In this document: positions 1-51,176 of the stretch, one piece after another | Numbering within the stretch: the first letter of the stretch is position 1 | How the letters are laid out: each line of letters begins with the position of its first letter | From: Labilithrix sp. | GTDB lineage: Bacteria; Myxococcota_A; Polyangia; Polyangiales; Polyangiaceae | NCBI GenBank assembly: GCA_028287065.1 | Contig: JAQBQJ010000107.1 | Coordinates: 1 to 51,176 of the forward strand | Direction of reading: 5' to 3' | DNA: 51,176 nt | Translations under genes and position numbers: made by a program | The notes under the pieces: generated by a model | What the model was told of the DNA's origin: nothing | Database searches by the model: none | The model's input: only the letters and a program-made list of their open reading frames with translations

Positions 1-1019
1 AGCGCGATCGCGATCATCGGCGCGCGTCGCGACTGGAACCAGCGATCGCTGATCCATCCCGATGCGAGCGCGCCCACGGCACCCGCGAGCGGGAACACGG
101 CGACCTTGAGCGCCGCGAGCAGCACGCCCGAGGCATGCAGCTTCTTGAGGTGGCCCGGCGCCCAGTCGAGGAAGCCGTAGCGGACGATGTCGAGCCCGAA
201 CAGCGCGAGCGCGAGCACCCAGATGCGCCCATTCGTGAACGTGAGCCAGAGCGTCTCGCGCAGCGGCGCACGCACCACGTCGCCGGCGGCGTCCCGCGGG
301 ACCGCGGCGACCGCAGGCGCCTCGCCTTCTGCCGGTCGCTCCTTCATGCGGAAGAACGCGTGCACCGCGGCCATGCCGAGCACGATCGCGGGGACGACGA
401 ACGCCGCGCGCCAGTCGTTCGAGAACGCCGTGACGAGCGCGCCCGACGCGACGATCGTGATCGCGGAGCCGAGCTGGTAGCTCGTACCGACGATGCCCAT
501 CATGCGTCCGCGCTGCGTGGGCGTGAACCAGTTGGCCATGACCTTCACGGTCGGAGGCCAGCCGCCGGCCTGGAAATAGCCGTTCGTGAACCAGAGCACG
601 AGCAAGAGCGCGGCGATCGGACCGAGCGTCGCCTGCGGAGCGACGACGTGCACGACGCTCGTGACGCCGCTCGCGAATCCGGGCAGCACGGGCCCGAGCA
701 GGCTCGCGATCGGAGAGGCCATCGCGAAGAGGAGACAGGCGGTGACCGAGCCGATCATGCCGACGAGCAAGATGCGCTTCGGCCCGTAGCGCTCGGCGAG
801 CTGCCCGTTCACGAGCTGGCCGAAGGCGTAGCCCACCTTGAGGGCGCCGAGCACGAAGCCCATCTCGAGGGGATCGATCGAGAAGCTGCGCTCGATCTCG
901 ACGCGCGCCGGACCGATGTTCACGCGGCACACGTAGAACGCGCCGTACGTGATCCAGACCACGAACAGCGTCCGCCACTGCGCCTTCGACAGGTCGAGCG
1001 AGCGCTTCACCGGCGACAT
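1..1019 (-). CDS. MFS transporter, organophosphate:Pi antiporter (GlpT/UhpT)-like, partial
   Basis: Inner-membrane carrier of the major facilitator superfamily. I read it on the complementary strand from an ATG at 1019; it runs off the window start, so the C-terminus is missing (about 339 residues present). The N-terminus carries a TM1 segment with Y-G-A-F-Y-V-C-R, followed by G-x3-G-Y-A-F-G-Q-L-V-N-G-Q-L-A-E-R-Y-G-P-K-R, the MFS loop 2-3 signature in the form found in OPA-family transporters. A later Q-A-G-G-W-P-P-T-V-K-V-M-A-N-W-F resembles the GlpT helix-4/5 region. Substrate is not determined; glycerol-3-phosphate or another phosphorylated compound is the family expectation. A TAGGCT hexamer lies 9 nt before the ATG. 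Confidence 0.8.
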   Translation of the reverse strand, partial: MSPVKRSLDLSKAQWRTLFVVWITYGAFYVCRVNIGPARVEIERSFSIDPLEMGFVLGALKVGYAFGQLVNGQLAERYGPKRILLVGMIGSVTACLLFAMASPIASLLGPVLPGFASGVTSVVHVVAPQATLGPIAALLLVLWFTNGYFQAGGWPPTVKVMANWFTPTQRGRMMGIVGTSYQLGSAITIVASGALVTAFSNDWRAAFVVPAIVLGMAAVHAFFRMKERPAEGEAPAVAAVPRDAAGDVVRAPLRETLWLTFTNGRIWVLALALFGLDIVRYGFLDWAPGHLKKLHASGVLLAALKVAVFPLAGAVGALASGWISDRWFQSRRAPMIAIA

Positions 1020-1028
1020 CGTCCGCCC

Positions 1029-1034
1029 AGCCTA
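1029..1034 (-). promoter_or_regulatory. -10-like TAGGCT, leaderless arrangement
   Basis: TAGGCT on the minus strand with a 9-nt spacer to the ATG of the OPA-type transporter; no Shine-Dalgarno sequence lies between them. Confidence 0.4.
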
Positions 1035-1078
1035 CCCGAAGCTTGGCCGCCTGCGGTTGGCGGTGCGATGACAAGGGT

Positions 1079-1633
1079 GTGAGCTTTGCGAGCATCCCGC
1101 CGGAAGCGCTTGCGCTCGTGGCGGCACTGGCCCTCGCGGTCGCGTTCGTGCAGGCGCTCTTTCTGGCGGGCCGGCGCTGGGCGAGGCGGCGCCGGATGGC
1201 TATCCGCATGGAGCGAGCGCAAGACGGCGAGGAGCGCGCGGCGCGGCTCCTCGAAGAGCATGGCTTCGTGGTGAGCGGCGCGCAGGCGGTGGTCGAGCAT
1301 GCTGTGCGCATCGACGACCGCGTCGTCGTGGTGGCGCTCAGGGCAGACTATCTCGCGGAAAAGAACGGCGCTCGCTACGTCGTCGAGGTGAAGACGGGCG
1401 CGCTCGCACCGAAGATCGAGACGAGCGCCACGCGCCGCCAGATGCTCGAGTATCGCATCGCGTTCGACGTCGACGGCGTCGTGCTCGTGGACGCCGAGTC
1501 GGGGCGCGTTCACCAGGTGACGTTCCCGGCGCTGGAGCGGCTCGCGCGTCCGACGTCGAGCGGCTGGCGCTTCGTGGCGGTCGCGATCGCCGCGGCGGCG
1601 GCTGTCGTGGTGCTCGCCTTCTTCCGGAACTAA
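1079..1633 (+). CDS. PD-(D/E)XK-like protein flanked by two membrane helices
   Basis: 184 residues from GTG 1079; a TTG 36 nt upstream is possible but would add a Cys-rich stretch unlike a signal or anchor. An Ala/Leu/Val helix (about residues 6-30) is followed by an Arg-rich turn, a soluble core, and a second hydrophobic helix at the extreme C-terminus. The core has R-A-D-Y-L followed by Y-V-V-E-V-K-T-G and then R-R-Q-M-L-E-Y, the order D...ExK...Q/Y typical of restriction-endonuclease-fold nucleases. The likely topology is a cytoplasmic nuclease-like domain held at the membrane. Function and substrate are unknown. The stop codon TAA lies inside a 16-bp repeat (CCGGAACTAAGGACGG), so the last residues R-N are repeat-encoded. 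Confidence 0.65.
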   Translation: MSFASIPPEALALVAALALAVAFVQALFLAGRRWARRRRMAIRMERAQDGEERAARLLEEHGFVVSGAQAVVEHAVRIDDRVVVVALRADYLAEKNGARYVVEVKTGALAPKIETSATRRQMLEYRIAFDVDGVVLVDAESGRVHQVTFPALERLARPTSSGWRFVAVAIAAAAAVVVLAFFRN

Positions 1634-1658
1634 GGACGGTCTCCGGAACCAAGGACGG
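1624..1658 (+). repeat. Two copies of the 16-bp CCGGAACTAAGGACGG repeat
   Basis: Copy 1 at 1624-1639 is exact and contributes the TAA stop of the PD-(D/E)XK-like gene. Copy 2 at 1643-1658 has C for T and so lacks the TAA. It lies between the convergent ends of two genes. The same unit occurs near 19.55 kb and 32.87 kb. Confidence 0.85.
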
Positions 1659-1662
1659 GAGG

Positions 1663-2346
1663 TCAGAGGTCGTCGTCGTCGAAGGGGCGGCGGGCGTCGC
1701 GGATGGCTTTTTCGCTCTTCTTCAGCTCCTTCGCGAAGAGCGGGGAGCGCGCGAGGACCTCGTCGAGCTTCGCGTCGGCCTCGGGTGGGACGTGCGCGCG
1801 CGCGTTCCAGGAGTCCTCGAACATCATCTCGGTGGCGGCGACGGCGAGGGAAGGGAAGGCGCCGTCGGGGACCTCGCCCGTGCCGACGATCAAGAGGCGC
1901 GTCCAGAGCGCCTTCATGGCGTGCGTGAAGAGGCTCTCGAACGGCTTGCCCTGTAGGCCGACCTCGGCGCGGAGCTCCTTCGTCGATCGTGGCGAGACCT
2001 CGCGAAGGCGCTCGAGGATCTCGTTCGCCTCGTGCGGCAGCCCGGCAAAGAGATCGCCCGCGCGGGTGAGGCGACCGAGGAGCGCGTGGAAGACGGGCAG
2101 CGAGAAGAACGTGGCGCGTCCGCGGAACCACTTGGCGTAAGCGACGTCGCTCGAGCGGGCGAGCCGCTCGCGCAGATGCCAGACCTCGGCGACGCGCGGA
2201 TCGGCATCCGCGTCCCAGGACCAATTCATCTTGCGCTTCGGGTATGCGGCGCTCCAGAGCGACGCGGGCTCGGGCTTGTTGTCGATGGGATAGACGAGAC
2301 AGATCCCGAGACGGTCGATGATCGAGACGGCGCGATCGATCTTCAC
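1663..2346 (-). CDS. AlkZ-related winged-helix protein
   Basis: 227 residues from GTG 2346. An open frame continues upstream to another GTG at 2409, but homologues of this type begin near the I-D-R-A-V...I-D-R-L-G sequence, and a CATAGT -10-like element sits 6 nt before 2346. Conserved-looking segments are the early V-Y-P-I-D-N-K-P-E-P-A-S-L-W, the W-x-W-D-A-D-x-D-x-R-V-A-E-V-W-H-L-R-E block, and Y-A-K-W-F-R-G-R-A-T-F-F-S. These match proteins annotated as AlkZ-related, distant relatives of the AlkZ/YcaQ DNA glycosylases with tandem winged helices. The catalytic Q-x-Q motif of true AlkZ is not apparent, so glycosylase activity should not be assumed. The end is Asp-rich. Confidence 0.6.
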   Translation of the reverse strand: MKIDRAVSIIDRLGICLVYPIDNKPEPASLWSAAYPKRKMNWSWDADADPRVAEVWHLRERLARSSDVAYAKWFRGRATFFSLPVFHALLGRLTRAGDLFAGLPHEANEILERLREVSPRSTKELRAEVGLQGKPFESLFTHAMKALWTRLLIVGTGEVPDGAFPSLAVAATEMMFEDSWNARAHVPPEADAKLDEVLARSPLFAKELKKSEKAIRDARRPFDDDDL

Positions 2347-2352
2347 GGTCGC

Positions 2353-2358
2353 ACTATG
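2353..2358 (-). promoter_or_regulatory. -10-like CATAGT before AlkZ-related gene
   Basis: CATAGT on the minus strand, 6 nt before GTG 2346. The first base deviates from the TAnnnT form seen elsewhere, so it is a weaker candidate. Confidence 0.25.
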
Positions 2359-2418
2359 GCAAACGGCTTGGAGGCCCGCGAGCTCATCCCTAGGGGCAAA
2401 ACGAACCACGTCCCCTGA

Positions 2419-2488
2419 CCCCGGTTCGTTTTAGGAACCGGGGTTCGAAAACGAACCGGGGTTCGAAAACGAACCGGGGTTCGAAAAC
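2419..2488. repeat. 18-bp palindromic tandem repeat (x3) with an inverted copy
   Basis: Three exact head-to-tail copies of GAACCGGGGTTCGAAAAC at 2435-2452, 2453-2470 and 2471-2488. The core GAACCGGGGTTC is an interrupted palindrome. An inverted partial copy CCCCGGTTCGTTTT lies at 2419-2432, and a weaker relative (AAAACGAACC) near 2399-2408. The array sits between the stop of the 88-residue gene (2496) and the AlkZ-related gene upstream end, both on the minus strand. It could fold into several alternative hairpins or bind a dimeric protein; role unknown. Confidence 0.85.
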
Positions 2489-2495
2489 GACGTGG

Positions 2496-2762
2496 CTACT
2501 CGACGCTCCACAGCTCCGTGCCCGGCGGGACGTCGTCCGGCGTCACGCCGTGGAGGCGGTACATCGCGTACGGCGGGAGGGGGCCGCGCATGTGCGCGAC
2601 GTCGACCTCCGCGGAGACGTCGCGCGTCGTGCCGTCGGCGAAGCGGAGCTGCACCGGAAACTTTCCCTTCGGCGGGGCCGCCGCCGTGAAACGCGGCATG
2701 AGCACGACGCCCGGGCCCTTCGCCACGAAGGCATCCTCGATCACAAGGAGACGCGTCGCCAT
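2496..2762 (-). CDS. Small conserved-type hypothetical protein (88 aa)
   Basis: 88 residues from ATG 2762, only 8 nt after the stop of the upstream methyltransferase-like gene, so probably co-transcribed. The frame is open further upstream, but that extension would lie over the end of the neighbouring gene and is unlikely. The protein is beta-rich in appearance, with A-K-G-P-G-V-V-L-M-P-R-F near the start and G-K-F-P-V-Q-L-R-F-A-D-G in the middle. This is vaguely like an EF-Tu-type beta-barrel domain, but that is only an impression. No signal peptide, membrane helix or catalytic motif is visible. Confidence 0.6.
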   Translation of the reverse strand: MATRLLVIEDAFVAKGPGVVLMPRFTAAAPPKGKFPVQLRFADGTTRDVSAEVDVAHMRGPLPPYAMYRLHGVTPDDVPPGTELWSVE

Positions 2763-2770
2763 GCTCGCAC

Positions 2771-3496
2771 CTACTTCTTCGTCTTCTTCAGCGGCGTCTT
2801 CCACAGATACACGTAGTGCTCGCGGTTCTTCGGCTCGCGATGGTCGCGCGCGATGACCGTCCACGTCTTCTCGGGGTCGACGCCCTCCATGTCGAAGTCG
2901 TGCGAGACGATGCGCGAGCCCGGCTTGAGCTTCTCGAGCTGCGGGATCAGGCGCACGTTCAGCTCAGGCAGGAGGTACAGCGTGACGACGGTCGCCTTCG
3001 AGAGATCGACGTCGAAGATGTCCTTGTGCTCGATCGTGACGAGGTGCTCGACGCCGTTGCTCTTCACGTTCGCGCGCGATTCGGCGACGCGCTTCGGATC
3101 GATGTCGAACCCTACGGCGTGGATGCCGAACTTCTTCGCCGCGTTGATCACGATGCGACCGTCGCCGCAGCCGAGATCGTAGAGGACGTCGTCTTTGCCG
3201 ATCTTCGCGACCTCGAGCAGTTTGTCGACGACGTTCTGCGGCGTCGGTACGTACTCGATGTCGGGAACGCGATCCGCGAGGTCGTCGGCGGGCTTGGCAT
3301 CGGTCGCGGCCGGGGCGGCGGACGTGGTCGTGGGCGGCGCCTTCGCCGCGGCGGGAGCGGAGGCCGCCGGCGGGTCGACCGGCATCGCGTTCGGCTTCGG
3401 TGTCGCGGGCGGCGGCTCGTTCGCGGGCGAGCACGACACGGTCAGCGCGAAGCAGGCGACGGCGAGCAGCGAGGAAGAGCGAGCAAGATCGATCAT
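2771..3496 (-). CDS. Lipoprotein with class I SAM-dependent methyltransferase fold
   Basis: 241 residues. The N-terminus is a lipoprotein signal (hydrophobic core ending in L-T-V-S-C, Cys 22), followed by a Pro/Ala/Thr-rich linker to about residue 75. The rest is a class I methyltransferase: Y-V-P-T-P-x-x-V-V-D-x-L-L, then motif I D-L-G-C-G-D-G-R-I-V-I near residue 108, and an acidic strand end G-F-D-I-D. The family normally acts in the cytoplasm because SAM is there; export would place the enzyme away from its cofactor. Substrate unknown. The ATG is preceded by GGAGG with a 5-nt spacer, and TAAGGT lies further upstream, so unlike many neighbours this gene appears to have a leader. It heads a probable two-gene unit with the 88-residue gene. 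Confidence 0.8.
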   Translation of the reverse strand: MIDLARSSSLLAVACFALTVSCSPANEPPPATPKPNAMPVDPPAASAPAAAKAPPTTTSAAPAATDAKPADDLADRVPDIEYVPTPQNVVDKLLEVAKIGKDDVLYDLGCGDGRIVINAAKKFGIHAVGFDIDPKRVAESRANVKSNGVEHLVTIEHKDIFDVDLSKATVVTLYLLPELNVRLIPQLEKLKPGSRIVSHDFDMEGVDPEKTWTVIARDHREPKNREHYVYLWKTPLKKTKK

Positions 3497-3543
3497 GGGC
3501 GCCTCCGAGAGACGCGCACCTTACCAGATCGCTCGGGGACCTC

Positions 3544-3549
3544 TAGAAT
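3544..3549 (+). promoter_or_regulatory. -10-like TAGAAT, leaderless arrangement
   Basis: TAGAAT with a 9-nt spacer to the ATG at 3559. TTACCA lies 17 nt upstream as a possible -35, giving a good sigma-70-type spacing. Confidence 0.5.
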
Positions 3550-3558
3550 CGCCCGTCG

Positions 3559-4959
3559 ATGCGGCCCGTGACGTTCGCGACGTTGGCGCTCATCGTGCTG
3601 CTTGCCGCATGCGGAGCGAAGGGCGGCGGGGAAGCGGCGCGGCCGCCGCCACCGCCGGTCGCGGATACGTGCGCGACGCGGATCCCACCGCGCGACGACG
3701 CGAGCAGCGACGGAGGCGCGAACGAGAACGCCACGAGCACGAGCACGAGCGCGATACCCCGATCGCTGTTCGTCGTGCACGCCGAGGTGCCGCTCGCAGG
3801 GATCGCGAAGGCGCTCGAAGGGAAGGTGCCGCTGCGCGTCGCCGAGGAGCGCGATCACGATCTCGGACGGGCCGGCCACCTCGAGTACACCGTCGACCGC
3901 GGGCGGTTCACGGTGCGCGTCGAGGTCGACACGCTCGTCGTCGAGTCCGTGCTGCAAGGCCGCGCGCAGGCCTGCGCGAAGGGCCGTTGCTACGCCGGGT
4001 GCGCGCCCGAGGCTCGCGTCACCGCCAAGGTGCCGCTTCATCTCGGTGCAGACTACAAGCTTCGTACGTCCGAGGTCCGCGTCGACGTGACCAAGCCCTG
4101 CGAGGTCCGCGCGCTCGGCGGGCTTCTCACGATCGACGTGACCCCCGTGCTCCGCGGCGCGCTCGCGCAGCAGTCGCGGAACGTGCAGGCGTCGATCGAT
4201 CGCGAGCTCCCGGACCTGCGCCCGGAGGTGGCGCGCCTCTGGACCGAGCTCGGCAAGACGCGCGAGCTGCCGCTCGGGATGTGCGTCGTTCTCGCGCCCG
4301 AGGAGATCACGCAGGGCCCGGCCACGGGGAACCCCGTCAACGCACGGCTGCAGTTCGGGCTGTTCGCGCGGCCGGAGGTGCGGGTGAAGTGCGGTTCGAG
4401 CACGAGTCCGAGCACGAGAGCACTGCCCGCGTTGCGCGACGATCCCGCGTTGCCGAGGGTAGGCGACGTTCATCTCGCGATTGTCCTGCCCGACGACGCG
4501 CCCGCGCGCGCGCTCGAGCGCGACGTGATCATCGACTTCGGAGGGCGGCGGTCGCGCATCGCGAAGGCCTCCGGCGCCGTGTCGGCGCTCACGCTCGATC
4601 TCGCCGGGGAGGTCTGCGGCGACGTTCGCGTCAGCGCGAGCGGCGTCGCCTGGAACGATCCGCAGTCGCTCCGCCTCACCGGAACCGCGCCGCTCGCGCT
4701 CGAGTCCGATCGGCTCGCGAGCGCCGGGCTCGATGCCGCTCGTATCGGCCCCGCCATCGAGCATGCGCCGATCGCGCTCCCGATCGCACTGACCGCATTG
4801 CCGTCGACGCTCCCCGAGCTCGCGCGCGCGATGTCCGACGATCACGTCAGCATCGCCGTGACCGTCGACAGCGCGCAGCCGGAGTCCGCGTCACTGCGCG
4901 GGGCCGAGCCCGTCGCCGTCGCGCTCCTGCGAGGTGCGGTCACGCTCGTCGCGAAGTAG
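3559..4959 (+). CDS. DUF4403-like lipoprotein
   Basis: 466 residues. The lipoprotein signal ends L-L-A-A-C (Cys 18), followed by a Pro-rich and then Thr/Ser repeat linker (three ACGAGC hexamers at 3733-3750 encode Thr-Ser pairs). The mature part begins with alternating-hydrophobic strands, V-V-H-A-E-V-P-L-A-G-I-A-K-A-L-E-G-K-V-P, as in DUF4403 proteins, which are predicted lipid-binding (BPI-like) envelope proteins. Internal Cys pairs such as C-A-K-G-R-C-Y-A-G-C suggest disulfides outside the cytoplasm. The family assignment comes from the strand pattern and layout, without a search. It is divergent from the methyltransferase-like lipoprotein gene. Confidence 0.6.
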   Translation: MRPVTFATLALIVLLAACGAKGGGEAARPPPPPVADTCATRIPPRDDASSDGGANENATSTSTSAIPRSLFVVHAEVPLAGIAKALEGKVPLRVAEERDHDLGRAGHLEYTVDRGRFTVRVEVDTLVVESVLQGRAQACAKGRCYAGCAPEARVTAKVPLHLGADYKLRTSEVRVDVTKPCEVRALGGLLTIDVTPVLRGALAQQSRNVQASIDRELPDLRPEVARLWTELGKTRELPLGMCVVLAPEEITQGPATGNPVNARLQFGLFARPEVRVKCGSSTSPSTRALPALRDDPALPRVGDVHLAIVLPDDAPARALERDVIIDFGGRRSRIAKASGAVSALTLDLAGEVCGDVRVSASGVAWNDPQSLRLTGTAPLALESDRLASAGLDAARIGPAIEHAPIALPIALTALPSTLPELARAMSDDHVSIAVTVDSAQPESASLRGAEPVAVALLRGAVTLVAK

Positions 4960-4962
4960 GAT
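4957..4962 (+). promoter_or_regulatory. -10-like TAGGAT overlapping upstream stop codon
   Basis: TAGGAT with a 6-nt spacer to GTG 4969. Its first three bases are also the TAG stop of the preceding gene, which makes it less informative than other cases. Confidence 0.25.
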
Positions 4963-4968
4963 TCCCTC

Positions 4969-5697
4969 GTGTACCACCCCGACGGCCCCACGTTCCTCGA
5001 GCTGATGCGCCAAGCGCTCGCGTCCACCGAGCGCGGCTACGATCTCATCGCGCCGAAGTTCGACCGCACGCCGTTCCGCACGCCGGACGTCGTGCTCGAG
5101 GCGATGATGCGCGCGATCGCGGAGGAGACGCCCGCCGCTCGCCCCGTTCGCGCCGCCCTCGACGTGTGCTGCGGGACCGGCGCCGCCATGACCCATTTGC
5201 GTGCGCTCTGCACCGAGCGCGTCGCGGGGCTGGATTTCAGCCACGGGATGCTCGACGAAGCGCGCCGTCGCGTCGCCGCTGCGCCAGGCAGCGCGGCCGT
5301 CGAGCTCGTCCACGGCGACGCGCTCGCGCTTCCGTTCGACGGCGAGTTCGACGTCGTCACCTCGGTCGGAGCGTTCGGTCACATCCTCCCCGAAGACGAG
5401 GACCGGTTCGTCTCCGGCATCGCGCGCGCCCTGCGGCCGGGCGGACGCTTCGTCTTCGCCACCGCCGAGATGCCGCCGGTCACGAGCGCGTCGTGGTGGA
5501 TCTCGCGCAGCTTCAACGCGGTGATGCGCGTGCGCAACGCGCTCCTCAGCCCGCAGTTCATCATGTACTACCTCACGTTCCTCTGGCCGGACGTCCGCAT
5601 GCGCCTCGAACGTCACGGCCTGCGCGTCGAGGCACGTCGTGGCCTGTGCCCGGCGCCCTTCGAACGCGCGATCATCGCGATCGCCACGAAGGACTGA
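4969..5697 (+). CDS. Class I SAM-dependent methyltransferase
   Basis: 242 residues from GTG 4969. Motif I is A-L-D-V-C-C-G-T-G-A-A around residues 63-73, followed by the second acidic strand (V-A-G-L-D-F-S-H-G-M-L-D-E-A) and motif IV-like F-D-V-V-T-S-V-G-A-F-G-H. The later R-A-L-R-P-G-G-R-F-V-F-A-T is the usual post-motif segment. It is a standard soluble small-molecule-type methyltransferase (Methyltransf_11/25 style); substrate unknown. It starts 9 nt after the DUF4403-like gene, so co-transcription is likely. Confidence 0.85.
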   Translation: MYHPDGPTFLELMRQALASTERGYDLIAPKFDRTPFRTPDVVLEAMMRAIAEETPAARPVRAALDVCCGTGAAMTHLRALCTERVAGLDFSHGMLDEARRRVAAAPGSAAVELVHGDALALPFDGEFDVVTSVGAFGHILPEDEDRFVSGIARALRPGGRFVFATAEMPPVTSASWWISRSFNAVMRVRNALLSPQFIMYYLTFLWPDVRMRLERHGLRVEARRGLCPAPFERAIIAIATKD

Positions 5698-5699
5698 GC

Positions 5700-5921
5700 T
5701 CACTTCTGACCGAGCAGCGTCTGCACGCGATCGGCGACGAGGACGAGGATCTGCGAGCACGGCTCGCACGTGCCGCCGCAGCACGTGGGCCACTGCTCTC
5801 GCGGCTGGCCGAGCAGCGGTCGCACGCAGTCGCGGTAGTAGCTCTCGAGCCCGAGCTCGTCGCTCGCCTTCTCGAGAGCGGCGTCGAGACGGGCCTTCGC
5901 GTCGTCTGCGTCCGAAGCCAT
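5700..5921 (-). CDS. Small Cys-cluster protein (73 aa)
   Basis: 73 residues, mostly charged helix, with a compact cluster P-T-C-C-G-G-T-C-E-P-C-S near residue 47. Four cysteines in that spacing could bind a metal or an Fe-S cluster, but there is no family match I can name. No signal peptide. Its stop lies 2 nt from the end of the convergent methyltransferase gene. TAAGCT stands 9 nt before the ATG, supporting it as a real expressed gene. Confidence 0.6.
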   Translation of the reverse strand: MASDADDAKARLDAALEKASDELGLESYYRDCVRPLLGQPREQWPTCCGGTCEPCSQILVLVADRVQTLLGQK

Positions 5922-5930
5922 CGCCGTACG

Positions 5931-5936
5931 AGCTTA
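5931..5936 (-). promoter_or_regulatory. -10-like TAAGCT, leaderless arrangement
   Basis: TAAGCT on the minus strand with a 9-nt spacer to the ATG of the 73-residue Cys-cluster protein. Confidence 0.4.
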
Positions 5937-5942
5937 GTGCAG

Positions 5943-7463
5943 CTACTCGTCGCTCGCGAATACCACGCGACCGAGCTTCGCTTCCTCCGCCGGGGCGTGG
6001 GCGCGTTCCTCTTCGAGCGCCTCGGCCTCGGCCTCGAGGTCGGCGAAGCGATAGCGCACCTCGCCCTCGGGGCCGACATCGACGTCACCGCCGAGATCGA
6101 CGACTCGCGCCGTGATCTCCTTCGACGTCGGATCGACGCCGGTGGCGACGCGGTACGCAACGCGCAGCGCCTCGTCCGGCACGGGCTCCTTCTTCGGCGC
6201 GCGCGTGAGCACCTCGCGCAGGATCGCGAGACGCGCGTTCTCCTGCGCGACCTTCTTCTCCTTGCGGCTCCGCGCGAGCGCCCGCAGCGCCGGCAACGCG
6301 AACAGCGCGAGCGAGAACAGGAACGGCACGAGGCCGAGCGCGATCGGCACGCCGTCGTACGGCAGCACGATCGGAGGAGCGCCGCGCGCCGGATGCGTGG
6401 TCAGCAGCGTGAACAGGTTCGAGATCGTGAGCCCGTTCGCGAGGACCCATGCGCTCGCGAGGAGGTTGAACGCGTTGAGCAGCGCAATGGCGAGGTTCGA
6501 GCCTCCGCTGTTCCCGGTGAGCGGCGGGAGCGTCGCGGGCGTCTCCCATGCGGCGCGTCGCGACGGAGCCGTCGCGCGAGCCGATGTACCCGATGTGCTC
6601 GCGGCGACCTCGGCGGTCCGCCGCAGGCCTTCGAAGCGATAGACGATGCCGCCCTGCTCGGCGACCTCGACGGTCCCTTCGTGGTCGAGCATGAGGCGCG
6701 CCATCAGCGGATCGGCTTGATCGCGAGGCAAGCCCGTGACGCGCATGACGTCGGCGAGGCCGATCCGGCCCTTCTGCACCCGGATCTCCTCGAGGATGCG
6801 CGTGCGCATGGCATGCGGATCCTCCGGCGGCAGCGTCGGCCCGAAGACGAAGCGGTTCACCTTCTCGTAGAACGGGATCTCGTTCGGATCGCGCCCGCTG
6901 ACCCGGCGCGGCCCCGCGTAGCGGTCGGCGTAGGCGCCGCCGTAGCCGTACCCGTAGCCGTAGTACAGCGGTGAGAACGGGTGGAACGTCCAGAAGAGCG
7001 CGTCGCCGATCGCGCGGAGAAGCCCGCCCATGAGCCCGGCGGAGGCGCCGACGCCGTCGTCGCGATCGGACTGCCTCGCGAACGTGAGGCCGATGATGAT
7101 CGCGACGAAGATGAGCGCGTACGCGACCATCGCGATGAGCAGCCATGCACGTACGACGAAGCGCCCGGCGGCGAACAGCGCCTTGCCGATCGCGGAGAGG
7201 ACGCGCGAGGTGGCCTCGCGCGTCTCCCACGGTTTCGTGAAGCCGTTCGGAAAGACATGGACGAGATCGCCGTCCTCCGTCACGCGCAGGTGTCCGCGAT
7301 ACTCGCTCGTCAGGAAGTGGAGGCCCGACTCGGCGTCGCGGAGCGGCAGGCCGCTCGCGACGGACGCGTCGGCGACCGTCATCGGCTTCGTAGGATCGGC
7401 GATCTTACGGCGGAGCACATCCGCGGCCGCGGGCGGCTCCATCGAGCGAGGGGCTTCGAGCAC
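5943..7463 (-). CDS. Membrane protein with three winged-helix-like modules
   Basis: 506 residues from GTG 7463. Three stretches share one pattern: a helix, a V-x-x-A-S-x-x-x-G-L-P-type turn, a helix, and a hairpin ending in V-Y-R-F or V-H-V-F. They lie near residues 26-72, 225-275 and 430-478; the second has R-I-G-L-A-D-V-M-R-V-T-G-L-P. This resembles winged-helix DNA- or protein-binding folds. Between them are a hydrophobic helix around residues 100-125, a Tyr/Gly patch (Y-Y-G-Y-G-Y-G-Y-G-G), and a second pair of membrane segments around 325-405. It thus looks like an integral membrane protein with repeated cytosolic modules. Function unknown; TAGGTT lies 6 nt before the GTG. Confidence 0.7.
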   Translation of the reverse strand: MLEAPRSMEPPAAADVLRRKIADPTKPMTVADASVASGLPLRDAESGLHFLTSEYRGHLRVTEDGDLVHVFPNGFTKPWETREATSRVLSAIGKALFAAGRFVVRAWLLIAMVAYALIFVAIIIGLTFARQSDRDDGVGASAGLMGGLLRAIGDALFWTFHPFSPLYYGYGYGYGGAYADRYAGPRRVSGRDPNEIPFYEKVNRFVFGPTLPPEDPHAMRTRILEEIRVQKGRIGLADVMRVTGLPRDQADPLMARLMLDHEGTVEVAEQGGIVYRFEGLRRTAEVAASTSGTSARATAPSRRAAWETPATLPPLTGNSGGSNLAIALLNAFNLLASAWVLANGLTISNLFTLLTTHPARGAPPIVLPYDGVPIALGLVPFLFSLALFALPALRALARSRKEKKVAQENARLAILREVLTRAPKKEPVPDEALRVAYRVATGVDPTSKEITARVVDLGGDVDVGPEGEVRYRFADLEAEAEALEEERAHAPAEEAKLGRVVFASDE

Positions 7464-7469
7464 GGCGAC

Positions 7470-7475
7470 AACCTA
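7470..7475 (-). promoter_or_regulatory. -10-like TAGGTT, leaderless arrangement
   Basis: TAGGTT on the minus strand, 6-nt spacer to GTG 7463; supports GTG as the start. Confidence 0.35.
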
Positions 7476-7519
7476 AGCCTCCCCGCGGAGTTGCGCCACG
7501 GTCGCCAGTGCCGCTCAGC

Positions 7520-8038
7520 TCACCGCGCCGCCATCAGGCCCAGCGCCGCGTACTTGGCCAAGGTTCCGCCGTCGCCGAGCGTCCGCCGGAAGTTCGGCAC
7601 GAGCTCGCGGCGCATGAGCAGCTGGTCCGTCGCATAGCCTCCGAGCCCCGCGAGCAAGCCCGTCATGAGGGAACGCCGGCGCCCGGTGGCGGAGAGGACG
7701 CCCTCGTAGATGATCGCATACGCGAGAAGGCCGGCCGCGAGCACGCCCGCGCCGGCGAGCGTCGCCGACCGGTCGAAGCGCTTCCGCGCCCTGCGGGGAC
7801 CGAGGCCGACGGCCGTGGCCATCGCATTCAGGCCGCCCCACGGGGATCCGGAGCGGAGCTGCGATGCCACGAGCATGGTCGCCCCGCAGGCAACGGTCAT
7901 CGCCAGCGTCGAGCCGATCGTGCGCCCGATGAAGCCCGGGGCCGAGCGGCGGCGCCCGAACCAGCTCCGCCTGCCGATCGTCTCCTTGATGGGCGGAAGG
8001 CCGTACCCCATCGATTCGTTGTCCCTCGTCATCGTCAT
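7520..8038 (-). CDS. Hypothetical membrane protein (172 aa)
   Basis: 172 residues from ATG 8038, chosen because GAGGTGAG lies just upstream; a second ATG two codons on is also possible. The frame remains open far upstream, but that extension is Arg/Ser-rich and opposite other genes, so it is not used. After a charged N-terminus there are hydrophobic segments near residues 40-65 and 100-125, with Arg-rich loops (G-R-R-S-W-F-G-R-R-R; G-P-R-R-A-R-K-R-F). The C-terminal part (L-L-A-G-L-G-G-Y-A-T-D-Q-L-L-M-R-R-E) is mildly hydrophobic. No family recognised. Confidence 0.6.
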   Translation of the reverse strand: MTMTRDNESMGYGLPPIKETIGRRSWFGRRRSAPGFIGRTIGSTLAMTVACGATMLVASQLRSGSPWGGLNAMATAVGLGPRRARKRFDRSATLAGAGVLAAGLLAYAIIYEGVLSATGRRRSLMTGLLAGLGGYATDQLLMRRELVPNFRRTLGDGGTLAKYAALGLMAAR

Positions 8039-8042
8039 GGTC

Positions 8043-8210
8043 TCACCTCGGGTTGGGGTTCGTCGTCCGAGCACTCTCCGTGCCGGACGGATCGATCGCC
8101 AGTCGCACGCCGCAGTGGTCCGAGTAGGTGGTCGTGATGCGCCGTCCGGCCGCTTCGATGCCGAGCGGTTCGTCGAGGATCCGCTGCGGCCACGTGTAGA
8201 GTTGGCGCAT
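8043..8210 (-). pseudogene. C-terminal remnant of an EEP-family nuclease/phosphatase
   Basis: A 55-codon frame contains W-P-Q-R-I-L-D-E-P-L and T-Y-S-D-H-C-G-V-R-L-A-I-D. The S-D-H-x-G-V-x signature followed by a beta-strand is the closing motif of the endonuclease/exonuclease/phosphatase (EEP) superfamily; its Asp and His are catalytic. A full EEP domain is about 250 residues, but here the region upstream is occupied by the aldose epimerase gene on the other strand. The fragment is therefore best read as a relic, 4 nt upstream of the neighbouring minus-strand membrane-protein gene start. A real short peptide gene is the less likely alternative. Confidence 0.5.
8197..8202 (+). promoter_or_regulatory. 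-10-like TAGAGT, leaderless arrangement
   Basis: TAGAGT with a 6-nt spacer to the ATG of the aldose 1-epimerase gene. It lies inside the EEP relic. Confidence 0.4.
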
Positions 8211-9078
8211 GAGCTCCGGAGCATCGTTCGGTCCACTGACGCCGCTCGAGACGGTCGTCCTGAGGAGCGCACCCGAGGACGCGCGCGTCGTCGTCGCCCC
8301 ATCGCGAGGCGGGATGGTCACGCGCTTCGAGGCCTTTGGTGCGCCGGTGATGTTCCTCGATGTCGCGTCGCTCGTGGACGAGACGAAGAACGTTCGCGGT
8401 GGAAACCCGGTGCTGTTCCCTTCACCCGGTCCGCTCGCCGGCGACCGCTTCACGCGTGACGGCCGCTCCGGCAGCATGAAGCAGCATGGCTTCGCGCGGC
8501 AGCGTGCATGGTCGGTGGTCGACACGAAGGGCGAGTCCGAGGTCACGCTCGAGCTCGCATCGGACGACGCGACGCGCGCGCAGTACCCGTGGGACTTCGT
8601 CGCGACGCTCCGCTACGCGCTCGCCGGCACGACGCTCACCATCGAGACGCGCATCGAGAACACGGGCAAGGACGCGATGCCCTTCGCGCTCGGGTTCCAT
8701 CCCTATTTCTACGTGCCCGACGCCGACAAGCCGCGCGCGCGGATCCCGACTGCCGCGACGCGCGCGTTCGACAACGTGACGAAGAAGGTGATCGACGTCA
8801 GCGGCCCGATCGATCTCACCGTGAAGGAGGTGGACCTCCACTTGTTCGACCACGGCAGCACGAGCGCGACGCTGGAACGAGGGAGCGACCGGATCGTCGT
8901 CGGCGCAGGACCCGAATTCGGGCGCTGGGTGGTGTGGACGCTCGCCGGCAAGGACTTCGTGTGCCTCGAGCCGTGGACGGCGGCCGCCGATGCGCTGAAC
9001 ACGGGCGAAAAGCTGATCGAGCTCGCGCCGGGCGAGGCCAAATCGCTGACCGTGACGATCGGCCTCGACCGGGGGTGA
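8209..9078 (+). CDS. Aldose 1-epimerase family protein
   Basis: 289 residues, the normal size for the galactose mutarotase family. It has the expected catalytic order: His 93 in K-Q-H-G-F-A-R, His 164 in G-F-H-P-Y-F, and the glutamate base Glu 254 in C-L-E-P-W-T-A-A-A-D-A-L-N-T-G. These interconvert the alpha and beta anomers of aldoses by ring opening and closing. The sequence around N-P-V-L-F-P-S-P-G is also typical. No signal peptide, so it is cytoplasmic. Specific sugar not determined. Confidence 0.88.
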   Translation: MSSGASFGPLTPLETVVLRSAPEDARVVVAPSRGGMVTRFEAFGAPVMFLDVASLVDETKNVRGGNPVLFPSPGPLAGDRFTRDGRSGSMKQHGFARQRAWSVVDTKGESEVTLELASDDATRAQYPWDFVATLRYALAGTTLTIETRIENTGKDAMPFALGFHPYFYVPDADKPRARIPTAATRAFDNVTKKVIDVSGPIDLTVKEVDLHLFDHGSTSATLERGSDRIVVGAGPEFGRWVVWTLAGKDFVCLEPWTAAADALNTGEKLIELAPGEAKSLTVTIGLDRG

Positions 9079-9097
9079 GCGGCCGCGGGCCTCCGAC

Positions 9098-9164
9098 CGT
9101 TCACCGGTGAACGATCTCGGCGGTGCGCGATTTCGCGGACTTGGAGATCGTTCACCTGTGAACG
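9098..9164. repeat. Nested palindromes around GTTCACCGGTGAAC
   Basis: Two 21-nt arms (9098-9118 and 9144-9164) are inverted copies of each other with one mismatch. Each arm is itself built on a 14-bp palindrome, GTTCACCGGTGAAC and GTTCACCTGTGAAC. Between them sits CGCGATTTCGCG, another inverted repeat. The element lies between the 3' ends of two convergent genes, where an operator is not expected; a bidirectional terminator, cruciform or protein-binding element is possible. Confidence 0.8.
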
Positions 9165-9221
9165 AACGGCTCCCCGCGCGAGAGGCACTCCCTTGGGGGG
9201 CACGGCGCAGGCCGAGCGCAT

Positions 9222-9262
9222 CTCTTAGGTCCGCGTAAGAGGGGTCGCGCGGGGCCCCTCTT
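9222..9262 (-). terminator. Probable terminator hairpin pair
   Basis: AAGAGGGG (9237-9244) pairs with CCCCTCTT (9255-9262), directly after the stop of the minus-strand lipoprotein gene. A second small hairpin (CTCTTA / TAAGAG, 9222-9241) overlaps it. There is no clear U tract, so its efficiency as an intrinsic terminator is uncertain. Confidence 0.5.
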
Positions 9263-9264
9263 CG

Positions 9265-10455
9265 TCATCGCGCGTCGTCCTTCTTCGGCTTGCAGGTTGC
9301 GAGATCGCTCTGGCGGACGAGGAGGCGCGTGCCTTCCGTGATCGTGACGAGCGGCACGTGCACGCGGACCTCGGCCCAATCCTTGTCGCGAGCGATGACG
9401 TCGAACGCCCCGGACGGGCGAAGCGTTCCCACGGTCGTGCGCGATTCTCCGATCTTCGCGACGAGCGGGACGGCGGTGGGGCAGGAGAGGTGCTCGCCTG
9501 CGGGCGCGATCGCGGGCGCCGCAGCCGATGCGGAGGCCGATGCCGATGCCGACGGCGCCACCGCCGCCTTCGTCGCTCCTCCGTCTGCGCCCTTCGGCGC
9601 GCCCGCGTCGGTCAGCGGATCGAGATCGCTCTCCGCGATCCATCCGTGGATCATGACGACGCTGCCGAACCAGCCGATGTGCGCGCGGCCCGACACCTTC
9701 TCGAACACGGCGACGGCGGCGTTGTCGGTGGGCTTCACCTGGATGCGAGCGACGGCCTCGCCGACGGGGAGACGGCTCACCGCGATCTTGCGCCCGGTCT
9801 TGAGCATCGCGCCCGGCGTGGTCTTCCACTTCGCGCCGGGGATGACGTCGGTAGGGAGGAAGTCGCGACGCTCGATCGCGAAGAGACCACACGGCCCGCG
9901 CGCGCGGAGCGGCCCGTCGACCACCTCGACCGACTCACCGAGCTGCACCTCGGCTTCGAGCTCGAGAGACGTCGCCTTGACGACGTGAAGCTCCGTGTGC
10001 GGGAGCGCCGCTGCGAATGCGCCGAGCGCGAGCGGCCCTGCGGCATAGAGCGGGAACGTGCGCTCGGCGAGGCCGTGCAGCTCGACGGGCGCGCCCACCA
10101 CGCGAAGCCAGAACGGCATGTCCTCGTCGCCGGGGATCGCGAGATCGGCGCGCAGCTCGAAGCGGGCGATGCCGACCGCGCCGGTCGTGCCGACCTTCAT
10201 GTAAGGAGGAGCGATGCCCGACGCACGCACCGGGTACTCGGCGAAGGGACGGAAAAGCTCGGTCTTCAGCGTGCACACGCTCGGCGCCTTCTGCACCTCC
10301 GCGGGGAGCGGGATCGCCTCGGCGCTGGCCGCGCTCGTGGCGCTGCCTGATCCTCCGTGGCCTCCGTCGCCCCCCTGCGAGGTCTCCTGATTGCGGCATG
10401 CGGACGCGGTCGTGACGGTGATGAGCGCGAGCACGGCGATCCTCGAAGGCGACAT
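9265..10455 (-). CDS. Hypothetical lipoprotein with Ala-Ser linker
   Basis: 396 residues from ATG 10455, which gives a clean lipoprotein signal (I-A-V-L-A-L-I-T-V-T-T-A-S-A-C, Cys 20) and has TAGACT 8 nt upstream. A longer frame to 10527 lacks these. The mature protein has a Gly/Ser-rich stretch, a large middle region of beta character, and an Ala-Ser dipeptide linker encoded by hexamers. A short C-terminal domain follows (V-G-T-L-R-P-S-G-A-F-D-V-I-A-R-D-K-D-W-A-E-V-R-V), resembling bacterial SH3-like domains. Likely envelope-anchored; function unknown. Confidence 0.7.
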   Translation of the reverse strand: MSPSRIAVLALITVTTASACRNQETSQGGDGGHGGSGSATSAASAEAIPLPAEVQKAPSVCTLKTELFRPFAEYPVRASGIAPPYMKVGTTGAVGIARFELRADLAIPGDEDMPFWLRVVGAPVELHGLAERTFPLYAAGPLALGAFAAALPHTELHVVKATSLELEAEVQLGESVEVVDGPLRARGPCGLFAIERRDFLPTDVIPGAKWKTTPGAMLKTGRKIAVSRLPVGEAVARIQVKPTDNAAVAVFEKVSGRAHIGWFGSVVMIHGWIAESDLDPLTDAGAPKGADGGATKAAVAPSASASASASAAAPAIAPAGEHLSCPTAVPLVAKIGESRTTVGTLRPSGAFDVIARDKDWAEVRVHVPLVTITEGTRLLVRQSDLATCKPKKDDAR

Positions 10456-10463
10456 GGCGCGGG

Positions 10464-10469
10464 AGTCTA
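10464..10469 (-). promoter_or_regulatory. -10-like TAGACT, leaderless arrangement
   Basis: TAGACT on the minus strand with an 8-nt spacer to ATG 10455; it supports this start over the upstream in-frame ATG. Confidence 0.45.
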
Positions 10470-10514
10470 CCGTGTCGCTTGCCGGCGGGGATCGGCTTCG
10501 GGCACCTTCGTTCC

Positions 10515-11156
10515 ATGGCGAAGGCAACGCGCGCCTCGGACGACGTACCCGATCGGGCGGTTTGCGCGCTCCTCTTGATCGACGTCATCAACGATCTCGA
10601 GTTCGTCGGGGGCGAGAAGCTCCTCCCACGCGCGCTGCCGATGGCGAAGAAGCTCGCGCACCTCGTGCAACGAGCGCGCAAGGCGCGCGTCCCCGTCATC
10701 TACGTGAACGACAACTTCGGGCGCTGGCGATCGGACTTCCGCGCGCAGGTGCGTCACTGCCTCGACGACGGCGTGCGCGGCCGCTCGATCGTGGAGCTGC
10801 TGCGACCGAACGACGAGGACTACTTCGTCCTGAAACCGAAGCACTCGGCGTTCTTCTCGACGGCGCTCGAGACGCTGCTGCAGGCGCTCGAGACGGAGAC
10901 GCTGATCCTCACGGGCCTCGCCGGCGACAACTGCGTCCTCTTCACGGCGCACGATGCGTACATGCGCGACTACCGGCTCGCGGTGCCGTCGGACTGCATC
11001 GCATCCGAGAGCCCCACGAGCAACGCGTGGGCGCTACGCCACATGGCGAGGTTCCTGAAGGTCGACACGCGCATCGGCGCGCACGTCGACTTCCGATCGC
11101 TGAAGCGACGGAACCGCCGCGGCGGCAGGCAGCGGAACGTCACGCACGGCGGATGA
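10515..11156 (+). CDS. Isochorismatase-family cysteine hydrolase
   Basis: 213 residues from ATG 10515; an in-frame upstream start at 10479 would add 12 unlikely residues. The triad of the family is visible: Asp 23 in L-L-L-I-D-V-I-N-D, Lys 107 in F-V-L-K-P-K-H-S-A-F, and Cys 140 in G-L-A-G-D-N-C-V-L-F-T-A. Members cleave amide or ester-like bonds (nicotinamidase, ureidoacrylate and related amidohydrolases). Substrate not determined; the basic C-terminal tail (R-R-N-R-R-G-G-R-Q-R) is unusual for the family. Cytoplasmic. Confidence 0.88.
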   Translation: MAKATRASDDVPDRAVCALLLIDVINDLEFVGGEKLLPRALPMAKKLAHLVQRARKARVPVIYVNDNFGRWRSDFRAQVRHCLDDGVRGRSIVELLRPNDEDYFVLKPKHSAFFSTALETLLQALETETLILTGLAGDNCVLFTAHDAYMRDYRLAVPSDCIASESPTSNAWALRHMARFLKVDTRIGAHVDFRSLKRRNRRGGRQRNVTHGG

Positions 11157-11172
11157 CGGGCCGAGGACCGCC

Positions 11173-11952
11173 TCACGGCACGACGCGGAAGCGCACGATC
11201 TTCTCGGCGCCAGGCGCATGGACCTTCACCGAGGTCTCGCCGGTGCCCTTGGCGATCATGTCCTCGACGTCGGTCGAGCCGATGAGCACGGCGCTGTCCG
11301 GCTGGAGGATCGACGCGTCGGCATAGTCGAACGACATGCCGTGGCGCGCGAAGACCGCCTCGCCGCCGTCCACGTCGTACACGCGCGATTCGAGCTTCAC
11401 CTTGAAGCCGTTCTTCACCTCGTACACGCCGCCCATGTCGACGGCGCCTTCTTTGACGGTCACGTCGATGCGCGCCGCAGGTCGCACGTGGAGCGTGACG
11501 CGGTCGATGAGCGTGCCGGCGCCGTCGACGATCTCGAGCTTCGGGTCGCCAGCGTTCAGCGTCTCGATGTCGAGGGAGAGGCTGCACGACTTCTTCTCGG
11601 CGGTCGCGCACGTGTCGCCCGGCTCGATGCTGCGGGACTGGCTGCTCGCTTTGCTCGTCGTCGTGCACGAGCACGACTCGCGCTGCGCCGAGACCTTCGC
11701 GAGCGCCGAATCGACGATGCGGGCGAACGGGCGGACGTCGGGATCGCCGCCCTCGGACGAGACGGTGACCAACGACCCCTGGAGCGCGGAGCGATCGAGG
11801 CCGCAGCCGAAGAGGCATCCCCGGCCGCTGTACGAGAAGCGAAGCGCCCCGTTGTCGCCGTCGGTCTTGTCGCCGAGGCTCGCGGAGCACGCCACCGACG
11901 AGAGGGAGAGGAGGACGGCGGACGAAGCGAGGAGAAGGCAGGAAGAGCGCAT
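11173..11952 (-). CDS. Hypothetical Cys-containing lipoprotein
   Basis: 259 residues. The signal ends L-S-S-V-A-C (Cys 22). The mature part has several Cys pairs (G-C-L-F-G-C; E-S-C-S-C-T), suggesting disulfides. The remainder looks like a tandem of Ig-like beta domains: one around residues 150-185, and one at the end with V-Y-D-V-D-G-G-E-A-V-F and G-E-T-S-V-K-V-H-A-P. This is typical of myxobacterial surface lipoproteins without an assigned function. Convergent with the isochorismatase-family gene. Confidence 0.65.
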   Translation of the reverse strand: MRSSCLLLASSAVLLSLSSVACSASLGDKTDGDNGALRFSYSGRGCLFGCGLDRSALQGSLVTVSSEGGDPDVRPFARIVDSALAKVSAQRESCSCTTTSKASSQSRSIEPGDTCATAEKKSCSLSLDIETLNAGDPKLEIVDGAGTLIDRVTLHVRPAARIDVTVKEGAVDMGGVYEVKNGFKVKLESRVYDVDGGEAVFARHGMSFDYADASILQPDSAVLIGSTDVEDMIAKGTGETSVKVHAPGAEKIVRFRVVP

Positions 11953-12099
11953 GATGGGAGGGCGCTCTGCGACGACCGTTCCAGCAGCTCGACCGTGGCC
12001 TTACACCCTGGTTTTTCGCGTATTTCGCGATCGCCGTCGGCCGGGTGTGAACGGCGCGTCACGTGCCATCTTCGTTGCGCGTCGCGGTGGGGCCGCGGT

Positions 12100-12105
12100 T
12101 ATGCT
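12100..12105 (+). promoter_or_regulatory. -10-like TATGCT, leaderless arrangement
   Basis: TATGCT with a 7-nt spacer to ATG 12113. It overlaps an alternative upstream ATG (12101), so the promoter reading favours 12113. Confidence 0.45.
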
Positions 12106-12112
12106 CCCGGCC

Positions 12113-12619
12113 ATGGCTGCCACCACTGTCGTCGTCGAAACGGACCTGGGGACCTTCGAAATCGCGCTCGACGAGGAGCGCGCGCCGAAGAGCGTCGCGA
12201 ACTTCCTCGAGTACGTCGACGCGAAGCACTACGACGGCACGATCTTCCACCGCGTGATCCCCGGCTTCATGGCGCAGGGCGGCGGCTACGATGCGAAGTA
12301 CGAGAAGCGCGCCGTGCACGAGGCCGTCGAGAACGAGGCCGACAAGACGCGCAAGAACACGCGCGGGACCGTCGCGATGGCGCGGACGAGCGATCCTCAT
12401 TCGGCGACCGCGCAGTTCTTCGTGAACGTCGCCGACAACGGCTTCCTCGATCACACCGCGAAGTCGGGCAGCGGCTGGGGATACACCGTGTTCGGCGAGG
12501 TCACGTCCGGCATGGACGTCGCGGACAAGATGGTCGCCGTCGACACCGGAGCCCAGGGCCCGTTCGCGAAGGACGCGCCCACAAAGCCGATCGTCATCAA
12601 GTCCGTGCGCCGCAAGTAG
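12113..12619 (+). CDS. ppiB: Peptidyl-prolyl cis-trans isomerase, cyclophilin type
   Basis: 168 residues, a single cyclophilin domain of the bacterial PpiB kind that speeds prolyl bond isomerisation during folding. Core motifs are F-H-R-V-I-P-G-F-M-A-Q-G-G (catalytic Arg and the hydrophobic pocket), A-M-A-R-T-S-D-P-H-S-A-T-A-Q-F-F-V-N and G-Y-T-V-F-G-E-V. No signal peptide, so cytosolic. The next gene starts 5 nt after its stop, implying an operon. The symbol denotes the family; orthology to E. coli ppiB is not tested. Confidence 0.93.
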   Translation: MAATTVVVETDLGTFEIALDEERAPKSVANFLEYVDAKHYDGTIFHRVIPGFMAQGGGYDAKYEKRAVHEAVENEADKTRKNTRGTVAMARTSDPHSATAQFFVNVADNGFLDHTAKSGSGWGYTVFGEVTSGMDVADKMVAVDTGAQGPFAKDAPTKPIVIKSVRRK

Positions 12620-12624
12620 CGGCG

Positions 12625-15045
12625 ATGCACGCAGTACCCCACGGCTCCGCCAGCAGACGCGCTCGTCTCGCGCTCGCGCTCTTCGCGTGCGCTTTCGGGT
12701 CGTCGTGCGCGTCCGCGCATCCCGCACGACGCGTCGCGCCGCCTCCCCCGGTGGTCGCCGCGGCGCCGCCGGCTCCGCGCGAGATCCTGCTCCCGCCGCG
12801 CATGCCGCCGGCCGTCGTCGCGGAGACGTCGCTCGATCCCGAGCGCGATGCGCGCTTCGCTTCCGTCGATGCCGCGGTGTCCGCCGCGATCGACGCCGGG
12901 AAGATGCCCGGATGCGTGCTCGTCGTCGGCCGCCACGACGAGGTGCTCTTCGAGAAGGCGTACGGCTCGCGCGCGATCCTCCCCGAGCGCGTGCCGATGA
13001 CGCTCGACACGGTCTTCGATCTCGCGTCGCTCACCAAGCCGCTCGCGACGTCGACCAGCGTGATGATCCTCGTCGAGCGCGGGAAGGTCGACCTGAAGGC
13101 GCCGGCGTCGCGCTACGTGCCCGAGCTCGCGACGCTGCCGCCGTTCACGGTCGAGCAGCTCCTGATGCACACGAGCGGGCTGCCGGCCGCCACGCCGATC
13201 TCGGATTACGTGAGCGTCGACGCCACGGATCACAGCGGGGTGATGAAGAAGATAGGCGAGGGCCTCGTCGGGAAGCTGAAGACGCAGCCCGGCGAGCACT
13301 TCCTGTACTCGGACGTCGGCTTCGTCGTCCTCGAGGAGATCGTGCGGCGCCGCGCGGGCAAGGACCTCGCGACGTTCACGCGCGAAGAGGTGTGGGGTCC
13401 GCTCGGGATGAACGACACCGGCTATCTCCCGGGAACGTCGCTGCGCGAGCGTGCCGCGCCCACCGAGCAGCGCGACGGCGAGTGGATGATCGGCGACGTG
13501 CACGATCCGCGCGCGTGGGCGCTCGGCGGGATCGCAGGTCATGCCGGCGTGTTCTCGACGGCCGGCGATCTCGCGCGCTACGCCCGCGCGATGCTCTCGA
13601 AGGGCACGCTCGACGGCAACCGGATCGTCAGCGAGAGGACGTTCGACACGTGGACGGCGCGCCGCGACACGTCGAGCGGCGGTCGCGCGCTCGGCTGGGA
13701 CAAGGACAGCCGGTTCGCGTCGCATCGCAGCACGCTCCTGTCGCCGCGCGCATTCGGGCACGGCGGGTTCACGGGCACGGTCATGTGGATCGATCCGGGA
13801 AAGGACCTCTATGTCGTCTTCCTCTCGAACCGCGTTCATCCGGACGGGAACGGCTCCGTGAATCCGCTCGTCGCACAGCTCGCCACCCTCGCGATCGACG
13901 CGAGCGAGGTGAAGACCGGGATCGACGTCCTCCGCGCCGAGTCGTTCGAGCGCTTGAAAGGGGCACATATCGGCCTCGTCACCAACGCGAGCGCGCGCGC
14001 GAAGGACGGCACGAGCACGCTCGACGTGCTCCGGAGCGCGCCGAACGTCACGCTGTCGGCGATCTTCTCGCCGGAGCACGGCATCCAGGCAGCGGCCGAG
14101 GGAAAGATCGCCGACGGCGCCTACCACGGCGTGCCGGTGTACAGCCTGTACGGCGATCGCGCGTCACCCACGTCCACGACGCTCGACGGGATCGATACGC
14201 TCGTCTTCGATCTCCAGGACGCCGGCGCGCGCTTCTACACGTATGCGTCGACGATGAAGCTCGCGATGAAGGTGGCGGCCGACAAGAAGCTCCGCTTCGT
14301 CGTGCTCGATCGACCGAACCCCATCGGCGGCACCGAGGTGTCCGGGCCGGTGCTCGAGCTCGCGGCCGGTGAAAAGAGCGGGAAAGCCGCGTCGTTCGTG
14401 AACCATCATGCGCTCCCCATCCGTCACGGCATGACGGTGGGCGAGCTCGCGAAGCTGTTCGCGGACGACGAGAAGCTCGACCTCTCGCTCGACGTCGTGA
14501 AGATGCAGAACTGGAGCCGGCGGCAGTACTTCGATCACACCGGCCTCACGTGGGTGAGCCCTTCGCCGAACCTGCGCTCCGTCGACGAGGTGGTGCTCTA
14601 TCCCGCCGTCGGCCTGCTCGAATCGACGAACCTCTCCGTCGGACGCGGCACCGACACGCCGTTCGAGGTGCTCGGCGCGCCTTTCGTCGACGGCGAGGCG
14701 CTCGCGAAGAACGTGACCGCGCGCGCGATCCCCGGTCTCGCGGTCGAGGCGATCACCTTCACGCCGAAGGCGAGCCCCCACCAGGGCAAGACGTGCAAGG
14801 GGCTGCGCCTGCGCGTCACCGATCGCACGCGGTTCGAGCCGGTGCGCGCCGCGCTGGGGATCGCGCTCGCGCTGCAAGAGCTTCACGCCGGCGAGTGGGA
14901 CCTCGAGCACGTCGACCGCATGCTGCAGAGCAAGACCGCGCTCGAGGCCATCAAGGCGGGCAAGAGCATCGACGCGATCGCCGCGACGTGGTCGGCGTCG
15001 CTCGCGATGTTCGTGAAGAAGCGCGAGCGCTTCTTGCTCTACTGA
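12625..15045 (+). CDS. Lipoprotein fusion: beta-lactamase-family hydrolase plus NamZ-like (DUF1343) domain
   Basis: 806 residues. A lipoprotein signal ends G-S-S-C (Cys 28), then a Pro/Ala linker. Residues about 75-425 form a serine beta-lactamase/penicillin-binding-type domain: Ser 135-x-x-Lys 138 in L-A-S-L-T-K-P, Tyr 228 in Y-S-D-V-G-F, and H-G-G-F-T-G at 379-384 in place of the KTG box. Residues about 430-806 form a DUF1343 domain opening with V-K-T-G-I-D-V-L and carrying F-S-P-E-H-G-I-Q (Glu 484). DUF1343 includes Bacillus NamZ, an exo-beta-N-acetylmuramidase; the Bacillus neighbour AmiE is a beta-lactamase-fold muramyl-peptide amidase. The fusion therefore probably recycles peptidoglycan fragments at the envelope. 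The hydrolase half could instead be an esterase. Confidence 0.88.
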   Translation: MHAVPHGSASRRARLALALFACAFGSSCASAHPARRVAPPPPVVAAAPPAPREILLPPRMPPAVVAETSLDPERDARFASVDAAVSAAIDAGKMPGCVLVVGRHDEVLFEKAYGSRAILPERVPMTLDTVFDLASLTKPLATSTSVMILVERGKVDLKAPASRYVPELATLPPFTVEQLLMHTSGLPAATPISDYVSVDATDHSGVMKKIGEGLVGKLKTQPGEHFLYSDVGFVVLEEIVRRRAGKDLATFTREEVWGPLGMNDTGYLPGTSLRERAAPTEQRDGEWMIGDVHDPRAWALGGIAGHAGVFSTAGDLARYARAMLSKGTLDGNRIVSERTFDTWTARRDTSSGGRALGWDKDSRFASHRSTLLSPRAFGHGGFTGTVMWIDPGKDLYVVFLSNRVHPDGNGSVNPLVAQLATLAIDASEVKTGIDVLRAESFERLKGAHIGLVTNASARAKDGTSTLDVLRSAPNVTLSAIFSPEHGIQAAAEGKIADGAYHGVPVYSLYGDRASPTSTTLDGIDTLVFDLQDAGARFYTYASTMKLAMKVAADKKLRFVVLDRPNPIGGTEVSGPVLELAAGEKSGKAASFVNHHALPIRHGMTVGELAKLFADDEKLDLSLDVVKMQNWSRRQYFDHTGLTWVSPSPNLRSVDEVVLYPAVGLLESTNLSVGRGTDTPFEVLGAPFVDGEALAKNVTARAIPGLAVEAITFTPKASPHQGKTCKGLRLRVTDRTRFEPVRAALGIALALQELHAGEWDLEHVDRMLQSKTALEAIKAGKSIDAIAATWSASLAMFVKKRERFLLY

Positions 15046-15284
15046 GGCTGCGCCGTACGCGCGAGCTCGCGCCGCAGGCGAATCCCGTCGCGGAGCGTCC
15101 ACGCGCCGCCGGCGAAGAAGATGAGGAGCGCGAGGCCGAGGCCCGGCGTGGGCCGGCCGCCGTGAAGGAACGCCGCGATCGTGAGGCCGACGCCGGCGCA
15201 GAGCGCGAGCGTGCCGGTGATGATGCGCTTGGTGGCGATCATCTTGGCGATCGAGCGGTCGATCGTGCGGGGCATCGTCTTCAT
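15039..15284 (-). CDS. Small membrane protein (81 aa)
   Basis: 81 residues from ATG 15284, which shares its A with the TGA stop of the upstream hydrolase gene (TGATG), so translation is likely coupled. Two hydrophobic segments (I-I-T-G-T-L-A-L-C-A-G-V-G-L-T-I-A-A-F and L-G-L-A-L-L-I-F-F-A-G-G-A-W) are separated by H-G-G-R-P-T-P-G, with a basic start and end. Family unknown. The 3' end overlaps the convergent fusion gene by a few bases. Confidence 0.6.
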   Translation of the reverse strand: MKTMPRTIDRSIAKMIATKRIITGTLALCAGVGLTIAAFLHGGRPTPGLGLALLIFFAGGAWTLRDGIRLRRELARTAQPQ

Positions 15285-16303
15285 CACGGGGAGGGGTCTA
15301 GCACGGGGTCGCCGGAGGCGGGAGCGGAGGCGGAGGCGGAGGCGGAGGCGGACGCGGAGGCGGAGGCGGAGGCGGGAGCGGACGCGGAGGCCGCCGCGGA
15401 CGCGATTTCCGGGTCGGCGCCTGCGTCGAGACGGGGATGCGGCGGGCGCGGCGGGGCGAGGGGAGGAGAGAGAGGGAGGCGTTCGGTGCGGACGCGATCG
15501 AAGAACGTCAGCGACATCTGGATGTCCCACTCCGCGAGCGTGTGACCTCCTTCGCGGATGACCATCGCGTGCGGCCACGACTCGCGCGTGAGATCGGCGT
15601 CGAGGTGGAGGACCTCGGGGCTCGACGGATCGTCGTCGGCGTCGACGAGGAGCATCGGAGGCTTTTCCCCGACCGGCGTCATCGGTGCGACCGGACCGGC
15701 GTGCGCGACGGTGACGGCATCGAACGGAACGAGCGCGCGCGACGCGATGAGCGACGCGAAATACCCGCCGTTCGAGAACCCGAGGAGGACGCGACGCGCC
15801 GGCCGTGCGCGACGCTCGGCCTCGGCGAGCGCGACCGACCAGCGACCGACGAACGCAGGTCCGTCGGATGCATTGCGCTCGTTGCTCGGCCAGCACCACC
15901 ACGCGGCGAGCTGCGGATCGGTGCATTGTCCCTGCATTCCGCGCAGCGCGAGCATCGAATAACCGCGCGCCGTGGCGAGTCGCGCCACGCGCGCCTGCTC
16001 TTCTTGCAGGTCGGCCTGACCCTCGGGCGAGTAGCGGCCGTGGAGGTACACGAGGAGCGCGGGAGGAGCGCGGGGCGTGCGTGCCATGGCGAAGCACCCT
16101 CCGCCGGGGATCGGCTCGAGGCCCGCCGCGCACCACGCGACGATCGCCGCGTCCGCCCGCTCGCTCGACGGCGCGGGCGCGCGGAGCTCACGCGTACGCC
16201 CGGCGAGCACGACGCCGGTGCTCACCGCGACGACGCCGAGCGCGACCGCCGCGTAGAATCTCCTGGCGTGCGCGTGCGCATGGGCGTCGGCGGCGCGGGA
16301 CAT
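15284..16303 (-). CDS. Alpha/beta hydrolase-fold protein with Ala-Ser tail
   Basis: 339 residues from ATG 16303; longer in-frame readings are Arg/Ser-rich and would invade the divergent DUF488 gene. A His-rich N-terminus precedes a single membrane or signal helix (Y-A-A-V-A-L-G-V-V-A-V-S-T-G-V-V-L). The catalytic domain has the oxyanion-like L-V-Y-L-H-G-R-Y, nucleophile elbow G-F-S-N-G-G-Y, an acid region V-D-A-D-D-D, and final His in E-G-G-H-T-L-A-E-W. This is the dienelactone hydrolase/esterase style. The C-terminus is a long Ala-Ser low-complexity tail encoded by hexamers (about 15305-15400). Substrate unknown; probably acts outside the cytoplasm. Confidence 0.75.
   Translation of the reverse strand: MSRAADAHAHAHARRFYAAVALGVVAVSTGVVLAGRTRELRAPAPSSERADAAIVAWCAAGLEPIPGGGCFAMARTPRAPPALLVYLHGRYSPEGQADLQEEQARVARLATARGYSMLALRGMQGQCTDPQLAAWWCWPSNERNASDGPAFVGRWSVALAEAERRARPARRVLLGFSNGGYFASLIASRALVPFDAVTVAHAGPVAPMTPVGEKPPMLLVDADDDPSSPEVLHLDADLTRESWPHAMVIREGGHTLAEWDIQMSLTFFDRVRTERLPLSPPLAPPRPPHPRLDAGADPEIASAAASASAPASASASASASASASASAPASGDPVLDPSP
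15305..15400 (-). repeat. Hexanucleotide array encoding (Ala-Ser)n
   Basis: On the minus strand GCCTCC-type hexamers repeat many times, with GCGTCC and GCTCCC variants, and encode an Ala-Ser dipeptide tail in the hydrolase. Such arrays are prone to length change. Confidence 0.8.
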
Positions 16304-16371
16304 GCCAGCGTCGTAGCGCAGGTCGCCGCGAGCAGCCACGGCGGAGCTCGCATCGATCGGCGGCGCGAGCC

Positions 16372-16827
16372 ATGCTTGCCGACGTGCCGATCCGCACGAA
16401 GCGCTGGAACGATCGCTTGGATCCCGACGACGGCTATCGCCTCCTGATCTGCCGGTATCGACCGCGCGGCGTCGCGAAGTCCGACGAGACGTGGGATGCA
16501 TGGTGCAAGGCGCTCGGCCCGAGCGAGGAGCTGCATGCGGCGGCCTACGGAAAGACCGGCCCGGCGCTCGCTTTCCCGGAGTACGAGCGGCGGTTCCTCG
16601 AGGAGATGTCGCGACAGCGGTACTGGATCGAGGGCTTTGCCGCGCATCTCCGGCGCGGCGAGACGATCACGTTGCTCTGCTCGTCGGCGTGCGTGGATGC
16701 GAGCCGCTGTCACCGAACCATCGTGAAAAGGCTCCTCGAAGCGGCCGCGGCCGGCCCGACGGCGGCGCCGAAGGCCACCGCGAACGACAAGGTCGTTCGG
16801 CGGCGCGGGTCGAGCTATTCTGACTGA
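16372..16827 (+). CDS. DUF488 family protein
   Basis: 151 residues. Early I-R-T-K-R-W-N-D and Y-R-L-L-I-C-R-Y-R-P-R-G-V, and the later L-L-C-S-S-A-C-V-D-A-S-R-C-H-R-T-I-V, match DUF488 proteins, whose Cys-x(n)-C-H-R segment is the most conserved part. The family has no firmly established function. Soluble. The next gene begins immediately at its stop (TGA then GTG), so the two are probably co-transcribed. Divergent from the hydrolase gene with a 68-nt gap. Confidence 0.8.
   Translation: MLADVPIRTKRWNDRLDPDDGYRLLICRYRPRGVAKSDETWDAWCKALGPSEELHAAAYGKTGPALAFPEYERRFLEEMSRQRYWIEGFAAHLRRGETITLLCSSACVDASRCHRTIVKRLLEAAAAGPTAAPKATANDKVVRRRGSSYSD
16816..16821 (+). promoter_or_regulatory. -10-like TATTCT before Cys-rich gene
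   Basis: TATTCT lies in the last codons of the DUF488 gene, 6 nt before GTG 16828; a possible internal leaderless promoter. Confidence 0.3.
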
Positions 16828-17856
16828 GTGACCGCACGCGGACCTCTCCCTCGACCGCGCCGGCTGCGCGCCGGCGTCAGCGTCGCGCTCGGCGTTTCGG
16901 CGCTGTTCGTGTACGTCGCGTGCGGGTTCGACGGCATCGCCAACGGGCCCGGCGCGTTCGCGCCGGTCGATGATGCCGGAGACGAGCGACCGACGATCTC
17001 GATGGGTGACGGCAGCAGCGCCGACGGACCTCTCGCATGCTCGCTCGAGCAGACGATGTGCGGCGCGGACTGTACGGATCTGAAGGCGGATCCGAAGAAC
17101 TGCGGTGCGTGCGGCATGGCGTGCTCCGAGCTCCAGACCTGCGACCAGGGGAAGTGCACCGTCCTCTGCGTCAACGAGAGCCTTCGCTGCAACGACTCGT
17201 GCATCGACCCGCAGACCGATCCGCTGCACTGCGGAAGCTGCACGAACGCGTGCGCTCCCGGCCTGCTGTGCTCCGCCGGAGCCTGCACGACGGACTGCGG
17301 CGCGCTCTCGACGTGCCCGCTCCCCGCCACCGCCGACGCCGGGACCGCGACCGCGTATTGCACGGATGAACAGACGGACAACAAGAACTGCGGCGCGTGC
17401 GGCAAGGCGTGCAAGGCGAACCAGCTCTGCAAGGCTGGCGTGTGCAAGGACGTGTGCACGGACGTGTCGCGCGTCGGCGACGTCTTCGCGCCGAACATGG
17501 TCGGCTGCGTCCAGACGGCGTCGTGGTTCCAGCGCATCTACATCTGTCCGCCGGGGTCGAAGGTATGCAGCGCCCAGGAGTGGACGCAGCGTCACGGCAC
17601 GAAGACGCCGACGTACGATTACTGGACCGACGACGACCTCCGTTGGTCGGGTGCGGACCAGAAATGCTCCGTGTCGGCTACGAGTGGGAACTACTGCGAC
17701 TACGGAACGCCGATGCGGGTGTGCGCGGGAAAGACCGATCCGCTCGGCAACCAGTGCCGGTGGACGAACTGCGGATTCAACGGCACGACGCCCAATCAGT
17801 ACTTGGGCGGCTGCATCGGCAACAAGACCGCAGGCGCGGTCTGCTGCACTCCCTGA
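16828..17856 (+). CDS. Cys-rich secreted protein with Stig1-like repeats
   Basis: 342 residues from GTG 16828. A basic N-terminus and hydrophobic stretch (V-S-V-A-L-G-V-S-A-L-F-V-Y-V-A-C) form a signal, probably of the lipoprotein type (Cys 32). Residues about 70-220 hold repeated modules of the form C-x(n)-D-x-K-N-C-G-A-C-G-x-x-C-x(n)-C-x-x-G-x-C, like the Stig1-type modules common in myxobacterial surface proteins. The C-terminal third (W-F-Q-R-I-Y-I-C-P-P-G to G-A-V-C-C-T-P) is a separate Cys- and Trp-rich domain. Likely extracellular and disulfide-stabilised. No catalytic motif seen. Confidence 0.75.
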   Translation: MTARGPLPRPRRLRAGVSVALGVSALFVYVACGFDGIANGPGAFAPVDDAGDERPTISMGDGSSADGPLACSLEQTMCGADCTDLKADPKNCGACGMACSELQTCDQGKCTVLCVNESLRCNDSCIDPQTDPLHCGSCTNACAPGLLCSAGACTTDCGALSTCPLPATADAGTATAYCTDEQTDNKNCGACGKACKANQLCKAGVCKDVCTDVSRVGDVFAPNMVGCVQTASWFQRIYICPPGSKVCSAQEWTQRHGTKTPTYDYWTDDDLRWSGADQKCSVSATSGNYCDYGTPMRVCAGKTDPLGNQCRWTNCGFNGTTPNQYLGGCIGNKTAGAVCCTP

Positions 17857-18452
17857 GGATCGTTCGCGCGCGCGGCCTGCATCTCGTTGCAGATGCGATC
17901 GATGCGCGTCGCGAACATCTCCCACAGGAAGGGTGCAACATACACGTTCAGGCCGGGCACCCATGCGAGGACGACCGCGGCGATGCCGAGCTTCTTCGGG
18001 ACCGGCGCGCGGAACGGGATGGTCGCGCGCATGCCTTCGAATGCGTCCGCGACGGCGACCACGAGCCCTAGCTTCCACACCCACGAGATGCCGGGGACGA
18101 AGCTGAGTCCCACGACGAGCCCCGAGCTCACGTTGTCGACCGGGCCGACCTTGCGGAGGATCTCGGGCAGGTTCGACCACGTCCGCTCGAGCCACAGGAG
18201 CTCGCAGATCGCGGCGATCATCCGGAGGACGAGCGCGACGAGGAGGAAGACGAGCGCGGTGACGAGCGGGCGGGCGTAGCGCTCCGGATCGTCCGGGTCG
18301 AAGAGCGGGATCGTGCGACGGAGATAGACGCCGAAGCCGATCGAGAAGGCGACGGCGATCGCGGAGAGGACCAGCGCGAGGATGCGTGCGCGCCGCGCGG
18401 GCGGACGTGCGAACGGGCGCACGATCAAGGGAGCGGCCTGCGCGGGCGGCAT
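17796..18452 (-). CDS. Membrane protein (DUF4328-like)
   Basis: 218 residues with about four membrane segments: after the basic start, at residues about 62-85, 110-135 and 155-175. The loop W-L-E-R-T-W-S-N-L-P-E and the S-F-V-P-G-I-S-W-V-W-K-L repeat of G-x-x-x-W pattern recall DUF4328-type proteins, but this is a tentative match. The 3' end overlaps the convergent Cys-rich gene by about 60 nt. TACACT stands 8 nt before the ATG. Confidence 0.65.
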   Translation of the reverse strand: MPPAQAAPLIVRPFARPPARRARILALVLSAIAVAFSIGFGVYLRRTIPLFDPDDPERYARPLVTALVFLLVALVLRMIAAICELLWLERTWSNLPEILRKVGPVDNVSSGLVVGLSFVPGISWVWKLGLVVAVADAFEGMRATIPFRAPVPKKLGIAAVVLAWVPGLNVYVAPFLWEMFATRIDRICNEMQAARANDPQGVQQTAPAVLLPMQPPKY

Positions 18453-18460
18453 GCGCGATC

Positions 18461-18466
18461 AGTGTA
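18461..18466 (-). promoter_or_regulatory. -10-like TACACT, leaderless arrangement
   Basis: TACACT on the minus strand with an 8-nt spacer to ATG 18452. Confidence 0.4.
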
Positions 18467-18486
18467 GCCCGAACGCGAGGCGGCGC

Positions 18487-19347
18487 TCAGGCTTGCGCGC
18501 GTGCGGCCGGCGGAGGCGGGGCGGCGAGTACGTCGCTCGCGTCGGTGTCGTCGTCCAGGGCGTCGCTCGAGTCGGAGGCGATGCGCACGCGCGACGGAGC
18601 GTCGTCGAAGCTGACGTGCGACGCGACACGCGTGTAGGACGCCGCGTCGGCCTTCGCGCGCTCACGCTTTGCGATGAGGACGGGCAGGATGAACATGAAG
18701 CCGGGGATCGTCGCGAGCGCGAGGGCCATACCCGCCGCGTCGTGCATGAAGAGCGCGGCGACGAGCGTGAGGACCGACGTGAGGCCGCCGAGCAAGATGC
18801 CCCACGCCCGCATCCTCACGACGCCGACCGCCGATGCGAGCAACGAGAAGGCGAGACCGAGGAGGGGGATCGCGGTGCCGAGGTGCCAGCGCATCCCATC
18901 GAGCGCGAAGAGGCCGGTCACGATCCCGGTGCCGGCCGAGGCGGTCGCGCTCGCGAGAAGCCAGCGGCGGAACGAGCTCGGCGCGAACTCGGCGCGAGCC
19001 TCGGGCGTGTGGAGCATCGGGCGGGCGAGCAGGAGCGCGCCGCCGCTGCTCGCCGCGAGCGCGGCGGCCATCCACTCGATGTGTCCACCGGACAGCGAGA
19101 TCATAGTGACGAGGACGCTCGGCGCAAGCACGGTCCATGCCGTGGCGCGCGACAGGACCTGGAGCGGCATCGATTTCCGCGCGAGCCCGATCCCAGCCGC
19201 GCCGACGACGCCGGCATAGGCGAGGAGGCCCCACTCGATCCAGTGCAGCTCGTGAACGGCGATCGCCGCGAGGCCGCCGGCCGTCGCGACGAGCGCGGCC
19301 GGTCCTGAGAGCCGAAGGCCGCGCGATAGGGCCGTATTCGTGGGCAT
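18487..19347 (-). CDS. Polytopic membrane protein, unknown function
   Basis: 286 residues with six or seven hydrophobic helices between residues 12 and 225, then a hydrophilic Asp/Ser/Ala tail. His residues sit in the second helix region (A-V-H-E-L-H-W-I-E-W). No transporter or enzyme signature is apparent. No Shine-Dalgarno sequence or -10-like element is evident close to the ATG. The large hairpin and repeat region lie upstream. Confidence 0.65.
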   Translation of the reverse strand: MPTNTALSRGLRLSGPAALVATAGGLAAIAVHELHWIEWGLLAYAGVVGAAGIGLARKSMPLQVLSRATAWTVLAPSVLVTMISLSGGHIEWMAAALAASSGGALLLARPMLHTPEARAEFAPSSFRRWLLASATASAGTGIVTGLFALDGMRWHLGTAIPLLGLAFSLLASAVGVVRMRAWGILLGGLTSVLTLVAALFMHDAAGMALALATIPGFMFILPVLIAKRERAKADAASYTRVASHVSFDDAPSRVRIASDSSDALDDDTDASDVLAAPPPPAARAQA

Positions 19348-19398
19348 CTGGGTTGGGACGCTCGAAGGGGTCGGGTTGTTCCCGGGTATCGCGGCGGA

Positions 19399-19510
19399 AG
19401 AGCCCGAGAGAACAGGTGATGGAAATGGAAACGGAAATGGAAATGCGTGAGGGGCTCTCCTCCGGCATTTCCATTTCCATTTCCATTTCCATCACCTGTT
19501 CTCTGGCTCT
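19399..19510. repeat. 112-nt hairpin made of GGAAAT hexamers
   Basis: The left arm (19399-19446) and right arm (19465-19510) are inverted copies with one mismatch and a 2-nt bulge. Each arm has an outer AGAGCC...AGAGAACAGGTGAT block and an inner run of four GGAAAT-type hexamers ending GC. The 18-nt loop itself contains a short GAGG/CCTC stem. As RNA or cruciform DNA it would be extremely stable. It lies in the 322-nt space between two minus-strand genes, so it may be in the 5' region of the membrane-protein gene or act as a terminator or boundary. Confidence 0.9.
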
Positions 19511-19523
19511 CTGAGGACCGCCG

Positions 19524-19597
19524 CCGGAACTAAGGACGGGCAGCCGGAACTAAGGACCGCCGCCGGAACTAAGGACGGGCGCCGGAACTAAGGACGG
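19524..19597 (+). repeat. Four copies of the CCGGAACTAAGGACGG repeat
   Basis: Copies at 19524-19539, 19544-19559 (one variant base near the end), 19563-19578 and 19582-19597, spaced 19-20 nt apart. Together with the hairpin before it and the hexamer tract after it, they fill the 322-nt gap downstream of the cyclic-nucleotide-binding-type gene. Confidence 0.9.
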
Positions 19598-19626
19598 GGG
19601 ACAGGGGGCAGGGGGGAATTCGAGTC

Positions 19627-19657
19627 CCTGTTCCTGTTCCTGTTCCTGTTCCCTGTT
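19627..19657. repeat. CCTGTT hexamer tract
   Basis: Five CCTGTT units, four contiguous (19627-19650) and one after an extra C (19652-19657), then a pyrimidine-rich run up to the stop of the minus-strand gene at 19670. The closing CCTGTTCTC also occurs in the right arm of the nearby 112-nt hairpin. Confidence 0.8.
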
Positions 19658-19669
19658 CTCTTTTCTCTC

Positions 19670-21001
19670 TCACTCCAGCAGCACGCTCGCCGGCAACGGG
19701 TCGTCCGCCATCTCCGCCAGCAGCGCCAGCACCGGCGGATACGTCGCTGCCAGCGCGGCGAACTTCGACGCCGGCAGCCGCAGCAGCACCGCTTCCGTCT
19801 GCGTCTTCACCGTCTCCGCTGCGCCCACCACGCCGACCAGGCTCGCATGGCCGAACGCGCTGCCTCGCGCGATGCGCGTCGTCTTGCCTCCCGCGCCCGT
19901 CGCCGAGACGTTGCCCGACAGCAGCACGTACAGGCCGTCGCTCCGCTTGCCTTGCTCCGACAGCACCGTGCCGGGCTCCGCGCGGCGCACCTCGAAGAGC
20001 TGCGCGAGCTCGAGGCGCACCTTCGGCTCGAACGTCGTGAACAGCGGCGACGCATGCATCAGGTTCATCACCAGGCGCCGCGCCAGCAGCTGGAACAACG
20101 CATCACCGATCGCCGCATGGCGCTCGGTCACCTCGTCGAGCTTCTTCTTCTCGATGCGCAGCGCCATCAGCGGCGTCTCCGCGCGGACGTCGGCCTGGCG
20201 CTCGCCCTCGTCGAGCAGACAGCCCTCCCCCACGATGTCGCCTTCGCCGAGACGGATCGAAGGGCTCCCTCGCACCGTCACGCGCGCGATGCCGTCGATG
20301 ATCGCGTACATCGCGAACGCACGCTCGCCGCGCACCATCATCATCGCGCCCGGGATCAGCTCGACGAGCTCGGCGGCGTCCGCGAGATCGAGCAGCGCCT
20401 CGCGCGACAGCCCCGCGAACAGCCGGAACGTCGCCATCGCTCCCAGCCGATCGATCGACGGCTCACGCGGCTCCGGCAGACGCTCCGAGACGACGAGGTC
20501 CACGCTCTCGATCACCTCGAGGTCCTCGATGTCGGTCAGCATGATGTCGAGGGACGACGCGTCCTCCACGTCCGTGAAGCGCACCTCGTCGATGTGCGAG
20601 TCCTGCGCGCGCCGGAGCGGCACCGGGCGCGCCGGCAGCGGCGGCGGTACGGCCGCGCGCGCCGGCAGCGGCGGCGGCTTCGCCACGACCTTCTTCGGCT
20701 CGAGCCGCGCGAGCAGATCCCCATGCGCGGGATTGATCGATGACGCGAGCTTCGCCATCGCGATCGCTCGCGGCAAGAAGCCCTTGTCCGCATAGCGCTC
20801 CGCCGCGCGCACGAACGCCTCTTCGGCCTCGTGCATCTTGCCGAGCCGGCGGTGCGCTTCACCGAGCCTCTGCGACCAGCGCGGCTCGTCCGCCTCGAGC
20901 ATCTCGAGCGCCGCGAGCGCCGTCACCGCGTCCGCCGGGCGGTCGCGTTCGACCGCTCGATCCCACTCCGCCCGCAGCTCCTCGATCCGTGCCGCGCTCA
21001 T
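19670..21001 (-). CDS. TPR protein with two cyclic-nucleotide-binding-type domains
   Basis: 443 residues. Residues 1-100 form helical TPR-like repeats (A-L-A-A-L-E-M-L-E-A-D-E-P-R-W, L-G-K-M-H-E-A-E-E-A-F). A Pro/Ala-rich linker and an acidic segment follow. Residues about 185-300 and 310-430 are two CRP/FNR-type cNMP-binding beta-barrels: the first has F-x-G-L-S-R-E-A-L-L-D-L and G-E-G-D-I-V-G-E-G-C-L-L-D-E-G, the second G-K-R-S-D-G-L-Y-V-L-L-S-G and A-R-G-S-A-F-G-H-A-S-L. The strict phosphate-binding R-x-A-x-x-A/S/T sequence is not clear in either, so ligand binding is uncertain. There is no DNA-binding helix-turn-helix, so it is a regulator or scaffold, not a CRP-type transcription factor. 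Confidence 0.8.
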   Translation of the reverse strand: MSAARIEELRAEWDRAVERDRPADAVTALAALEMLEADEPRWSQRLGEAHRRLGKMHEAEEAFVRAAERYADKGFLPRAIAMAKLASSINPAHGDLLARLEPKKVVAKPPPLPARAAVPPPLPARPVPLRRAQDSHIDEVRFTDVEDASSLDIMLTDIEDLEVIESVDLVVSERLPEPREPSIDRLGAMATFRLFAGLSREALLDLADAAELVELIPGAMMMVRGERAFAMYAIIDGIARVTVRGSPSIRLGEGDIVGEGCLLDEGERQADVRAETPLMALRIEKKKLDEVTERHAAIGDALFQLLARRLVMNLMHASPLFTTFEPKVRLELAQLFEVRRAEPGTVLSEQGKRSDGLYVLLSGNVSATGAGGKTTRIARGSAFGHASLVGVVGAAETVKTQTEAVLLRLPASKFAALAATYPPVLALLAEMADDPLPASVLLE

Positions 21002-21084
21002 TGACGCATGAAGCGGTCACGACCGCGCAGAGTCAAGCGCGCGTGCGCCGACACGACCCTTCGTTCGGGTAATCGGCGACCAGG

Positions 21085-21127
21085 TGGACGCACGATCCAC
21101 CCCTGTATTTACGTGGGATCGTGTGCA
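21085..21127. promoter_or_regulatory. Inverted repeats in a divergent intergenic region
   Basis: GCACGATCCAC (21091-21101) pairs with GTGGGATCGTGTGC (21114-21127) apart from a bulge, and GTGGA (21085-21089) pairs with TCCAC (21097-21101). The 250-nt gap lies between two divergent genes, so an operator or a 5' structured element is plausible. No further feature is recognised in this gap. Confidence 0.35.
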
Positions 21128-21249
21128 GTGAGAGTGCAAGATTCCGCGTGCGCAAACGCGATGCACATGCCAGATTTGTCTTGTCGACTTCGTTGCGCTC
21201 GCCGTCGCGGCGAGCCTCACACGAGTCGCCCGGAGGGTGCGTGGTTCGA

Positions 21250-23019
21250 GTGAAGACTGCAGGTCACCTCGGTCGCATGTACGCGCGAGCGGGCCTGATC
21301 GCTCTCGTCGTCGGGCTCGTCTCCGTGTCCGCGTGCTCGTCGTCGAGCAGCGCCGACGAGGCGAGCTGCACGAACGGCATCAAGGACGGCGACGAGGTCG
21401 GCGTCGACTGCGACGGCTCGTGCGCGACGAAGTGCACGGGCGCCGTCTGCGTCGACAACTCCGAATGCGCGAGCGCCAAGTGCGACGGCACCACGTGCGC
21501 GGCTCCCGCCGGCAAGCCGTGCGGCGTCGGCACGACCGTCGCGCAGTGCGACAACGGCCAGCCCTGCGAGCTCGACAAGGACTGCAAGGCCCTCACGTGC
21601 GACAACGGCACGTGCGCGGTGACGCCGGAGAGCCCGCCCGGCCCCGCCGACGGCAAGAAGAACAACGGCGAGACGGACGTCGACTGCGGCGGCGCGAACG
21701 CCCCGAAGTGCGCCGACGGCAAGGCCTGCGCGTCCGACGCCGACTGCACGACCGGCTACTGCCCGCCCGACAAGAAGGTCTGCATCGCGCCGACCTACGA
21801 GGACAAGGTCAAGAACGGCACCGAGACGGACGTCGACTGCGGCGGCAACACGAAGGCCACCGGCTTCAAGACGTGCGCCGAAGGGAAGGTCTGCGCGGCC
21901 GATACCGACTGCAACGGCGCGTGCAACTACGAGAAGAAGTGCGTCGACTCACCGAGCTGCAAGCCGCACAACGGCGGCGACACCTGCGGCGCGGGCGAGC
22001 TCCTGAACGCCACCGACAAGCGCGAGAGCTGCTGCAAGACGCTGCCGACCGGGTTCAACGATCCCGGCAACGCCGGCAAGAAGGTGTACCTCGACAAGTA
22101 CGAGATCACGGCAGGCCGCATCCGCGCATTCATCGAGGACATCACCGCGAAGAACGGCGGCAAGCCCAACGTGAAGGGCTGGATCGCCGCGAACCGCCCG
22201 AAGATCTGGAACCAGGCATGGGAGACGTTCCTGCCGACCGACGTCGAGCAGGACACGATCGTCGTCCCGCACAACCCGAGCAACAACACCGAGCAGCCGC
22301 CGTGGAACCGCAACACCGGGACGAACTTCCAGTTCAACGCGCAGCTCTACGTCTACGTGCACGGGCACAACTGCATCAACAGCGCCGGCTCGTACGGCTT
22401 CCCCACGTTCTGGCTGCCCGACGCGGTCATGACGAAGAACGGCGGCCTTCCGCGGCGTGACGCGTTCGACGGAAACGGGACGAAGTTCCTCGCCAAGGAC
22501 TACCTCGACGTGAAGTCCGCGGGCTGCGTCACGAACGCGATGCTCGCCGCGTTCTGTCACTGGGACGGCGGACAGCTCGCGACCGACGAGGTGCTCGACT
22601 TCGTCACGAGCGCACCGGCGAACCTCGGCAACAACCAGGGCTGCGGGACGCGCTGCGCGCCGCTCGCGTCGGTCAACGCGACGAGCGATTCCGGCTCGGG
22701 CACCTCGCCCGTCTACAACTTCCCGTACTTCGCCGATCCGCAGCCCACGCACGAAGGCACCGCTCGCATCGCCGCGCCGGGGCGCGTCGTCGCAGACGTG
22801 GTCCGCATCAACGCGGGCGACGAGCCGTGGATGGACCTGCACGGCAACATGGAAGAGGCCGTCCTCGACGTGACCGGTGCGACCTTCACCGGCAACTTCG
22901 GGCTGAAGTACCGCGGCATCGGATACAACAGCTCGCGGGCCCTCACCAACCCGACCAGCCTGAAGTACCCTGAGTACAAGGCCGCCTATACCGGCGGACG
23001 CTGCATGCGCTTCAAGTGA
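21250..23019 (+). CDS. Cys-rich lipoprotein with SUMF1/FGE-like domain, copy 1
   Basis: 589 residues from GTG 21250. GTG 21241 (closer to GGAGGG) and ATG 21277 are alternatives; all keep the lipoprotein signal ending V-S-A-C. The first 260 residues are Cys-rich modules of the form N-G-x-E-T-D-V-D-C-G-G-x(n)-C-x-x-G-K-x-C-x-x-D-x-D-C. From about residue 277 there is a formylglycine-generating-enzyme (SUMF1/PvdO) type fold: V-Y-L-D-K-Y-E-I-T-A-G-R, then F-C-H-W-D-G-G-Q-L-A-T-D-E-V, H-G-N-M-E-E-A-V-L-D and final G-G-R-C-M-R-F-K. The C-x(4)-C copper-binding active-site pair of true FGE is not visible, so a structural or binding role is likelier. Exported, surface-anchored. Ten nt separate it from its paralogue. 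Confidence 0.8.
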   Translation: MKTAGHLGRMYARAGLIALVVGLVSVSACSSSSSADEASCTNGIKDGDEVGVDCDGSCATKCTGAVCVDNSECASAKCDGTTCAAPAGKPCGVGTTVAQCDNGQPCELDKDCKALTCDNGTCAVTPESPPGPADGKKNNGETDVDCGGANAPKCADGKACASDADCTTGYCPPDKKVCIAPTYEDKVKNGTETDVDCGGNTKATGFKTCAEGKVCAADTDCNGACNYEKKCVDSPSCKPHNGGDTCGAGELLNATDKRESCCKTLPTGFNDPGNAGKKVYLDKYEITAGRIRAFIEDITAKNGGKPNVKGWIAANRPKIWNQAWETFLPTDVEQDTIVVPHNPSNNTEQPPWNRNTGTNFQFNAQLYVYVHGHNCINSAGSYGFPTFWLPDAVMTKNGGLPRRDAFDGNGTKFLAKDYLDVKSAGCVTNAMLAAFCHWDGGQLATDEVLDFVTSAPANLGNNQGCGTRCAPLASVNATSDSGSGTSPVYNFPYFADPQPTHEGTARIAAPGRVVADVVRINAGDEPWMDLHGNMEEAVLDVTGATFTGNFGLKYRGIGYNSSRALTNPTSLKYPEYKAAYTGGRCMRFK

Positions 23020-23029
23020 GGATGCCCCC

Positions 23030-25201
23030 ATGATCGGAGCTCGTCGAGCCGCATTCGCCGGTGCACTGTCGCTCGTGCTCGGCGCAGGCTTCCTGCCGGC
23101 GTGCTCGCCGAGCGCGGACGCCGGCCCGAGCTGCGAGAATGCGACGAAGGACGACGGCGAGGACGGCGTCGACTGCGGGGGCGTGTGCCCGAAGAAGTGC
23201 ACCGCCGCGGGCTGCGCGGCGAACGAGGAGTGCGGAAGCGGCAAGTGCGAGAGCGCGACGTGCTCCGCGCCCGCCGGAAAGACGTGCGGCGTCGGAGCGC
23301 CCGTGCCGACGTGCGCGGACGGAGAGAAGTGCGAGCTCGACAAGGACTGCGCGTCGGGCTTCTGCGACGGCGCGACGTGCGCCACGCCCGCGGCCGGCAG
23401 TCACTCCGACGGCCAGAAGAACGGCGGCGAGACCGGCGTCGACTGCGGAGGCAACGTGAAGACCACGCAGCCTTGTCCCGACGGTCAGGGCTGTCTCGAG
23501 AGCGCCGATTGCGTGGGCACGTGCACCGCCGGGCTCTGCGGGCCGATCAGCCACACGGACGGCAAGAAGAACCTCGACGAGACCGACGTCGATTGCGGCG
23601 GCACCGCGCCGAAGTGCGCGGACGGCAAGGGGTGCGCCGCCGACGCCGACTGCACGACCGGCTACTGCCCCGCGGACAAGAAGGTCTGCGTCGCGCCCAC
23701 CTACGACGACGGCGTGAAGAACGGGACGGAGACGGACGTCGACTGCGGCGGCGCCGGCACCGGCATGAAGAAGTGCGCCGAGGACAAGACGTGCCTCGCC
23801 GACCCCGACTGCATCGGCGCGTGCAAGACGTTCGGCGCCGCGAAGAAGTGCATCGACGCGCCGTCGTGCAAGGGCCACTTCGGCGGCGACACCTGCGGCA
23901 CGAACGAGATCGGCTCCGGCGCCGAGAGCCATCTCGGCCCTGGAGGCACCGTGCTCCCGCAGCACGAGAGCTGCTGCCGCACGCTGCCGGTGAAGAACTA
24001 TTCGGACCCGCTCGTGCCCGGCAAGACCGTGTACGTCGACAAGTACGAGATCACCGCGGGCCGCATGCGCGCGTTCCTCGAGGCGATCGGCGGCGGCGTC
24101 GACGCCGCCGGCAATGCGAAGAGCCCCGACGTGAAGGGCTACATGGCTGCGCATCGGCCTTCGCGCTGGAACAACGGCTGGGAGAACGTGCTCCCCGCGA
24201 ACAACGCCGGCTCGCAGGCGACGTACGTCGTCGCGTACGGCAGCGGCGACGGGCAGTATCCCGGACAGGATCAGTACATCGCGAACCATCCCACGCAGAC
24301 GACGTGGTGGATCCGCTCGACGGGCGCGACCGCGACCGCGAAGCAAGGCCCCGGTCAGCAAGGGACGTACACGGTCGAGACCGGGCTCTTCTACGCGCTC
24401 GGCACCTATCCGATGTTCCCGGAGTACTACGCCGATCCCAACGTGTGGAAGAACCCCGGCGAAGGCGAGGGCTACGCCGTCAACCACGCGCTCAACTGCT
24501 CGAACGACCACGGCGCGTACGGCTGGTCGACGTACTGGTTCGACGACGCCACGGTCGCGACGTACAACGGCTTCAAGAAGGCCTTCGGCGCGAACGCCGC
24601 GGAGTCGAAGGCCATCCACGACGTGAAGTCGATGAACTGCGCGCCGAACGCGCTCTTCGCGGCCTTCTGCGCGTGGGACGGCGGCCAGCTCGCGACCGCC
24701 GAGGTGATGGACGCGATCACCGACAACACGGCTTCGCCGATCTTCGACGACGGCAACGATCCGAGCTGCCAGGGCACGCCGACCCGCGCCGCGTGTCAGG
24801 GCGGGAAGCTCCTTCCGGGAAAGTCCGGCAGCCAGCCGGGCACGAACCCGCCGACCCCGCTCTGCGCCGGCAACACCCTCAACACGTTCCCGGACGGAAC
24901 GCAGGGTTGTTACAACGTCTACTACTACCCGGGCGACGACAACGACTACGACGGCTCGAGCAAGATCGCGCCGCCTGGACGCATCATCGCCGACGCCGTC
25001 ACGAAGGTCGCCGGCGACGAGCCGTGGATGGACATGATCGGCAACCTCCAGGAAGCCGTCCTGAAGAAGAGCGAGACCGTCCGCTTCGACTACCGCGGCT
25101 ACGGCGTCGAGTGGAGCAGCATCCAGCACCACCACAACCAGCAGTCGACCGCGCGCGGCAAAGGCGGCGCGTTCGGCGCCCGCTGCATGCGCTTCAAGTG
25201 A
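23030..25201 (+). CDS. Cys-rich lipoprotein with SUMF1/FGE-like domain, copy 2
   Basis: 723 residues, paralogous to the preceding gene: signal ending F-L-P-A-C (Cys 25), about 300 residues of D-V-D-C-G-G Cys-rich modules (one module more than copy 1), and an FGE-like domain from about residue 331 (V-Y-V-D-K-Y-E-I-T-A-G-R-M-R-A-F). Shared blocks include W-D-G-G-Q-L-A-T-A-E-V, A-G-D-E-P-W-M-D-M-I-G-N-L-Q-E-A-V and the final R-C-M-R-F-K. The FGE part carries an insertion relative to copy 1 around residues 395-480, rich in Gly/Tyr/Trp. The FGE active-site cysteine pair is again absent. Clearly a tandem duplication, with the copies well diverged. Its stop is 7 nt from the convergent malQ. Confidence 0.82.
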   Translation: MIGARRAAFAGALSLVLGAGFLPACSPSADAGPSCENATKDDGEDGVDCGGVCPKKCTAAGCAANEECGSGKCESATCSAPAGKTCGVGAPVPTCADGEKCELDKDCASGFCDGATCATPAAGSHSDGQKNGGETGVDCGGNVKTTQPCPDGQGCLESADCVGTCTAGLCGPISHTDGKKNLDETDVDCGGTAPKCADGKGCAADADCTTGYCPADKKVCVAPTYDDGVKNGTETDVDCGGAGTGMKKCAEDKTCLADPDCIGACKTFGAAKKCIDAPSCKGHFGGDTCGTNEIGSGAESHLGPGGTVLPQHESCCRTLPVKNYSDPLVPGKTVYVDKYEITAGRMRAFLEAIGGGVDAAGNAKSPDVKGYMAAHRPSRWNNGWENVLPANNAGSQATYVVAYGSGDGQYPGQDQYIANHPTQTTWWIRSTGATATAKQGPGQQGTYTVETGLFYALGTYPMFPEYYADPNVWKNPGEGEGYAVNHALNCSNDHGAYGWSTYWFDDATVATYNGFKKAFGANAAESKAIHDVKSMNCAPNALFAAFCAWDGGQLATAEVMDAITDNTASPIFDDGNDPSCQGTPTRAACQGGKLLPGKSGSQPGTNPPTPLCAGNTLNTFPDGTQGCYNVYYYPGDDNDYDGSSKIAPPGRIIADAVTKVAGDEPWMDMIGNLQEAVLKKSETVRFDYRGYGVEWSSIQHHHNQQSTARGKGGAFGARCMRFK

Positions 25202-25208
25202 CCGAGGA

Positions 25209-27104
25209 TCAGGTGAGGCGGATCGCCGCGCTGTCCGCGTGGGCTTCGAGCGCGACGACGAGGGCCTCGTGCGCACGCACGAAGTCGTCGCCGCGCGCAC
25301 GCATCGCGAGCGCCAGCGCGCCGGCCACATCCATGGCCTCGCCGCGCGCTCGACGGTCCGTGTATACCGCACGGAAATCGCCGGGTACGCGCATGCTCCA
25401 GTTGTCGTCGCTCACCACGCCGGGGGTGTTGTACGTCGCCGTCTCGCCGAAGAGGTCCGCGAAGAACACGAGCACGTTCGACGCCGGACCGACGAACAGC
25501 TCTGCGAACATCCCGAGCGCGAGCCGCCGCGGATCGCTCGCCAGCGATGCCGCGAGCGTCTTCCGGCGCGACTCCTTCGGCTCGAGCCGCGTCGCGAGAT
25601 AGGCCGCGCGTGCCTCGATCGTGTGGTTGCGGCTCCAGCGCGCGATCACGGCGCGGAGCGGCGGCGTGTCGTGGTTGCCGATCATGATCCAGTCGCGCGG
25701 CTTCGCGTTCTCTCCGCGATAGCCGTCCGCCTCGTCGATGAGGTTCGCCTTCTGCGTAACGCGGAAGCGTCCGAGGCCGTAGCGCTTCATCACCGCTCCG
25801 AGGGGCGCCGGGCAGGTGCTCAGCACCTCGCACAGCACGTCGTCGGCGCTGCCTCCGGCGTTCCGCGCCGCCTCCATCACGATCTCGAAGATCCGCTCGT
25901 ACTCGGTGACCTGCGCCTCGGTCAGGCCGAGGATGTGCGCATCGTCGTAGGCCGGCACGGCGGGATCGATCTGGTCGGGCCGTACGATCGCCAGCGCCGC
26001 CAGCGACGGATGCTCGGCGGACGCAGGCGTCTCGAAGAGGCGCGCGCCGTTCACGACCGCGCGCATCGGATCGGGCGCCGTGCCGTCGTACACCCACGGG
26101 CACACGAGGCCGTGCGGGTGATCGATGCGCACGCCGTCGAGCTCCGAGAACAGCTTCGCGATGCGCGCACGCACGAACGAGAGCGGCGCCGAGGTCTCGG
26201 CATCGTCACCCACGAATCGCCGCAGGTACTGGCGCGGATCGAGCACCGGATAGCCCCATGGCTGGCCCTCGGGGTTGGTCCGGCTCGGCGGAGCGCCCAT
26301 GCGATAGCGATCGAGGAAGAGATGCCCGCGCGTCCATCGATCGCGGAGCGACAGGCCGATCTGCAGGTCTCCGTAGAGGCGCACGCCCAGGGGACGGAGG
26401 TGATCGCGCAGCGCGCGATGCTGCACGTCGAGCACGTATTGCCCGAGCACGTAGGCGCGCACGACGTCGCGCTGCTCGGCAAGCACCTCTTCGATGCGGC
26501 GCGCGCTCGGCTGGCGGTCGGCGTCGGGCCAGAGCTGGAACGCGTCGGTGCCGTGGAGCGCCGCGAACGCCTCGAAGCGCGCGTCGTGCGCGAGCCACTC
26601 GGCCGACGCCTCGAACCGCGCGATGCGAGCGGCGAGCTCCGCCGCGGCGACGTCGCCCTGCGCCACGCGCCGCTCGAGGTTCGCGGCCGCGAGGGCCACA
26701 GCGCGCGACGCCGTGTGGAACGCATGTGTGTAATGTGCACGCGTCTGCCCCTGCGGCATCCCGTAGGCCGCCGCCTCGACGAAGCGCTCGGGCACGACAT
26801 GCGCGAATCGCTCGCTCGCGAGCTCCGGAAGGGCGATCGACAGGATGCTCTTCGAGAACACGGAGCCGTCGTAGGGCGACGGGTTGCCGAGCGACGTCTG
26901 CCCTTGCGGTCCGAGCTGCAGCCCGTCGAAGCCGAGCTCGTGCGCGAGCTCGACGAACGCGTGCCCGCCTCGCGCGTAGGGAGAGCCGCGCCCGACGTCC
27001 TCGCCCGGCGCGCTCGGAAAGCTCACGTCGTGGATCGCGAGCACGAATCGCTCGATCCCCAGCGCACGCAGCGCCGCTCTCACCAGCTCGTGTTGCGATG
27101 CCAA
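25209..27104 (-). CDS. malQ: 4-alpha-glucanotransferase (amylomaltase, GH77)
   Basis: 631 residues, within the GH77 range. The three catalytic acids are visible: nucleophile Asp 328 in G-V-R-I-D-H-P-H-G, acid/base Glu 426 in C-E-V-L-S-T, and the stabilising Asp 479 in N-H-D-T-P-P. The enzyme transfers 1,4-alpha-glucan segments between maltodextrins. The frame opens at TTG 27104; a GTG at 27083 is the alternative. TAGGAT lies 9 nt before the TTG, favouring it. Divergent from glgE, so it probably belongs to the same alpha-glucan cluster. Confidence 0.9.
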   Translation of the reverse strand: MASQHELVRAALRALGIERFVLAIHDVSFPSAPGEDVGRGSPYARGGHAFVELAHELGFDGLQLGPQGQTSLGNPSPYDGSVFSKSILSIALPELASERFAHVVPERFVEAAAYGMPQGQTRAHYTHAFHTASRAVALAAANLERRVAQGDVAAAELAARIARFEASAEWLAHDARFEAFAALHGTDAFQLWPDADRQPSARRIEEVLAEQRDVVRAYVLGQYVLDVQHRALRDHLRPLGVRLYGDLQIGLSLRDRWTRGHLFLDRYRMGAPPSRTNPEGQPWGYPVLDPRQYLRRFVGDDAETSAPLSFVRARIAKLFSELDGVRIDHPHGLVCPWVYDGTAPDPMRAVVNGARLFETPASAEHPSLAALAIVRPDQIDPAVPAYDDAHILGLTEAQVTEYERIFEIVMEAARNAGGSADDVLCEVLSTCPAPLGAVMKRYGLGRFRVTQKANLIDEADGYRGENAKPRDWIMIGNHDTPPLRAVIARWSRNHTIEARAAYLATRLEPKESRRKTLAASLASDPRRLALGMFAELFVGPASNVLVFFADLFGETATYNTPGVVSDDNWSMRVPGDFRAVYTDRRARGEAMDVAGALALAMRARGDDFVRAHEALVVALEAHADSAAIRLT

Positions 27105-27113
27105 GTCGCATGC

Positions 27114-27119
27114 ATCCTA
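27114..27119 (-). promoter_or_regulatory. -10-like TAGGAT before malQ
   Basis: TAGGAT on the minus strand with a 9-nt spacer to the TTG start of malQ. Confidence 0.4.
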
Positions 27120-27197
27120 ACTCAGCCCGCGCCGTGGCTGGCGCGCTGGCGGCCCGTCTCTCGCATGGCGGACCGCCCGCTGGAGGACCCGAGCTCG

Positions 27198-29249
27198 ATG
27201 ACCCACCGGACGGCGAGCGATGCACTGTCGAAGCACACCCGGCCTCGCCCTCCGGACGACGGCCTCCGCCGCGTGATCGTCGAAGGTGCCAGCCCCGAGG
27301 TCGACGGAGGCCGCTATCCGGCGAAGCGTGTCCTCGGTGACGACGTCGTGGTCGAGTGCGATCTGATTGCCGACGGCCATGACGCGATCGCGGGCCGCGT
27401 GCTCTTCCGCCACGCCGCGGCGGCATCATGGCAGGTTGCCCCGCTTGTTCCGCTCGGCAACGATCGGTTCCGCGCGTCGTTCGTCGCGGACCAGATCGGG
27501 ATCTGGGAGGTCACGTTCGAGGGCTGGATCGACGCGTTCACGACCTGGCGCCGCGACACGGAGAAGAAGAAGGCCGCCGATCAGGACGTCACGGTGGAGC
27601 TCCTCATCGGCGCACGCCTGCTGTCCGAGGGCGCGGCGCGTGCGGCGAAGGACGCGCCCGGCGTCGCCGCGCTGCTCGAAGACGCAGCGCGGATCGCCGC
27701 GGATCCGAAGCGCGACGCCGCAGAGCGGTTCGCGGCCGCCACGAGCGATCTCATCGTGCGTGCGATGCTCGCGACCCCCGACCTCTCGCCCGCGAACGCG
27801 ACCCGTTACGACCGCACGCTCCGCATCATCGTCGACCCGGTGCTCGCGCGCTTCAGCGCCTGGTACGAGCTCTTCCCTCGCTCGAGCGGCGAGCCCGGAA
27901 AACACGGCACGTTCGCCGATGTCGAGAAGCGCCTCGACTACGTCGCCGGGATGGGCTTCGACGTCCTGTATCTCCCGCCGATCCATCCGATCGGCCGCGC
28001 TTTTCGCAAGGGACCGAACAACACGCTCACGGCAGGGCCGAACGATCCCGGCAGCCCGTGGGCGATCGGCGCCGCGGAGGGCGGACACAAGGCCGTGCAT
28101 CCCGAGCTCGGGACGCTCGCGGACTTCGAGCGACTCGTCGCGGCTGCGCGCTCGCGCAAGATCGAGGTCGCCCTCGACATCGCGTTCCAGGTCTCTCCCG
28201 ATCATCCGTACGTGAAGGAGCACCCCGACTGGTTCGTCCAGCGGCCCGACGGCACGATCCAGTACGCCGAGAACCCGCCGAAGAAGTACCAGGACGTCTA
28301 CCCGTTCGACTTCGCGTGCAAGGACTGGAAGGGGCTCTGGAGCGAGCTGCTCGACGTCTTCCTCTTCTGGATCGCGCGCGGCGTGAAGGTCTTCCGCGTC
28401 GACAACCCGCACACGAAGTCGCTCCGCTTCTGGGAGTGGTGCATCGGCGAGATCAAGGCGCAGCATCCCGAGGTGCTCTTCCTCGCGGAGGCCTTCACGC
28501 GGCCCAAGCTGATGTACGCGCTCGCGAAGGGCGGCTTCTCGCAGTCGTACACGTACTTCACGTGGCGCAACACGAAGCAGGAGCTCGAGCAGTACCTCAC
28601 CGAGCTCACGCGTCCGCCGGTCGCCGAGTTCTATCGCCCGAGCTTCTGGCCGAACACGCCCGACATCCTGCCCGAGCACCTCCAGCACGGCGGACGGCCC
28701 ACGTTCCTCCAGCGGCTCGTGCTCGCGGCGACGCTCTCGAGCAACTGGGGCATGTACGGCCCGCCGTTCGAGCTTCTCGAGCACGTCCCGCGTCCGGGCG
28801 CCGAGGAGTACATCGACAGCGAGAAGTTCCAGCTCCGTTCGTGGAACCTCGACGACCCGCAGTCGCTGCGCGACGCGATCGCGCTCGTGAACCGCGCGCG
28901 TCGCGAGAACCCGGCGCTGCAACAGACGAGGCGCATCGCGTTCCACAGGACCGACAGCGACGCGCTGATGGCCTACAGCAAGCGAACGGACGACTTCGGC
29001 AACGTCGTGCTCGTCGTCGCCAACATGGATCCGCGGCACAAGCACGGCGGCTGGATCGACCTCGACCTGGCGGAGCTCGGCGTGCGGCCCGGCGAAAGCT
29101 TCCAGGTCCACGACGTCTTCTCCGATGCGCGCTTCTTGTGGAACGGCCCGCGCAACTACGTGGAGCTCGATCCCGCGCTCTTCCCCGCGAGCCTGTTCGT
29201 GGTGCGACGCAAGGTCCGCTCCGAGCACGACTTCGAGTACTTCCTATGA
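27198..29249 (+). CDS. glgE: Alpha-1,4-glucan:maltose-1-phosphate maltosyltransferase
   Basis: 683 residues from ATG 27198; another ATG at 27165 is in frame, but only 27198 has GGAGG upstream, at a long 11-nt spacing. GlgE adds maltosyl units from maltose-1-phosphate to the growing glucan. Sequence marks are an N-terminal beta domain (R-V-I-V-E-G-A-S-P-E-V-D-G-G-R-Y-P-A-K-R), an insertion helix region, and the GH13_3 barrel with Y-L-P-P-I-H-P-I-G-R-x-F-R-K-G-x-N-N. The nucleophile is Asp 402 in F-R-V-D-N-P-H-T-K-S and the acid/base Glu 431 in F-L-A-E-A-F-T-R-P. Length is normal. Its stop overlaps the start of mak-glgB (ATGA). Confidence 0.93.
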   Translation: MTHRTASDALSKHTRPRPPDDGLRRVIVEGASPEVDGGRYPAKRVLGDDVVVECDLIADGHDAIAGRVLFRHAAAASWQVAPLVPLGNDRFRASFVADQIGIWEVTFEGWIDAFTTWRRDTEKKKAADQDVTVELLIGARLLSEGAARAAKDAPGVAALLEDAARIAADPKRDAAERFAAATSDLIVRAMLATPDLSPANATRYDRTLRIIVDPVLARFSAWYELFPRSSGEPGKHGTFADVEKRLDYVAGMGFDVLYLPPIHPIGRAFRKGPNNTLTAGPNDPGSPWAIGAAEGGHKAVHPELGTLADFERLVAAARSRKIEVALDIAFQVSPDHPYVKEHPDWFVQRPDGTIQYAENPPKKYQDVYPFDFACKDWKGLWSELLDVFLFWIARGVKVFRVDNPHTKSLRFWEWCIGEIKAQHPEVLFLAEAFTRPKLMYALAKGGFSQSYTYFTWRNTKQELEQYLTELTRPPVAEFYRPSFWPNTPDILPEHLQHGGRPTFLQRLVLAATLSSNWGMYGPPFELLEHVPRPGAEEYIDSEKFQLRSWNLDDPQSLRDAIALVNRARRENPALQQTRRIAFHRTDSDALMAYSKRTDDFGNVVLVVANMDPRHKHGGWIDLDLAELGVRPGESFQVHDVFSDARFLWNGPRNYVELDPALFPASLFVVRRKVRSEHDFEYFL

Positions 29250-32200
29250 CCAACAGCCAACCGTCCTCCCACCTCTCGTTCCCCGATCGCGTCGAGGTGT
29301 CCTCGCGCTGGGACACGCTGTTCGAAGGAACGGCGAAGAACGCGCTCGAGCGAGCGCTGCCGGCGTACATCGCGGCGCGCCGCTGGTATCGCACGAAGAC
29401 GAAGCGTGTGCAGAATGCACGAATCGCTGCGGCTTTTCCGCTGCCTTTCGGCTCGGAGCTCGCCCGGATCGCGCTCGTGGACCTCACGCTCGACGACGGC
29501 ACGCGCGACACGTACGTGGTGCCGCTCGCGTTCGTGCAGGGCGACGAGGCCGCGCGGCTCCGCGCTCGTCGCGCCTACGCGCTCGTGCTCCCGCTCCGTG
29601 CCGAGGCTCGCGACGGCTTCGTCGTGGATGCGCTCGCGCTCGAGGACTTCCTGAACGAGCTGCTCGGCGCGATCGCGCGCGGCACGAAGGTCGAGGACTC
29701 CGGCGCGGTACTGCAGTTCCACGGGCTCGCGGGCGTGAAGCCGTCGGGCGGGACGGCGAAGCTCGTCGATCGCGAGCAGACGAACACGAGCGTGCTCTTC
29801 GGCGACAAGTACGTCGGCAAGGTGATCCGGAAGCTCGATCCCGGCGAGAGCGCCGATCTCGAGCTCGGACGCTTCCTCACGTCCGTGCGGTATCCGCACA
29901 CGCCGGCGCTCCAGGGCTGGGTCGACGTGAAGCGCGAAGGCGAGCCGGCGTCGACCGTCGGGCTGCTCCACGCGTACGTGCCGAACCGCGGCGACGCCTG
30001 GGAGCACGTGCTCGGCGTGCTCGACGAGTACCTCACGTCGGCCTCGCATCGCGACGGCGCTCCGCCGCGCTTCGGCGCGGGCGACGTCACGACGCGCGCG
30101 AGCGAGCCGCTCCCCGGAGACGTCGCGCAGGCGATCGGTCCGTACGCCGACCTGGCGGAGACGCTCGGTCGTCGCGTCGGCGAGATGCACGTCGCGCTCG
30201 CATCGCGTCCCGACGACCCCGTGTTCGCGCCTGCCGAGCTCGATGCAAACGCGCGCGAGGCGATCGTGACGGCGGCGCGGAGCGATCTCCGGCGGCTCCT
30301 CGATGCGCTCGGCGCACGTGCGGGCGAGCTGTCCGACGCCGCTCGGCTCTCGCTGGCCGCGGTACGCGCACGCTGCCGCAGCCTCGACGGGCGACTCACC
30401 GACGTGACGCGCATGCGCGACGCCGGAGTGAAGACGCGTGTGCACGGCGATCTGCATCTCGGTCAGGTGCTGTTCACCGGAGCGGACTTCGTGCTGATCG
30501 ACTTCGAAGGCGAGCCGGCGCGTTCGCTCGAGGAGCGGAAGGCGAAGCGCTCTCCGCTCGTCGACGTCGCGGGGATGCTGCGCTCGTTCCACTACGCGTC
30601 GGTGTCGGCCGTGCGCGCGCGCCCCGAGGGCTCGCGGGCGGCGCTCGCGGCATGGGCGTCGCTCTGGCATCGCGCGGTGACGGCGCGCTTCCTTCGCGGC
30701 TGGCTCGACGTCGTCGAGGGGACCGCGGTGGGGCCGGCGGATCGGGCGGTGACGCGCGCGCTCCTCGATCTCTTCCTTCTCGAGAAGTGCATCTACGAGG
30801 TCGGCTACGAGATGAACAACCGGCCCGACTGGGTCGACATCCCCCTCGAAGGCCTGCGCGAGCTCGTCGCGAGCGAGCAGGCGGAGTCGCCGGCGCCGGT
30901 GAACATGCAGATGCAGGGGCAGGAAAAGAGCCCCACGCCCGTACCGACGACGATGCCGTCGCCCAGGCATCCGCCGGGCGCGCAGGTCACTGCGATGGCG
31001 AGCCCCAGCATGCTCGATGCGCGGGGGCCGGCGCTCGTTGCGTGGGCGCAGGGGAAGGCGACGCACGCGCATGCGCTCTTCGGGGCGCATCCGCGTCAGG
31101 ACGGCGCGACGGATTTCGCGGTGTGGGCGCCGCACGCGGCGCGCGTCGACGTCGTCGGGGACTTCGACGATTGGACGACCGGCGCGGCGACGCTCGTGCC
31201 CGTAGGGCAGACCGGCGTCCATGCGGGGCGCATCCGCGGCGTGCAGCCGGGGCGCTCGTACAAGTACCGCATCACGCCGGCGAACGGCGGCGAGCCCTTC
31301 GACAAGAGCGATCCGTTCGGCGTGCTCGCGGAGCAGGCGCCCGGCAATGCGTCGATCGTCGCATCGCTGGCCTATGGATGGGGCGACGACGCCTGGATGG
31401 AGAGACGCGTGCAGAATGCACGTCTCGACCGGCCGATGAGCATCTACGAGGTCCATCTCGGCTCGTGGCGGCGCAACGTGGAGCAGGGCGATCGGGTGCT
31501 CGGCTATCGCGAGATCGCTCCGCAGCTCGCCGCGCACGCGAAGCAGATGGGCTTCACGCACGTCGAGCTGATGCCGGTGCTCGAGCATCCGTTCTACGGG
31601 TCGTGGGGCTACGGCGTGACGGGCTTCTTCGCGACGACGAGCCGCTACGGCACGCCGACCGATCTCATGTACCTCGTCGATACGCTGCATCAGGCGGGGC
31701 TCGGCGTGATCTTCGACTGGGTTCCGGCGCATTTCGCCCGGGATCTGCACGGGCTCGCGATGTTCGACGGCGCGCCGCTGTTCGAGCCGGACGACCCGGC
31801 GCGTGCCGTTCACCCCACGTGGGGCACGGGCGTGTTCGACTTCGCGAAGCCCGAGGTGCGGAGCTTCCTGCTTTCGAGCGCGATGTTCTGGATCGAGACG
31901 TTCCACGCGGACGGCCTGCGCGTCGACGGCGTGGAGAGCATCCTGTACGAGGATCATCATTCGAACCGTGAGGACTTCGCCGGCGTCTCCTTCCTCCGCG
32001 AGCTCACGAGCACGCTGAAGATCGAGCACCCCGAGGTGGTCCTCGCCGCCGAGGACTCGTCGGCCTGGCCCGGCGTGACGCGCGCGGCGTCGGCCGGCGG
32101 GCTCGGGTTCGATCTGAAGTGGGACATGGGCTTCTCGCACGACCTGCGGCGCTACCTGTCGATGGATCCGCTCCATCGCTCGCAGCACCAGGGCGTGCTC

Positions 32201-32863
32201 ACGTTCCGCTCCGTGTACATGGCGAACGAGAGCTTCATCCTGCCGCTCTCGCACGACGACGTGATCGACACGCGCGGCGGCTCGCTGCTCGAGCAGATGC
32301 ACGGCGATCCGTGGCAGAAGCTCGCCAACCTGCGGCTCCTCTACGCGATGACCTGGGCGCAGCCCGGCAAGAAGCTCATGTTCATGGGCGACGAATTCGC
32401 GCAGCCGAGCCCGTGGCACCACGACCGCAGCCTCGACTGGCACGTCGGTCGCGAGGCCGCGCACGACGGGATCGCGCGGATGGTCGGCGATCTGAACCGC
32501 GTCTATCGCGACGTGCCTGCACTGCATGCCGGCGACGCGACGGCGAACGGCTTCGAGTGGATCGACGGCACGAACGCCAGCATGAGCATCATCGTGTTCG
32601 CGCGTCGTGGCCGCGGTGACGACGACGTGGCGGTCGTCGCCATGAACTTCACGCCGGTACCGCGGCACCAGTACCGGCTCGGGGTCCCGCGCGGGGGGCA
32701 CTGGAACGAGATCTTCAACAGCGACGCCCGCGAGTACGGCGGCAGCGGCCACGGCAACCTCGGCGGCGTCGAGGCCGTTCCGTATCCGTGGAACGGCCGC
32801 CCCTCGTCCGTCGTCGTCACGCTCCCGCCCCTGGGCGCCATCATCCTGGCCCGCCGTCCTTAG
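29246..32863 (+). CDS. Maltokinase-branching enzyme fusion (Mak-GlgB)
   Basis: 1205 residues. Residues 1 to about 545 are a maltokinase of the aminoglycoside-phosphotransferase-like fold: N-terminal cap with Y-I-A-A-R-R-W-Y-R-T-K, V-H-G-D-L-H-L-G-Q near residue 398, and L-I-D-F-E-G-E-P near 418. A 45-residue Met/Gln/Pro linker (M-Q-M-Q-G-Q) follows. From about 592 comes a complete GlgB: CBM48 near 619 (F-A-V-W-A-P-H-A), then a GH13_9 barrel with Y-E-V-H-L-G-S-W near 731. Its nucleophile Asp is near 893 (G-L-R-V-D-G-V), Glu near 935 (A-A-E-D-S-S), Asp near 1004 (S-H-D-D-V), and a C-terminal beta domain closes the chain. Mak phosphorylates maltose for GlgE; GlgB adds alpha-1,6 branches. The TAG stop lies inside the 16-bp repeat. 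Confidence 0.93.
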   Translation: MTNSQPSSHLSFPDRVEVSSRWDTLFEGTAKNALERALPAYIAARRWYRTKTKRVQNARIAAAFPLPFGSELARIALVDLTLDDGTRDTYVVPLAFVQGDEAARLRARRAYALVLPLRAEARDGFVVDALALEDFLNELLGAIARGTKVEDSGAVLQFHGLAGVKPSGGTAKLVDREQTNTSVLFGDKYVGKVIRKLDPGESADLELGRFLTSVRYPHTPALQGWVDVKREGEPASTVGLLHAYVPNRGDAWEHVLGVLDEYLTSASHRDGAPPRFGAGDVTTRASEPLPGDVAQAIGPYADLAETLGRRVGEMHVALASRPDDPVFAPAELDANAREAIVTAARSDLRRLLDALGARAGELSDAARLSLAAVRARCRSLDGRLTDVTRMRDAGVKTRVHGDLHLGQVLFTGADFVLIDFEGEPARSLEERKAKRSPLVDVAGMLRSFHYASVSAVRARPEGSRAALAAWASLWHRAVTARFLRGWLDVVEGTAVGPADRAVTRALLDLFLLEKCIYEVGYEMNNRPDWVDIPLEGLRELVASEQAESPAPVNMQMQGQEKSPTPVPTTMPSPRHPPGAQVTAMASPSMLDARGPALVAWAQGKATHAHALFGAHPRQDGATDFAVWAPHAARVDVVGDFDDWTTGAATLVPVGQTGVHAGRIRGVQPGRSYKYRITPANGGEPFDKSDPFGVLAEQAPGNASIVASLAYGWGDDAWMERRVQNARLDRPMSIYEVHLGSWRRNVEQGDRVLGYREIAPQLAAHAKQMGFTHVELMPVLEHPFYGSWGYGVTGFFATTSRYGTPTDLMYLVDTLHQAGLGVIFDWVPAHFARDLHGLAMFDGAPLFEPDDPARAVHPTWGTGVFDFAKPEVRSFLLSSAMFWIETFHADGLRVDGVESILYEDHHSNREDFAGVSFLRELTSTLKIEHPEVVLAAEDSSAWPGVTRAASAGGLGFDLKWDMGFSHDLRRYLSMDPLHRSQHQGVLTFRSVYMANESFILPLSHDDVIDTRGGSLLEQMHGDPWQKLANLRLLYAMTWAQPGKKLMFMGDEFAQPSPWHHDRSLDWHVGREAAHDGIARMVGDLNRVYRDVPALHAGDATANGFEWIDGTNASMSIIVFARRGRGDDDVAVVAMNFTPVPRHQYRLGVPRGGHWNEIFNSDAREYGGSGHGNLGGVEAVPYPWNGRPSSVVVTLPPLGAIILARRP

Positions 32864-32888
32864 TTCCGCCGCCCGTCCTTAGTTCCGG
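32854..32888 (-). repeat. Two inverted-orientation copies of the 16-bp repeat
   Basis: CCGTCCTTAGTTCCG at 32854-32868 (last base differs) and an exact CCGTCCTTAGTTCCGG at 32873-32888. The TAG in the first copy is the stop codon of mak-glgB. Confidence 0.9.
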
Positions 32889-32942
32889 TTGGTCTCGGAT
32901 GTGCACTCCGATAAGGTCGTGACCACCCGGCAACCCGACGCG

Positions 32943-33614
32943 ATGGCCATGCCCGAGACAGACTCGCGCCCGAGCGCGAGCGCAGACAAGACTGCGCCTC
33001 AGAAGAAGATGCGCTTCTCCATGGTGCGCACCTTCGTGCTCGCCGACTTGATCACGCTCGGCAACGCGTTTTGCGGCACTGGGGCGGTTCTCGCCAGTAT
33101 GAGCTACGTCGCGACACGCGACCGTTCGGCCGTCTGGGCGGCGCTCATCCTGCTTCCGCTCGCGCTCGTGTGCGACGCGCTCGACGGTGCGGTCGCGCGG
33201 TGGCGTCGTCGCTCTTCGCCGCTCGGAGCCGACCTCGACTCGCTCGCGGACATCGTGTCGTTCGGCGTGGCGCCGGCGGCGCTCGGCTTCGCGCTCGGCC
33301 TCCGCGGCGGATGGGACGCCATCGCGCTGTGCTTCTTCGTCGCGTGCGGGATCAGCCGCCTCGCGCGGTACAACGTGACGGCCGCCGCGCTCTCCGACGA
33401 CAGCGGGAAGGTGAGGTACTACGAGGGCACGCCGATCCCGACGAGCCTCGCGCTCGTCCTCGCGCTCGGGATCGCGTTCGGACAGGGCGCCGTGGGCGAG
33501 TCGCTGTGGCTCGGCAGCCTCGCGCTCGGCCCGTTCGTGTTCCATCCGCTCACGCTCATGTACGTGATCAGCGGCGCGCTCATGGTCAGCACGTTCAAGA
33601 TCCCGAAGCCTTAG
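32943..33614 (+). CDS. pssA: CDP-diacylglycerol-serine O-phosphatidyltransferase
   Basis: 223 residues from ATG 32943; TTG and GTG codons up to 32889 are in frame but less likely. TAAGGT at 32912-32917 would give a short leader. The CDP-alcohol phosphotransferase signature is complete: D-G-x2-A-R-x8-G-x3-D-x3-D at residues 81-103. Six or so membrane helices surround it. The early T-L-G-N-A-F-C-G and the later S-R-L-A-R-Y-N-V are typical of the PssA branch, which makes phosphatidylserine as precursor of phosphatidylethanolamine. Followed 11 nt later by a methyltransferase gene. Confidence 0.87.
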   Translation: MAMPETDSRPSASADKTAPQKKMRFSMVRTFVLADLITLGNAFCGTGAVLASMSYVATRDRSAVWAALILLPLALVCDALDGAVARWRRRSSPLGADLDSLADIVSFGVAPAALGFALGLRGGWDAIALCFFVACGISRLARYNVTAAALSDDSGKVRYYEGTPIPTSLALVLALGIAFGQGAVGESLWLGSLALGPFVFHPLTLMYVISGALMVSTFKIPKP

Positions 33615-33617
33615 CGT
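33612..33617 (+). promoter_or_regulatory. -10-like TAGCGT overlapping pssA stop
   Basis: TAGCGT with an 8-nt spacer to GTG 33626. Because TAG is also the pssA stop codon, this case is less informative than others. Confidence 0.25.
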
Positions 33618-33625
33618 TTCGTTCC

Positions 33626-34429
33626 GTGGTTCTCTCTCCCGAACAGCTCGAGGAACGACGCGCGGCGCTCGAAGCGGAGCTCGGCGAGCCGATCACCGTC
33701 GACGGTCTCTCCGCGACGTTCCGCATCTTCCAGCGCAAGAAGGGCCACCGGCACTCGACCGACGATCTGCTGACGGCGTGGTACGCGCTCGAGAAGAGCC
33801 CGCCGGTGACGCGTGCGCTCGATCTCGGGACCGGCATCGGCACCGTCGGTCTCCTCGTGCTCGCGGGAATGCCTTCCGACATGCGGCTCACGTGCATCGA
33901 GGCGCAGGACGTGAGCTATCGCTTCCTCCGCGAGAACATCCGCGCGAACGGCGTCGAGGACCGCGTCGAGGCGCTGCACGGCGATCTCCGCGAGCTCGCG
34001 CGGGGCGAGCGCTTTCCGCTCGTGACCGGCAGCCCTCCGTACTTCGACGTCGCGGCGGGCATCGTGCCGTCCGATTCGCAGAAGGCGCACGCGCGCTTCG
34101 AGCTGCGCGGCGACGTGCGTGACTACGCGCGCATCGCGAAGCGGCATCTCGAGCCTGGCGGCCTGTTCGCGCTCTGTTTTCCGTGGCCGCAGAAGGCGCG
34201 CGCGCTCACGGCCCTGCGCGACGAGGGCTTCGCGCAGATCGTCCATCGCGACGTCGTCCCGCGCGAGGGCCTCGGGCCGCTCTTCTCGCTGTTCGCGTGC
34301 CGCGTAGAGGGGAGCGAGCACGCGGAGCCGCCGTTCGTGGTGCGGAACGCCGACGGCAGCCACACCCCGGCCATGCACGACGTGCGCGCGCGCTTCGGAT
34401 GGCCTCCTTCGAAGGAGGGACCGCGATGA
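33626..34429 (+). CDS. TrmN6-like N6-adenine methyltransferase
   Basis: 267 residues from GTG 33626. The chain begins with F-R-I-F-Q-R-K-K-G-H-R-H-S-T-D-D-L-L-T-A-W, as in the YfiC/TrmN6 family, which methylates A37 of tRNA1(Val). Motif I is A-L-D-L-G-T-G-I-G-T-V-G and motif IV is T-G-S-P-P-Y-F, the S-P-P-Y variant of the N/D/S-P-P-Y catalytic motif of N6-adenine methyltransferases. The rest is a normal class I fold ending in a short family tail. Soluble. The substrate (tRNA, rRNA or protein) is inferred from family only. Confidence 0.8.
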   Translation: MVLSPEQLEERRAALEAELGEPITVDGLSATFRIFQRKKGHRHSTDDLLTAWYALEKSPPVTRALDLGTGIGTVGLLVLAGMPSDMRLTCIEAQDVSYRFLRENIRANGVEDRVEALHGDLRELARGERFPLVTGSPPYFDVAAGIVPSDSQKAHARFELRGDVRDYARIAKRHLEPGGLFALCFPWPQKARALTALRDEGFAQIVHRDVVPREGLGPLFSLFACRVEGSEHAEPPFVVRNADGSHTPAMHDVRARFGWPPSKEGPR

Positions 34430-34450
34430 GGCACACGCGCTATCGGCGCG

Positions 34451-35206
34451 TCAGTCGCAGTACCAGATCGTGACGATGAGCGACTCGATCTCGGCGGTCG
34501 CAGGCTCGGCGCCGGCGTCCTCGCGATGCTTGGCCCAGATCTCGGTCCCGAACCCGGGCTTGTTGATCAGCGCGGGCGTGAGATCGTTGCCCCACGTATC
34601 GACCTCCTGGCCGTAGTGGTGCGTGCCGACCTTGATCGGCCAGCCGCTCGCGATGAACTTCGGGCGATCGCTCGCGACGCCGTCGAGCCACAGCTCGATG
34701 TTGCCGTCGACGATCCGCGTGCCGCCCTGGCGTTTGAGCTGCACGACGACGCCCTTGATCGAGACGTTCGCGGGGATGTCGAAGCCGTAGCCCGTGACGC
34801 GGAGGAGCTCGGTCTTCTCGCCGTCGGCGAGGGGAGCGCTCGCGTACTGGCCGTCGATCGAGAGGCCGCCGCTCGGGTCGTTCCACGCCTTGCCGGTGGT
34901 GACGCCCGTGCGCGGAATGCTCTGCGCGATCGTTCCCGGCCGGGGACCCGCGTACTTCACGGGGCAGCCGGCGTCGGCGTGGCTCATGAAGATGCCCGCC
35001 TCGGTGAGGTCCTCGGGCGGATCGCCGGGATCGGTGCCGGCGTCGCCGAACGTGCCGCCCTCGTTCGTGTCGGTCGCGTCGCCGCCGCCGTCGGTCCCTC
35101 CACACGCGACGACGAACGCGCCCGCGACGGCGCCGCCGATCGCAGCGACCATCACGGCGAGCCTGATTCCTCGCGAAAGTGTCACGAATCGGTCAGGAAA
35201 TCTCAC
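34451..35206 (-). CDS. Hypothetical lipoprotein
   Basis: 251 residues from GTG 35206. A long basic N-terminus leads into a signal ending F-V-V-A-C (Cys 35), followed by a Gly/Asp/Thr linker. The mature domain, from about residue 110, has alternating beta strands with the pattern L-R-V-T-G-Y-G-F-D-I-P-A-N-V-S-I-K-G-V-V-V and I-V-D-G-N-I-E-L-W-L-D-G. This beta-sandwich type occurs in several secreted myxobacterial proteins. No catalytic residues recognised. TACACT lies 6 nt before the GTG. Confidence 0.65.
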   Translation of the reverse strand: MRFPDRFVTLSRGIRLAVMVAAIGGAVAGAFVVACGGTDGGGDATDTNEGGTFGDAGTDPGDPPEDLTEAGIFMSHADAGCPVKYAGPRPGTIAQSIPRTGVTTGKAWNDPSGGLSIDGQYASAPLADGEKTELLRVTGYGFDIPANVSIKGVVVQLKRQGGTRIVDGNIELWLDGVASDRPKFIASGWPIKVGTHHYGQEVDTWGNDLTPALINKPGFGTEIWAKHREDAGAEPATAEIESLIVTIWYCD

Positions 35207-35212
35207 CTCTCC

Positions 35213-35218
35213 AGTGTA
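35213..35218 (-). promoter_or_regulatory. -10-like TACACT, leaderless arrangement
   Basis: TACACT on the minus strand with a 6-nt spacer to GTG 35206; supports GTG as the start. Confidence 0.4.
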
Positions 35219-35268
35219 CGTCGGATCCGGTCGCGCGCGAGCCGGAGACGGGGTAGATCGCGAGCCCG

Positions 35269-36012
35269 ATGAGCATGGAGAGCCTATCCCACGACCTTTC
35301 GAGGGACGATTCCGCGGACGTTTCTCGCGCCAGCGTACCGCCGGTCAGCGAGGTGCGTTCGACGCCGGTGCAGCTGCAGAAGCCGCTGCTCCGCGGTGTC
35401 TCGCACCAGGTCTTCTTCTTCGTGGCCATCGTCGCGATCGCGTTGCTCGTCTCGCGCGTGCACACGCAGGCGGCGATCACGGCGGTGCTCGTCTTCGGCG
35501 CGTCGCTCGTCGGGCTCCTCGGCACGAGCGCTTGCTATCACCGCATCAACTGGACGCCGGTCGCGCGCCAGCGGATGCGCCGCATGGATCACGCCGCCAT
35601 CTTCATGCTGATCGGCGGCGGGTACACGCCGCTGTTCGCGCTGGTCGAATCGGAGGGCGGCGGACACGGCGCGCTCGCCGCGATCTGGATCGGCGCGGGC
35701 GTGGGGATCGTGAAGTCGCTCGCGTGGCCGCACGCGCCGAAGTGGCTGACGGCGATGCTCTGCGTCGCGATCGGCTGGATGGTCATCTTCCAGGTCATGG
35801 GGCGCACGCCGATCGTCGGCGCGACGTGCGTCGGTCTGCACGTCGCGAGCGGCGTCACGTACAGCGTCGGCGCGGTGGTCTACGCGCTCAAGCGTCCGGA
35901 TCCGTGGCCGCGCGTCTTCGGGTACCACGAGATCTTCCATCTCCTCGTGGTGCTCGCGAGCGGGTTCCTCTTCGCGCACGTCTGCTACGTCGTCGCCGCC
36001 GTCGCGAGCTGA
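35269..36012 (+). CDS. Hemolysin III / PAQR family membrane protein
   Basis: 247 residues with seven predicted membrane helices after a polar N-terminus of about 40 residues. Family marks are S-A-C-Y-H-R in the second helix region, M-D-H-A-A-I-F-M-L-I, and the final H-E-I-F-H...H-V. These His and Ser/Asp residues form the metal site of the PAQR/CREST superfamily. Bacterial members are called hemolysin III or YqfA, but their substrate is not established. Starts ATG-AGC-ATG, so position 35275 is an alternative. Followed 10 nt later by the AsmA-like gene. Confidence 0.88.
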   Translation: MSMESLSHDLSRDDSADVSRASVPPVSEVRSTPVQLQKPLLRGVSHQVFFFVAIVAIALLVSRVHTQAAITAVLVFGASLVGLLGTSACYHRINWTPVARQRMRRMDHAAIFMLIGGGYTPLFALVESEGGGHGALAAIWIGAGVGIVKSLAWPHAPKWLTAMLCVAIGWMVIFQVMGRTPIVGATCVGLHVASGVTYSVGAVVYALKRPDPWPRVFGYHEIFHLLVVLASGFLFAHVCYVVAAVAS

Positions 36013-36022
36013 CAGCTCGACC

Positions 36023-38815
36023 ATGGCCGGGCCCGGCGCGTGCATCGCCTGGCCCGTGCGAGATTCACGCGGCGCGAAGTCCTGGCTCCGGCGCGTCATC
36101 ACGTGGTTCGGTGTGGCGATCCTGTCGCTGTACGCGCTGTACGTGGCAGGCATCAACGTCTTCCTCTCGACGTCGTCGTTCGAGAAGGTCCTCGATCAGG
36201 ATCCGACGACGCTGTTCATCTCGTACGAGCGTGGCTGGTCGATCTGGCCGGGACGCGTCCACGCGAAGCACCTCACCATCCGGAGCTCGGACAGTCACGT
36301 CGAGTGGCTATTGCGGATCGAGACGTGCACGTTCGACATCTCGTTCTTCGATCTCGCGGCGCGGAAGCAGTTCCATCTGACGAGCGTGCGCGGCTCCGGC
36401 GTGACGTTCGAGGCGCGACAGCGCGTCGACGCGCCCGCGGCGACGCCGGAGTACGTCGATGCCCTCCCGCCGATCCCCGGCTTTCCGCGCATTCCGCTGA
36501 AGCCGAACCGCCTGCCCGATCTCCAGGAGAAATGGGACGATCGGCACTATCACCTCTGGACGGTCGAGCTCGAGGACGTCATCGCCGAGGACGTGCGCGA
36601 GGTGTGGATCGACACGGTGCGCCTCGACGCGGCGTCGCGGCTGCGCGTCACCGGCGGCTTCTTCTTGAAGCCGATCCGCCGCGTGCACGTCGGACCCGCG
36701 CGCGTGGAGGTGACGGACGGCCGGATCACCGCGAAGGATCGGCCCGTCGCCGAGTCCGTCACGGGCAGCGTCGACTTCACGCTCGCCGCGTTCGACCCGC
36801 GCACGACCACCGGCGACGAGCTGCTCCATCGGATGTCGTTCGCGACCGATCTGCGCGGCCGCTCGCCGGACGTCGCGAACGTCCCCCGGACGCTCACCGG
36901 CATCGTGAAGGTCGCGGGACCTGCCGAGCTGCGCAGGCTTGCGCTGAAGGTCCGTGACGGAGTGGTCCAGGAGGACAGCCATGCCGATGTCGTCGTACCC
37001 GGGGGCTCGGTCGAGGTGCTCCATCATCGTGTCGAGGGCGATCTCGCGCTCGTCGCCGACGTGCCCGATGCGCCGGGCCCCGCGGCGCTGTCGTTCCGGC
37101 TCGACGCGCGCGCGCTCACCGCACGTCGGATCGTCCCCGACGACGAGGCGCTGCTGCTCCGCGCGCCGGCGCTCGGCGTGACCGGCGACGCGAAGGCGCT
37201 CGATCTCGCCGCGCCGCTCTCGGATCTCCACGTGGTCGCGGCGCTCGACGGCGCCGACATGCCCGACGCGCACGTGCTCGACCGCTACGTGCCTCCCGAT
37301 GCCGCGTTCGGGTTCGAGGGCGGCCGCGCGCGAGCCCGCGCGAAGATCGAGGCGTGGATCGCCGATCGCCGCGCGAGCGGTGAGGGTGCGCTCGACGCGA
37401 AGGACCTGGATCTGAGCGTGGCGAAGACGCGCCTCGTGGGCGGCACGAAGATCGACGCGTCGTTCGGCGCGTGGCGCTGGGAGCTCGATCGCCTGGACGA
37501 CGTGCACGCCAAGGTCCACGTCGCAGCCGGCTCGATCGCGACGGCGGGCGCCCCGGAGAAGCATCTCGTCGACGTGCGCGGCTTCGACATCGCCGTCGAC
37601 GCTCCCGAGGTCGACCTCGCCGATCCGATGCGCGTCTTCGAAGCAAGCGTCGACATGCCGGACAGCGAGATCGTCGACCGCGGGCTCTTGCGCCACTACA
37701 TGCCGCGCAGCGCCGACATGACGATCGCGAAGGGCCATGCGCGCTTCGACGCGCACTGCCGCTTGAAGGTCCGCGATCACGTGGGCGCAGGCACGCTGGA
37801 CCTCCATGCGAAGGACCTGGGCTTCACGGTCGCGAAGCTGGAGCTCTTCGCCGGTCTGCGTGGCCATGCGCGTGTGCACGACTGGGCGTGGGAGCACGGC
37901 GATCTCGCGATCGACGAAGCGACCATCGACCTCACGAAGGTCACGGCGCGCCGCGCGACCGAGGCGCCGGCGTTCACGGTGCAGCGCATCGCGATGCGCG
38001 CGAGGACCGATCGGTTCTCGCTCTCCGAGCCGTCGCTCCACGGCGTCGACTACCACCTCGTCGTCGAGGATGCGGCGACCGACGACGCACGAAGGCTCGG
38101 CGCGCTGCTCGCGATCCCGATCGAGTCCGGCAAGGCGCACGCCTCGGCGGACATCACCGTCGCGCGCGGCACGGCGACCGGCGGCGTGAAGCTCGTGGGC
38201 GAAGGCGCGGGCGTGCGGTTCGACGACACCCATGTGGCCGGCGACTTCGACGTCGACGTGGTGGTGAAGGGGCTCCTTCCCGGCGAAGACGCGCGCGTCG
38301 ACCTGTCGGGCTCGCGGATCACCCTGCGCGACGTGAAGGCGTCGGGCGCGAAGGCGCGGTCGACGGCGTGGAAGGGCGAGGTGACGTTGCTGTCGGGCGC
38401 GCTGCGGCTGACGGGGTCGCCGGCGTTCGACGCCTTCGTGCAGGTGCGCGCGGACGACGCAAATCCGATCCTCGCCATTGCCCTGGAAAACAGCCTCCCC
38501 AAGTTCCTGATCGCGATGCTGAAGGCGCCGGACCTGTCGGGCCAGGCGAGGATCACGCTCCAGGCCGACCGGAAGGCGATCCTCGACGCGCACGTGCGCG
38601 GCGGCGACGTGGTGCTCGTCGGCGACTACGTCAGGCGTCCCGGCCACGTTCGCGGCGCGCTCACGGTGGCGAAGGGCGGCGTGTCGGCCGGCGTGAAGCT
38701 CGACGACGAGGGCACGTACGTGCGCCTGTTCCGCCTCGCGAAGTGGAGAGAAGAGGAGAAGAAGGCGGTGGTCGACCTCTTCCGGGGATCGGACCACGCG
38801 CACGCCGAGGAGTAG
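36023..38815 (+). CDS. AsmA/TamB-like membrane-anchored protein
   Basis: 930 residues. A single N-terminal membrane helix (V-I-T-W-F-G-V-A-I-L-S-L-Y-A-L-Y-V) anchors a long periplasmic region of repetitive beta strands with frequent Asp/His/Val. The segment after the helix, Y-E-R-G-W-S-I-W-P-G-R-V-H-A-K-H-L-T-I, is the AsmA-type N-terminal pattern in which a first domain is followed by a repeating-beta-groove bridge. Such proteins move phospholipids between membranes or support outer-membrane assembly. The C-terminus (L-F-R-L-A-K-W-R-E-E-E-K-K-A-V) is amphipathic. Assignment rests on architecture; the exact subfamily is not determined. Confidence 0.65.
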   Translation: MAGPGACIAWPVRDSRGAKSWLRRVITWFGVAILSLYALYVAGINVFLSTSSFEKVLDQDPTTLFISYERGWSIWPGRVHAKHLTIRSSDSHVEWLLRIETCTFDISFFDLAARKQFHLTSVRGSGVTFEARQRVDAPAATPEYVDALPPIPGFPRIPLKPNRLPDLQEKWDDRHYHLWTVELEDVIAEDVREVWIDTVRLDAASRLRVTGGFFLKPIRRVHVGPARVEVTDGRITAKDRPVAESVTGSVDFTLAAFDPRTTTGDELLHRMSFATDLRGRSPDVANVPRTLTGIVKVAGPAELRRLALKVRDGVVQEDSHADVVVPGGSVEVLHHRVEGDLALVADVPDAPGPAALSFRLDARALTARRIVPDDEALLLRAPALGVTGDAKALDLAAPLSDLHVVAALDGADMPDAHVLDRYVPPDAAFGFEGGRARARAKIEAWIADRRASGEGALDAKDLDLSVAKTRLVGGTKIDASFGAWRWELDRLDDVHAKVHVAAGSIATAGAPEKHLVDVRGFDIAVDAPEVDLADPMRVFEASVDMPDSEIVDRGLLRHYMPRSADMTIAKGHARFDAHCRLKVRDHVGAGTLDLHAKDLGFTVAKLELFAGLRGHARVHDWAWEHGDLAIDEATIDLTKVTARRATEAPAFTVQRIAMRARTDRFSLSEPSLHGVDYHLVVEDAATDDARRLGALLAIPIESGKAHASADITVARGTATGGVKLVGEGAGVRFDDTHVAGDFDVDVVVKGLLPGEDARVDLSGSRITLRDVKASGAKARSTAWKGEVTLLSGALRLTGSPAFDAFVQVRADDANPILAIALENSLPKFLIAMLKAPDLSGQARITLQADRKAILDAHVRGGDVVLVGDYVRRPGHVRGALTVAKGGVSAGVKLDDEGTYVRLFRLAKWREEEKKAVVDLFRGSDHAHAEE

Positions 38816-38831
38816 CTCTTCTCGCGCTCAT

Positions 38832-38849
38832 GGCCGTGGCCGTGGCCGT
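38832..38849 (+). repeat. GGCCGT hexamer triplet
   Basis: Three GGCCGT units followed by a GGCGGT variant, in the 93-nt gap between the convergent AsmA-like and TgpA-like genes. Nothing else is recognised in that gap. Confidence 0.7.
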
Positions 38850-38908
38850 GGCGGTGCTCCGTGACCGGAAAAAAGCAGGTCGCGAGACGGTTGACGATCC
38901 GGCCAGGC

Positions 38909-40753
38909 TCAGGCGCGTTGCCATGCCGCGACGCGCGCAACCCCGCGCTCGAAATCGCGCCGCGCGTCGCCCGTGAGCGGGCGGCCGCCGAAGCGCGTCT
39001 CGAGGTAGATCCGCGTGAGCGCGATCACGTCGGTGGCGAGCGGATGGCTCGCCTCGACGAGGCGCTCGGCGTGGGCGAGCGGCGGCATCGAACGATCGCG
39101 GACGATGCCCTTCGCGCCGAGCGCCGCCTCGAGCGAGGCGTAGAGCCCGGCGACCTCGCTCGCGGCTGCCGTCGATCCGTCCGGGCGACGTGTCCCGCGC
39201 GACGAACGCGCCGCCGTGCGCCGCGCTCCGAGCGCCACGAGCGCGACGACCACGAGACCGACGGCGATCGCAAGCGGCGCGCGCAGCACGTCGACGATCG
39301 CGGCTTGCGCGTGACGGTCGTACGAGACGACGTCGCTTCCCCAGCGCCGGGCGAAGGCGTCGCCGAGGTCGCTCGACGACGCGAGCAGTCCCGTCGACGG
39401 CTCCACGGCCGGCAGCGCCGGCGTGGGATCGAACGTGCGCCATCCCGGTCGCGGTCCGTCGACGTAGGCCTCGACCCACGCGTGGGCCTCGCCTTGCCGC
39501 ACGACGTAGTAGCCGCCGAAACGGTTGTACGTCCCACCGACGAAGCCTGTGACGCTCCGCGAAGGGATGCCCACCTCGCGCAGCATCGTCGCCATCGCGG
39601 CGGCGAAGAGCTCGCAGTGCCCGCGCTTGCTCTCGAAGAGGAAGTGATCGACGGGCTGATCGGCGCCGCGCGACGGCGACGCGAGATCGTACGCGAGCTC
39701 TCTCCTCAGGTGCTGCTCGATGGCGCGCGCCTTTGCGCCCGGCGTGATCTCTCCGTCGGTCCACGCGTGCGCGAGCTCCGCGATGCGCGACGGCATCGCA
39801 GAAGGCAGCGCCAGGTGATGCGCGCGCTCGCTCGAGGAGAGCGGCTCGATCGGCTCGTCCGTCGGGTCGGACGAGACCCAGGCGACGTAGCGGAGCGCGC
39901 GTTCGTCCAGCGAACGGAGCGCGACGGTGCCTGCAGGGACCAGCGTCACGGCCGGCTCGAACGGCTCGCGCTCGATCGTGATCGCGCGATCGTGCGCCGA
40001 CGCTGGTGCGTGCAGCCGAAGCACCTCGCGCTGCGAGCGCGTCCATACGCGGCCGTCGAATGCGTCGAGCGTCGCGCCGCGGAAGCGAAGCGGCATGCGG
40101 GCGGGCGGCGGATCCGTCTGCCCATCGACACGGAAGCGGAGCGCCGGCGTGGGGTTCGCACGCAGCGCGCCGTGCTGTCCGAGATCGACGGTGTCGGAGA
40201 AGCGCACCCTTCCGAGCCCTGGATCGAGACCGAGCCCGGAGAGCCATCCATCACCGGCGATCGGCGTCGTGCGCGGGATGGCGACGAAGAGCAACGCCGT
40301 CACGCTCAGCAGCGGCACCGCAAGGGACACCAAAGCGAGCAGGGAACGGCGGTCCATCACGCGCCGGCTCCTCAGGATGCGCGGGACGTCGACGGGCAGC
40401 CCGCTCCGATCGCGCGCGCCCTGGCTGTAGTTGCCCTCGACCTCGCGGCGAAGGTGCGAGAGCACGAGCGAGGCGGGCAGGACGAGCGCGAGACCGACGA
40501 ACCCGATGACGAACGCGATGCCGCCGCCGAGCATCGTCGCGAGCAGGAAATGGACGAGCGACAGCACGAACACGGCCGTGTCGTTCGATGCTCCACGACG
40601 TGCGGCGACCGCGACGAGCTGAGCGCCGACGAGCAGCTCGACGAGCACCTGGACGGGCGCGAGCCCCGGCAACGGCACCGAGCCGAGGAGGGCGAGGATC
40701 CCACACGCCGCGAGGGCCGTCGTGAGGATGCGGTGAGCGCGGCCGAATTTCAC
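38909..40753 (-). CDS. TgpA-like transglutaminase membrane protein (DUF3488)
   Basis: 614 residues from GTG 40753, with AGGAGG just upstream. Several membrane helices in the first 180 residues correspond to DUF3488. A periplasmic transglutaminase-core domain follows with the triad Cys 380 in K-R-G-H-C-E-L-F-A, His in E-A-H-A-W-V-E-A-Y, and Asp in T-F-D-P-T-P. Another membrane helix near 508-525 and a cytosolic helical tail (DUF4129-like) end the protein. TgpA-type proteins are membrane transglutaminases needed for growth in Pseudomonas. In other genomes they often sit with a MoxR ATPase and a DUF58 protein; neither is nearby here. Confidence 0.88.
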   Translation of the reverse strand: MKFGRAHRILTTALAACGILALLGSVPLPGLAPVQVLVELLVGAQLVAVAARRGASNDTAVFVLSLVHFLLATMLGGGIAFVIGFVGLALVLPASLVLSHLRREVEGNYSQGARDRSGLPVDVPRILRSRRVMDRRSLLALVSLAVPLLSVTALLFVAIPRTTPIAGDGWLSGLGLDPGLGRVRFSDTVDLGQHGALRANPTPALRFRVDGQTDPPPARMPLRFRGATLDAFDGRVWTRSQREVLRLHAPASAHDRAITIEREPFEPAVTLVPAGTVALRSLDERALRYVAWVSSDPTDEPIEPLSSSERAHHLALPSAMPSRIAELAHAWTDGEITPGAKARAIEQHLRRELAYDLASPSRGADQPVDHFLFESKRGHCELFAAAMATMLREVGIPSRSVTGFVGGTYNRFGGYYVVRQGEAHAWVEAYVDGPRPGWRTFDPTPALPAVEPSTGLLASSSDLGDAFARRWGSDVVSYDRHAQAAIVDVLRAPLAIAVGLVVVALVALGARRTAARSSRGTRRPDGSTAAASEVAGLYASLEAALGAKGIVRDRSMPPLAHAERLVEASHPLATDVIALTRIYLETRFGGRPLTGDARRDFERGVARVAAWQRA

Positions 40754-40797
40754 CCTCCTCTTGTCTTAGCGCTCACCGCGGCCTATGCCACACGCCG

Positions 40798-42771
40798 ATG
40801 CGTGCCGCTCGACTTCCGCTCGTGTTCTTCATGTGTCTCGGCTCCGTCGCTTGTGGAGTGACGTCGCCTCGCGCGGTCGCCGAGCCGCGCAAGGCCGACG
40901 ATGCGCTCGTCCACGAGGCGCTCGACAGCGAGGCCGCGATCGTTCGCGCGATACGTGAGCACTACACGAAGTACGAGTACCGCATCCCGATGCGCGACGG
41001 CGCGAAGCTCTTCACGGTCGCATACGTGCCGAAGGACGCCTCGCACACGTATCCGATCATGCTCCAGCGGACGCCGTACAGCGTCGCGCCGTACGGGATC
41101 GACAACTATCCCGACGCGAAGAACGCGCGAAACCTCCGCAAGCTCGCGCCGTCGACGGCGTTCATCCGCGAGGGATACATCTTCGTCCACCAGGACGTGC
41201 GCGGGCGGCAGATGTCCGAAGGTACGTTCGTCGACGTGCGCCCGCACGCGACGACGAAGGGCGGCATCGACGAGAGCACCGACGCCTGGGACACGATCGA
41301 CTGGATCGTCAAGAACGTCCCGCAGAACAACGGGCGCGTCGGATCGTGGGGCATCTCGTATCCCGGCTTCTATGCGGCGCAGACCGCCGTCGACGCGCAT
41401 CCCGCGCTGAAGGCCGTGTCTCCGCAGGCGCCCGTCACCGACTGGTTCATGGGGGACGACTTCCACCACAACGGCGCGTTCTTCCTCGCCGACAGCTTCG
41501 ACTTCTACGCGAGCTTCGGAAAGGTCCGCCCGAAGCCCACGAAGAAGAGCACGTGGGGCTTCGATCACGACGTCGCGGACGTGTACGACTACTTCCTCGC
41601 GCTCGGACCGCTCGCGAACGCGCATGCCAAGTACGTCGAGAGCGGGATCGCAGACGGCATCCCGTTCTGGAACGAGATGATGTCGCATCCGACGCGCGAC
41701 GACTGGTGGAAGGCTCGCGACCCGCGGCCCTTCTACAAGAACGTGAAGCCCGCGGTGATGACCGTCGGCGGATGGTTCGACGCCGAGGACTGCTTCGGCG
41801 CGCTCGAGACCTACCGCGCCTTCGAGAAGCAGAGCCCCGGCGCCGAGAACGTCCTCGTGATGGGACCGTGGAGCCACGGCGGCTGGGCGCGGAACGACGG
41901 CGATCGCCACGGCGACATCACGTTCGGGCAGAAGGCCTCGCTGCACTATCGCGAGCAGATCGAGCTGCCGTTCTTCCGCCGTCATCTCAAGGGCGACGGC
42001 AAGGGGGAAGGGAAGGGCCAGGGCGCGATCGACGCCTTCGTGTTCGAGACCGGCACGAACGTCTGGCAGACGTACTCGGCCTGGCCTCCGCGCGACGCGA
42101 AGAAGGTGACGCTCCACTTCCATGCCGGCGGCAAGCTCGGTGCGGGAGCGCCGGCCGCGCGCGAGGACGGTGAAGGCTTCGACGCCTACGTCAGCGATCC
42201 GGCGCGCCCGGTGCCGTACCGCGCGAAGACGAGCGCATCGATCGAGTCGGACTACATGACCGACGATCAGCGGTTCGCGACGCGGCGCCCCGACGTGCTG
42301 ACGTATTCGACCGGCGAGCTCGATGCCGACGTCGCGTTCGCCGGTCCGCTCGAGGCGAAGCTCTGGGTCTCGACGACGGGCACCGACGCCGACTTCGTCG
42401 TGAAGCTCGTCGACGGCTATCCGCAGGATCACGCCGAGCTCGGCGGCTATCAGCAGCTCGTTCGCGCCGAGATCATGCGCGGGAAGTTCCGTAACAGCTT
42501 CGAGAAGCCCGAGCCCTTCGAGCCCGGCAAGCCGGTGCTCGTGCACTTCACGCTGCCCGACGTGGGGCACACGTTCCGCACCGGGCACCGCATCATCGTG
42601 CAGGTCCAGAGCTCGTGGTTCCCGCTCGTGGATCGCAATCCGCAGACGTTCACGGACATCTACAAGGCGACGGAAGCCGACTTCCACATCGCGACGCACC
42701 GCGTCTTCCGCACGCCGGACAAGGCGTCGTCGCTGGAGGTGACGATCGCGCGGGGAACGTTGCCGCGCTGA
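40798..42771 (+). CDS. CocE/NonD family hydrolase (alpha-amino-acid ester hydrolase-like), lipoprotein
   Basis: 657 residues. A signal ending G-S-V-A-C (Cys 19) predicts a lipoprotein. The X-Pro dipeptidyl-peptidase/CocE alpha/beta-hydrolase domain has nucleophile Ser in G-I-S-Y-P-G-F-Y, then G-D-D-F-H-H-N-G-A-F, G-G-W-F-D-A-E-D-C-F-G-A and the catalytic His in P-W-S-H-G-G-W-A. The F-D-A-E-D cluster and H-H-N-G-A motif resemble alpha-amino-acid ester hydrolases, which act on beta-lactam and amino-acid esters. A C-terminal jelly-roll (X-Pro_C) domain follows from about residue 430. The convergent minus gene begins at the very next base after its stop. Confidence 0.88.
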   Translation: MRAARLPLVFFMCLGSVACGVTSPRAVAEPRKADDALVHEALDSEAAIVRAIREHYTKYEYRIPMRDGAKLFTVAYVPKDASHTYPIMLQRTPYSVAPYGIDNYPDAKNARNLRKLAPSTAFIREGYIFVHQDVRGRQMSEGTFVDVRPHATTKGGIDESTDAWDTIDWIVKNVPQNNGRVGSWGISYPGFYAAQTAVDAHPALKAVSPQAPVTDWFMGDDFHHNGAFFLADSFDFYASFGKVRPKPTKKSTWGFDHDVADVYDYFLALGPLANAHAKYVESGIADGIPFWNEMMSHPTRDDWWKARDPRPFYKNVKPAVMTVGGWFDAEDCFGALETYRAFEKQSPGAENVLVMGPWSHGGWARNDGDRHGDITFGQKASLHYREQIELPFFRRHLKGDGKGEGKGQGAIDAFVFETGTNVWQTYSAWPPRDAKKVTLHFHAGGKLGAGAPAAREDGEGFDAYVSDPARPVPYRAKTSASIESDYMTDDQRFATRRPDVLTYSTGELDADVAFAGPLEAKLWVSTTGTDADFVVKLVDGYPQDHAELGGYQQLVRAEIMRGKFRNSFEKPEPFEPGKPVLVHFTLPDVGHTFRTGHRIIVQVQSSWFPLVDRNPQTFTDIYKATEADFHIATHRVFRTPDKASSLEVTIARGTLPR

Positions 42772-44022
42772 CTAGCGCTTCATCGGCTTCGCGTCCTTCG
42801 TGCGCGAGGGAGCCTCGGGGCCGAGCAGCTCGGGCTTGCCCTCGGCGAGCTGGCGAACGAGCTCGTCGTAGAGGTAGTCGAAGCGATCGCGGACCTCTTG
42901 GGGCACGCGCTTCTCGTACGTCTGGATCGACATCATGATGTCTTGATTCAGGCGCTTCCAGAGGTCCTTCGCGGCGCGGCCGTCCTTCACTTCTTGCTCG
43001 TGATAGAGCTTGATCTCGCTCACGGCGACGCGCGCGAAACGACGCGCCTTCGCGTGATCGGGCTCGGCCTTCTCGAGCTCGGCCGTCTCGGACGCGACGG
43101 CGGGCTTCGCGACGACGGCGGGCGGAGGCGCGGACGGCGCGACCGGCACCTTCGGCTTCGACTCGAGATCGGCGAGCGAGAGATCGAACTCGTCCTTCGC
43201 CGCCGGCTTGCGGGGCTCGGCGGAGCCGGCGATCGCGGTGAGGCCCGGTGCCGACCCGCGCGCGGGCTCCGCGGCCTTCGCAGCAGGCGTGGACGGGCGC
43301 GTCGCGGGCGTCGCGGGCTTGAAGCTGTCGGCGACCGGCGTCTTGATCGGCTCGGGCTTCGGAGCGGCCTCGGCCTTCGCCTTCGCGGCTGCAGCGGCGG
43401 CAGCCTCGGCGTCGGCCTTCGCCTTCGCGGCGGCAGCGGCCTCGGCCTTCGCCTTGGCGGCGGCCTCCGCATCGGCCTTCGCTTTCGCGGCAGCGGCGGC
43501 GTCGGCCTTCGCCTTCGCCTCGGCATCGGCCTTCGCGCGCGCAGCCTCGGCGTCGGCCTTGGCCTTCGCGGCGGCGGCGGCAGCCTCGGCGTCGGCCTTG
43601 GCCTTCGCGGCGGCGGCAGCAGCGTCGGCGTCGGCCTTGGCCTTCGCGGCGGCTTCTGCGTCGGCCTTCGCCTTCGCCGCGTCCGCATCGGCCTTGGCCT
43701 TCGCTTCGGCCTCTGCGTCGGCCTTCGCCTTCGCTGCAGCGTCGGCTTCTTCGTCGGCCTTCGCCTTGGCGGCGTCCGCGTCCGCCTTGACCTTCGCAGC
43801 CTCGGCGTCCGCCTTCGCGGTCGCTTCGGCATCGGCCTTCGTCTTCAGGGCCTTGGCTTGCGCCGCGGCGTCTGCGTCTGCTTTGACGAGCGCTTCGCCC
43901 TTCGCCTTCGCGTCGGCCTCTCGCGCTGCTTCGCCGCCGTCGTCGCCCCGCCGCGACATCCAGAAATAGACCGCCGCCAGCACGACCGCGATCGCGGCGA
44001 TGAGGATCTGCGTATTTGTCAT
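42772..44022 (-). CDS. Membrane-anchored Ala/Lys-rich repeat protein, TolA-like
   Basis: 416 residues from ATG 44022, which gives an N-terminal membrane helix (I-L-I-A-A-I-A-V-V-L-A-A-V-Y-F-W-M). The frame is open upstream, but that stretch would overlap the divergent tesB start and lacks features. Residues about 35-225 are tandem K-A-D-A-E-A-A-A-K-A-K-A-type repeats, forming a long single helix or coiled coil like TolA or histone-H1-like proteins. A Pro/Ala linker follows, then a C-terminal domain with A-R-R-F-A-R-V-A-V-S-E-I-K-L-Y-H-E and L-W-K-R-L-N-Q-D-I. This domain recurs in delta-proteobacterial proteins of unknown role. TACTCT stands 10 nt before the ATG. Confidence 0.75.
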   Translation of the reverse strand: MTNTQILIAAIAVVLAAVYFWMSRRGDDGGEAAREADAKAKGEALVKADADAAAQAKALKTKADAEATAKADAEAAKVKADADAAKAKADEEADAAAKAKADAEAEAKAKADADAAKAKADAEAAAKAKADADAAAAAAKAKADAEAAAAAAKAKADAEAARAKADAEAKAKADAAAAAKAKADAEAAAKAKAEAAAAAKAKADAEAAAAAAAKAKAEAAPKPEPIKTPVADSFKPATPATRPSTPAAKAAEPARGSAPGLTAIAGSAEPRKPAAKDEFDLSLADLESKPKVPVAPSAPPPAVVAKPAVASETAELEKAEPDHAKARRFARVAVSEIKLYHEQEVKDGRAAKDLWKRLNQDIMMSIQTYEKRVPQEVRDRFDYLYDELVRQLAEGKPELLGPEAPSRTKDAKPMKR

Positions 44023-44032
44023 CCCAAGCTGC

Positions 44033-44038
44033 AGAGTA
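44033..44038 (-). promoter_or_regulatory. -10-like TACTCT, leaderless arrangement
   Basis: TACTCT on the minus strand with a 10-nt spacer to ATG 44022; supports that start. Confidence 0.4.
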
Positions 44039-44169
44039 CGAGACAGAGGCCCTTCTTGGTCAAGGATCCGCACCGGCCGCGTGGTTTTGCTGGCTTTCCG
44101 CCGGCGTCGGCCAGCGCTGCGCAGCGCCTGATTCCCAGCTCGAGCTCTGTCTTCGCGGACGCCCGCATG

Positions 44170-44175
44170 TAGAAT
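44170..44175 (+). promoter_or_regulatory. -10-like TAGAAT before tesB
   Basis: TAGAAT with a 10-nt spacer to ATG 44186, the same hexamer and nearly the same spacing as at 3544. Confidence 0.5.
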
Positions 44176-44185
44176 CGGCGTCCCC

Positions 44186-45058
44186 ATGACCGAGCGACGC
44201 CTATCGGTGCTCGACGAGCTCGTCGAGCTGCTCGCGCTCGAGCGCATCGAGGAGAACCTCTTTCGCGGACAGAGCCAGGACCTCGGGTGGGGCGCGGTCT
44301 TCGGCGGTCAGGTCCTCGGTCAGGCGCTCTCGGCCGCGGTCCAGACGGTGCCGTCCGAGCGCCACGCGCACTCGCTGCACGCGTATTTCCTGCGGTCGGG
44401 CGACGTCGACAAGCCGATCGTCTACGACGTCGATCGCATCCGCGACGGCGGATCGTTCACGACGCGCCGTGTCGTGGCGATCCAGGGCGGCAAGGCGATC
44501 TTCAACCTCGCAGCGTCGTTCCAGATCGACGAGCCCGGCTTCGAGCATCAGGACGCGATGCCCGAGGCGCCGCCGCCCGAGTCGCTCCCGACGGAGCAGG
44601 AGCGCGCGCGTCCGTTCGCCGACAAGCTGCCTAAGCCGATGCGCGATCGCGCGATCGCGGAGCGGCCCTTCGAGATGCGTCCGGTCGGTCCCGAGGACGA
44701 TCCCTTCCGCACCGAGAAGCGCCCGCCGCATCGCATGGTGTGGCTGAAGACGGTGGGCCGCCTGCCGGACGATCCCGCGCTCCACCGGTACCTCCTCGCG
44801 TATGCGTCGGACCATTCGCTCATCACGACGGCGCTCCTTCCGCACGGCATCACGTGGATCACACCCGGGATGCAGGTCGCGAGCCTCGATCACGTGATGT
44901 GGTTCCACCAGCCGTTCCGGGTCGACGAATGGCTCCTTTACGTGCTCGACAGCCCTGCGGCGCACGGCGCGCGAGGGCTCGCGCGCGGACGGATTTTTAC
45001 GCAGGACGGGCGGCTCGTCGCCTCGGTGACGCAAGAGGGACTGATCCGGAGGCGGTAA
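44186..45058 (+). CDS. tesB: Acyl-CoA thioesterase II
   Basis: 290 residues, the normal length for TesB, made of two hotdog domains. The first has F-R-G-Q-S and V-F-G-G-Q-V-L-G-Q-A-L, with S-L-H-A-Y-F-L-R. The second has A-Y-A-S-D-H-S-L-I with the catalytic Asp, S-L-D-H-V-M-W-F-H, and the final A-S-V-T-Q-E-G-L-I-R with the catalytic Gln. It hydrolyses acyl-CoA to free fatty acid and CoA in the cytoplasm. Followed by the M36 protease gene after 58 nt. Confidence 0.94.
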   Translation: MTERRLSVLDELVELLALERIEENLFRGQSQDLGWGAVFGGQVLGQALSAAVQTVPSERHAHSLHAYFLRSGDVDKPIVYDVDRIRDGGSFTTRRVVAIQGGKAIFNLAASFQIDEPGFEHQDAMPEAPPPESLPTEQERARPFADKLPKPMRDRAIAERPFEMRPVGPEDDPFRTEKRPPHRMVWLKTVGRLPDDPALHRYLLAYASDHSLITTALLPHGITWITPGMQVASLDHVMWFHQPFRVDEWLLYVLDSPAAHGARGLARGRIFTQDGRLVASVTQEGLIRRR

Positions 45059-45116
45059 GGAGAGAGACAGACGGCTGGACGCCGGGCGCCAGCAGTGGGA
45101 AACGGCGGCCGCCGCC

Positions 45117-48100
45117 ATGATTGATCGAACGTCTCGCGCCCTCGCCGTGGGCGCGCTCGTCCTCGTCGCCTGCAGCTCCTCGGGTGATCGGAACGACGCT
45201 GCGCGCGTCGCGCCCCCGCCCCCGCCTCCGGCCGAGGCCGTTCGCGCGTTCGTCGCGCACCGCGACGCGCGCCTCGACGCGCCGAGCTTCGTCTGGCTCG
45301 CGAAGCACGAGGCCGCCCGGTTCGCGTCCGCGCACGAGGCCGCGACGACGTCGCTCCACAGCGTCGCGCAGACGTTCGGCCTGACCGAGGCTGCTCTCGC
45401 CGCCGTCGAGATGGCCTCCGTCGACGACGCGTCCGGTTCGCACCGCGGCCCCGTCATCGCGCGGTTCCGGCAGCGCGAGCGCGGCATCGAGGTGTTCCGC
45501 GGCGGTCTCGCGATCGCGATGACGAGCAGCTTCGAGCCCGTGTCGGCCTCGGGCTTCCTCGCGCGGTCGCTCTCCGGCGCCGAAGCGCCGTTCGTGCGCA
45601 GCACGCGCGAAGCGCTCGACGATGCGTACCGCGCCTTGACCGGCGGCTCGTCGACGTTCCACAGCCTCGACACCGCCGGCGACTACGAGCGCTTCGACGC
45701 GAGCGGGCTCGCCGCTCCGGCACGCGTCAAGAAGGTCCTCTTCCCGCAGCCCTCGGGCGTCGTGCCCGCGTACTACGTCGAGATCGAGATCGCGCACGGC
45801 CCGGCGTTCTCGTTCGTGATCGCCGCCGGAGACGGCACCGTCCTCCTGAAGAACGACCTCGTGCGCTTCGACGCGTTCTCGTATCGAACGTGGAGCGATC
45901 CCACGACGAAGATCCCGTGGGACGGACCGCAGGGAAATGGCATCGCCCCTCACCTCACGGGGAAGCCCGACGGCTTCAAGCCCACGTGGCAGCCGTCGAG
46001 CCTCGTCACGCTACAGAACTATCCGTTCTCGAAGAACGACCCGTGGCTGCCCGCCGACGCGACCACGCTCTCGGGCAACAACGTCCGCGCGTATGCCGAC
46101 CTCAATGCGCCGGACGGCATCGGCGGAGATAGCTCGCCGTCGATCTCCGGGCCGCTCGCGTTCGACTACGCCTACGACACGACGCAGTCGCCGGGCGCGA
46201 CGCCCACGAACATCGCAGGCTCGACGACGCACCTCTTCTACGTCACGAACTTCCTGCACGACTGGTACTACGACCTCGGCTTCGACGAGAAGGCGGGCAA
46301 CCACCAGTTCGACAACTACGGTCGCGGCGGCAACGGCCACGATCCACTCAAGGCCGAGGCGCAGGACTACGACGGCCGCAACAACGCGAACGCGACGGTG
46401 CCGGCGGACGGCTCTTCGCCGCGCCTCCAGATGTACGTCTTCTCGGGACCGAGCTTCGCGGAGCTCAAGGTCCTCTCGCCTTCGCCGCTCGTCGGGAGCA
46501 AGAGCGTCGGTCTCGCCGGCTTCGGCAAGGACGAGTTCGACACCACCGGCACCGTCGTCCTCGGGGTCGACGATCAGGGCGTCGACGCATCGGACGCCTG
46601 CGAGGCGCTGACGAACGGCGTCAGCGGCAAGATCGTGCTCGTGCATCGCGGCCTCTGTCCGTTCGTGCAGAAGGCGCAGAACGTCCAGGAGGCCGGCGGT
46701 ATCGGCGTCATCGTCGCGAACGTCGCGGCGTCTGCGCAGCCGACCGTCCCGCCGTTCATGGGCGGCACGTCGCTCGCGATCACGATCCCGATCCTCTCGC
46801 TCGCGCTCGCGGACGGTCAGGCGCTCGAGGCCGCGATCCCGATCGGCGCCAGCGTCGAGATGCGGCGCCTCCTCCAGACCGACCTCGACGGCGGCATCGA
46901 CACGACGATCGTCGCGCACGAATGGGGTCACGTCATCTCCGGCCGGCTCATCAGCGACGGCGCCGGGCTCACCACGAACCAATCGGGCGGCCTCGGCGAG
47001 GGCTGGGCGGATTTCTCCGCGCTCCTCCTCATGGCGCGCGCGGACGACATCACGTCGCCGGCCGGAGCAGGCTGGCGAGGCGCGTATCCGAACGGCGCCT
47101 ACGCGACGAGCGGCACCGGCACGGATTTCTACTTCGGCATCCGTCGCGTGCCCTACTCGATCGACTTCACGAAGGACCCGCTCACGCTGAAGCACATCTC
47201 CAACGGCGTCGCGCTTCCCGCGAACGTGCCGATCAGCTTCGGCGAGGACGGCAGCTTCAACTCGGAGGTCCACGCCACGGGCGAGGTCTGGGCGACGATG
47301 CTGTGGGAGTGCTACGCCGCGCTCCTCCGCGATCCCCGCTACACGTTCGCGCAGGCGCAGGAGCGCATGCGCCGCTACTACGTCGCGTCGCTCGCGCTCA
47401 CGCCGCCCGATCCCACGATCATCGAGGCGCGCGACGCGGTGCTCGCCGCCGCGTTCGCCTCGGACGAGAAGGACTACGTCCTGTTCTGGCAGGCGTTCGG
47501 ACGCCGCGGCGCGGGCGTCGGCGCGGTAGGTCCCGCGAAGGACAGCGGCGACAACGGCGGCGTGACGGAGAGCTACTTCGTCGGCAACGACGTGCAGATC
47601 GTCGCCGGGCCGCTGACCGACAACACGATCTCTTGCGACCACGACGGCATCCTCGACGAGGGGGAGGTCGGGACGTTCACGCTCACGATCCGCAACTCCG
47701 GCCCCGGTCTCCTCGAGCACGCGACGGTGAAGCTCTCGTCGGCGCATCCGGGCGTGACGTTCCTCGACGGCGACACCGTGAACCTCGAGCCGCTGAAGCC
47801 GTTTGGCTCGACGGCGCTCAAGGTCCGCACGCAGATCGCCGGCGGCGAGCCGATCAAGCCGGTCACCGTCGACGTCGCCGTCAGCGATCCGACGTTCGCG
47901 GACGGGCGCGTCGCGCACGCCGCGGTCACTGCGCGATACCAGGCGGACGAGGCCCCCGGCACGTCCTCGACGGATCACGTCGACACGCGCGGCACCGCAT
48001 GGGCGGTCGCCGGCGAGGACACCTCGAACGCCACGAAGAAGTGGGCGCGCGTCACCACCGGCCTCGACGGCAAGTGGGTGGTCCCGAACCCGTTCGAGGT

Positions 48101-48995
48101 CGCCGAGCACCGCCTCACGTCGCCGCGGTTCACGATCGACGGCACGACCTTCGAGCTCGACGTGAAGCACCGCTGGTCGTTCCGCATCTCGACGCGCCGC
48201 AAGGTCGACATCGACGGCGGCGTCATCGAGGTCAGCGTCGACAAGGGCAAGACCTGGAAGGACATCTCCGAGCTCGGGACCGTCGACTACACCTCCACGC
48301 TCGACGAGGCGCGCGGCGACAACTCCCTCAAGGGCCGTCGCGCGTACGGCAACAAGAGCCCTGGCTATCCCGACGCGTGGGTGACCTCGCGCATCAAGGT
48401 CGACCTGAAGGCGCATCCCGAGCAGGTCCAGATCCGCTTCGTGCACGCGAGCGGCACCGGCTTCTCGGGCGCGCCCGGCTGGGAGATCGACGACGTCGAT
48501 CTCGTCGGCATCTCGAGCAAGCCGTTCTGGAGCTTCGTCGAGCATGCCGATCAGTGCGACCCGAAGGGTCCCACGGCGTCGGCGGGCGAGCCGATCACGG
48601 CGAAGTCGAAGCAGACGGTCACGCTGACGGGCAGCGCGACGCATCCTCAGGAGCTGCCGGTCACGTTCACGTGGTCGCAGGTCGCCGGTCCGCCGGTGAA
48701 GCTGACGCCGAACGAGGCGACGCTCTCGTTCGAGGCGCCGGACGTCGGCACGCAGACCCTCGTTCTCACGTTCGCGCTCCGCGCCGACGACGGCAAGCTG
48801 CTCAGCCCCGCCGCGCACGTCGACGTGACCGTCGTTCCCGCGGACGCGGTCGACTTCGGGGCGGGCGGCGGCGGTTGCTCGACGTCGAAGCGGGTTGTGC
48901 CTCGCGCGGGGGTCTCCTCGTTCGCCCTCACGTTCGTCACGCTCGGCTTCCTCGCCCTCGGCGTGCTCGCACGCCGCCGGGCGCGGCGGGGCTGA
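45117..48995 (+). CDS. M36 (fungalysin) family metalloprotease with PA domain and MYXO-CTERM tail
   Basis: 1292 residues. A lipoprotein-type signal ends V-L-V-A-C (Cys 19). A FTP-like propeptide region follows (F-G-L-T-E-A-A-L-A; V-Y/F-R-G-G-L near residue 123). The M36 catalytic domain has H-E-W-G-H at 601-605 and the third ligand Glu near 628 in G-L-G-E-G-W-A-D-F. A PA domain is inserted near 480-590 (G-K-I-V-L-V-H-R-G-L-C-P-F). Beyond 800 come beta-sandwich and Ig-like modules. The C-terminus has G-G-G-G-C-S-T-S, a hydrophobic helix and R-R-R-A-R-R-G, the MYXO-CTERM pattern for cleavage and surface anchoring. It is probably a secreted, surface-attached zinc endopeptidase. Confidence 0.92.
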   Translation: MIDRTSRALAVGALVLVACSSSGDRNDAARVAPPPPPPAEAVRAFVAHRDARLDAPSFVWLAKHEAARFASAHEAATTSLHSVAQTFGLTEAALAAVEMASVDDASGSHRGPVIARFRQRERGIEVFRGGLAIAMTSSFEPVSASGFLARSLSGAEAPFVRSTREALDDAYRALTGGSSTFHSLDTAGDYERFDASGLAAPARVKKVLFPQPSGVVPAYYVEIEIAHGPAFSFVIAAGDGTVLLKNDLVRFDAFSYRTWSDPTTKIPWDGPQGNGIAPHLTGKPDGFKPTWQPSSLVTLQNYPFSKNDPWLPADATTLSGNNVRAYADLNAPDGIGGDSSPSISGPLAFDYAYDTTQSPGATPTNIAGSTTHLFYVTNFLHDWYYDLGFDEKAGNHQFDNYGRGGNGHDPLKAEAQDYDGRNNANATVPADGSSPRLQMYVFSGPSFAELKVLSPSPLVGSKSVGLAGFGKDEFDTTGTVVLGVDDQGVDASDACEALTNGVSGKIVLVHRGLCPFVQKAQNVQEAGGIGVIVANVAASAQPTVPPFMGGTSLAITIPILSLALADGQALEAAIPIGASVEMRRLLQTDLDGGIDTTIVAHEWGHVISGRLISDGAGLTTNQSGGLGEGWADFSALLLMARADDITSPAGAGWRGAYPNGAYATSGTGTDFYFGIRRVPYSIDFTKDPLTLKHISNGVALPANVPISFGEDGSFNSEVHATGEVWATMLWECYAALLRDPRYTFAQAQERMRRYYVASLALTPPDPTIIEARDAVLAAAFASDEKDYVLFWQAFGRRGAGVGAVGPAKDSGDNGGVTESYFVGNDVQIVAGPLTDNTISCDHDGILDEGEVGTFTLTIRNSGPGLLEHATVKLSSAHPGVTFLDGDTVNLEPLKPFGSTALKVRTQIAGGEPIKPVTVDVAVSDPTFADGRVAHAAVTARYQADEAPGTSSTDHVDTRGTAWAVAGEDTSNATKKWARVTTGLDGKWVVPNPFEVAEHRLTSPRFTIDGTTFELDVKHRWSFRISTRRKVDIDGGVIEVSVDKGKTWKDISELGTVDYTSTLDEARGDNSLKGRRAYGNKSPGYPDAWVTSRIKVDLKAHPEQVQIRFVHASGTGFSGAPGWEIDDVDLVGISSKPFWSFVEHADQCDPKGPTASAGEPITAKSKQTVTLTGSATHPQELPVTFTWSQVAGPPVKLTPNEATLSFEAPDVGTQTLVLTFALRADDGKLLSPAAHVDVTVVPADAVDFGAGGGGCSTSKRVVPRAGVSSFALTFVTLGFLALGVLARRRARRG

Positions 48996-49053
48996 GAGGC
49001 GCGGCGGGGGCCGAGCGGCGCGGGGGCTTTTGCCCGAACGCCGTTCGCCCCGA

Positions 49054-49059
49054 TATGCT
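49054..49059 (+). promoter_or_regulatory. -10-like TATGCT, leaderless arrangement
   Basis: TATGCT with a 9-nt spacer to GTG 49069; helps choose this GTG as start in a frame that is open upstream. Confidence 0.4.
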
Positions 49060-49068
49060 CGGGACGAC

Positions 49069-49707
49069 GTGGCGGATCTTCCCGAAAAGCCGAAGGGGCT
49101 CGTCGAGCTCGTGCACGAGAGCGCCGGGGAGGTGATCCACGGTCTCGGGCACGGCCTCGAGCGCGGCTTCGAGCGCGCCGGTGCAGCGCTCGCGACGCCC
49201 GAGCAGGCCGACGTCACGGCGCTGCTCGCGTCGGTCGATCTGCCGGAGCTCGCATCGGACGGACCGCTCGGCGCGATCGCGCTGCGTCTCGATCGCGAGG
49301 CCGATCTCTTCCGCGGGGTCGCGCTCCGCGAGCTCGCGCGTGTCGGCTGGGTGTCGCGGATCGCGCAAACGATGGTGGTGGCGACGGCGACGTGCGCCGT
49401 CGCGGTGGCCGCGTGCTCCGTCGTGCTCGCGGTGTTCGGCGGCGCCGTCGAAGGGCGGTTCGGGCTGCTGTTCCTCGGGGCCGCCGTCGTGGGCGCGGCC
49501 GGGATCGGCGTGGCTGCATCGGCGGCGCGCATGCGTACCGCGCACACGCGCCTCGCGGACGATGCGCTTGCACGCGCACGCGCCATCGAGGATCGACTGT
49601 TCCGCGTCGGCCTCACGATGGAGTGGAAGAGCGCCGGCCCGACGCTCTACCAGGACGCGCTCGCGCGGCTCGAGCGCGACGCGTCGCCGCCGCGCGAGGA
49701 CGCGTGA
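49069..49707 (+). CDS. Hypothetical membrane protein (212 aa)
   Basis: 212 residues from GTG 49069. The N-terminal half is helical and charged (E-S-A-G-E-V-I-H-G-L-G-H-G-L-E-R-G-F-E-R-A). Two adjacent membrane helices follow near residues 105-130 and 132-155, then a coiled-coil-like tail (A-R-A-R-A-I-E-D-R-L-F-R-V). No known family recognised. The last bases overlap the GIY-YIG gene (GTGA), so the two are translationally coupled. Confidence 0.65.
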   Translation: MADLPEKPKGLVELVHESAGEVIHGLGHGLERGFERAGAALATPEQADVTALLASVDLPELASDGPLGAIALRLDREADLFRGVALRELARVGWVSRIAQTMVVATATCAVAVAACSVVLAVFGGAVEGRFGLLFLGAAVVGAAGIGVAASAARMRTAHTRLADDALARARAIEDRLFRVGLTMEWKSAGPTLYQDALARLERDASPPREDA

Positions 49708-50015
49708 AGCGCAGCGAACGGACGGAACCTTGGTTCGTCTATCTCGCGCGGTGCGCCGACGGCTCGCTCTATACGGGCATCGCGCGCGACGTCGCCGCGC
49801 GGATCGCGAAGCACGATGCCGGCAAGGGCGCGAAGTACACGCGCGGCCGAGGCCCGCTCGAGGTGTGCGCGGTGAGGCGCTGCCAGTCGCACGGCGAGGC
49901 CCTCCGGCTCGAGCTCGCGGTGAAGGCGCTGCCTCGCCCGGCGAAGGAATCGCTCACGCGTCCGCGCCGGCTGGCGGCCTTCGCCCGCGAGACGAGAAGA
50001 GACGAGAGGGATTGA
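49704..50015 (+). CDS. GIY-YIG family nuclease-like protein
   Basis: 103 residues from GTG 49704. The single GIY-YIG domain is of the YhbQ/UvrC-N kind: F-V-Y-L-A-R-C-A-D-G-S-L-Y-T-G-I at the start (Y-x(n)-Y-x-G), R-I-A-K-H-D-A-G-K-G-A-K-Y-T-R, and E-A-L-R-L-E-L-A-V-K with the metal-binding Glu. Size is normal for stand-alone bacterial members, whose function is poorly defined. The final residues are encoded by the left arm of the 90-nt palindrome described separately. Confidence 0.87.
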   Translation: MKRSERTEPWFVYLARCADGSLYTGIARDVAARIAKHDAGKGAKYTRGRGPLEVCAVRRCQSHGEALRLELAVKALPRPAKESLTRPRRLAAFARETRRDERD

Positions 50016-50088
50016 CGGAGAAGCGCGGAAGCGCGGAAGATCATTAATTAATCTTCCGCGCTTCTCTCTTTCAATCTCCTCTCGTCTC
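49999..50088. repeat. 90-nt imperfect palindrome, possible terminator
   Basis: The arms at 49999-50041 and 50051-50088 pair in three blocks: GAGACGAGAGG with its complement outside, ATTGA in the middle, and GAAGCGCGGAAGAT inside. The loop is AT-rich (CATTAATTA). The left arm has an extra GCGGAAGC copy. It overlaps the GIY-YIG stop and precedes the sigma factor gene. It could terminate the upstream transcript, but its size and build recall the 112-nt hairpin at 19.4 kb. Confidence 0.85.
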
Positions 50089-50187
50089 CATATCGTACCT
50101 TTCCGTACCAAACGGAGCCGGGATGCGGAAATTCGACGCCTCGTCCTGATCGTTTTTCCGGGCGGCAGGCACTCTACTTACCGAGGC

Positions 50188-50820
50188 ATGGCGGAGACAG
50201 GCTTGGCGACGGACACCGAGGTCGTGACGGCGGACGCCGCCGTCCTCGACGCGATCGCCCTCGCACGTCAGGCCGCGACCGGCGATGCCGCCGCGACCAG
50301 CCGTCTGCTCCGCGGGATCGCGTCGCGCGTCGTCCGCGTCGTTCGCGCGGTGCTCGGCGGGTCCCATCCCGACGTCGACGACGTCTCGCAGCAGGCGCTC
50401 ATCGGCTTCATCCAGGCGCTGCCGGCGTTCCGCGGCGACTGCGATCCCGCGCGATACGCGACGACCATCGCCGTCAGGACCGCGATCGCCGCGCGTCGTC
50501 GGACGAAGGTCGAGCACTCGCGTCGCGACGCCGGCGCCGATGCCGATGCCGTGCCCGCGTCGTCCGCGGGGCCGGGCGAGCAGATGGCGGCCGAGCGTCG
50601 CAAGGTGGTCCTGCGCGAGCTCCTCGCCGAGCTGCCTCCGGAGCAGGCCGAGGCCCTCGCGATGCGCGTCGTCCTCGGGTGGTCGCTCGAGGAAATCGCG
50701 AAGCAGAGCGGCGCTCCGCTGAACACCGTCCGGAGCCGCCTTCGTCTCGCGAAGGAGTCGCTGCGGAAGACCATCGAGAGCCAGCCCGGCCTGCTCGAGC
50801 TGCTGGAGGTCGGCGAATGA
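50188..50820 (+). CDS. Sigma-70 family RNA polymerase sigma factor (ECF type)
   Basis: 210 residues. Region 2 is around residues 45-110 with V-D-D-V-S-Q-Q-A-L-I-G-F-I-Q-A-L (2.2) and Y-A-T-T-I-A-V-R-T-A-I (2.3/2.4 area), then an Ala/Asp linker. Region 4 has L-L-A-E-L-P-P-E-Q-A-E-A-L-A-M-R-V-V and the helix-turn-helix S-L-E-E-I-A-K-Q-S-G-A-P-L-N-T-V-R-S-R-L. It directs polymerase to a regulon not identifiable here. The stop overlaps the start of the anti-sigma gene (ATGA), the usual pairing. TCTACT lies 9 nt before the ATG, a weak promoter candidate. Confidence 0.9.
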   Translation: MAETGLATDTEVVTADAAVLDAIALARQAATGDAAATSRLLRGIASRVVRVVRAVLGGSHPDVDDVSQQALIGFIQALPAFRGDCDPARYATTIAVRTAIAARRRTKVEHSRRDAGADADAVPASSAGPGEQMAAERRKVVLRELLAELPPEQAEALAMRVVLGWSLEEIAKQSGAPLNTVRSRLRLAKESLRKTIESQPGLLELLEVGE

Positions 50821-51176
50821 GCGTCGTCGACATCCATCCCGAGGACCTCCTCGACAAGGACGCGCGCGACGAGCTCTCGGGCGACGAGCGCATGAGGCTC
50901 GAGGCGCATCTCGTGCGCTGCTCGGCGTGCCGTGCCGAGCGCGTCCTCCGCGCGGACTTCGCCGACGAGCTCGCCGGCGAGGATCGTCCGTCGGCCGTGT
51001 TCGGCCTCGTGCAGGGCGCGCTCGCTGCGCCGCGTCCCGCCGCGATCGCGCCGGACGAGACGGATGACGCCTCGCCGAAGCCGATGCCCGAGCTCGACGC
51101 GGTGCCCGGCCTTCGCAGGCGCCCGCGTCGCACGGCGGCGTTCCTCCTCGTCGCCGCCGCGGTGCTCGCGGCGAGC
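50817..51176 (+). CDS. Anti-sigma factor with zinc-finger (zf-HC2) domain, partial
   Basis: I translated 120 codons before the window ends, so the 3' end is missing. The N-terminal domain has H-L-V-R-C-S-A-C, the H-x3-C-x2-C zinc motif of ZAS-type anti-sigma factors, within a helical region (L-D-K-D-A-R-D-E-L-S-G-D-E-R-M-R-L-E-A). A Pro/Asp linker leads to R-R-R-P-R-R-T and the start of a hydrophobic helix (F-L-L-V-A-A-A-V-L-A-A), so it is probably a single-pass inner-membrane protein that sequesters the adjacent sigma factor. The overlap with that gene suggests balanced expression. Confidence 0.85.
   Translation, partial: MSVVDIHPEDLLDKDARDELSGDERMRLEAHLVRCSACRAERVLRADFADELAGEDRPSAVFGLVQGALAAPRPAAIAPDETDDASPKPMPELDAVPGLRRRPRRTAAFLLVAAAVLAAS

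Follow-up and report, generated by a model that had tools for sequence, protein, structure and literature searches.

Start-abutting TAnnnT hexamers in a Labilithrix genome: candidate −10 elements whose spacing is linked to the choice of start codon

Leaderless genes with a −10 element beside the start codon are a known, though unusual, kind of gene. In Deinococcus-Thermus, a −10 motif lies a few bp before ORFs with leaderless mRNA, an arrangement reported for about 30% of ORFs (PMC12340547), and mycobacteria are described as having a TANNNT −10 element, no conserved −35 element and 85% purine starts, with ATG and GTG occurring equally often in leaderless and in leadered genes (Cortes et al., 2013, PMC3898074). 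In the mycobacterial work of Shell et al. (2015, PMC4633059), C is preferred at position −1 and a reporter needs ATG or GTG at +1, while RTG at +2 to +5 is reported in 558 cases as against 1098 at +1 and seems to be less efficient. GeneMarkS-2 assigns 21.6% of bacterial genomes to a class with leaderless transcription (PMC9581028), in which leaderless and Shine-Dalgarno (SD) genes are mixed in one genome, as they are here. For delta-Proteobacteria, leaderless genes with a TA-like signal have been predicted in 8 of 33 genomes (mean 15.8%, range 5.7-20.6%; Zheng, 2011, PMC3160421); the likeness to the present case extends to the TAnnnT form adjoining the start codon in high-GC genomes and to the mean, which is close to the 15.5% found here. 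An earlier note on the DNA described below knew of no general description for its lineage, a statement that the delta-Proteobacteria prediction qualifies, although the main text of that study names no myxobacterium or Sorangium by word-start match (which would miss Anaeromyxobacter). Nor was any dependence of start codon on spacer length, of the kind seen here, noticed there, and among the literature matches listed, no title or abstract opening concerns leaderless genes in Polyangiales or a GTG/spacing rule.

The window analysed here is a 51,176-nt stretch of contig JAQBQJ010000107.1 of Labilithrix sp., in which the earlier note had listed 16 TAnnnT hexamers before genes and read them as −10 boxes of leaderless mRNAs. 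All 16 are present, each followed by ATG, GTG or TTG at a spacer of 6-10 nt (five at 6 nt, one at 7, three at 8, five at 9 and two at 10; Table 1), and the hexamers said to recur (TAGAAT, TAGGAT, TACACT and TATGCT) do so in two copies each; the two sites described as sharing the TAG of an upstream stop are those at 4957 and 33612. The 16 sites had been chosen by eye for TAnnnT, and the re-test used motif-blind starts, picked by coding potential alone, with which the motif is found at 9 of the 41 window genes compared with an expectation of about 1.5% (binomial p = 7e-9). The other seven listed sites lie off the independently called starts. Six of them precede in-frame starts 21-105 nt upstream of the called one, including the ORF starting at 8209, whose Pfam match starts ahead of the called one, at residue 28; the seventh precedes an ORF dropped by the caller, probably because of its 61-nt overlap with the convergent gene at 17796-18452 (caller limit 40). 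As regards the three genes named as contrasting cases with clear SD sequences, those at 3496 (GGAGG) and 8038 (GAGG) are plausible, but at 40753 the AGGAGG abuts the GTG with zero spacer and is no clear SD.

Table 1. TAnnnT hexamers (−10-like) before start codons in the Labilithrix window.
Hexamer	Position	Strand	Spacer (nt)	Start codon	Gene product	Independently called start	Remark
TAGGCT	1029..1034	-	9	ATG 1019	MFS transporter	same	truncated by contig end
TAGAAT	3544..3549	+	9	ATG 3559	DUF4403 protein	same	divergent gene
TAGGAT	4957..4962	+	6	GTG 4969	methyltransferase	same	TAG is upstream gene's stop
TAAGCT	5931..5936	-	9	ATG 5921	73-aa ORF	same	
TAGGTT	7470..7475	-	6	GTG 7463		21 nt downstream	weaker case
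TAGAGT	8197..8202	+	6	ATG 8209	aldose 1-epimerase	105 nt downstream	
TAGACT	10464..10469	-	8	ATG 10455		21 nt downstream	
TATGCT	12100..12105	+	7	ATG 12113	cyclophilin peptidyl-prolyl isomerase	same	
TATTCT	16816..16821	+	6	GTG 16828	STIG1-like repeat protein		ORF absent from caller's set
TACACT	18461..18466	-	8	ATG 18452		same	
TAGGAT	27114..27119	-	9	TTG 27104	GH77 4-alpha-glucanotransferase	60 nt downstream	weakest case
TAGCGT	33612..33617	+	8	GTG 33626	methyltransferase	same	TAG is upstream gene's stop
TACACT	35213..35218	-	6	GTG 35206		54 nt downstream	
TACTCT	44033..44038	-	10	ATG 44022		same	
TAGAAT	44170..44175	+	10	ATG 44186	acyl-CoA thioesterase	21 nt downstream	
TATGCT	49054..49059	+	9	GTG 49069		same	

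The arrangement is not confined to the window. In a 985-kb sample of the 7.09-Mb genome, with start codons again picked by coding potential alone (861 genes called, 43 of which were left out for want of a called start or of sufficient flanking sequence; three contigs consisting entirely of N were also left out), TAnnnT is found 6-10 nt before 127 of 818 starts (15.5%), and before 118 of 777 when the window is removed. The chance rate of 1-2% per gene assumed in the earlier note is borne out by the 1.5% measured at control positions (control bins 12), while dinucleotide shuffles yield 14.7 ± 3.6 genes (maximum 26 in 200 runs), and the search for a positional peak that it proposed, run on these 985 kb, returns a sharp one at 6-10 nt. 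At this distance TAnnnT ranks first among 256 gapped triplets, with 24, 37, 22, 27 and 19 copies at spacers of 6, 7, 8, 9 and 10 nt over a background of about 2.4 per position; internal in-frame ATG or GTG codons carry the motif in 25 of 11899 cases. A raw whole-genome count of TAnnnT-N5-9-ATG gives hardly any excess (1072 versus 1037 for the reversed pattern) and was replaced by the gene-start test, because most copies were taken to be chance copies within genes; the motif stands out at gene starts only. The manner in which the 16 sites were picked, and the position of seven of them off the independently called starts, would speak for chance or selective choice of examples, but this explanation can be practically discounted, being refuted by 127 matches where 12-15 are expected, by the first rank among 256 patterns and by the peak in a pool of relatives. 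The excess of the motif at start codons is confirmed as real. About 14% of the genes in the sampled part, beyond chance, would be of this start-abutting −10 type, compared with about 8.5% in the pool of relatives, and the remaining genes have an SD or no recognisable site. Stops doubling as −10 elements (TAG or TAA at 9-13 nt) have T in the sixth place in 4 of 8 cases, as against 28 of 199 overall, which are too few to weigh.

Very probably, each hexamer is the −10 element, of sigma-70 type, of a promoter lying immediately in front of a start codon, giving leaderless or near-leaderless mRNA. A promoter is favoured over a ribosome site because of the extended −10 G, the absent SD, the scarcity of the motif where genes overlap and the coupling of codon to spacing. 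G stands two bases before the hexamer in 77 of 127 motif genes (61%) but in 47 of 120 other upstream TAnnnT copies (p = 0.0009), and the extended −10 TGn in 28 of 127 versus 12 of 120 (p = 0.015), whereas in mycobacterial leaderless transcripts an extended TGN is reported before 7% of TANNNT elements. No clear TTGAC was found at the expected −35 distance upstream of the motif genes, any such signal being weak at best. SD 4-mers occur in 4.7% of motif genes compared with 6.7% in the control, i.e. without an SD signal, and in 24.7% of genes lacking the motif compared with 10.1%. With respect to gene neighbourhood, the motif precedes 61 of 308 divergent genes in the own-genome sample, 24 of 72 genes behind same-strand gaps of 9-30 nt, only 10 of 159 behind same-strand gaps of more than 80 nt, where first genes are often expected, and just 3 of 94 overlapping genes. 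Gaps of merely 9-30 nt can thus contain the motif; promoters hidden in them are not claimed as a lineage trait, the corresponding figure in relatives being 4 of 49.

It is very improbable that the hexamer is instead an AT-rich, non-SD signal for ribosome binding or unfolding in leadered mRNA, of the kind seen in Bacteroidota and involving no promoter. Such a signal would explain why the hexamer replaces the SD in the same genes and at an SD-like distance, and 10.4% of bacterial genomes are predicted to have non-SD sites (PMC9581028). However, the fixed T-A-n-n-n-T with its free middle bases and extended −10 G resembles a target of RNA polymerase, and the motif is rare in overlapping genes, which would need a ribosome signal all the same. 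A non-SD site should moreover be indifferent to gene overlap and to which start codon is used; the motif depends on both, and a switch between GTG and ATG at spacers 7 and 8, described next, is left unexplained.

This switch is a signature absent from the earlier note. In the own-genome sample, the ratio of GTG to ATG is 26:35 at spacers of 6-7 nt but 4:59 at 8-10 nt (p = 2e-6), and it is 14:10 versus 1:24 when only unambiguous starts are counted; the pool of relatives gives 16:24 versus 4:29 (p = 0.009). C directly precedes the codon in 45 of 61 cases at spacer 6-7 compared with 355 of 691 elsewhere, a modest excess (p = 0.014 for ATG, 0.09 for GTG). As judged from the DNA, the switch fits a transcription start on the codon itself at spacer 6-7, and the scarcity of GTG at spacer 8-10 fits leaders of 1-4 nt that tolerate ATG only. 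We infer that, at the shorter spacers, RNA polymerase most likely initiates on the first nucleotide of the start codon, and the ribosome would read the 5'-terminal AUG or GUG of a leaderless mRNA; at the longer ones, the most likely transcription start lies 1-4 nt ahead of the codon, and the resulting near-leaderless mRNAs would employ AUG almost exclusively. The leaderless reading of the earlier note is supported by a promoter-type peak, but a leader of zero length fits only about half of the sites, those at spacer 6-7, the others implying leaders of 1-4 nt. Mycobacteria differ in both respects: spacers of 8-10 nt are here about as frequent as those of 6-7 nt, and GTG is nearly confined to the latter, in contrast to the equal frequencies of ATG and GTG in both gene types reported by Cortes et al.

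The arrangement is well supported and belongs to a known kind of gene, to which it adds one testable rule of spacing and start codon. Evenly balanced in our judgement is the broader proposal that Polyangiales possess two start-abutting promoter classes distinguishable in the DNA, one leaderless (spacer 6-7, AUG or GUG) and one near-leaderless (spacer 8-10, leaders of 1-4 nt, AUG required), with a ribosome that would take GUG solely as the first codon of the mRNA and AUG anywhere in the first few bases, and with a broad spacing that would set the order apart from Thermus. From sequence alone, the switch between spacers 7 and 8 allows a test of how bacterial ribosomes select a start codon near the end of an mRNA. 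In genomes such as this one, roughly one gene in seven would have its start, promoter or operon misjudged by SD-based tools.

An ordinary promoter, with the true start codon further downstream behind a short leader, would also place a −10 element at these positions. The caller does prefer a start 21-105 nt downstream at 6 of the 16 listed sites, and start calling is difficult at high GC. Nevertheless, this alternative is very improbable, since the peak is equally strong at starts without a nearby alternative (51 of 273, as against 3.25 in the control) and, with any start permitted, 119 matches fall at the called start, compared with 41 upstream and 14 downstream of it. Of 12 cyclophilin orthologues (from 15 listed matches at ≥66% identity in other genomes), moreover, 9 retain the motif arrangement, and in these 9 the distance to the N-terminal Met is conserved, within one codon in the alignment. 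Cyclophilin is the one of three orthologue sets in which the arrangement is conserved. The other two are weak, with the arrangement kept in 1 of 6 DUF4403 stretches (six of the matches listed) and TAnnnT at 6-10 nt in 7 of 29 acyl-CoA thioesterase loci (8 of 30 with the window's own), where one control bin reaches 11.

Two changes in the translation apparatus were considered and rejected. Loss of the anti-SD is contradicted by CACCTCCTTT, present in the 16S of all three same-family or same-order genomes checked (the window's own genome gave no 16S match in the search), and loss of bS21 by the presence of this protein in 29 of 29 genomes searched; the control genomes of Thermus, Deinobacterium and Corynebacterium gave no bS21 match.

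Application of the same pipeline to other lineages places the peak in context. In E. coli, 47 annotated starts give 3 matches compared with 2-8 in control bins. Geobacterales (0 of 54; control 3.6) and Rhizobiales (1 of 96; control 3.9) have fewer matches than the control, and high-GC alpha-proteobacteria give 7 of 228 (control 3.75). A clear peak is absent from two small expected-positive controls (Streptomyces SAP1, 1 of 44; Deinococcus MP1, 2 of 33), and two genomes from other classes of the phylum, at whose GC the start caller is too weak for a verdict, give 4 of 55 (control 4.25). The counts are 3 of 37 in Acidobacteria (control 1.1) and 2 of 34 in Nannocystaceae (control 0.5). In the pool of same-order relatives, from which one sequence with 78 N was excluded, TAnnnT is found at 6-10 nt before 74 of 730 starts (10.1%). 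Among seven sampled relatives, two are weak (3 of 73 and 4 of 58, control 1.5 each). The Thermus plasmid pTT27 also shows a peak (31 of 182 starts), resembling the present one in lying a few bp before ORFs, but its spacers are narrowly distributed (19, 8, 1, 3 and 0 at 6-10 nt) compared with the broad distribution in Labilithrix (p = 4e-5).

All 16 of the TAnnnT hexamers that the earlier note had listed in the window are present (16/16), each 6-10 nt ahead of an ATG, GTG or TTG codon. Because these sites had been picked by eye, starts were called independently. The gene caller used, a 3-periodic order-4 Markov model with the analysed sequence as its own training set, picks start codons by coding potential and codon type only and takes no upstream signal into account. 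The window is one entire contig of a genome that totals 7.09 Mb over 577 contigs (completeness 72%, about 70% G+C). Among the matches listed by a RecA scan of named genomes, a Polyangiaceae bacterium scored highest, and Paraliomyxa and a Nannocystaceae bin also ranked high; the lineage is accordingly taken to be phylum Myxococcota, probably order Polyangiales. The genome was sampled over 985 kb, comprising the window and other stretches and excluding contigs L003, L219 and L227, which are all N; 861 genes were called, 818 of them with enough sequence around the start. TAnnnT lies 6-10 nt before 9 of the 41 called starts with enough upstream sequence in the window and before 127/818 in the sample, where spacers 6, 7, 8, 9 and 10 hold 24, 37, 22, 27 and 19 copies, respectively, spacers 5 and 11 hold 2 and 9, and every other position 0-7 (control bins of five positions: mean of 12 genes). 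The positional peak, whose absence the earlier note set as a refuting outcome, also stands out from 200 dinucleotide shuffles (mean 14.7, maximum 26). Gene-internal in-frame ATG and GTG codons are preceded by the motif in 25 of 11899 cases, and TAnnnT ranks first, by a wide margin, among 256 gapped triplets in the 985-kb sample. At starts without a nearby alternative start the motif is found in 51/273 genes versus 3.25 in the control, and when nearby candidate starts are admitted besides the called one, in 174/758 versus 27-44 at control spacings.

The hexamers most likely belong to promoters. With the sites aligned on the hexamer, a G stands two bases 5' of it in 61% (77/127 start-adjacent sites versus 47/120 for TAnnnT copies elsewhere in these upstream regions), and TGn precedes it at 28 start-adjacent sites versus 12 other upstream copies; this enrichment fits an extended -10 element. 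The -35 box of TAnnnT genes is weak at best. Shine-Dalgarno (SD) 4-mers in these genes are at background level (4.7% versus 6.7% in the control) and in the remaining genes above it (24.7% versus 10.1%). The ribosomes seem ordinary as to anti-SD and bS21: the anti-SD is intact in the 16S of three genomes from the same family or order (the window's own genome gave no 16S match), and bS21 was found in 29/29 genomes searched, with no match in the Thermus, Deinobacterium and Corynebacterium control genomes. At 40753 (-) in the window, AGGAGG abuts a GTG start with zero spacer, an odd SD position, and the start call there may be mis-set.

The start codon varies with the spacing. In the 985-kb sample, spacers of 6-7 nt carry 26 GTG and 35 ATG, and spacers of 8-10 nt 4 GTG and 59 ATG (p = 2e-6), with 204 GTG and 465 ATG in genes other than the TAnnnT ones. 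The GTG:ATG ratio at unambiguous starts is 14:10 versus 1:24, and a pool of relatives repeats the shift (16:24 versus 4:29, p = 0.009). Transcription usually begins about 7 nt past a -10 box, and mostly on a purine, so that with a spacer of 6-7 the mRNA would begin at the first base of the start codon itself. Our reading of these sequences is that GUG may be tolerated only as the first codon of the mRNA and AUG also behind 1-4 nt. In M. tuberculosis, 85% of transcription starts are reported to be purines (Cortes 2013; PMC3898074). Mycobacterial RTG codons are given as 1098 at +1 versus 558 at +2 to +5, with +1 described as probably more efficient (Shell 2015; PMC4633059); those figures combine ATG and GTG.

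Relatives and other lineages were run through the same pipeline. The pool of relatives spans 1.02 Mb in 98 loci, of which 97 belong to genomes of the window's genus, family and order and one is a Polyangiaceae locus; it has TAnnnT at 6-10 nt in 74/730 starts (10.1% versus 1.6% in the control; 74/714 minus the Polyangiaceae locus). Seven relatives' genomes taken singly range from 3/73 to 10/77, two being weak (3/73 and 4/58, controls 1.5 each). Two same-phylum genomes outside the class gave 4/55 versus 4.25 in the control, either no peak or an undecidable result given weak gene calling at this GC. Rhizobiales and Geobacterales showed no TAnnnT peak at starts, and high-GC alpha-proteobacteria hardly any. 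Thermus thermophilus pTT27 has the motif in 31/182, and leaderless expression of such -10-adjacent ORFs is reported for the Deinococcus-Thermus phylum (PMC12340547); its spacing, however, is narrow (19, 8, 1, 3 and 0 at 6-10), in contrast to the broad spacing of the Labilithrix sp. genome (p = 4e-5; p = 0.0009 versus the pool of relatives). Streptomyces SAP1 (1/44 starts) and Deinococcus MP1 (2/33) showed no clear peak in small samples; these results and that of the two same-phylum genomes count against the leaderless reading. Many genomes of the order, among relatives G001-G057, have at least two strong RecA matches.

For the window's cyclophilin gene (12113), 12 of the 15 listed orthologues at or above 66% identity were fetched, and 9/12 retain TAnnnT 6-10 nt before the N-terminal Met, whose position agrees within one codon in the alignment. 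Their hexamers vary in the middle bases (TATGCT, TAGGAT, TAGGGT, TAGAGT, TACATT, TAGCCT); of the other three loci, one hits a contig edge before the start and two have one-base hexamer variants by eye. The thioesterase (44186) has the motif in 8/30 loci, its own included (control bins 2, 2, 2, 11, 2), and DUF4403 in 1/6, one of the six being cut off before the start. Conservation is therefore strong for cyclophilin and weak for the other two.

Divergent genes often have the motif (61/308), and genes overlapping their upstream neighbour rarely do (3/94). In same-strand gaps the motif occurs in 24/72 at 9-30 nt and 24/118 at 31-80 nt but is less common above 80 nt (10/159), at odds with a simple first-gene rule; genes behind long gaps may use leadered promoters. 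At 4957-4962 and 33612-33617 the upstream gene's TAG stop forms the first half of the next gene's -10 hexamer, and across the 985-kb sample 19 gaps measure 9-13 nt, in 4 of which a TAG or TAA stop doubles as a hexamer half.

TAnnnT-promoter leaderless genes are already known in Actinobacteria and Deinococcus-Thermus. They are predicted in 8/33 delta-Proteobacteria genomes (Zheng 2011; PMC3160421), and leaderless transcription in general is quoted for 21.6% of bacterial genomes (PMC9581028). Among the literature matches listed there was no mapped or dedicated leaderless-gene study of Polyangiales. What merits testing in this otherwise known gene type is its broad spacing and the GTG rule.

Among other genes of the window, the GH77/GlgE pair belongs to alpha-glucan metabolism, and the 3' end of the STIG1-like gene shares 61 nt with a convergent gene at 17796-18452.

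Other genes in the window
Feature	Position	Strand	Remark
Fusion of a beta-lactamase-family domain with NamZ exo-beta-N-acetylmuramidase (N + C domains)	12751-15045	+	764 aa
Three STIG1-like (plant stigma-type) matches in one protein	16828-17856	+	
GH77 glucanotransferase and GlgE maltosyltransferase genes	25209-29249		divergent; ~120 nt between called starts
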